Of a DNA stretch of 24,238 nt, positions 1-24,238 are shown piece after piece; position 1 is the first letter of the stretch; each line of letters begins with the position of its first letter. The notes beneath the pieces were generated by a model, which was not told the origin of the DNA, did no database searches, and saw nothing but the letters and a program-made list of their open reading frames with translations. Made by a program: the position numbers and the translations under genes. The stretch comes from a virus. Location: positions 1 through 24,238 of the IMG/VR virus record IMGVR_UViG_3300025132_000290. The stretch is one strand, 5' to 3'.

Positions 1-186
1 GTAGGGCTATCCATGCGGTTTGTAGCTCTTGCCCTTGGCACCCCAAAAACTACGTTTGCTCGCAGACGTGACGCTCTAGCTCTCAAGATCAAAAACGAGC
101 TGCTACGACACCAAGCAGTGATCGACCATTTGGCTAAAGGTCATCCCGATCTTCAACGTATGTCAGACACTGATCTAGAAATGTAG
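1..186 (+). CDS. Partial HTH protein, sigma region 4-like C-terminus
   Basis: This frame is open from the window edge to TAG at 184-186, giving at least 61 residues; an internal ATG lies at 13. The stretch MRFVALALGTPKTTFARRRD reads like the helix-turn-helix of sigma-70 region 4 or a similar DNA-binding domain: a variable helix, a Gly turn, then a recognition helix with K-T-T and R-R-R. It is followed by an amphipathic helix and an acidic tail. It is the only plus-strand gene I can support, and it converges on the minus-strand late block, overlapping its last gene by 53 bp. The 5' part lies outside the window, so the class (sigma factor, repressor or other regulator) cannot be settled. A regulator of the late genes is possible but is inference. 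Confidence 0.5.
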   Translation, partial: VGLSMRFVALALGTPKTTFARRRDALALKIKNELLRHQAVIDHLAKGHPDLQRMSDTDLEM

Positions 187-451
187 TAAACCCCATGACC
201 CACGAGGTCATGGCGATCCACCCGTCGATCTCGCCTTGCTTTGCCAATGCACGGGCAAAAACAAGTTCTTCTACTTCTTCTCGTGACAAGATCAGAAGCA
301 CACCAAGCTGGGACCCACGCCATTGTGCGTGGGTCCCGTCATCCATGTCCAACATAAACTGCGAGCGTTCGAAGTTTTCTTCGACCTCGCAATCAATGTC
401 TACTCCGACTGCTTCCAGCCAGTCATCCCATATGTCTTCAAAGTTATCCAC
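134..451 (-). CDS. Acidic hypothetical protein (105 aa)
   Basis: I do not recognise this protein. The frame is open further upstream, but that part lies over the holin gene, so I chose the GTG at 451, one base after the holin stop (TGA C GTG). No ATG is available nearby except an internal one. The product is strongly acidic at both ends (starting VDNFEDIWDDWLEAV, ending YVEDRDDL), with a central Leu/Val-rich segment SQLGVLLILS and a Trp-containing hydrophobic stretch near residue 78. It is the last gene of the minus-strand block, and its 3' end overlaps the convergent plus-strand gene by 53 bp. A strong hairpin (310-337) lies inside it. Coupling to the holin gene hints at a lysis-related or late accessory role, but nothing in the sequence proves it. 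Confidence 0.55.
   Translation of the reverse strand: MDNFEDIWDDWLEAVGVDIDCEVEENFERSQFMLDMDDGTHAQWRGSQLGVLLILSREEVEELVFARALAKQGEIDGWIAMTSWVMGFTTFLDQCLTYVEDRDDL
310..337. other. 11-bp perfect inverted repeat at convergent gene ends
   Basis: GGGACCCACGC at 310-320 and GCGTGGGTCCC at 327-337 form a perfect GC-rich 11-bp stem with a 6-nt loop. It lies inside the acidic 105-aa gene and just beyond the stop of the plus-strand gene (186). There is no U-tract on either side, so it is not a classical intrinsic terminator. It could still slow or stop transcripts entering from the plus-strand side. Confidence 0.6.
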
Positions 452-452
452 G

Positions 453-653
453 TCAACTAAGCGCTCGTCTGCGCTCAACAACGAAGGTTTTGACGACCGA
501 AAGAAAAGCAGCACCAGCCGCTGACAAAGCACTTTCAGCCGTTGACAAATCTGTAATGACAAAAACCGCAAGGAACGCCTCTGCAGCGGTGTACAGAGCA
601 CGCTCACAAACGTCACGCAAGTGATCGCTAATCGGAGATGCGCTGACACTCAT
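453..653 (-). CDS. Holin, phage r1t-like, two membrane segments
   Basis: A 66-aa protein with the layout of small class II holins. After a short polar N-terminus there are two hydrophobic helices (about residues 19-39 and 41-58) separated by a tight turn containing TDLSTAES, then a basic tail ERRRALS. The pattern of ERAL, hydrophobic AEAFLAVFVITDLST, then A-rich helix and KTFV is typical of r1t/actinophage-type holins and related small membrane proteins in phage lysis regions. It would form lesions in the inner membrane that release the amidase encoded upstream. Its ATG overlaps the TAA of the 117-aa gene (TAATG), so translation is probably coupled. The family call rests on motif resemblance; a holin role is likely but unproven. 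Confidence 0.7.
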   Translation of the reverse strand: MSVSASPISDHLRDVCERALYTAAEAFLAVFVITDLSTAESALSAAGAAFLSVVKTFVVERRRALS

Positions 654-1006
654 TAACGAGTCCTGCGACGATGCTCGCCATCAGCCATCCGCATGACGTG
701 CCGCTGCTGAGCGGGGGTCATGCTGACGAAACGCTGGAACGCCATCTGATCGTTGGCGCCCTTGGCACCACCCTGACCGCCCGTCTTGCGGGTGTCCCTC
801 TTCGGCGTCGGCTTACGACGCTTGGCGGCCTGTGCCGCTCGCCGACGAGCGTTGTCGGCAGCCCGCTTCTGCGCTGGGCTAGCCCGCCTTGCAGTGTTCT
901 TTGACTGCAGCTCACGCCCAGGGCTCATTTTGCGGCGAGGGCTACTCTTGCGTTTGCTAGTGCCTTTGCTAGTCTTGCGCATCGACTTACCATAGTGTCC
1001 AGGCAT
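653..1006 (-). CDS. Highly basic Lys/Arg-rich protein (117 aa)
   Basis: The product starts MPGHYGKSMRK and is dominated by Lys, Arg, Ser and Ala up to about residue 80, with clusters such as ARRRAAQAAKRRKPTPKR. This suggests a disordered nucleic-acid-binding polycation. The last third (about residues 85-117) looks folded, with MAFQRFVSMTPAQQRHVMRM, and ends in Arg. An AAGGA ribosome site precedes the ATG, and the stop overlaps the holin start. Similar small basic MPGHYG-type proteins occur in marine phage genomes from memory, without an established function. It could condense DNA in the head or act as a minor virion protein; position alone does not decide this. No catalytic motif is visible. 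Confidence 0.75.
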   Translation of the reverse strand: MPGHYGKSMRKTSKGTSKRKSSPRRKMSPGRELQSKNTARRASPAQKRAADNARRRAAQAAKRRKPTPKRDTRKTGGQGGAKGANDQMAFQRFVSMTPAQQRHVMRMADGEHRRRTR

Positions 1007-1016
1007 TTTTTATTCC

Positions 1017-1181
1017 TTACTTTCCGAACGGGCGTCCACCCGAATGTGCATTAGCAAGCTGGGTAGAACGCAACATGGCTGCGCTATCAGCAGCCTTACG
1101 CCCCATCGCATACTGATTCAACTCCGACATAGAGTCTTGAAACTGATCTTCAGGCTTGTAAGCCTTGCCTTTAGCTGGCAT
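1017..1181 (-). CDS. Small hypothetical protein (54 aa)
   Basis: I chose the ATG at 1181 because AGGAGGT sits about 8 nt upstream; the longer frame from 1238 would overlap the amidase end and lacks such a site. The product begins MPAKGKAYKPEDQFQ and is hydrophilic, with a possible helix around residues 12-45 (DSMSELNQYAMGRKAADSAA) and a Gly/Arg-rich end GGRPFGK. There is no membrane segment or signal peptide. It opens the last minus-strand unit, preceded by element B, and sits between the amidase and a basic protein. I do not recognise a family. The strong ribosome site and tight packing support that it is translated. Confidence 0.65.
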   Translation of the reverse strand: MPAKGKAYKPEDQFQDSMSELNQYAMGRKAADSAAMLRSTQLANAHSGGRPFGK

Positions 1182-1188
1182 GTTGCCA

Positions 1189-1215
1189 CCTCCTAATAAA
1201 GAGACAAAGTGTCCC
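1189..1215 (-). promoter_or_regulatory. Regulatory element B: GGGACAC-N10-TATTAGGAGG
   Basis: On the minus strand GGGACAC (1215-1209) is followed after 10 nt by TATTAGGAGG (1198-1189), which also serves as ribosome site for the 54-aa gene. GGGACA can fold back on TGTCTC through a CTT loop into a 6-bp stem with one G-T pair. It is one of five in-register copies in the window and the only one with a 10-nt spacer. Confidence 0.55.
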
Positions 1216-1216
1216 A

Positions 1217-1972
1217 TCAAAGAAACATTCGGCTCCAAGTGTGCTTACCAACCACCCCATCAGGCTTCAGCCCAACAGAACGCTGATACGCCTTCACACC
1301 ATCAACCGTCATACGCCCGTAAACACCGTCCACAGGCCCACATTCAAACCCCAACCCATTCAAATGGCGCTGCACAAGCCTGACAGCCTGCCCACGGCTA
1401 CGACGCCGCCGAGACAACGGCTTCAGAGCCACTTTCCTGCCCAAAGCGTCAATGTAGTTACGCAGAGCAACCCAATCAATCTCAGGGCTGCTGTCCTGCT
1501 TCAGCTCCATACCGCTCTGCATCCAGTGATACAACGTCGTGCCAGGACACGACGTTGACGCCAAATCCCGATGACCCTTCACCCAGAGCCGATTGCCATA
1601 CTGACTCTGAATACTAGAAATAAGGCCAGCAATAGAATCCAATGCACGTTCAGGGACTTCACCCGAACCCCATCCTGTGTAGCAAATTGATATGGTTTGA
1701 GAGTTCCAGCCCCGAGTAGCGCCACCAACAGCGCCACGGCCACGACCCTCGTAAACAACGCCGTCAGCGTCAACCAGCCAGTTGTATGCAATGCCACGCC
1801 AACCACGCACCCGCATATGGTACTGCTCAAAGCTCTTGATCTGAGCAGGCCCAGGCTGAGCCTTCCTCACACCCGAATGATGCAGCACAATGCCGTTTGT
1901 GCGGCGACGCACCGTGAACGGTTTCTGGGGTGGTGTAGCGTTCCATCCCGAACGATTAATAACGGTTCTCAT
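1217..1972 (-). CDS. Endolysin: N-acetylmuramoyl-L-alanine amidase with PG-binding domain
   Basis: A zinc amidase (PGRP / Amidase_2 fold) that cleaves the bond between muramic acid and L-Ala of peptidoglycan. Of 251 residues, about 20-155 form the catalytic domain. Visible landmarks are GIVLHHSG (H31 likely ligand), IAYNWLVD (Y63, the conserved tyrosine), EGRG, WVKGHRD (H134) and TSCPGT (C142), giving the H-H-C zinc triad. Residues about 195-249 match the PG_binding_1 repeat: AVRLVQRHLNGLGF, VDGVYGRMTVDGVKAYQ, LKPDGVVGKHTW. There is no signal peptide, so export needs a holin. I chose ATG 1972 because TAGGAG, overlapping the stop of the upstream giant gene, lies just before it; the longer frame overlaps that gene. 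The catalytic domain being N-terminal and the binding domain C-terminal is the usual modular arrangement. Confidence 0.93.
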   Translation of the reverse strand: MRTVINRSGWNATPPQKPFTVRRRTNGIVLHHSGVRKAQPGPAQIKSFEQYHMRVRGWRGIAYNWLVDADGVVYEGRGRGAVGGATRGWNSQTISICYTGWGSGEVPERALDSIAGLISSIQSQYGNRLWVKGHRDLASTSCPGTTLYHWMQSGMELKQDSSPEIDWVALRNYIDALGRKVALKPLSRRRRSRGQAVRLVQRHLNGLGFECGPVDGVYGRMTVDGVKAYQRSVGLKPDGVVGKHTWSRMFL

Positions 1973-1979
1973 ATCACTC

Positions 1980-4900
1980 CTATCCGAACGCCAAGGCACG
2001 ACGGTTACGCATGTCTTCGCTATCACGATACTGCTGACGCAGGATCTCGTTGCGCTTTTCCTTAGGAGTGTTAACTCGCAAGCCAATACCAGCCGTAATA
2101 CTCAACAACGTACCGACCTGCTTAGCAGCGTCAGACTGCCGCCATTCAGGAATGTCTGCAGGCCGCAGTCGTGACCACTGAGCAAACGTCGGGATCAACT
2201 GTTCGACCTGATACCGCTGACGGTCAGTCATCATCCACTCGCCGCTACGTCCACGTTCACCCATGCCAGCCAACTGCAACGCTTGGCTGATAATCGGCAT
2301 CTGTGCCCACTCAGGCGCTTCTTCGTAAGTGTCTCGGAATGGCACCTGATTGAACGTCTTCGTGTCCATCAAGCTTTCGATCGGGTACTTGTAGAACGGC
2401 AACGCCGACTCAATAACTGGCCTGCCCAAGTTTAAGGCCCGATCAAGGGGGCTAGCGCCTTCAGGAATATTGTCAGCGTCCAGCCCCTTAGCCCAGTTTG
2501 CCAAGTCAGTAAACGGCAACTGCGGCAGAGCGTAGCTGCGGTAACCGCCAATGTTGAACGGCAATCGAATACCCATGTTCTCACCGAAGTAGTCAGGCAC
2601 GATGCCTTCAGCTTCGGACTGCAACTCGGTGTTTGCCTTGAGCTGCGTCACACGGTTCCACGCCGTTGGGTTCGTGCCAATCGACTCTACCAACACAGGA
2701 ACGATGCGGCGCTGCCAGGTGTAGAACGGAATGAACTGCTTTGTTTGCTGCTCAAACCCAGTCAGGTCGCTGTAATCAAAGTGGTACTTCATTACCTGAG
2801 TAGCGGCGTCTTCCAAAGACCCGCCACCCATAGCAACATGGTGAGCCAAACTGCCACGAGCCATGAACTCAACGTCGCTGTTCCAGCCACGGACAGCAGT
2901 GAACCACTTGAAGTCAGAGGTCGGCTTCAAAGAACCAGCTCTCAAGCCCGAGAAGAATCCCTGGCCTTCGATAATGTTGCCTGGACGGTCCATCTGGGTC
3001 ACAATGTCGATACCGCGACCACCCGTACCCGACGCCATACCCGTCGAATACCACGACTGGAACGTCTCCAGCTCCCTAGCACTAACAGTCTTGCCACCAG
3101 CAAGCGCACTGCCAGGACCAGTCAGCTTGATGCCCTGACCGCTGTCAACCAAAATCTGCAAACCAGCAGCAATGTTGCCTTCCTGCTTCGCTGCCTTTGC
3201 AGCAGCCGCAGCTTGATCTCGAATCAGCTTCACCCGCACCATCGCAGAAAGCGGCACACCAGCAAGCTGATTGTTCATCCAAGCAGCACCAATCAGGTTT
3301 CGCATAACGAAACCAGGCGTACCCACCGCACCAGCCTTCCACCAGTTAGCAATCCTGTTGACCCTCTTCGCCCACGCACTCAACTGAACAGGATCAGTCG
3401 TACGCGCCACCGCCTCAAACATCTCGCTAAACTCACGAGCCATTTGTGCGGCCAGCTCACGGCTCACAGGCTGAGTCGAACCCACACCAGCAACAGGAGC
3501 AACAAACGAGAACCGCTCCAGCTTCGACTTTGTCAAGTTAGAAACAGTCGGTGAGAAGAAGTCGCTGTTGACGTTGCGATAGCTGTACAACAACTGATCG
3601 CCCATGAACTGCTCAAAGCCCTCCATGTATGCGTCAACAAACGCAGCGTTACCCTGCCCGCTAGCGACAGCCCGCAGCGCAGCCTCAGGGCTGTCAGCAA
3701 TCTCCAACGACGCCCGCACCACACCCTGGAAATCATTCTTAGGCTGAGGCAAATCCCCGTTAATAACCCGTCGTGCTAAATCGTCCTTACGCATATTGGC
3801 GTCAGCCAACGCTGCAGCAATCAACCCCCGCCGATGACCAATGTCGTTGACATTACGACCAATCTTGATCAACTCTTCCACCGTGGCCTGGTTCTGGGCG
3901 TCAATCATAGCCTTGGCGTCGCCAATAGATTCCTGCAAGAACTGACGGGTTTTCGCAGGCTGACGTACCAAACCAGCACCCATGCGCCGATCCAACATCG
4001 CAGTCAAAGCCACTTCGTAATCAGACTGCCCCTCACGAGCAACCAAGAACGACAAAGCATCCAGATCGTCCAACGACTGCTCTACCTGCGACAACAAAGC
4101 GTTGTCGCCAACAATGTTCGGCAAACGGTTCTGCAACATGCGGATGTTCTCAATCGACTCCAACAGAGCAGCCTGAGCCTGACCAGCAGGAGAGTTATCC
4201 AACTGCCTCAACACTTCAAACAACGCATCCGAACGCTCTTCGCCCATAAACGTACGCAGCGTTGTACGGCGACCCTGCCCCGACAAAGGCTGACCGTTCC
4301 AACGAACTTCCCAACCCCTGTTCGGACCCTGATACTTGAACTGCACCAGCTTGCCGTTAGCAGGCAAATCGCCGTACGTCCGAGCTACACCAAACAGCGT
4401 CTCAGCCGTAGCGCCTGCCGCCAACGCCGTTTCGGCCAGTTCGTCTTGCGTCTTGCGAAGCAGATCAGGATCAGCCAGCCGCTGCAAGCCACGGCCTGCC
4501 AACAGCGTCGGATCGAACGCTTTCAAATTGTCACCGATAGTTGCGGACAAGAACTCCAACGATTTCTGCAGCGAAGCCAACTCACGGCCAAGCTCAGCAA
4601 ACGTCCTCTCAATGGTCTGCGGGCGACGCATCGCCCCAGACTCCAACTGCTTCAACGCCGCAGCAAGCTGGTTGCGCTGCGTCTGCAACTTGCCCAACAC
4701 CACCGCCATCTCATGCACATACTCAGTGGCATCCGCAATCGCAGCCAGTCGGGCATCAGTGCTGCTCTGGATTTTCGCCAGAGCATTACGCTCCGTCTTC
4801 GTCAGAACACCGCTCTCCCCGACATCACGAAACCCGTGCTGCCGCAGCAACAACTTCGCCTCGTCAGACAGGCCCGAATAGAACTGGCCGTTGACGCTGG

Positions 4901-7346
4901 CGTTTAGAATCTCAGACATCAAACCAGACTGATACTCCAACTGTGCAAACTCGCCAGCAATCTGCCCCTCAGCAGTCTTCAACCAGTCGCCAAGCTGTTC
5001 AGGAGGAACCCGTGCATCTCCAGCTACCTGCGCCAAAATGTTGGCGATCTCATCAGTGTCAGCATCAGCCCCTCGCCCGATGATTAGCTGACGAGCAGCC
5101 TCAAACTTGTCGTCTAGATCGTCAACCACCGATGTCAGATTGTCGATGTCTCTAACAACCGCTCCCCGAACAAACCGAGAGTTCGGAAGAAGCAAACCCG
5201 CTTCTACAGCCTGACCAAGCACCGACCGAGAACGAATACCAGCAGTCATCAACGCCACATAACGAGGCAACACCGCTGCAGCATCATCAGTGAACTTAAA
5301 CGAATCAAAGTCAGCACCCTGCCTACGGGCGATGTCGTCCATCTGCGTCAAGAAAGAACCCGCATCGTCAACGTCTTTCAACGCCTCCTCTGCGTAAATG
5401 TTCGTCATCACGTTCGACTTCTTGTCGCCGTAACGAACACCCTCTTCAAGCTCTGCCCGCACCGCCCGTTCGAACTGTTCTTGGAACTCGTCCGAAGCAC
5501 GAGAAACATCGTCGCCCAACTCCGCTGCAACCTTGTTTTCAATACGGCTAATATCGTCCGCAAACGGCTTTGCCTCGTTCGGGATTGCAGTTGGCCTGCC
5601 TCTTGAATTAGTGGGGCTTGTCAGAATCCCATTGCGGTACCTGTTCATCCGCTCAACAATGATCTTCGGCTCAAGAAGATGACGACCCTGGTTAGGGTTG
5701 CCCGACAACACAATGCCAAAGCCATCCTCGTCAAACGCCGTCAAAGAAGACTCAGTCCTGCGACCAGCCCTAATGTCGTCACGCATACGGGCTGCGTACA
5801 GCAGATCCTCAAGCTCACCGTCTTGAGTGAAACCAGCCCGTTCGCCCGCCGACCGCCACCAATCCTTAGCTTTCTGCACCATCGGATCAAGCTGACCATC
5901 AGGACCAACAAAGCGAGAAAACGCTGGGTTCGCCAGAAGCTGATCGTTCGGAGTCGTAGCAACCTCAAACATCAACTCGTTAAGATCATCAGGCTCAAAC
6001 CTACTGGCCTTGAAATCCCGAACAAGCTGATCCAACTCGTCCATCGTCTTCTTGTTCCACAGACCCGCATCAATGTTCGCCGTACGCCCGATACGCTCCA
6101 CCGTGCGCGCCACATACGCAATGTTCGCGTCCTCGCCACGCTTCGCAGCATTGATCGAAGCCTGCGAGTTAAACCTGCTAGACAACCCGCCGCTCGCACG
6201 ACCTGTCGCCTGATCAACCTTGCCCGCATACCAAGAAGCCTGCGCTACTCGCTTACTGCCAGTGCCAAACGGAGACGCCAGCAACCCCAACGCCCTCGCC
6301 GTAACCTCAGAAGTCCGCTCGCCTGTCAGCAACTTCGACTGGACAGGCATACGCCCCGCCATTTGTGCAGCGATCTCAATCGCCTCGTCACCAACCTCTT
6401 CCCCCATCTGACGGGCAGTAATCAACGCCTGAGTCTCGGCATCAGCCAGATTAAGGGGACGACGAATCGCAGTATTGGCGTCAACTGCAAACTGCGGAAG
6501 TTGACTCGTGCGCCGTGCAGCAGTTCGTGCCTGGTACGTCTTAGAGATCGCCCCTAACGGGCGATCAATAAACGCACGCCCCAAACGGCCCGTGCCAGGG
6601 CGAGAGAACCGCAAACCAATGTCCACGCCCAACTCACGCAACAACTGCGGCTCACGTCCAGCAGCCATCAACACGCCACCAGCAGGGTTCTGACGGATCG
6701 TTTCAGAAACGTTCCTCAACCTCGCAGCCTTACCAGCATCACCCGCAGCCTCAGCCACACGAGCAGCGTCCAAAGCCGTATCGACAAGCTGTGTGCCGCC
6801 TCGCAACCCACGCAAAGCAACACCAGCACCAAACGCATACGTCAACGGATCCAACGCAATATCAAGACCCAACCCGACCACAAAATCCAACGGGCCTGGA
6901 AGATCAACGTTCCAATCCCGCAACACTTCCTGAGCGCTAATGTGGTCACGGGTCTGCGACCACCACTGCGACAACGACGCATCGCCATCGCCAAAGATGT
7001 CGCCAACCTCTTGAACCGTAGAAACAAGCGCCGCACGAGGCGTGTCCAACACGTCAAGTATTGGACCCAGAACAGGAATGTCAAAGATCGAATTACGACC
7101 TGCCTCCGCTTCGGGCGGCTGGAACACAGGCAGCACATTGCGAGGCGCAGGCTGAGCTAGCTGCCCTGCCCGTTCCAACGCCTCCAAATACGCCGCACGT
7201 CCAGACCCCATCCCTGTCGGCAACTGAAACGTCTGCGGTTCAACAGCCTGAGCAATCGGCACAGGCAGGTTAGAGTAATCCAACCCTTCGAACAACGACG
7301 TAGTGTCAACTGGTTTTAAAGAATTGACAATGTCCTTACGATCCAT
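1980..7346 (-). CDS. Giant internal virion / DNA-ejection-type protein (1788 aa)
   Basis: The largest gene of the window. The start is ATG 7346 (MDRKDIVNS), one base after the upstream stop; an upstream TTG in frame is less likely. A hydrophobic N-terminal part (about residues 90-180) has FDIPVLGPILDVLDTPRAAL and LDIALDPLTYAFGAGVAL. A long helical, Gln/Ala/Asp-rich middle follows, and then a conserved-looking block at about 1520-1550, FDYSDLTGFEQ...IPFYTWQRRIVP, which I recall from large structural proteins of marine and actinobacterial phages. I see no lytic transglycosylase, peptidase or polymerase motif. Its position after two other presumed internal proteins and before the lysin, in a phage lacking a tape measure, fits an ejection protein that crosses the envelope with the DNA. 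This function is inferred from context and size. Confidence 0.75.
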   Translation of the reverse strand: MDRKDIVNSLKPVDTTSLFEGLDYSNLPVPIAQAVEPQTFQLPTGMGSGRAAYLEALERAGQLAQPAPRNVLPVFQPPEAEAGRNSIFDIPVLGPILDVLDTPRAALVSTVQEVGDIFGDGDASLSQWWSQTRDHISAQEVLRDWNVDLPGPLDFVVGLGLDIALDPLTYAFGAGVALRGLRGGTQLVDTALDAARVAEAAGDAGKAARLRNVSETIRQNPAGGVLMAAGREPQLLRELGVDIGLRFSRPGTGRLGRAFIDRPLGAISKTYQARTAARRTSQLPQFAVDANTAIRRPLNLADAETQALITARQMGEEVGDEAIEIAAQMAGRMPVQSKLLTGERTSEVTARALGLLASPFGTGSKRVAQASWYAGKVDQATGRASGGLSSRFNSQASINAAKRGEDANIAYVARTVERIGRTANIDAGLWNKKTMDELDQLVRDFKASRFEPDDLNELMFEVATTPNDQLLANPAFSRFVGPDGQLDPMVQKAKDWWRSAGERAGFTQDGELEDLLYAARMRDDIRAGRRTESSLTAFDEDGFGIVLSGNPNQGRHLLEPKIIVERMNRYRNGILTSPTNSRGRPTAIPNEAKPFADDISRIENKVAAELGDDVSRASDEFQEQFERAVRAELEEGVRYGDKKSNVMTNIYAEEALKDVDDAGSFLTQMDDIARRQGADFDSFKFTDDAAAVLPRYVALMTAGIRSRSVLGQAVEAGLLLPNSRFVRGAVVRDIDNLTSVVDDLDDKFEAARQLIIGRGADADTDEIANILAQVAGDARVPPEQLGDWLKTAEGQIAGEFAQLEYQSGLMSEILNASVNGQFYSGLSDEAKLLLRQHGFRDVGESGVLTKTERNALAKIQSSTDARLAAIADATEYVHEMAVVLGKLQTQRNQLAAALKQLESGAMRRPQTIERTFAELGRELASLQKSLEFLSATIGDNLKAFDPTLLAGRGLQRLADPDLLRKTQDELAETALAAGATAETLFGVARTYGDLPANGKLVQFKYQGPNRGWEVRWNGQPLSGQGRRTTLRTFMGEERSDALFEVLRQLDNSPAGQAQAALLESIENIRMLQNRLPNIVGDNALLSQVEQSLDDLDALSFLVAREGQSDYEVALTAMLDRRMGAGLVRQPAKTRQFLQESIGDAKAMIDAQNQATVEELIKIGRNVNDIGHRRGLIAAALADANMRKDDLARRVINGDLPQPKNDFQGVVRASLEIADSPEAALRAVASGQGNAAFVDAYMEGFEQFMGDQLLYSYRNVNSDFFSPTVSNLTKSKLERFSFVAPVAGVGSTQPVSRELAAQMAREFSEMFEAVARTTDPVQLSAWAKRVNRIANWWKAGAVGTPGFVMRNLIGAAWMNNQLAGVPLSAMVRVKLIRDQAAAAAKAAKQEGNIAAGLQILVDSGQGIKLTGPGSALAGGKTVSARELETFQSWYSTGMASGTGGRGIDIVTQMDRPGNIIEGQGFFSGLRAGSLKPTSDFKWFTAVRGWNSDVEFMARGSLAHHVAMGGGSLEDAATQVMKYHFDYSDLTGFEQQTKQFIPFYTWQRRIVPVLVESIGTNPTAWNRVTQLKANTELQSEAEGIVPDYFGENMGIRLPFNIGGYRSYALPQLPFTDLANWAKGLDADNIPEGASPLDRALNLGRPVIESALPFYKYPIESLMDTKTFNQVPFRDTYEEAPEWAQMPIISQALQLAGMGERGRSGEWMMTDRQRYQVEQLIPTFAQWSRLRPADIPEWRQSDAAKQVGTLLSITAGIGLRVNTPKEKRNEILRQQYRDSEDMRNRRALAFG

Positions 7347-7347
7347 G

Positions 7348-8907
7348 TCACCCCGTTGCCCCAACCTGCGCCATCAGGATCTGTTCGATGTACGGCGCAA
7401 GATCAGCTTGCTGTTCAGGCCCAGCCTTCGAATAAACATCCAAGAAATCGCCCAGCTCCATGCCCCCAGGCAGCACCATGCCGCCACTTGGACCGCTCAA
7501 CGAAGCACCAACCTGATCCCGCCGAATGTCTGCATCAAGATTCGCAGCGATCAGCTCCAAAGCCTGATCTTGATCAATGTACCCCGATGAAATGTCAAGG
7601 AACGCATCGCCGAGACCAGCCTCAGTAATCGCATACAACGCATCAGCACTAATCTCGTCACCAAACTGGTAACCCTGCAAAGCGCCCAACGCCGCAGCAC
7701 CAACCTGCAACTTGCGCTGTTCTTCAGCCTCTTTCTCTGCCCGACGTGCAGCCGCCGCAGCAGCAGCCTGCGCTGCCTGCGCCGTCTGAACGTTCAACGA
7801 AGTCAAACCAGCGTCGTACTGCTGCTCCGCAGTTCGTTCCTGATCAGCAATAGCTTGCAACGCCATAGCGTCATCAATCAGACCCTGCTGACGAGCCTGG
7901 TTGATCGTCTGCAACGACGCAGCCAAATCCTGACCAATGCCAAACAACGCTTGCGCCGTAGCCTGATCATTCGCATCAGACGCAAACTGGGCAGCGCTCT
8001 GCGAAATCGCATCCATCTGGTTAACAAAGTTGGCCGACGACATGCTCTGCGAATACAGCATCGCAGTCGTCTCGTTTGTTTCCCGATCAGCAAACTGACC
8101 AGGGTCAATACCCAACGATTCCAGACGTGCAGTAGCAGCGTTAGTATCAACACCAGTCGCACGCAACGCCTCATCAAGCTGAGTACGTTGACGAGCCAAC
8201 TCGTCGCTCTTGCGAGTTTCTCGCTCAAGAGCGCGCTGCTGCTCTTTCTCTTGACGAGTAGCGTTCTGCTCATCCAAGAACGTCTCACGGGCACTAGCAG
8301 TGTCCTGAGCAAACTGCTCCTGACCAGCAATGCCTTGCTCACGCAAATCAGCAAGCTGCTCTACCAGATCTCGCTGCTGCCCAAAGCCTTCTTTCTGAGA
8401 AGCGAGTAGGCGGTCTAGCCCACCTTTCTGCAAGTCGTAGATCGACGGGCCACGAGGAGTGCGAGGTCCAGTAGGCTTATCGTCATCACCTTCGTAAAGA
8501 GGACCGTCGGGTTGTCGCATTCGATCACGAGGATCAATAGCAGACTGCCCCCCAGTTCTCGGAGGCAAACGCCCGTCAGTACGGGGATCAACAGCCGACT
8601 GACCGCCCTGAGGCAGGCCCAGCATGTCTTGCGTGTATTGCGTGGGCCGAAGAGCAGCCTGGGGGTCGTAATTCGCCCTGCCCTGTCTAAGGGCATCCTC
8701 GTAACGAGTTAGCTGATCTCGCCGATCCCGTCGGGTGCTTCCCATAGCAAAGAACGGTTGAGAATCACTAATTGTCTGTTGAAACTCTGTGTCATCAGCC
8801 GCAGGACCAAGCCGCATGTCGACTAGCGCCTGTTGGGCGGCAGTTTCTTCCCGAGCCTTTCGGTCTTGTTCTGCCTGCCGTGCAATATCCAAAGAACTAA
8901 CCATCAT
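7348..8907 (-). CDS. Internal virion-type coiled-coil protein (519 aa)
   Basis: A Gln/Ala-rich, mostly helical protein without a signal peptide. Residues 1-75 are charged helix. Residues 80-155 are low-complexity and carry a repeated GGQSA(V/I)DPR at about 101 and 119. Residues 160-250 and 340-405 are strong coiled-coil candidates (QEKEQQRALERETRKSDELA; an Ala run at about 376-387 followed by RRAEKEAEEQRK). The C-terminal 110 residues look globular. The ATG at 8907 overlaps the upstream stop (ATGA) and is followed directly by a second ATG. Together with the genes on both sides it forms a three-gene set like the ejection-protein cassette of podoviruses. Function is inferred from composition and context only. 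Confidence 0.7.
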   Translation of the reverse strand: MMVSSLDIARQAEQDRKAREETAAQQALVDMRLGPAADDTEFQQTISDSQPFFAMGSTRRDRRDQLTRYEDALRQGRANYDPQAALRPTQYTQDMLGLPQGGQSAVDPRTDGRLPPRTGGQSAIDPRDRMRQPDGPLYEGDDDKPTGPRTPRGPSIYDLQKGGLDRLLASQKEGFGQQRDLVEQLADLREQGIAGQEQFAQDTASARETFLDEQNATRQEKEQQRALERETRKSDELARQRTQLDEALRATGVDTNAATARLESLGIDPGQFADRETNETTAMLYSQSMSSANFVNQMDAISQSAAQFASDANDQATAQALFGIGQDLAASLQTINQARQQGLIDDAMALQAIADQERTAEQQYDAGLTSLNVQTAQAAQAAAAAAARRAEKEAEEQRKLQVGAAALGALQGYQFGDEISADALYAITEAGLGDAFLDISSGYIDQDQALELIAANLDADIRRDQVGASLSGPSGGMVLPGGMELGDFLDVYSKAGPEQQADLAPYIEQILMAQVGATG

Positions 8908-9359
8908 GCACTCCGCATCTGGCTGCCGTACAAGCTCGCCACAAGGTTCTGATAATCAGCAGAAGACAACTGGTCCCGCAAACCAGCCAAATCAGCAATA
9001 TCCAACGTGTCCTGCAACCGTGAACCCGCCACCTGCTGGTTAAAGTCCTCACGCAAACGGTTTCGCATCCGCAACTCGTTCGCAGCCATCTCACGACCGC
9101 CACGGATGTACGAACCGCTATCCAACATCCCTCGGCGGTTAAACGCCCCAGGAAGCTGCCGAAACGCCTGATTAGCCTGACGGCCAATATCGCTTTGAGC
9201 ACGAGTGTAATCGCGACCCATCTGGTCACGATTAAACTGGCGTTGAGCCAAGTTGCGTTGAACGTTCAGACTCGCCTGGTTGTACTCGTTCGCAGAGTTG
9301 GGAGCAGTTTTGCTCATCGACGACGACAAAATGTCTTGATAATTAGATACGTATGCCAT
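8904..9359 (-). CDS. Small internal virion / tail-associated protein (151 aa)
   Basis: A hydrophilic helical protein rich in Arg, Gln and Asn. The central segment (about residues 50-100: QSDIGRQANQAFRQLPGAFN, then RRGMLDSGSY and a following R-rich helix) matches a pattern I associate with small structural proteins that precede the internal virion proteins in marine phages. The ATG at 9359 is preceded by TAGGAG whose flanks form a short hairpin. The stop overlaps the next gene (ATGA). It is the first gene of the unit headed by element D, so it probably works together with the 519- and 1788-aa proteins. No enzyme motif is visible, and the exact place in the particle cannot be read from the sequence. 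Confidence 0.7.
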   Translation of the reverse strand: MAYVSNYQDILSSSMSKTAPNSANEYNQASLNVQRNLAQRQFNRDQMGRDYTRAQSDIGRQANQAFRQLPGAFNRRGMLDSGSYIRGGREMAANELRMRNRLREDFNQQVAGSRLQDTLDIADLAGLRDQLSSADYQNLVASLYGSQMRSA

Positions 9360-9360
9360 G

Positions 9361-9376
9361 TGAAGCTCCTACTTCA
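9361..9376 (-). promoter_or_regulatory. Ribosome site displayed in a hairpin loop
   Basis: On the minus strand TGAAG and CTTCA form a 5-bp stem around a TAGGAG loop, directly upstream of the 151-aa gene's ATG at 9359. The ribosome site would be exposed in the loop. The stem is short, so folding in the cell is uncertain. Confidence 0.35.
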
Positions 9377-9392
9377 TGGCAAGGAATGTCCC
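9365..9392 (-). promoter_or_regulatory. Regulatory element D: GGGACAT-N11-AAGTAGGAGC
   Basis: GGGACAT (9392-9386) begins two bases after the upstream stop (TAG T GGGACAT) and is followed after 11 nt by a TAGGAG block in the same register as the other copies. It heads the ejection/lysin unit. With the element at 18500 it shares an extended 26-nt stretch, 22 positions identical (9386-9411). Confidence 0.55.
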
Positions 9393-9393
9393 A

Positions 9394-9543
9394 CTACTCG
9401 GACGGTTCCTCTTCTGGTTCGGCAGACAACTCAGCAATCTGCTGCATCGCCTTCTGGTTCTGGATAGCAAGAACGCAAATCTCAAGCTCCTTCGGGAACC
9501 GAGACTGCATAAAGTTGACAATTTCTTCGTGAGTTACATTCAT
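9394..9543 (-). CDS. Small acidic hypothetical protein (49 aa)
   Basis: The ATG at 9543 overlaps the stop of the 59-aa membrane protein (ATGA), so I prefer it to the in-frame start at 9582, which would lie inside that gene. The product begins MNVTHEEIVNFMQSRFPKEL. It is a single amphipathic helix candidate (residues 4-40) with an acidic tail EPEEEPSE. It could form a short coiled coil. No family is recognised. It is the last gene of the tail unit, and element D starts at its stop codon. Confidence 0.6.
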   Translation of the reverse strand: MNVTHEEIVNFMQSRFPKELEICVLAIQNQKAMQQIAELSAEPEEEPSE

Positions 9544-9719
9544 GACACTGATCCTAATACAGCAAAGCGACTGAACAGCCACGCACTGATGTAAATACCG
9601 ATCACGCAGTATCCGAGCACATACGCCATGCCTCGGTTGTCAAGCAAAGCTTTGTCGGTGGAGTTGACGAGGTGAAAGAAGCCAGCGGTTACGCCGAGCA
9701 GAATGATGTGGTTAGGCAT
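9540..9719 (-). CDS. Small membrane protein (59 aa), possible lysis accessory
   Basis: A short ORF found by reading: ATG 9719, TGA 9542-9540. It starts MPNHIILLGVTAGFFHLV and has two likely membrane segments, about residues 4-18 and 31-50 (MAYVLGYCVIGIYISAWLF), with a polar stretch NSTDKALLDNRG between. The start overlaps the end of the big fibre gene by 8 bp, and the stop overlaps the 49-aa gene (ATGA), so the reading frame is locked into the operon. Two short membrane segments and a phage tail/lysis context would fit a holin, antiholin or similar protein, but no sequence signature confirms it. Confidence 0.6.
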   Translation of the reverse strand: MPNHIILLGVTAGFFHLVNSTDKALLDNRGMAYVLGYCVIGIYISAWLFSRFAVLGSVS

Positions 9720-12612
9720 CTTCTAACTCAACTACTCGTTGACGCAGGTCTTTGACCGCCAGCACCAGCAGCGACAAGTAGGCGTTGCGGTCGATACCAG
9801 TCAGAACCTGCTCGCCGTCCTCGTTCGTTCCCTTTACTCCCAAGAACGGGCTGATGACATCCATGTCGTCAGCGATAGGGCCGATCTCAGGGTAGTCGGG
9901 AGCGTGGTCACGGGTCCACATCTTTGGCACAACCGAGTCCACCATGTCAGGCGTCAACCACCCTTCAAGGTCTTCTTGAATGCTGAGCTTCTCGGCAGCG
10001 GTAGACGAGTTGCGACGCAGCAAGTAGACGCCAAAGACTGATACCCATTCAGCGTCGTTGCCCGTACCTGTCGGCGGGTCGTAGGCGACAAGTGCTGAAT
10101 CCGTGCCATGCACGTTGATGTGCCCAGTCATAGAAACGGATACGGAACCGCCCCTTGAGAAACCAATCTCGTCAGCGCCGTAACGGTACATGCCCGTGTT
10201 GGTGTCGCTCGTAAACGAATGCGACGGAGCACCTGCTGATCCGTTTGCTGTTCGGATGCCGCCCGCCCAAACATAACCGCCTTCGGTGCCGTTGCCTACA
10301 AAACGTATGACGCCGCCGTTGCCAGTAACGTAGAAACCCGTGTTGGAGTCGCTTTGGAAACTGTAAGCAGGAGCAGAAGTCGATCCGTTGCCTGCTTGAA
10401 AGCCGCCATCGGCACGCAGCAATCGAGGCGTGTAAATGTTCTTTGCGACTTCTTGGTTCAACCGAAGCCAAGTGTTATCTTCGGCTCCAATCGTGCCAAC
10501 AAGCGTTGACCCGTTGTAGATGTTGATGTGGTCGGCAGTACCCGTGTCTTGGCGGTACAGGTTCATTTTGTAGTTGGTACTGGAAGTGCCAACTTGCATG
10601 TTGCCCGCAACATGCAGCGTTGCAGCAGGCGACGTGGTGCCAATACCGAGCCTGCCATCGCTAGTCAGTCGGGCATACTCGGTGCCGTCAACCTTAAAGT
10701 TAATAGACGAGCTAGACGCTTGGTTGTTGTCGTCTGCCTCAATCGACAGGCTTGCGCCGTCACCCAGAATCTCGTGGTAGACGCCAGCGTTGTTGTCGTC
10801 AGTCAGCCTGATTGCAGGAACATTGTCTGCGACTTCCAGCACCCTTTGAGGGTCAATGGTGCCTATGCCGACTCGTTGCGTATCGCCCTTGATACGCACG
10901 GTGTTGGAGTTGCCTGCGCGCAAAGCAAGGTCGTTGCCGATAGCAGCAACAGCAACATGCAAGTTGCTGCCCGACGTGTCGTCCTTCATCCCGACGTAAG
11001 CGCCAGTGTCTGTTGACTCAAACACGGCAACCGTGTCAGCGGTGCCTGAGTTGGCGTGTAGTGTTGCTCCTGGCGCGTCAGTACCAATGCCTACTTTGCC
11101 GTCAGCCAGAACCGTGGCCCGAACACTGTTGTTCGTAAAGAAGAACAGTTTGCCATCAGAAGTCTCGTTCTTGATACGAATGTCGTCGCTGTTGTCAAAA
11201 CCCAGCAAACCCATGCGCCCCGTGTTGCCGTACAACTCAACAGTTGGGCCTTCGGTGTTGCCAGTGCCTTCGTTTTGAAGGCGCATGATGGCGTGATTGT
11301 CGTCCGAAATGTGTAGCGGAACCGAAGGTGATGTGGTGCCAATGCCGACCTGACCATCATCTTGAATAGTCATGCGGCGAGCGCCGTTCGTTACGAACGA
11401 AAGATCGTCGCCATGCACACCAATCCGACGGTCATACCAGTTGCCTGTTGAATTGCTGTCTGAGAAGGCAATCATGCCTTCGGCATCGGTTGACTCGAAA
11501 TGCGCTACCGTGTCTGTAGAGCCAGAAACGTGCAGAAGCGTGTCGGGGGTAGCTGCACCAATACCGACGTTGCCGCCGTCAACCAAACGCATGACGGTAT
11601 CGCCAAGGCCAGCCGACCCGTTGTTCGGCACGGACAAGTCAACGTGGTTGCCAAGCCCGCCCGTAAAGTTAACGTCAATTAACTTCGTGTTGGCTACGCC
11701 AGTCTGGGTAATTTCGTTGCCCCAAGGCTGACTAATAGTGCCTGCAACGGCCAAGCTCGTCAGCGTGCCGACCGAAGTCAACGACGAAGCCGTAACATTC
11801 GAAGCCAGCGTCGAACCGCTCAGGCTCCCTGCAGCGCCGCTGGTGCCCGCTGGCCCTTGTGGGCCTTGCGGGCCAGTAGAACCAGTCGGGCCAGTTGGCC
11901 CGTCCCTCAGAACAAAGTCGAACGTAGCCGCACTGGACGACCCGCTGTTTGTAACAGACGCCGTACCCGAATTTGCAACAGAGCTAATAGAGCCAACCGC
12001 AATCGTTGCAGCAGCACCCGCAGCGCCAGTAGCTCCCTGCGCACCAGTAGCGCCCTGATCGCCCTGTGGTCCTTGAGCGCCAGTTGCACCTTGATTGCCC
12101 TGTGGGCCTTGTGGACCAGTGGGGCCAGTTGCACCAGTAGGACCAGCGGGGCCATCACGCAAAACAAAATCAAACGTAGCAGCGCTAGAACTACCACTGT
12201 TAGTAACGCTCGCAGTTCCAGAATTAACAACAGAACTTGTCGAACCAACAGCAATGGTTGCAGCCGCTCCCGCAGGCCCAGTATTACCCTGCGGTCCTTG
12301 AGCACCCGTAGACCCAGTATTGCCTTGCGGCCCCTGAGCACCCGTAGCTCCCTGGGGGCCAGTCGCACCCGCAGCACCCGCAGCACCTGTACTGCCCTGC
12401 TGAGCCAATGTCTGCCAATGGACGTTGTCGCCAGGAGTGTTGCCCGTCGTGTTCTGACGGGCAACGAACGTTCCACCGCTATGGGTAACCACGTCGCCTG
12501 CCGTGTAGGCAGTCGACGCAGAATACGTTCCCTCATAAACCAGCCCCCCCGAAATGCTAAGCTGCACAAGCGGAGAAACATTCTTGTTGATCTGAAAGTT
12601 GGGTGTACTCAT
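9712..12612 (-). CDS. Tail fibre: collagen-like repeats and S74-type C-terminal chaperone
   Basis: A 966-aa receptor-binding-type fibre. The start ATG 12612 overlaps the previous stop (ATGA). Residues about 24-70 (YEGTYSASTAYTAGDVV, GGTFVARQ, NVHWQTLA) resemble a small carbohydrate-binding module of the chitin-binding type. Three Gly-X-Y blocks follow (about 73-116, 154-200, 239-259), separated by a duplicated 40-residue module. The long middle carries repeated VGIG(T)..P...LHV segments, five of them, and NTG(F/M)Y motifs typical of trimeric beta-structured fibres. The last 100 residues look like the intramolecular chaperone of endosialidase type: RRNSSTAAEK (S870 and K875 in the Ser-x4-Lys arrangement), PEIGPIADDMD, LTGIDRNAYLSLLVLAVKDL. 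In that family the domain trimerises the fibre and cuts itself off. Confidence 0.88.
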   Translation of the reverse strand: MSTPNFQINKNVSPLVQLSISGGLVYEGTYSASTAYTAGDVVTHSGGTFVARQNTTGNTPGDNVHWQTLAQQGSTGAAGAAGATGPQGATGAQGPQGNTGSTGAQGPQGNTGPAGAAATIAVGSTSSVVNSGTASVTNSGSSSAATFDFVLRDGPAGPTGATGPTGPQGPQGNQGATGAQGPQGDQGATGAQGATGAAGAAATIAVGSISSVANSGTASVTNSGSSSAATFDFVLRDGPTGPTGSTGPQGPQGPAGTSGAAGSLSGSTLASNVTASSLTSVGTLTSLAVAGTISQPWGNEITQTGVANTKLIDVNFTGGLGNHVDLSVPNNGSAGLGDTVMRLVDGGNVGIGAATPDTLLHVSGSTDTVAHFESTDAEGMIAFSDSNSTGNWYDRRIGVHGDDLSFVTNGARRMTIQDDGQVGIGTTSPSVPLHISDDNHAIMRLQNEGTGNTEGPTVELYGNTGRMGLLGFDNSDDIRIKNETSDGKLFFFTNNSVRATVLADGKVGIGTDAPGATLHANSGTADTVAVFESTDTGAYVGMKDDTSGSNLHVAVAAIGNDLALRAGNSNTVRIKGDTQRVGIGTIDPQRVLEVADNVPAIRLTDDNNAGVYHEILGDGASLSIEADDNNQASSSSINFKVDGTEYARLTSDGRLGIGTTSPAATLHVAGNMQVGTSSTNYKMNLYRQDTGTADHINIYNGSTLVGTIGAEDNTWLRLNQEVAKNIYTPRLLRADGGFQAGNGSTSAPAYSFQSDSNTGFYVTGNGGVIRFVGNGTEGGYVWAGGIRTANGSAGAPSHSFTSDTNTGMYRYGADEIGFSRGGSVSVSMTGHINVHGTDSALVAYDPPTGTGNDAEWVSVFGVYLLRRNSSTAAEKLSIQEDLEGWLTPDMVDSVVPKMWTRDHAPDYPEIGPIADDMDVISPFLGVKGTNEDGEQVLTGIDRNAYLSLLVLAVKDLRQRVVELEDA
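11896..12015 (-). repeat. Duplicated fibre module, copy 2
   Basis: This 120-bp segment encodes fibre residues 200-239 (AATIAVGSISSVANSG... to LRDGP). It repeats residues 116-155 with 38 of 40 amino acids identical, yet 24 of those 38 codons differ synonymously. Confidence 0.85.
12148..12267 (-). repeat. Duplicated fibre module, copy 1
   Basis: This 120-bp segment encodes fibre residues 116-155, between two Gly-X-Y collagen blocks. It differs from copy 2 by two residues (T/I at 125 and V/A at 129) and by many silent changes, including AGC/TCT serine switches and CGT/AGG. Confidence 0.85.
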
Positions 12613-12830
12613 TGTTCTGCGTGCCACTCCAAATGGTCGTCTTGACGACGACGAACTTCTTTCACGTCATCACGAACCTCACCGATTCGTTCCGAAATGT
12701 CATCCAGCCGTCGTAGACTGTCAGCATGCTGGCTGCTGTTTTCTCGACGGAATCTGGTAGCGAATACGGCAAACAATCCCGTCACTACAGCAGCACCTGT
12801 GCCGCCAAAGATTGCTGCCCACTCAGCCAT
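12609..12830 (-). CDS. Single-span membrane protein with coiled-coil tail
   Basis: A 73-aa protein: one membrane helix at about residues 4-27 (WAAIFGGTGAAVVTGLFAVF), then a basic stop-transfer RFRREN and a charged heptad-like helix (DDISERIGEVRDDVKEVRRR). This layout resembles DUF2746-type and other holin-like proteins of actinobacteriophages. It could also be a membrane anchor or accessory lysis protein. It lies between the two fibre genes, one base after the first fibre's stop, and overlaps the second fibre's start by ATGA. A position inside the fibre cluster is unusual for a holin, and a clear holin candidate exists at 453-653, so the role stays open. Confidence 0.65.
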   Translation of the reverse strand: MAEWAAIFGGTGAAVVTGLFAVFATRFRRENSSQHADSLRRLDDISERIGEVRDDVKEVRRRQDDHLEWHAEQ

Positions 12831-12831
12831 G

Positions 12832-14016
12832 TCATGCCGCCTCTACGGCTTCCATGCGCTCCCGCAAATCCTTGATTGCCAACACCATTAGCGACAGGTA
12901 CGCCGTCTTGTTAATACCAGTCAGAAACTCTTGATAGGTGCCATCTCGGATGTCTGCACCATGCGCTGCAAGAAACGGGCTAATGGCGTCCATGTCTTCA
13001 GCAAGCGGACCGATTTCAGGGTACCCAGGTGAATGAATACGGTTCCACATCTTAGGAACAACCGAGTCAATCATGTCGGCAGTAAGGTGGGTACTGAGGT
13101 CTTCAGTAATGTTTTCCTTTTCAGCGGTCAGCGACGAGTTGCGCTTAAGGACAAAGGTGGCAAAGCCAGTCGCTGCCCACTCAGCGTCATTGCCCGTCCC
13201 AGTTGCGGGGTCTTGAGCGTAGTAGTTGTTTGCGCCCGAAGTCCCAGGAACGTACACGCCATTGTTGATGACCTGAAAAGTGTTAACACCGCCCGCTGTG
13301 AATGCAAGCTGGTCAGTACCAGCCTTATAAATACCTGTATTTTCATCGCTGTCAAACGTCAACGCTGGAGTGCCTACAGACCCGTCAATAATCTTTACGA
13401 CACCGTTAGCATCCAGAACGCCGCCAACAGTCAAGCTGTTTAGTGTGCCAACCGACTCCAACGATGACGTAACTACCGTAGACTTCAACTCAGTGCCGCT
13501 AAGGGTGCCAGCAGCCGCAGTAACAGTAATCGCAGCGGTGCCGTTAAAATCAACGCCGTTGATTGCCCGAGGGGTTGCAAGCTGCGTTGCGTTAGCAGCC
13601 AAAGTAGCCGTTGCAGCGTTGCCCGTGATGTCGCTGCTCGTAAACGCCAGCGTGCCAGTAGCGTTAGGCAACGTAATAACATTGTTGCTGGTTGGGTCTG
13701 TTACCCGCAAAGTAGTGTTGTTGCCGCCCGCACTAGCGCCATCAAACTTCAACGCATCTTGAGTTTGAATGACGCCGTTGATTGTGGTGTTGCCTTGCAA
13801 CGTCGTAGCGCCGCTCAGCGTCGTAGCGCCGCTCAGCGTTGTAGCGCCACTCAACGCAACTGTGCCAGTAGCCTGGAAGTTGGTGTGTGGGTCCGTGCCA
13901 TCCAACACATGAGTAAACTGGGTATCAATGGCAGCGTTGTTAGCGTTTGTTTGTGATGCAACGATCGCAGTACCAGCCGTAAACTCGGTGTAACTAAAGT
14001 TTGTTCCTGTCATCAT
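12832..14016 (-). CDS. Tail fibre with S74-type C-terminal chaperone (394 aa)
   Basis: A shorter paralogue of the 966-aa fibre. The N-terminus (MMTGTNFSYTEFTAGTAI) probably attaches to the tail. Residues about 45-80 carry a (LSGATT)3 repeat and TTLQGNTTING. The middle is Ala/Thr/Asn-rich beta structure with the NTGIYKAGTDQLAFTAGG motif. The last about 104 residues match the larger fibre's end: KRNSSLTAEKENI (S295, K300), MIDSVVPKMW, YPEIGPLAEDMD, LTGINKTAYLSLMVLAIKDL. This is the endosialidase-type (Peptidase_S74) chaperone pattern, in which Ser and Lys act in self-cleavage after trimer assembly. Its start overlaps the nozzle gene stop (ATGA). Two fibres with related ends but different shafts may give two receptor specificities or a branched fibre. 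Confidence 0.85.
   Translation of the reverse strand: MMTGTNFSYTEFTAGTAIVASQTNANNAAIDTQFTHVLDGTDPHTNFQATGTVALSGATTLSGATTLSGATTLQGNTTINGVIQTQDALKFDGASAGGNNTTLRVTDPTSNNVITLPNATGTLAFTSSDITGNAATATLAANATQLATPRAINGVDFNGTAAITVTAAAGTLSGTELKSTVVTSSLESVGTLNSLTVGGVLDANGVVKIIDGSVGTPALTFDSDENTGIYKAGTDQLAFTAGGVNTFQVINNGVYVPGTSGANNYYAQDPATGTGNDAEWAATGFATFVLKRNSSLTAEKENITEDLSTHLTADMIDSVVPKMWNRIHSPGYPEIGPLAEDMDAISPFLAAHGADIRDGTYQEFLTGINKTAYLSLMVLAIKDLRERMEAVEAA
13805..13858 (-). repeat. Three tandem 18-bp repeats (LSGATT)3
   Basis: Three units of 18 bp (13805-13822, 13823-13840, 13841-13858). The first two differ by one base; the third has three further changes. They keep the reading frame of the 394-aa fibre and encode LSGATT-type hexapeptides. 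Unit gain or loss would change shaft length without a frameshift. Confidence 0.8.
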
Positions 14017-15647
14017 CGCATCCTTCGCGCTTTATACGGGAACGCCATCCCGTTAACTTCCCACGAGGCTTGCTCCGTCGTAGGTCCAGTAATTTTGATA
14101 CAAATAGCAGCAGCGGTACCGCCAGTTCGCAACTTGGCTACATCCGTTACCTGGCTGCTTGCACCTGCCGACCAGATACCGTTGCCTGCCGTGCCGCTCT
14201 CGCCAGAACCCAACTGCCAAGTAGCAGTCCCCCAGACCGAAGAAGCCCCAGCCCTGCCAGTAATACTTACGTCGTCTGTCCGAGCAGCCGTCGAAGTGTC
14301 GTAATCATGAAAGATTTCGACACCCAACGTGCTCGTTTGTTCCGCTGAAGTAATCAGCCGAATCTGACCCCAACGTTTGCGAACAATCGGGTTCTTAGTT
14401 TTGATCCATGCTGTTTGGAAAAACGAACTAATGCCTGCAGACTCGTAAACGCTTGAATTGGTGTTGTAGATGTATCGGTCTGCGTCTGTACCGCCCGCAT
14501 CTATAGAGATCACTCGGCCAGTGTTTGCAGTCCCTCCGACCGTCCTGCCCGTAGTAGCGCCGTACAAGACGGGAGCAGCGTTCGGTGCCTGATGGGTGTT
14601 CAGAGCAGACGCATCAACATCCCACAACACCCACGAGTTGGTGGTGGGGTCAAAGACACACATGCGCCGTTCGGTGCTGTTTGTGTCGGCGTTGTAGAAG
14701 TCCAGCGAGACGTACAGCTTGTTGTTGGCCCAAGCTAGCTGCGGCGGGTTAGCAAACGTAAACCGTCCATCGTCAATAGCTGGCTTCAACTTTTCGAAGA
14801 TCCACCTCGTGTTGGTGCCGTCGTAAAGGTAAACGCCTTCTTGGTCATGCCAGAAAAACACACCGTAAGGCGTTGACACGGGACTGGACAGCGGGATGGA
14901 CCCGACCTTCTCGGACACGGTCACAAGCTGAAACGAATCACCGTCAAACCCGAACAGGGCATATGTTGAGTTAGACTTGAAGATCATCAGACGGTCGTTG
15001 TGGCCGACGATGCCTGTGATGTAGTCGCCGCCTTCGCCTTTGCCGATGTCAATAAAATCTAGGTCATCCCACTGTTCAGGCAGGTTGGCGTGAGAAAACC
15101 TGATGCGTGTCTTGTAGGCGGTGGACGACTCTACAGTGTTGCCTACCCATGCAAAGTTGTTCCAGTGAGCGACATACTGAGCGATAGGAAAGTTGCCTGC
15201 GCTGCCGTCAAGCGTCGTGCCTAGATCGTTGCCGCTGGTGCCATTGTAGTAGAACGACACTTTGTCAGCCGACACGCCGTAAAGACGGTTGTTGATAGTT
15301 ACACCGTAAGTCTTGGTGCCGTTGGTTCTGTCAGTCAGGCTGCCAGTGTCAATGTCATCAAAAACTTTGGTGCTGCTGTTGAACACATAAACTTTGGTTC
15401 CGCTGTTAGCCAGAACTTTGTTCGTGCCGTCATCGTTGTAGTACGAAAAGATGTTCTTAAAGTTTGCGCTATGATTAGCCTGATTGTACGAGGTCACGCC
15501 TTCACGCATAGCGACGCCACCACGAGGGTCAACGCTGACATTTAACAGATCAGGAGACTCGTTTTCGGCAATGTCGAACTGATCCGTGCGGTAATTCAAA
15601 CCGCCACGGAAGTCTGCCAAAGTTACCAAACTGTAGCCAGCAGCCAT
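14013..15647 (-). CDS. Tail nozzle/hub-type beta-propeller protein (544 aa)
   Basis: The N-terminus carries the pattern DFRGGLNYRTDQFDIAENES followed by PDLLNV...RGG...REG, which is typical of podoviral tail stabilisation/nozzle proteins (P22 gp10-like and phiSU10-like groups). The body has repeated beta blades with motifs such as NNRLYGVSADKVSFYYNG, HNDRLMIFKSNSTYALFG and NNKLYVSLDFYN, consistent with a beta-propeller. The end (ASWEVNGMAFPYKARRMR) is basic. It would close the short tail below the adaptor and connect to the fibres. It lies 8 nt after the adaptor gene and overlaps the first fibre gene (ATGA), the order expected for a podovirus. I am confident of the general class, less so of the exact position in the tail. 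Confidence 0.8.
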   Translation of the reverse strand: MAAGYSLVTLADFRGGLNYRTDQFDIAENESPDLLNVSVDPRGGVAMREGVTSYNQANHSANFKNIFSYYNDDGTNKVLANSGTKVYVFNSSTKVFDDIDTGSLTDRTNGTKTYGVTINNRLYGVSADKVSFYYNGTSGNDLGTTLDGSAGNFPIAQYVAHWNNFAWVGNTVESSTAYKTRIRFSHANLPEQWDDLDFIDIGKGEGGDYITGIVGHNDRLMIFKSNSTYALFGFDGDSFQLVTVSEKVGSIPLSSPVSTPYGVFFWHDQEGVYLYDGTNTRWIFEKLKPAIDDGRFTFANPPQLAWANNKLYVSLDFYNADTNSTERRMCVFDPTTNSWVLWDVDASALNTHQAPNAAPVLYGATTGRTVGGTANTGRVISIDAGGTDADRYIYNTNSSVYESAGISSFFQTAWIKTKNPIVRKRWGQIRLITSAEQTSTLGVEIFHDYDTSTAARTDDVSITGRAGASSVWGTATWQLGSGESGTAGNGIWSAGASSQVTDVAKLRTGGTAAAICIKITGPTTEQASWEVNGMAFPYKARRMR

Positions 15648-15655
15648 CTCAACCC

Positions 15656-16378
15656 CTAGAAGATCAAGCCACCAGTGTTCTGGTACCTCTTCGGGTAACG
15701 CAGATCAACTCGGTTGCGCGCACGGCTATTCAACATCATGGGCTGCGGGGCAGGCGTATCGGCGTACCGCCGAGCAAGATTGTCCAGCTCAATCTGGAAC
15801 TGTCGGTCGTACTGCGCCGCCATTGTCGGGTCTTCTTGCTGCAAGTACGCACGAGACGCTGCATAGATTGCCAACAGCGGATGGAACGGGCTGGGCAGAT
15901 CAGGTGCAATGTTGTTGCCGTTGCCGTCTAGCGTCGACGGAAAGGCGGTAGGGTTGCGGACGCCCCGAACATAAATAGTTTCTACAGCATCAGGCGTCGG
16001 GTAAAACCTGACGCTATCTCCCCAGTAAGACCAGTGAGTGGGGCTACCAGATCCCAACCCGTCCAGCGGGTTGGCAAAGTCGCCAAGGTCACGACCGACA
16101 TACTCGCAAACATCGCTGTCTGTTCGTAGAGCAAAGATCTCCCGCATGCCCTGCGTGATGCTGGTGCCAATCGTGCTCAGGGAGTAATCAGATTGCCCGC
16201 CGACAGTAGAGAACGTGGTTGAAGTCTCAAAGAACGGCCAACGTTTTTCGCTGTAAACGATGGCGTTGTAACCTTGACGGATAAACGTGTCAAGGACAGG
16301 GGTCGGGATGTCGCCGTCGCTGATGTCCAACATGCCTTGGACTTGAGTTCTGATCTGCGCCAAGGTCATGTCGCTCAT
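15656..16378 (-). CDS. Head-tail adaptor protein (240 aa)
   Basis: A helical protein beginning MSDMTLAQIRTQVQGMLDIS, followed by DTFIRQGYNAIVYSEKRWPF, the signature of phiSU10/P22 gp4-type adaptors that dock under the portal ring. A beta-rich insertion with YSLSTIGTSITQGMREIFAL, SYWGDSVRFYPTPDAVETIY and VRGVRNPTAF follows, then two more helices (FHPLLAIYAASRAYLQQEDP; YDRQFQIELDNLARRYAD). The C-terminal tail is extended. The length is in the usual range for this group. Position between the capsid region and the nozzle gene agrees. The start lies 3 nt after the preceding stop. Adaptors of this kind occur in short-tailed phages, which is a main reason to suspect podovirus morphology. Confidence 0.82.
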   Translation of the reverse strand: MSDMTLAQIRTQVQGMLDISDGDIPTPVLDTFIRQGYNAIVYSEKRWPFFETSTTFSTVGGQSDYSLSTIGTSITQGMREIFALRTDSDVCEYVGRDLGDFANPLDGLGSGSPTHWSYWGDSVRFYPTPDAVETIYVRGVRNPTAFPSTLDGNGNNIAPDLPSPFHPLLAIYAASRAYLQQEDPTMAAQYDRQFQIELDNLARRYADTPAPQPMMLNSRARNRVDLRYPKRYQNTGGLIF

Positions 16379-16381
16379 GGA

Positions 16382-16633
16382 CTATCCAGCTTCTCGGTGG
16401 AAGACACATACAGAATCGCCCTCTAGGGGGCGGCCCTTGCATGGATCTCCGTTTTTCTTTGTTGCTGAGCAGCTACTTGATTCGGTAGCTGCAGCGGTAA
16501 ACACAGGCTGCATAGGTTGTATGTTGCGGCCTGCTGCAAAGTCAGGAACTTGAATATCGGCTTCAATACCGTCGTGTGGTTGCCCTGCTGGGCGCACATT
16601 CTTGCCGTAACCGATTGCTAGTTCTCTTCCCAT
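16382..16633 (-). CDS. Small Cys/His (zinc-binding-like) protein in the head module
   Basis: An 83-aa protein whose first 50 residues are extended and Gly/Pro/Ala-rich. The C-terminus holds C55-x9-C65-x10-C76-x2-H79 (SCSATKKNGDPCKG, then DSVCVFH). The pattern C.A..K.G.PC......G...C..H recurs in many phage and plasmid proteins and looks like a small zinc-binding knuckle, as in some DNA-binding or terminase-associated proteins. The ribosome site is AAAGAGG before ATG 16633. It follows the capsid gene after a hairpin and precedes the adaptor. It may be a minor head protein or a DNA-contacting factor; the sequence does not decide. Confidence 0.7.
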   Translation of the reverse strand: MGRELAIGYGKNVRPAGQPHDGIEADIQVPDFAAGRNIQPMQPVFTAAATESSSCSATKKNGDPCKGRPLEGDSVCVFHREAG

Positions 16634-16651
16634 AAAACCTCTTTAACAGCA

Positions 16652-16676
16652 GGGGAGGAGCCGTGTGCTCCTCCCC
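16652..16676 (-). terminator. Stable hairpin downstream of the capsid gene
   Basis: GGGGAGGAGC and GCTCCTCCCC form a perfect 10-bp stem with a 5-nt loop, 13 nt after the capsid stop and before the Cys/His gene. No U-tract follows (TGCTGTTAAAG), so full termination is unlikely. Partial termination or protection of the abundant capsid mRNA 3' end is more plausible. Confidence 0.6.
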
Positions 16677-16689
16677 CAACTGTCATCTA

Positions 16690-17715
16690 TCAGGCGTCAA
16701 GGACGTTGTCCAAGAAGCCCTGACGGGCACGGTTGCTAATGGTAAGCTGCCCGTAGCACAGGATCTGCGAGAACACAGAGTCCTGATTGGTGGGCCGCAC
16801 AAACGGGGTCGGCTTGAACCAAACGTCCGAGTGAGCGACGAGCTGGATGTACTTGGTGTTCAGCATGTACACACGGCCAGAACCAGAGTGGTTCGACTGG
16901 TCGGTACCAGCGGGGCAGTCGTCATCAAACACGACAGGAGCGCCCTTGAACATAAGGTTCTGGAAGCCCGAGTTTGCCATGTCAGTGTCGGTGTAACGGA
17001 CGTTGCTGGTAAGCAGCGCCTCGTACGCCTCGTAACCCTGCTGGCTGGTCATGATGATGGTCGGCTGATCGTTACCCACCGAAACGGTGTTGTACAGCGT
17101 ACCCATAGCCGCAAGCGACAGGTTGCCGCTGTTGGTCGTGTGGTCCGTGACGGTCGAACGCCACCAAGCGTTGTCCGAGTCCGACGAGTCAATGCCGCCG
17201 ATGGTACGAAGACGGGTTTGAGCAGCACCGTTGGAGTTGGTGACAGCGCCATCTTGCACGAGGTTGCCGATGCCGTTCCAGTCCTTCTGGGTGTTGCCTT
17301 CGCCGTTGCTGAACAACATGGCGTTCATGTTGCTGATCACAGTTTCCTGCGCCTGGAAGATCTTGCCTTCCAGCAGGTCAATGATCTGCTCTTCGCCGTT
17401 GTTCTTGGCTTCTTCGATACCGCTGATGGTAACGGTCACCGCATACTGACCCCAGTCGTATTCGGCGGCGGTCATGCCGTCCGAAGCCGTGGTCGAAATG
17501 GTGTCGGTGCCCGAGTACGAAGCGGCAGTACCGTTGGTCTTGCCAAGGACAGGAACAACAATCTTGGCACCGCCACCAATTCGACGCATGGTCTGACCAT
17601 TGGTCAGTGCGTAGAACAGCGGACGAGCCGAGAAAATGTTGTCGGTAAGCCGAGGGACATAGTTTTTCAGCGTCGTTGAGAGAATCTCATCGAAGCTAGA
17701 GTTGCCGAAAGCCAT
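16690..17715 (-). CDS. Major capsid protein, HK97-fold type
   Basis: A 341-aa protein starting MAFGNSSFDEILSTTLKNYV. Landmarks of a common capsid family are TMRRIGGGAKIVVPVL, then KTNGTAASYSGTDTI with WGQYAVTVTISGIEEAKNNG, and EEQIIDLLEGKIFQAQETVI with NMNAMLFSNG, covering the N-arm, E-loop and spine helix of the HK97 fold. The C-terminal half has the P-domain-like IIMTSQQGYEAYEALLTSNV and APVVFDDDCPAG. No protease cleavage site or separate protease gene is evident. AAGGAG precedes the ATG. It follows the scaffold gene by 17 nt, and a hairpin lies after its stop. The order portal, scaffold, capsid is classical. I am confident of the assignment; the family name is from memory. Confidence 0.92.
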   Translation of the reverse strand: MAFGNSSFDEILSTTLKNYVPRLTDNIFSARPLFYALTNGQTMRRIGGGAKIVVPVLGKTNGTAASYSGTDTISTTASDGMTAAEYDWGQYAVTVTISGIEEAKNNGEEQIIDLLEGKIFQAQETVISNMNAMLFSNGEGNTQKDWNGIGNLVQDGAVTNSNGAAQTRLRTIGGIDSSDSDNAWWRSTVTDHTTNSGNLSLAAMGTLYNTVSVGNDQPTIIMTSQQGYEAYEALLTSNVRYTDTDMANSGFQNLMFKGAPVVFDDDCPAGTDQSNHSGSGRVYMLNTKYIQLVAHSDVWFKPTPFVRPTNQDSVFSQILCYGQLTISNRARQGFLDNVLDA

Positions 17716-17732
17716 GATGGCTCCTTAGTGAA

Positions 17733-18446
17733 TCAAGTGGTCATTTGCTTTTTTGCAAGAGCAAAGGCTTCACGCAAAGAAGTCACCTTGGTATCCGAAA
17801 CTTCAGGCTGGGTTCCCGCCTGGGTTGACCCGCCAGGAGCCACTACTGACGCATCCCGCTTCTTGTCCGTAATGTCCTGATCTTGCCGCAGCTTGTCTGC
17901 GGTGGACTTCACGTCGTTGAATTGCCAATGCGTGTACGCCGCTTCAAGATTCGTAATCTTGTTCGTTACGGCGTGGTGTAGAAGATCCTGTTTGTCGAAG
18001 TCTCCGTACCGTTCCTTCAGTTGATCTACTTCTTTGTCTACTTGCTGGAGACGGGCAGCTCGCTCCTGCGCTTCGATCTTGCGCTCAAGCTCAGCCAACT
18101 TCTTGTCAGAAGGGTCCATTTCGTCCCAGCCAGACTCTTCAGTCTGTCCAGAACTCATGTTGATACCAAATGTCTGAGCCAAAGTGCCAAGAGTCCCCTC
18201 TGGATCATTTTCCAGAGCAGACACGATTGCTTCGGCTTGCTGCAAACGTTCCCGTTCGCTGGCTACCTCTTGCGTCTTGCGGGTATAATCCGCTTGCCGT
18301 TGGTAACCTTTTTGAAGCTCATCAAGGGTGACCTGTTGTTCTTCACCGTCAATCTTGACGGTGTAGCTAGGTTCCTCACTTGCTTCGGTTGAAACTTCCG
18401 AGGTATCCACGGACGTGGGTTCAGTTGCTTCGGTTTCTTCGGACAC
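17733..18446 (-). CDS. Capsid scaffolding protein (237 aa)
   Basis: An acidic, helical protein. The N-terminus is a Glu/Thr/Ser-rich disordered tail, then a short beta part YTVKIDGEEQQVTLDELQKG. Next comes YQRQADYTRKTQEVASERER, a motif often seen in phage scaffold proteins, and a coiled coil (KLAELERKIEAQERAARLQQ onward). The C-terminus SLREAFALAKKQMTT is basic and amphipathic, as in scaffolds that bind the capsid protein by their end. It starts with GTG at 18446, supported by AGGAGG six bases upstream. It lies between portal and capsid genes, the expected place, and element E precedes it. Confidence 0.88.
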   Translation of the reverse strand: MSEETEATEPTSVDTSEVSTEASEEPSYTVKIDGEEQQVTLDELQKGYQRQADYTRKTQEVASERERLQQAEAIVSALENDPEGTLGTLAQTFGINMSSGQTEESGWDEMDPSDKKLAELERKIEAQERAARLQQVDKEVDQLKERYGDFDKQDLLHHAVTNKITNLEAAYTHWQFNDVKSTADKLRQDQDITDKKRDASVVAPGGSTQAGTQPEVSDTKVTSLREAFALAKKQMTT

Positions 18447-18480
18447 TATGATCCTCCTAAGGAATCTTCGAAAAGGTGTT

Positions 18481-18506
18481 CCTAAGATTAATGTGAACTA
18501 TGTCCC
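18481..18506 (-). promoter_or_regulatory. Regulatory element E: GGGACAT-N11-TTAGGA block
   Basis: GGGACAT (18506-18500) begins two bases after the portal stop (TAG) and is followed after 11 nt by ATCTTAGGAA (18488-18479), in register with the other copies. Here the TAGG block is not the ribosome site; that lies about 25 nt further (AGGAGG at 18457-18452). An ordinary sigma-70-like pair overlaps it: TTGTAG, 17 nt, TAATCT (18513 to 18485). It would drive scaffold and capsid expression. Confidence 0.55.
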
Positions 18507-18507
18507 A

Positions 18508-20391
18508 CTACAAGGACGGTAGCTCCATGCCCATCTGCCCTTGAAGCTGCGCTAGCAGTTCGGGAGGCACCCCTCCAGTCGGAGCAAACGCTCCTTCTGG
18601 GGCTTGAGGGATTGGTGCGCCGCCCATTCCAGGCGGCATTGGCGCTCCCTGCGGGGGCACTGGACCGCCACCAGGCTCTTGGCCTGGTTGCGGCTGCGGT
18701 GCTTGTCCCATAAGGAACTTCTCGGGATCTTTGACCCCGAAACCATCTTCAAGAACGTGCCGTGCCAAAGCAGCAGGGTCAATAACCGTGCCAACCAACG
18801 GCGCAACAGCGTTCAACAACGAAACAGCTTGCTGACGACGAATCGTGTCGTTCATCGGCTGGGTAGAACCAGCCTGCACAACAAAGTCGTACTCGCCAAC
18901 AATTTCTTCACGACCATACGGAATAAACAAGTCTTCGCCACGCGCATCAGCAACTCGTGCCATCGCTTCACCAGTCATAAACTGCTGAAGAATCTGCACA
19001 ACACGCCTCGCTACCTGAGCGATACTGATCTCAATGATCGCTAGTTTGTCTGCCGCACGAGCGTTAGCGGCGTCAGCAATAATCGACGCTTCCGTTGCAG
19101 TGCGTCGAATCTCAGGCATAGCACCACGGGCATACTCAGAAACGCCTGATACCGTGTTGATGTCGTTTGCGATGATGTTGGAGTAGTTGTAGATCTCTGC
19201 CGACAGCGGAACCTGCGGCAACGGCATCACAACCTGATCCAACGGCTTGTTCTCATCAATAACAGGCACAAAGCGTCCGTCGTCTTCGGACTCCAACGCT
19301 TCACGGCCTGCAGGACCAAACGACCGTTCGTGATACAAATACTTGCGTGCGTATCGTTTACGATCGTTCATCAACTGGCTACGAGTCTTGTCCAACTCTA
19401 GCTGCAACGGTTCGATCGCTTCTAGATCACCCATCGGATAGAAGTGGTCGGGGATGTCGTAGTTGCGGAGCATGACGAACGGATGCCCGTATGCGTACGG
19501 CATTGCGACTGGGTCAACCAAAAACTCGTCCGCACCCTCGGCATACACGGACAACGTGTTGTCCATAATGTCGTAGTATTCCCACAAGACGACTTGGTCT
19601 TCCAAATACTGAACTTTGTCGTCGTTAGGGTTCTCATTGTAAATGTCGGTGCCGTAGTTCATTACCAGCTTTTTGCGAGCTGATGGCTTGTAACGTCGAT
19701 CTTTTTCTACTTCTTCAAGTGGCCGCACAATCCGTTGTGCGATCCAACGTGCGTCTTCCATGCAGGTAGCTGCAGGATCAACGTAAACATCAAAGACACT
19801 GATTCGTTCTACGAACGGCTGATCTTCAACGATTCGCATTTCTGTTGAGGGAATGCTGGCAACGATGTCGTCAAACGATGGCGGTTCAACGCCATCCATG
19901 AAACTTTCGACAGCAATCTGGTCGATCTCGTTCATGGCCGAGTCGATCATTTCTTCTCGGGCAAGTTCCCCGATGCTTTGTTCTTGCTCTACGAACTTCC
20001 ATCCCACTTTGAGCCAGCCATGTCCAAAGACCAGAAAGTCTTTGACGGCCCGACGGAACGGGGTGCGGTAGTCGTGATGTTTCCACAGGTGGTTGACCAC
20101 GGCTTCTACGAACATGGCCCGTTTGGCGTCTTCAGGCTTGTTGGCTTGGACGACAACCTTGGGATAGTTGACGGCTACGGAAGGCGCAATGACGTTGATT
20201 GTTGAAAACGCAAGGTTTACAGCGATTAGATCGCCGCTGTCTTGCATGTATTCAGGGAAGTGCTGTCCACGGTAAAGATCTGACAGGCGCAGCCAGTTGT
20301 CGTCAAACTGTTCGTCTTGACGCCAACGCTGGCACTTGTCGATCTTGTCCTTGTACTGTTCCAACCTGTCACGGCGCGACTTCCGAGCCAT
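18508..20391 (-). CDS. Portal protein (627 aa)
   Basis: The dodecameric ring at the special vertex through which DNA enters and leaves. The N-terminus is basic (MARKSRRDRLEQYKDKID), then LYRGQHFPEYMQDSGDLIAV and INVIAPSVAVNYPKV. The helical core shows FRRAVKDFLVFGHGWLKVGW, RISVFDVYVDPAATCMEDAR and the stem/crown-type segment NDINTVSGVSEYARGAMPEI with TATEASIIADAANARAADKL, all typical of portals of short-tailed and related phages. The C-terminus is a Pro/Gly/Gln-rich tail from about 555 that is likely disordered. The length fits. The ATG lies one base after the preceding stop. It is followed by scaffold and capsid genes, which supports the call. Confidence 0.92.
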   Translation of the reverse strand: MARKSRRDRLEQYKDKIDKCQRWRQDEQFDDNWLRLSDLYRGQHFPEYMQDSGDLIAVNLAFSTINVIAPSVAVNYPKVVVQANKPEDAKRAMFVEAVVNHLWKHHDYRTPFRRAVKDFLVFGHGWLKVGWKFVEQEQSIGELAREEMIDSAMNEIDQIAVESFMDGVEPPSFDDIVASIPSTEMRIVEDQPFVERISVFDVYVDPAATCMEDARWIAQRIVRPLEEVEKDRRYKPSARKKLVMNYGTDIYNENPNDDKVQYLEDQVVLWEYYDIMDNTLSVYAEGADEFLVDPVAMPYAYGHPFVMLRNYDIPDHFYPMGDLEAIEPLQLELDKTRSQLMNDRKRYARKYLYHERSFGPAGREALESEDDGRFVPVIDENKPLDQVVMPLPQVPLSAEIYNYSNIIANDINTVSGVSEYARGAMPEIRRTATEASIIADAANARAADKLAIIEISIAQVARRVVQILQQFMTGEAMARVADARGEDLFIPYGREEIVGEYDFVVQAGSTQPMNDTIRRQQAVSLLNAVAPLVGTVIDPAALARHVLEDGFGVKDPEKFLMGQAPQPQPGQEPGGGPVPPQGAPMPPGMGGAPIPQAPEGAFAPTGGVPPELLAQLQGQMGMELPSL

Positions 20392-20392
20392 G

Positions 20393-20650
20393 TCAAACCC
20401 TCTCTATGTTGCGCCCCTGAGACTGGGCTTCTGCAACCACTTTGGTTTCACGCTCACGGTTTGTGAGGTGTTGCTCGTCAGTAGGAAGCATTGCCCGAAA
20501 GCCACGTCCAGTTGACACCTGCAAAGAGTTCAACCGCACCCAACGCTCGTAAATCTCGTCAAGCTCAGACTTGGAGATGGCTTCGCCCTTCTCCCGTCGC
20601 ATATGTTCGCAAAACTCGTCATACGACAAGTTCTTCGGGATAATCGCCAT
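20393..20650 (-). CDS. Small hypothetical protein upstream of portal (85 aa)
   Basis: It starts MAIIPKNLSYDEFCEHMRRE two bases after the stop of the 91-aa gene and ends one base before the portal ATG, so it is translated in a tight chain. It is mostly helical and charged (SKSELDEIYERWVRLNSLQV), with no membrane segment, signal or catalytic motif. The C-terminal part (RERETKVVAEAQSQGRNIER) may be a coiled coil. I do not recognise it. Position just before the portal is often used by small head-assembly or packaging-related proteins in phages of this kind. Confidence 0.7.
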   Translation of the reverse strand: MAIIPKNLSYDEFCEHMRREKGEAISKSELDEIYERWVRLNSLQVSTGRGFRAMLPTDEQHLTNRERETKVVAEAQSQGRNIERV

Positions 20651-20652
20651 TA

Positions 20653-20928
20653 TCAGGCGTCGCTACCAGCAGCGTTGAAGGAAGCAGCGCGCTCGACAGA
20701 ACCAGTCGTGCCATGCTGCTGTTCAGGGGTGTTGCGAGGAGCAACGCCCTCGCCACGGTCGCCAGTAACGCCAGCATACTTGGGGTCAGCGGTGCGGTAA
20801 GTAGCACGATTCGGGCTGCCAGCAGCGTCACCAATCGGGTTGGTAACGACAGACTTGCCACGAGCCATCGTGTTGTTGCCACCACCAACATCGGTAGTGC
20901 CATTCGTGTGCGAAACAAACTTAGCCAT
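20653..20928 (-). CDS. Gly/Thr/Asn-rich hypothetical protein (91 aa)
   Basis: It starts MAKFVSHTNGTTDVGGGNNT. The whole protein is polar, rich in Gly, Thr, Asn and Ala, with almost no hydrophobic core, so it may be largely disordered or fold only on a partner. AGGAGT lies upstream of ATG 20928. It is the first ORF of the unit headed by element C, between the terminase nuclease ORF and the portal module. A minor head or decoration protein is possible. There is no family I can name. Confidence 0.65.
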   Translation of the reverse strand: MAKFVSHTNGTTDVGGGNNTMARGKSVVTNPIGDAAGSPNRATYRTADPKYAGVTGDRGEGVAPRNTPEQQHGTTGSVERAASFNAAGSDA

Positions 20929-20948
20929 GAGTATTACTCCTAAAGGTA

Positions 20949-20973
20949 CCTAATAGATAGATGTGCGTGTCCC
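20949..20973 (-). promoter_or_regulatory. Regulatory element C: GGGACAC-N11-TATTAGG
   Basis: GGGACAC (20973-20967) and TATTAGG (20955-20949) with an 11-nt spacer straddle the end of the terminase nuclease ORF; the TAG of TATTAGG is its stop codon. The ribosome site for the next gene is separate (AGGAGT near 20940). GTGCGT and ACGCAC flank GGGAC as a 6-bp stem (20963-20979), placing the conserved core in a loop. Confidence 0.5.
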
Positions 20974-21633
20974 ACGCACATTTCGTGCCCCGATTTGGTT
21001 GTTGTTCCTAACGGGAGCATCTGTTGCAAGACGGGCAAACCAGTCGACCGTCCAATAATCGTCGTTATCTTGAACATACTCGGGTTCATGAGCGTACTTA
21101 CGCATTTGGTTAGCAAGCGCTAACGCCATTACACGGTCATCGTAGGGAGATCCCGACATGCCGCCTCGTTCGTTGCGGACAAACGTCCGCAACTCAGCCA
21201 ACGTATGACGGTCATAGATCGTTAGCTCAAAATTTCGCAGCGCAGACGACAGCTCGTCAATCATCAACGGCTTTGACGTTCTTGTAGTCTTCCAACCAAA
21301 CTCTTGCCCCACCGTATTTGTCACACTGTTAAGCTGGCGACGGCGGTACAACTTGGGATACCCCAAGTGTCGCAACTCGGTAATCGTTGTGAGGCCGTGG
21401 TTGTTGGACTCTACGCAGCACAAAGCAGCGTTGTACCACAACCCCACCGCATAGACTTCTTCAGCTAGCAAGTCGGGTGCAATGTGGCCGTGCCAGATAG
21501 CGCTTTGCTCTCCAGTGCCGACATCTAGCACTTGAATCACGCTGTAGTCGCCGTGACCAAGGCCCTCAGCCGTGTCTACGCCCAAAACGTAGGCGTGATG
21601 CAACTCTGGGTACTGCCAAACCTCAAAACTCAT
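20950..21633 (-). CDS. terL: Terminase large subunit, nuclease part (separate ORF)
   Basis: A 227-aa RNase H-fold nuclease that cuts the DNA concatemer at packaging. Landmarks are YVLGVDTAEGLGHGDYSV (first catalytic Asp, D20), CCVESNNHG (E75) and YDDRVMALALANQM (D165/D166), the acid triad of terminase nuclease domains. In most phages this domain is the C-terminal half of one 450-600-aa protein; here it starts with its own ATG in a different frame, overlapping the ATPase ORF by ATGA. The first residues (FEVWQYPELHHAYVLG) match the normal linker-to-nuclease transition, so no domain is missing. Either two subunits assemble, a frameshift joins them, or the assembly has an indel. The C-terminus is a basic tail. 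Confidence 0.88.
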   Translation of the reverse strand: MSFEVWQYPELHHAYVLGVDTAEGLGHGDYSVIQVLDVGTGEQSAIWHGHIAPDLLAEEVYAVGLWYNAALCCVESNNHGLTTITELRHLGYPKLYRRRQLNSVTNTVGQEFGWKTTRTSKPLMIDELSSALRNFELTIYDRHTLAELRTFVRNERGGMSGSPYDDRVMALALANQMRKYAHEPEYVQDNDDYWTVDWFARLATDAPVRNNNQIGARNVRGTRTSIY

Positions 21634-22520
21634 GCGACTCTAAACTCCACAACGTCGTTATGGCGCCACATATCGCCCTTGTCGCCGTACCGCACCTGCG
21701 TTTCCAACTGGTCTAGCACATCCAAGTCAAAAACGGGGTTACCTGACTTTACAAACGCCTCTTCAGGCGTTGACGGGTACTCCTGAGCCAACTGCCACGG
21801 CAACATTGACTCACGTTTGTCCTGATACCACGCATCTCCACGGTCTTCAGTCGCAGACCACGGAAAAAACATAGGCGCAAACTTGTTTGTGCCAGCCGTC
21901 GCACCCACCCAAAGCTGATGATAGAAGTTGCCTGACCCGTTTGCGGTCGACAGACCGATGATTCGGCCACCAATATCGGCCACAGGCTCAATCGACGCCC
22001 ACGCATCCTCGGGATTCGGCAAGAACGCCCACTCATCCACCACAATAAGCGACGCAGACTCGCCACGGGCAGGATCAGACGCCGACGGCATTGACGTAAT
22101 CTGCGAACCATTGTCAAAAGCCATGCGCTGCTGGTGCTCAACCAGCGAGCGAGGCCCCCGCTCCAACATCCAGTCAGGCAAATGCTTCTGCCCGTACTTT
22201 GTTTTCTTCAGCAACAACACCGATTCACGCTCTGTACGAGACAAATCAATGATGTTCTGATCCGAATGGAAGTACGCTAGCCAGAACTGATGTGCCGCAA
22301 CCAGCGTAGACCATCCGATCTGGCGGGCTTTCAACGTCAGACTGTACCGTTCGTTCTTCCACTCTTTAAGAGCAAACTTCTGAGCGTCACGCAACTCAAA
22401 CAGCACACGGCCCTTCGCAGGATGAGCAATATTCCAGTACGTCTCTAGGAAATACTGCTCGTCCTTAACGCACCGACGCCACTCAGCCTCACGTTTCAGC
22501 TCAGAAAACGAATACGCCAC
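21630..22520 (-). CDS. terL: Terminase large subunit, ATPase part (separate ORF)
   Basis: The 296-aa motor ATPase that translocates DNA into the head. Visible motifs are a deviant Walker A KARQIGWST (residues 64-72; the lysine sits at the front, as in lambda-type terminases, with W70 where many P-loops have Lys), Walker B LIVVDEWAF (D162, catalytic E163) and the coupling motif GLSTANG (189-195). The end (WQLAQEYPSTPEEAFVKSGN, then PVFDLDVLDQL) is the normal boundary before the nuclease domain, after which a TGA stops the frame. The start is GTG 22520, sharing its G with the upstream stop (TAGTG). The nuclease follows in the next ORF. The upstream HNH-like and small terminase genes fit a packaging module. 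Confidence 0.9.
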   Translation of the reverse strand: MAYSFSELKREAEWRRCVKDEQYFLETYWNIAHPAKGRVLFELRDAQKFALKEWKNERYSLTLKARQIGWSTLVAAHQFWLAYFHSDQNIIDLSRTERESVLLLKKTKYGQKHLPDWMLERGPRSLVEHQQRMAFDNGSQITSMPSASDPARGESASLIVVDEWAFLPNPEDAWASIEPVADIGGRIIGLSTANGSGNFYHQLWVGATAGTNKFAPMFFPWSATEDRGDAWYQDKRESMLPWQLAQEYPSTPEEAFVKSGNPVFDLDVLDQLETQVRYGDKGDMWRHNDVVEFRVA

Positions 22521-22804
22521 TACCTGTACCTACGGTTCCTACCGTGCCCATTGCGAGCACGGTTCGTAGACGAGTCCTCTACGCTGTACGAACCGTCACT
22601 ATTGCGTGACATATCACGCCCAGTCACCGCCATACCCATCTTCTTCGCCTTGTAACGGGCACGACCATGATCCCGACGGTACGCCTTGCGATCCTCACGG
22701 GCGTTGTACTGCTTGTCGTACTCCAACTTCTTCCTGTACGACGCAGGATTTTGATGATAGTTCTTTGCAGACTTGCGTGGGGCACCAGCCCTTGGAGATG
22801 CCAT
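22520..22804 (-). CDS. Small basic protein, possible degenerate HNH-like (94 aa)
   Basis: The ATG at 22804 overlaps the upstream stop (TAATG); a longer frame is open but lies inside the previous gene. The product is rich in Arg, Lys, Tyr and Asn: NPASYRKKLEYDKQYNARED, then DHGRARYKAKKMGM and GRDMSRNSDGSYSVEDSSTN followed by RARNGHGRNRR. From memory this follows the layout of small phage proteins ending in GKDV.HK.GN...N...V.S...NR, which carry an HNH-like motif. Here the expected histidines of the first part are replaced (DMSRN). If so it would bind DNA without the usual metal site. Position next to the terminase is typical for HNH proteins that help packaging. The call is tentative. Confidence 0.45.
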   Translation of the reverse strand: MASPRAGAPRKSAKNYHQNPASYRKKLEYDKQYNAREDRKAYRRDHGRARYKAKKMGMAVTGRDMSRNSDGSYSVEDSSTNRARNGHGRNRRYR

Positions 22805-23094
22805 TACCACTTCACCCTGTTCGCCCAGTACGCAGCAGAACACGGACCTTTCGCAATGTTCTTCGCATGGCGAGCCTTGAATGACTTACGGCGCGCCTTC
22901 TCAGCAGCCGTCGTCGGCTTCTTGCCCGCACCAGACACGCCCTGCTGGCCGAATCGAATGACCTTGCCATTCTCACACCCCTTGCCCTTAGCCACCACAA
23001 CATGCGATTTCGTTGGATGATTCGGTGTCCGCTTGGGTTTGTTGTAACCCGATACCCCCACACGCTTCAACCTCGGATCTGGTTTCTTAGCCAT
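22804..23094 (-). CDS. Small basic conserved-type protein (96 aa), possibly DUF6321-like
   Basis: It begins MAKKPDPRLKRVGVSGYNKP and has KSHVVVAKG, KVIRFGQQGVSGAGKKPTTA, AEKARRKSFKARHAKNIAKG and ends SAAYWANRVKW. I recall this same arrangement, from KPDPRLK to AAYWANKVKW, in small proteins of marine phages and bacteria (DUF6321 by memory), function unknown. The net charge is strongly positive and the KARHAKNI part looks like a nucleic-acid-binding helix. It contains two Cys (C40, C85) that need not pair. The start overlaps the upstream stop (TAATG), and the stop overlaps the next start. It is one of several basic proteins between small and large terminase genes. Confidence 0.65.
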   Translation of the reverse strand: MAKKPDPRLKRVGVSGYNKPKRTPNHPTKSHVVVAKGKGCENGKVIRFGQQGVSGAGKKPTTAAEKARRKSFKARHAKNIAKGPCSAAYWANRVKW

Positions 23095-23378
23095 TACTTC
23101 TTCTTTCCTACTGCCTTCTTCTTTTTCTTAGCAGCCTTCTTATGCAAACCATGAGACGCATGCTGCTTACCAGCAGCAGTAGCCTTACGCTTCGCCTGAT
23201 TCGCAGCAGCCAACTTCTTCTTACCCTTAGCCGTCGACTTCAACGCCGCAATCTTCTTTTTTGGGGCATACACCTCACCAGTAGCCTTCGGCCCCTGCGT
23301 AGACGGTTTACCCGAAGCAGTCGTCCATTTCTGCTTCGTCCACTTGTCCAACGACTTCTGAGTTCCAGTCTTAGCCAT
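23094..23378 (-). CDS. Lys-rich conserved-type protein (94 aa), DUF5872-like
   Basis: I use ATG 23378 (MAKTGTQKSLDKWTKQKWTT), which overlaps the upstream stop as TGATG; the longer frame overlaps the previous gene. The motif SLDKWTKQKWTTASGKPSTQ, then GPKATGEVYAPKKKIAAL, is the hallmark of a small family I know as DUF5872, found in viruses and bacteria. The second half is almost only Lys, Ala and a few His (KAAKKKKKAVGKKK), like a histone-tail-type polycation. It probably binds nucleic acid. Whether it is packaged in the virion or acts in terminase assembly is not visible from sequence. Confidence 0.7.
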   Translation of the reverse strand: MAKTGTQKSLDKWTKQKWTTASGKPSTQGPKATGEVYAPKKKIAALKSTAKGKKKLAAANQAKRKATAAGKQHASHGLHKKAAKKKKKAVGKKK

Positions 23379-23554
23379 CAGTTCTTGTATCCCCCACCAG
23401 AAGCCTTGTACTCCTTCGCAAGCATCTGCGCCTTCCGAGCAGACCACTGACCAGGCGCACCACCCTTGCCGCCAGCTTTGATCCGCTCAAACAAACGTTT
23501 ACGCATACCAGGCTTCGTGTAATTACCTGACTCATTCACACGAGACTTACTCAT
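23378..23554 (-). CDS. Small basic protein with NYTKPGMRKRLFERIKAG motif (58 aa)
   Basis: I chose ATG 23554, which overlaps the upstream TGA (ATGA); a GTG at 23560 would add two residues. The product has SRVNESGNYTKPGMRKRLFE, RIKAGGKGGAPGQWSARKAQ and MLAKEYKASGGGYKN. This whole sequence type is shared, as far as I remember, by many phage and some bacterial small proteins, with the core KP..R..L..RI..G.KGG.PGQWSARKAQ...K.YK..GGGY. The function is unknown. It is strongly basic and compact, probably a nucleic-acid-binding fold. It sits in the chain of overlapping genes between the terminase subunits. Confidence 0.75.
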   Translation of the reverse strand: MSKSRVNESGNYTKPGMRKRLFERIKAGGKGGAPGQWSARKAQMLAKEYKASGGGYKN

Positions 23555-23709
23555 TGGCACGACTCACAAGACTCAGGGTTCTCCAAATCACACGACGCCT
23601 CAATTACCTCATCAGCGTCGTCACCCCAATCAATATCCATAGCGCCCCGCTCACCCAGCAACTCGCCGTTCTCATGAAGCTCCATCAACGTCTTCGGATC
23701 AACTCGCAT
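23551..23709 (-). CDS. Tiny acidic protein with Cys-rich end (52 aa)
   Basis: A short ORF found by reading, ATG 23709 to TGA 23553-23551. It begins MRVDPKTLMELHENGELLGE, continues with an acidic stretch DIDWGDDADEVIEA and ends SCDLENPESCESCQ, with C-x8-C-x2-C. Its start overlaps the small terminase stop region by 11 bp, and its stop overlaps the next ATG (ATGA), which locks it into the operon. The opposite charge to its basic neighbours is notable; it might bind one of them or a metal ion. There is no known family. Confidence 0.6.
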   Translation of the reverse strand: MRVDPKTLMELHENGELLGERGAMDIDWGDDADEVIEASCDLENPESCESCQ

Positions 23710-24145
23710 CCAAACCCTCCATCAACTGCGCCAACTCAGCAGACAACTCCGCATCCGACAATCCAACCACATCACGCTCATCATCCACAACCAAACGACG
23801 CTTCGGCGTAAACTTCTCAATGTACTGCAAATACAAAGACGCAGCCTTCACGTCGCCCGCAACTGCCGCACGATGCAACGCATCCACAACTCCCTGAGTC
23901 CGCTCAGGGTGGACGTTTAGCTCAGCCGCCCTACGGTCCCACTCACGAATAAACCGAGGATCAGCCTTCCACCGACGCACCGTACGATCGTTGTAGCCAT
24001 TCTCCTCAGCCCACGCCACCGACGTAGCAGGCACACGAGACTCATCCAACAACCAATCCAGATACCGTGCCCAATCATCAGGCATACGTAACTGGCCGGT
24101 GTCTGGATCTGTTACCCAGCCTTTACCGCCTCCGTTTTGTGGCAT
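23699..24145 (-). CDS. terS: Terminase small subunit (148 aa)
   Basis: The DNA-recognition partner of the packaging motor. Residues about 38-64 form a helix-turn-helix (TSVAWAEENGYNDRTVRRWK, then ADPRF), as in phBC6A51-like small terminases. The segment VVDALHRAAVAGDVKAASLY, then LQYIEKFTPKRR, is the typical oligomerisation/linker part (A..GD.KAA.LYL.Y..KFTP). The acidic C-terminus (LSDAELSAELAQLMEGLDAS) may contact the large subunit. AGGAGGT lies seven bases upstream of ATG 24145. It is the first gene of the minus-strand block and is preceded by element A and a palindrome, so it probably starts the late transcription unit. Confidence 0.85.
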   Translation of the reverse strand: MPQNGGGKGWVTDPDTGQLRMPDDWARYLDWLLDESRVPATSVAWAEENGYNDRTVRRWKADPRFIREWDRRAAELNVHPERTQGVVDALHRAAVAGDVKAASLYLQYIEKFTPKRRLVVDDERDVVGLSDAELSAELAQLMEGLDAS

Positions 24146-24153
24146 AGTTGTTA

Positions 24154-24181
24154 CCTCCTAATAGGTAAGTTTTTGTGTCCC
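24154..24181 (-). promoter_or_regulatory. Regulatory element A: GGGACAC-N11-TATTAGGAGG
   Basis: GGGACAC (24181-24175), 11 nt, then TATTAGGAGG (24163-24154), the ribosome site of the small terminase gene. The best match to the shared pattern together with element B. GGGACAC is also the 3' arm of a 7-bp inverted repeat. Confidence 0.6.
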
Positions 24182-24200
24182 GTGGGTTGTGGTGGGACAC
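24175..24200. repeat. Inverted repeat GTGTCCC...GGGACAC
   Basis: Two 7-bp arms (24175-24181 and 24194-24200) are separated by 12 nt. One arm is the GGGACAC of element A. The spacing of the arm centres (19 bp, about two DNA turns) would also suit a dimeric DNA-binding protein. Confidence 0.6.
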
Positions 24201-24210
24201 TACATCTATT

Positions 24211-24222
24211 ACTGTATACAGT
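24211..24222. promoter_or_regulatory. 12-bp perfect palindrome ACTGTATACAGT
   Basis: A perfect palindrome upstream of the first late gene, between element A and a G tract. The CTG...CAG ends resemble operator sites of dimeric repressors. A TATACA inside could act as a -10 box for the late block. No second copy was seen in the window. Confidence 0.45.
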
Positions 24223-24236
24223 GGGGGGAGGGGGGG
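24223..24236 (+). other. G tract (6 G, A, 7 G) at the window edge
   Basis: Thirteen G in fourteen bases on the plus strand, next to the palindrome and about 80 bp upstream of the small terminase start. It is out of character with the balanced base composition elsewhere. It may be a structural or packaging signal, or mark an assembly edge. Confidence 0.5.
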
Positions 24237-24238
24237 CA

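Follow-up and report, generated by a model that had tools for sequence, protein, structure and literature searches.

A two-part element at the late operon boundaries of uncultured, mostly marine phages, and a sigma-region-4-like protein that may read it

Genes of the window and copies of the element

The window (the whole 24,238-nucleotide stretch analysed here) carries terminase, portal, scaffold, major capsid and endolysin genes on its minus strand, and the end of a plus-strand regulator gene at its edge (Table 1). Recurring among these genes is a DNA signal in two parts, TGGGACA and, some 15 bases further on, TAG, for which we refined the consensus to T-GGGAC(A/G)-N13-16-TAG(G/A). The five minus-strand sites claimed in a preliminary description of this DNA were all found in place, and occupy ranks 1-5 (14.5-25.8 bits) when the window is scored with a matrix derived from relatives, the best of 20 shuffles reaching 11.8 bits; the training set of this matrix left out the record of the window itself and those most closely related to it, some members of its clade remaining. 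The spacing, previously described as fixed, is not strict: GGGACA-to-TAG distances are 15 (sites 24181, 20973 and 9392), 16 (18506, where TAGG lies one base out of the claimed register) and 14 (1215).

Table 1. Genes, element copies and other features located in the window.
Feature	Coordinates	Strand	Details
Regulator gene, C-terminal 61 codons, cut by window edge	1..186	+	helix-turn-helix GLSMRFVALALGTPKTTFARRRDAL
Late element 5, between endolysin gene and ORF 1017-1181	1192..1215	-	GGGACAC-N13-TAGG, 23.8 bits
Endolysin gene, just upstream of element 5	1217..2086	-	Amidase_2 and PG_binding_1
Late element 4, before ejection/virion gene 8904-9359	9368..9392	-	GGGACAT-N14-TAGG, 25.8 bits, top match
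Major capsid gene	16690..17715	-	phrog_9953, 1e-65
Scaffold gene, first after element 3	17733..18446	-	phrog_3927, 7e-18
Covarying RNA hairpin, scaffold leader	18460..18483	-	AGGAA-C-ACC-loop-GA-TTCCT; 5' arm = AGG of TAGG block
Late element 3, directly after portal stop codon	18481..18506	-	GGGACAT-N15-TAGG, 22.7 bits
Portal gene, SU10/P22-type	18508..20391	-	PF23899, 1.7e-25
Late element 2, across terminase nuclease stop codon	20949..20973	-	GGGACAC-N14-TAGG, 14.5 bits; ~70 copies in relatives
Large terminase, split	20950..22520	-	ATPase 21630-22520 and nuclease 20950-21633, ATGA overlap
terS-like gene (small terminase, helix-turn-helix)	23699..24145	-	PF13022, 2.7e-7; phrog_24579 terminase small subunit, 1e-3
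Late element 1, before terS	24157..24181	-	GGGACAC-N14-TAGG, 19.6 bits; homologous site in relatives
Divergent, early-facing copy	24194..24217	+	GGGACACTACATCTATTACTGTAT; 9.5 bits, rank 6

The pattern GGGACAY-N8-14-TAGG matches four times in the window, compared with 0.15 matches expected from shuffles; the fifth site (18506), whose blocks stand one base further apart than it allows, falls outside it. By itself, GGGACA shows no enrichment (9 found vs 11.8 expected), and five of its seven minus-strand copies fall within inter-gene gaps (binomial P ~1e-7, with gap lengths counted by hand). Site 20973 lies inside the terminase nuclease gene, in its final codons, the terS and lysis sites lie outside coding sequence, and gap 16634-16689 holds a strong G+C hairpin instead of a site. 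At late element 1, which stands head to head with the divergent copy (the score of the latter is beaten by one of 20 shuffles), the TAGG block merges with the terS ribosome site, TAGGAGG. On inspection by eye, the 54-aa ORF following the fifth site, earlier taken for a holin, shows no clear membrane segment, and it is not evidently a holin.

Conservation of the element in related phages

Beyond the window, the element stands at the head of each late (virion and lysis) operon in a large set of phages, all uncultured and for the most part marine. All 78 of the related portal/scaffold gaps listed carry GGGACA just past the portal stop codon. Enrichment in relatives, proposed in the preliminary description as a check on the element, was confirmed across 80 portal loci, where the 64 matches on the late strand lie far above the controls (2 on the opposite strand, 3 for the reversed pattern); around the regulator gene there are 53 matches vs none on the opposite strand, the reversed control giving 22. 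In two apparently complete relatives with direct terminal repeats (G005 and G009), sites occupy the same five late-operon boundaries as in the window, and the early arm has none. Across full contigs, 50 of 163 GGGACA copies lie just upstream of starts, a share that no other hexamer of equal composition approaches (class mean 6.5%).

These strand counts, listed portal/scaffold gaps and hexamer shares already contradict the view that there is no single element, GGGACA being residual coding or stop-codon context and TAGGAGG merely a Shine-Dalgarno sequence. Several sites do overlap gene ends, and three of the five have TAGGAGG as their ribosome site, as that view would predict; the top share of GGGACA upstream of starts, the position of the terS and lysis sites outside genes, and the persistence of the TAG spacing where the ribosome site is separate all oppose it, and we give it almost no credence. 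At the terminase sites, TAG peaks 14-16 nt past GGGACA (16 counts at these offsets among 16 unique sequences), although the ribosome site lies further downstream.

Some clades, of the L032/G008 type, keep GGGACA and not the TAG block. Each base between the blocks carries ~0.5 bit or less (pooled left-aligned counts). The syntenic outgroup MW202803 has neither the regulator protein nor GGGACA at its boundaries. Among isolated phages, the portal has no close relative (the best match, at 43%, is itself an uncultured record) and none was found for the regulator; the open-licence literature gave no relevant match for GGGACA with phage late promoters. One relative lies in a contig of the MAG Acidimicrobiaceae bacterium TMED189, a weak and binning-dependent hint of the host.

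The second block and the candidate start region

The preliminary description held that TAGG conservation is not just Shine-Dalgarno sequence. For the terminase site this stands. Shine-Dalgarno sequence makes up part of the conservation at the terS, lysis and ejection sites, and at the portal site the block is partly one arm of a covarying RNA hairpin, in which 207 of 230 pairs are kept (0 of 2000 shuffles scored as high). Because this hairpin also occurs in MW202803, which lacks GGGACA, it looks like a separate element. Another hairpin, at the terminase site (ATGTGCGT-GGGAC-ACGCACAT), is perfect in the clade of the window but not in others, and was rejected as a common feature.

An element acting at the RNA level in late mRNA leaders, with GGGACA and the TAGG/ribosome-site block controlling how the transcript is translated or processed (a role proposed for start-associated sequences), would account for the ribosome site within the second block at the terS, ejection and lysis sites and for the covarying hairpin that adjoins the portal site. 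We nevertheless regard it as unlikely: the block is not the ribosome site at the terminase and portal sites, the portal hairpin occurs without GGGACA in MW202803, no pairing partner of GGGACA is shared by the five sites, and no ORF follows the divergent copy. Many relatives have such divergent copies upstream of terS, head to head with the late copy and with no ORF start nearby in the stretch they face; many of these copies keep the TAG spacing, an arrangement that fits a DNA signal.

Head-to-head pairs upstream of terS could also be expected of operators or stoperator-like sites, at which the region-4-like or another phage DNA-binding protein would bind GGGACA and, early in infection, repress or roadblock transcription of the late genes from promoters that are themselves of ordinary host type. 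Short asymmetric sites at operon ends, oriented with transcription, resemble the stoperators of mycobacteriophage L5 (PMC3203893); however, each late operon has no more than about one site, the early arm lacks sites, a second block lies at a constrained distance, and no consistent host-type promoter is found beside the sites, which makes an operator role quite unlikely.

If the element is instead a promoter, its geometry is unusual. With canonical -35 geometry, transcription would start at the terS start codon; AGGAGG is kept at terS also in sequences that have lost the T of TAG, and so the start should lie upstream of that codon, at an unusually short distance from GGGACA. No -10 hexamer is consistent across sites at a fixed offset: the terminase sites show a TAATCT-like hexamer and the early-facing sites a TATWAN-like one, with no consistency elsewhere. 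A transcript start at GGGACA itself was rejected, as no conserved promoter lies upstream of it.

A sigma-region-4-like regulator and a predicted late-gene switch

The last early gene of relatives, at the far, convergent end of the early arm, encodes a protein of 136-170 aa whose C-terminal half matches sigma-70 region 4. Its PHROG match is to an RNA polymerase sigma factor (phrog_1740, 3.6e-8), with weak matches to a transcriptional regulator (phrog_36, 1.4e-4) and to NCBIfam models for positive control sigma-like factor (PRK06930, 7e-4) and sigma families. In a single-chain AlphaFold prediction, residues 71-130 are modelled with pLDDT ~90 (the N-terminal third is poor), and the domain superposes on ECF -35-binding domains at 1.3-1.9 A. 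Almost all Foldseek matches are sigma factors, with weak E-values (best 5e-3). The SigL -35-binding domain aligns over 67-74 columns with a target TM of 0.81-0.82, and SigmaE region 4 in complex with -35 DNA gives a TM of 0.72-0.75.

The regulator fragment in the window is 71% identical over 45 aa to the relatives' protein (E 3e-13). The whole gene is present in the close relative G002 (20252-19797) and, as the last early gene, in G005 (17675-18094, 139 aa); it occupies the same place in G001, G004, G009, G010 and G012, as in G002, and a region-4-like gene is present in the long relatives that were read up to the late/early junction. Its helix-turn-helix is recognisable even in G008 and G016, distant members that keep GGGACA. 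As gene and motif co-occur in one lineage, their co-occurrence counts as no independent evidence. No region 2 is recognisable in the regulator, nor was a region-2 protein found otherwise, and the regulator alone is thus no complete sigma factor. A split sigma factor with the adjacent 152-aa protein was rejected, this protein (TPDY...LVEVMGMG...K) being nuclease-like by eye and unlike region 2.

Three readings of the element had been offered beforehand. The first invoked a T7-like polymerase, and a search for an RNA polymerase or sigma gene had been suggested, which yielded the sigma-region-4-like protein and no recognisable polymerase gene. A promoter for a phage single-subunit RNA polymerase (T7 or N4 type) would explain TATA-G right before the likely start at many sites, as in T7 TATAGGG, with a ribosome site directly after it. 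It is very improbable, since PF00940 matched 0 of 16 records (a family search run without a positive control), no early ORF in G005 or G009 exceeds ~325 aa, and the bases between the blocks are mostly unconserved, with no continuous conserved promoter of ~20 bp up to the start. A virion polymerase in the 1794-aa giant protein was also rejected, as it shows no polymerase family match and no catalytic motif.

The second reading, a short-spacer promoter served by a phage sigma factor, is best supported, given the sigma-region-4-like protein conserved in relatives, its C-terminus in the window, the presence of the element at all late operons and only those, and the additional divergent copy; its sigma factor lacks region 2. 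On these sequence comparisons, we consider it likely that the element is a phage-specific late promoter, whose GGGACA is read by the early-encoded region-4-like protein acting on host RNA polymerase, and that it is probably the switch by which this protein turns on the late (virion and lysis) genes. One late promoter would head each of the five late units; the additional copy, divergent and located upstream of terS, faces towards the early arm. GGGACA would be the recognition half, bound by the C-terminal region 4 (the -35-binding domain) of the small early protein, and the TAG block would lie at or near the -10/start region, merging with the ribosome site at the terS, lysis and ejection sites. 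The regulator might provide -35-type recognition, with the -10 function left to a host sigma or another subunit, or it might be a late activator of region-4 form on host RNA polymerase.

Such a site and regulator would constitute a predicted late-gene switch for a large group of uncultured environmental phages without a studied isolate, and the site matrix can mark their transcription units straight from metagenomic contigs. If a region-4-only factor works as proposed, it would be a minimal means of re-targeting bacterial RNA polymerase without a full sigma factor. More tentatively, such a factor, with its short N-terminal tail, may re-target the host holoenzyme to late promoters of new geometry (a -35-type box ~20 bp from the start, beside TATAG) in abundant uncultured phages of possibly marine Acidimicrobiia; a sister lineage, MW202803, may use a different element, CGTTTCTGANGGAAACG, at the same operon boundaries, late-promoter specificity then having been exchanged as a module.

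A precedent for the arrangement is phage 7-11, which has eight bipartite late promoters, GTAAtg-(16)-aCTA, read by a region-4-containing phage sigma factor, gp47 (PMC8948821). Shared features are several bipartite late promoters, one per late unit, early and late clusters opposite in direction, and, as proposed here, host core polymerase with a phage region-4-bearing sigma. As in systems of the 7-11/phiEco32 kind, a conserved motif lies upstream of late operons at constrained spacing; the sequences differ, and so does the factor, gp47 working as a complete sigma in vitro and the protein here showing no recognisable domain other than the region-4-like one. RinA/Ltr systems (Staphylococcus phi13 Ltr, PMC13123087) differ in acting at a single late promoter beside the regulator's own gene, through repeats that precede a promoter of host type. 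The phages described here have five dispersed candidate promoters with one site each, plus one divergent copy, and their regulator gene stands at the far end of the early arm.

In T4 middle promoters, sigma appropriation involves a MotA box 12+/-1 bp from the -10 element (PMC2988021), comparable to the 12-13 nt between GGGACA and TATAG. Both MotA and gp33 would resemble the proposed factor, as phage proteins that replace or mimic sigma region 4 on host polymerase. MotA differs in its double-wing fold and its need for AsiA, and gp33 (of the gp33/gp55 split sigma, PMC2988020) mimics region 4 but shows no resemblance to sigma in sequence. A good -10 (TAtaaT) is present in T4 middle promoters, in contrast to the lack of a consistent -10 hexamer here.

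The third reading likened the element to the start-associated sequences of cluster K mycobacteriophages, which are 13 bp long (GGGATAGGAGCCC), number 11-19 copies, and lie 3-7 bp before start codons in the non-structural half only (PMC3203893). This likeness fails in motif and position, as those sequences lack the GGGACA-gap-TAG structure, and the sites described here are in the structural half, two of the five ~40-55 nt upstream of a start; what the two share is a short, oriented repeat with AGGAG near gene starts.

Placement of the element in the window and in relatives

The 24,238-bp window, a viral fragment from IMG/VR, comes from a tailed phage whose portal is of P22/SU10 type; it carries that phage's late arm, and all five GGGACA-TAGG sites of the preliminary description were found on its minus strand. 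GGGACA as such is not over-represented; what stands out is its placement. A two-block matrix was trained on 50 non-redundant sites of relatives; the window's own record and those closest to it were excluded, though not its whole clade. In the window, exactly the five sites occupy ranks 1-5 (14.5-25.8 bits), compared with a best score of 11.8 bits in 20 first-order shuffles. The sixth-ranked hit, at 24194 (+), is divergently oriented; its 9.5 bits are not significant alone, but it has counterparts in relatives.

Searching viral contigs with the portal yielded 198 relatives, of which 80 loci were retained. The recurrence noticed in the window extends to these loci: the late strand has 64 matches to GGGACAY-N8-14-TAGG, the opposite one has two and a reversed-pattern control gives three, and GGGACA lies a few bases at most from the portal stop in 78 of the 78 portal/scaffold gaps listed. 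In viral loci around the gene of the candidate regulator (below), all 53 matches to GGGACR-N13-16-TAGG are on the late strand. Two relatives, G005 (38,001 bp) and G009 (39,739 bp), are probably complete genomes, as direct repeats are present at their ends. In both, sites are found upstream of terS and of an ejection-type gene, at the end of the terminase, in the portal/scaffold gap and past the endolysin region; the early arm has none. G009 has one further pattern match, at 32651.

Anatomy of the element and the scaffold-leader hairpin

The left block, T-GGGAC(A/G), has sharp boundaries; 13-16 nt, G-poor toward the 3' part, separate it from TAG(G/A). The earlier view that TAGG is not just a Shine-Dalgarno sequence holds at terminase sites, where TAG peaks at 14-16 despite a ribosome site further downstream, but not at terS. 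There, TAG is replaced in some copies (e.g. CAGGAGG in G009) and AGGAGG is retained even where the T of TAG is gone; AGGAGG is therefore the ribosome site, which would place the transcript start upstream of it.

Many relatives carry a head-to-head GGGACA upstream of terS, facing the early arm; the separation varies, and the TAG spacing is often the same. No gene start lies behind this copy, which speaks for a DNA signal. Directly past it lies a long perfect hairpin (G005, ~4530-4590; G009, ~30800-30840; G010, ~42370-42440; also the related locus L053) with a CCCCA or CCTCA loop, unrelated stem sequences and no T run, near which many contigs terminate, the window included. ATATCTATACATA, conserved in the early-facing leader (G005, ~4755-4770; G009, G010, L053), is a candidate early promoter or origin.

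In the portal/scaffold gap, the TAGG block is followed by a hairpin of the form NNNNN-CAA-CY...RG-A-NNNNN, whose arms show compensatory changes (AGGAG/CTCCT, AGGAA/TTCCT, AGAAG/CTTCT, GTGAG/CTCAC, TAGAG/CTCTA). Pairing is kept in 207 of 230 pairs, whereas the best of 2000 shuffles keeps 197; with the 14 distinct arm pairs alone, the observed pairing is matched in 3 of 5000 shuffles, both sets of shuffles ignoring relatedness; single-sequence folds agree in shape. MW202803, an uncultured syntenic relative, is without GGGACA at its boundaries yet has a hairpin of this design; the hairpin is thus best taken as an mRNA element of its own that overlaps block 2 with its 5' arm and possibly sets the portal-to-scaffold ratio.

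What recurs in MW202803, apparently at the same boundaries, is another inverted repeat, CGTTTCTGA(C/T)GGAAACG; this one genome suggests that late signals differ between lineages while their places stay fixed. As CGTTTCTGANGGAAACG or variants of it, the inverted repeat stands at late gene boundaries at ~605, 2822, 11990, 18600 and 19280.

A candidate reader encoded in the early arm

A phage sigma factor, one of the readers initially proposed, has a counterpart in a region-4-like protein of G005 that matches phrog_1740 (sigma factor; 3.6e-8). Homologues, with weaker sigma-like matches, occur in G001, G002, G004, G009, G010 and G012, in 71 viral loci and in a MAG contig; those of G016 and G008 are distant. 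None was detected in the phage collection containing MW202803. A Pfam search gave no match above cut-off. A weak hint to the host is that the contig of one relative falls in the bin of an Acidimicrobiaceae MAG. Immediately upstream of the regulator lies a conserved 152-aa protein (G005, 17224-17682; G002, 20272-20709; TPDY...LVEVMGMG...K), nuclease-like by eye.

The AlphaFold model contains a confident C-terminal four-helix domain, and its best PDB matches are sigma factors, including ECF region 4 domains recognising -35 DNA (TM-score by target length 0.7-0.8; rmsd 1.3-1.9 Å; E-values modest because the domain is short), supporting a region-4 fold. The element and the regulator are associated, and the economical reading is that the early protein accumulates and would then bind the element, switching on a set of late promoters from which transcripts would start. 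The absence of a region 2 speaks for a regulator that would work through a host sigma or the holoenzyme, as T4 does in sigma appropriation (MotA box 12+/-1 bp from the -10; PMC2988021). A stand-alone sigma of the phage 7-11 kind (PMC8948821) would require a region 2, and none was found. A T7-like polymerase, also proposed initially, found no support: no polymerase was detected, although the Pfam part of that search was run without a positive control.

Other features

Features of the window and related genomes
Feature	Position	Strand	Remarks
Regulator gene, last early gene of G005	17675-18094		139 aa; phrog_1740
Regulator C-terminal 61 residues	window 1-186	+	sequence match to relatives' gene
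Covarying hairpin, scaffold leader	window 18460-18483	-	compensatory changes; CAA/A internal loop
Same-design hairpin, MW202803 (L191)	~5000-5030		distant relative
Large terminase, separate ATPase and nuclease genes	window 20950-22520	-	ATGA overlap
Strong G+C hairpin, gap after capsid gene	window 16652-16676		only element-free gap of at least 20 nt
171-aa ORF	window 134-649	-	hydrophobic stretch near N-terminus (by eye)
Tail-fibre-like protein	window 9712-12612	-	collagen repeats; possible CBM_5_12 domain

The G+C hairpin is a possible terminator or attenuator. The 171-aa ORF is a better candidate for the holin than ORF 1017-1181. The split large terminase is seen in relatives also, several of which have an opposite-strand ORF near the ATPase gene.
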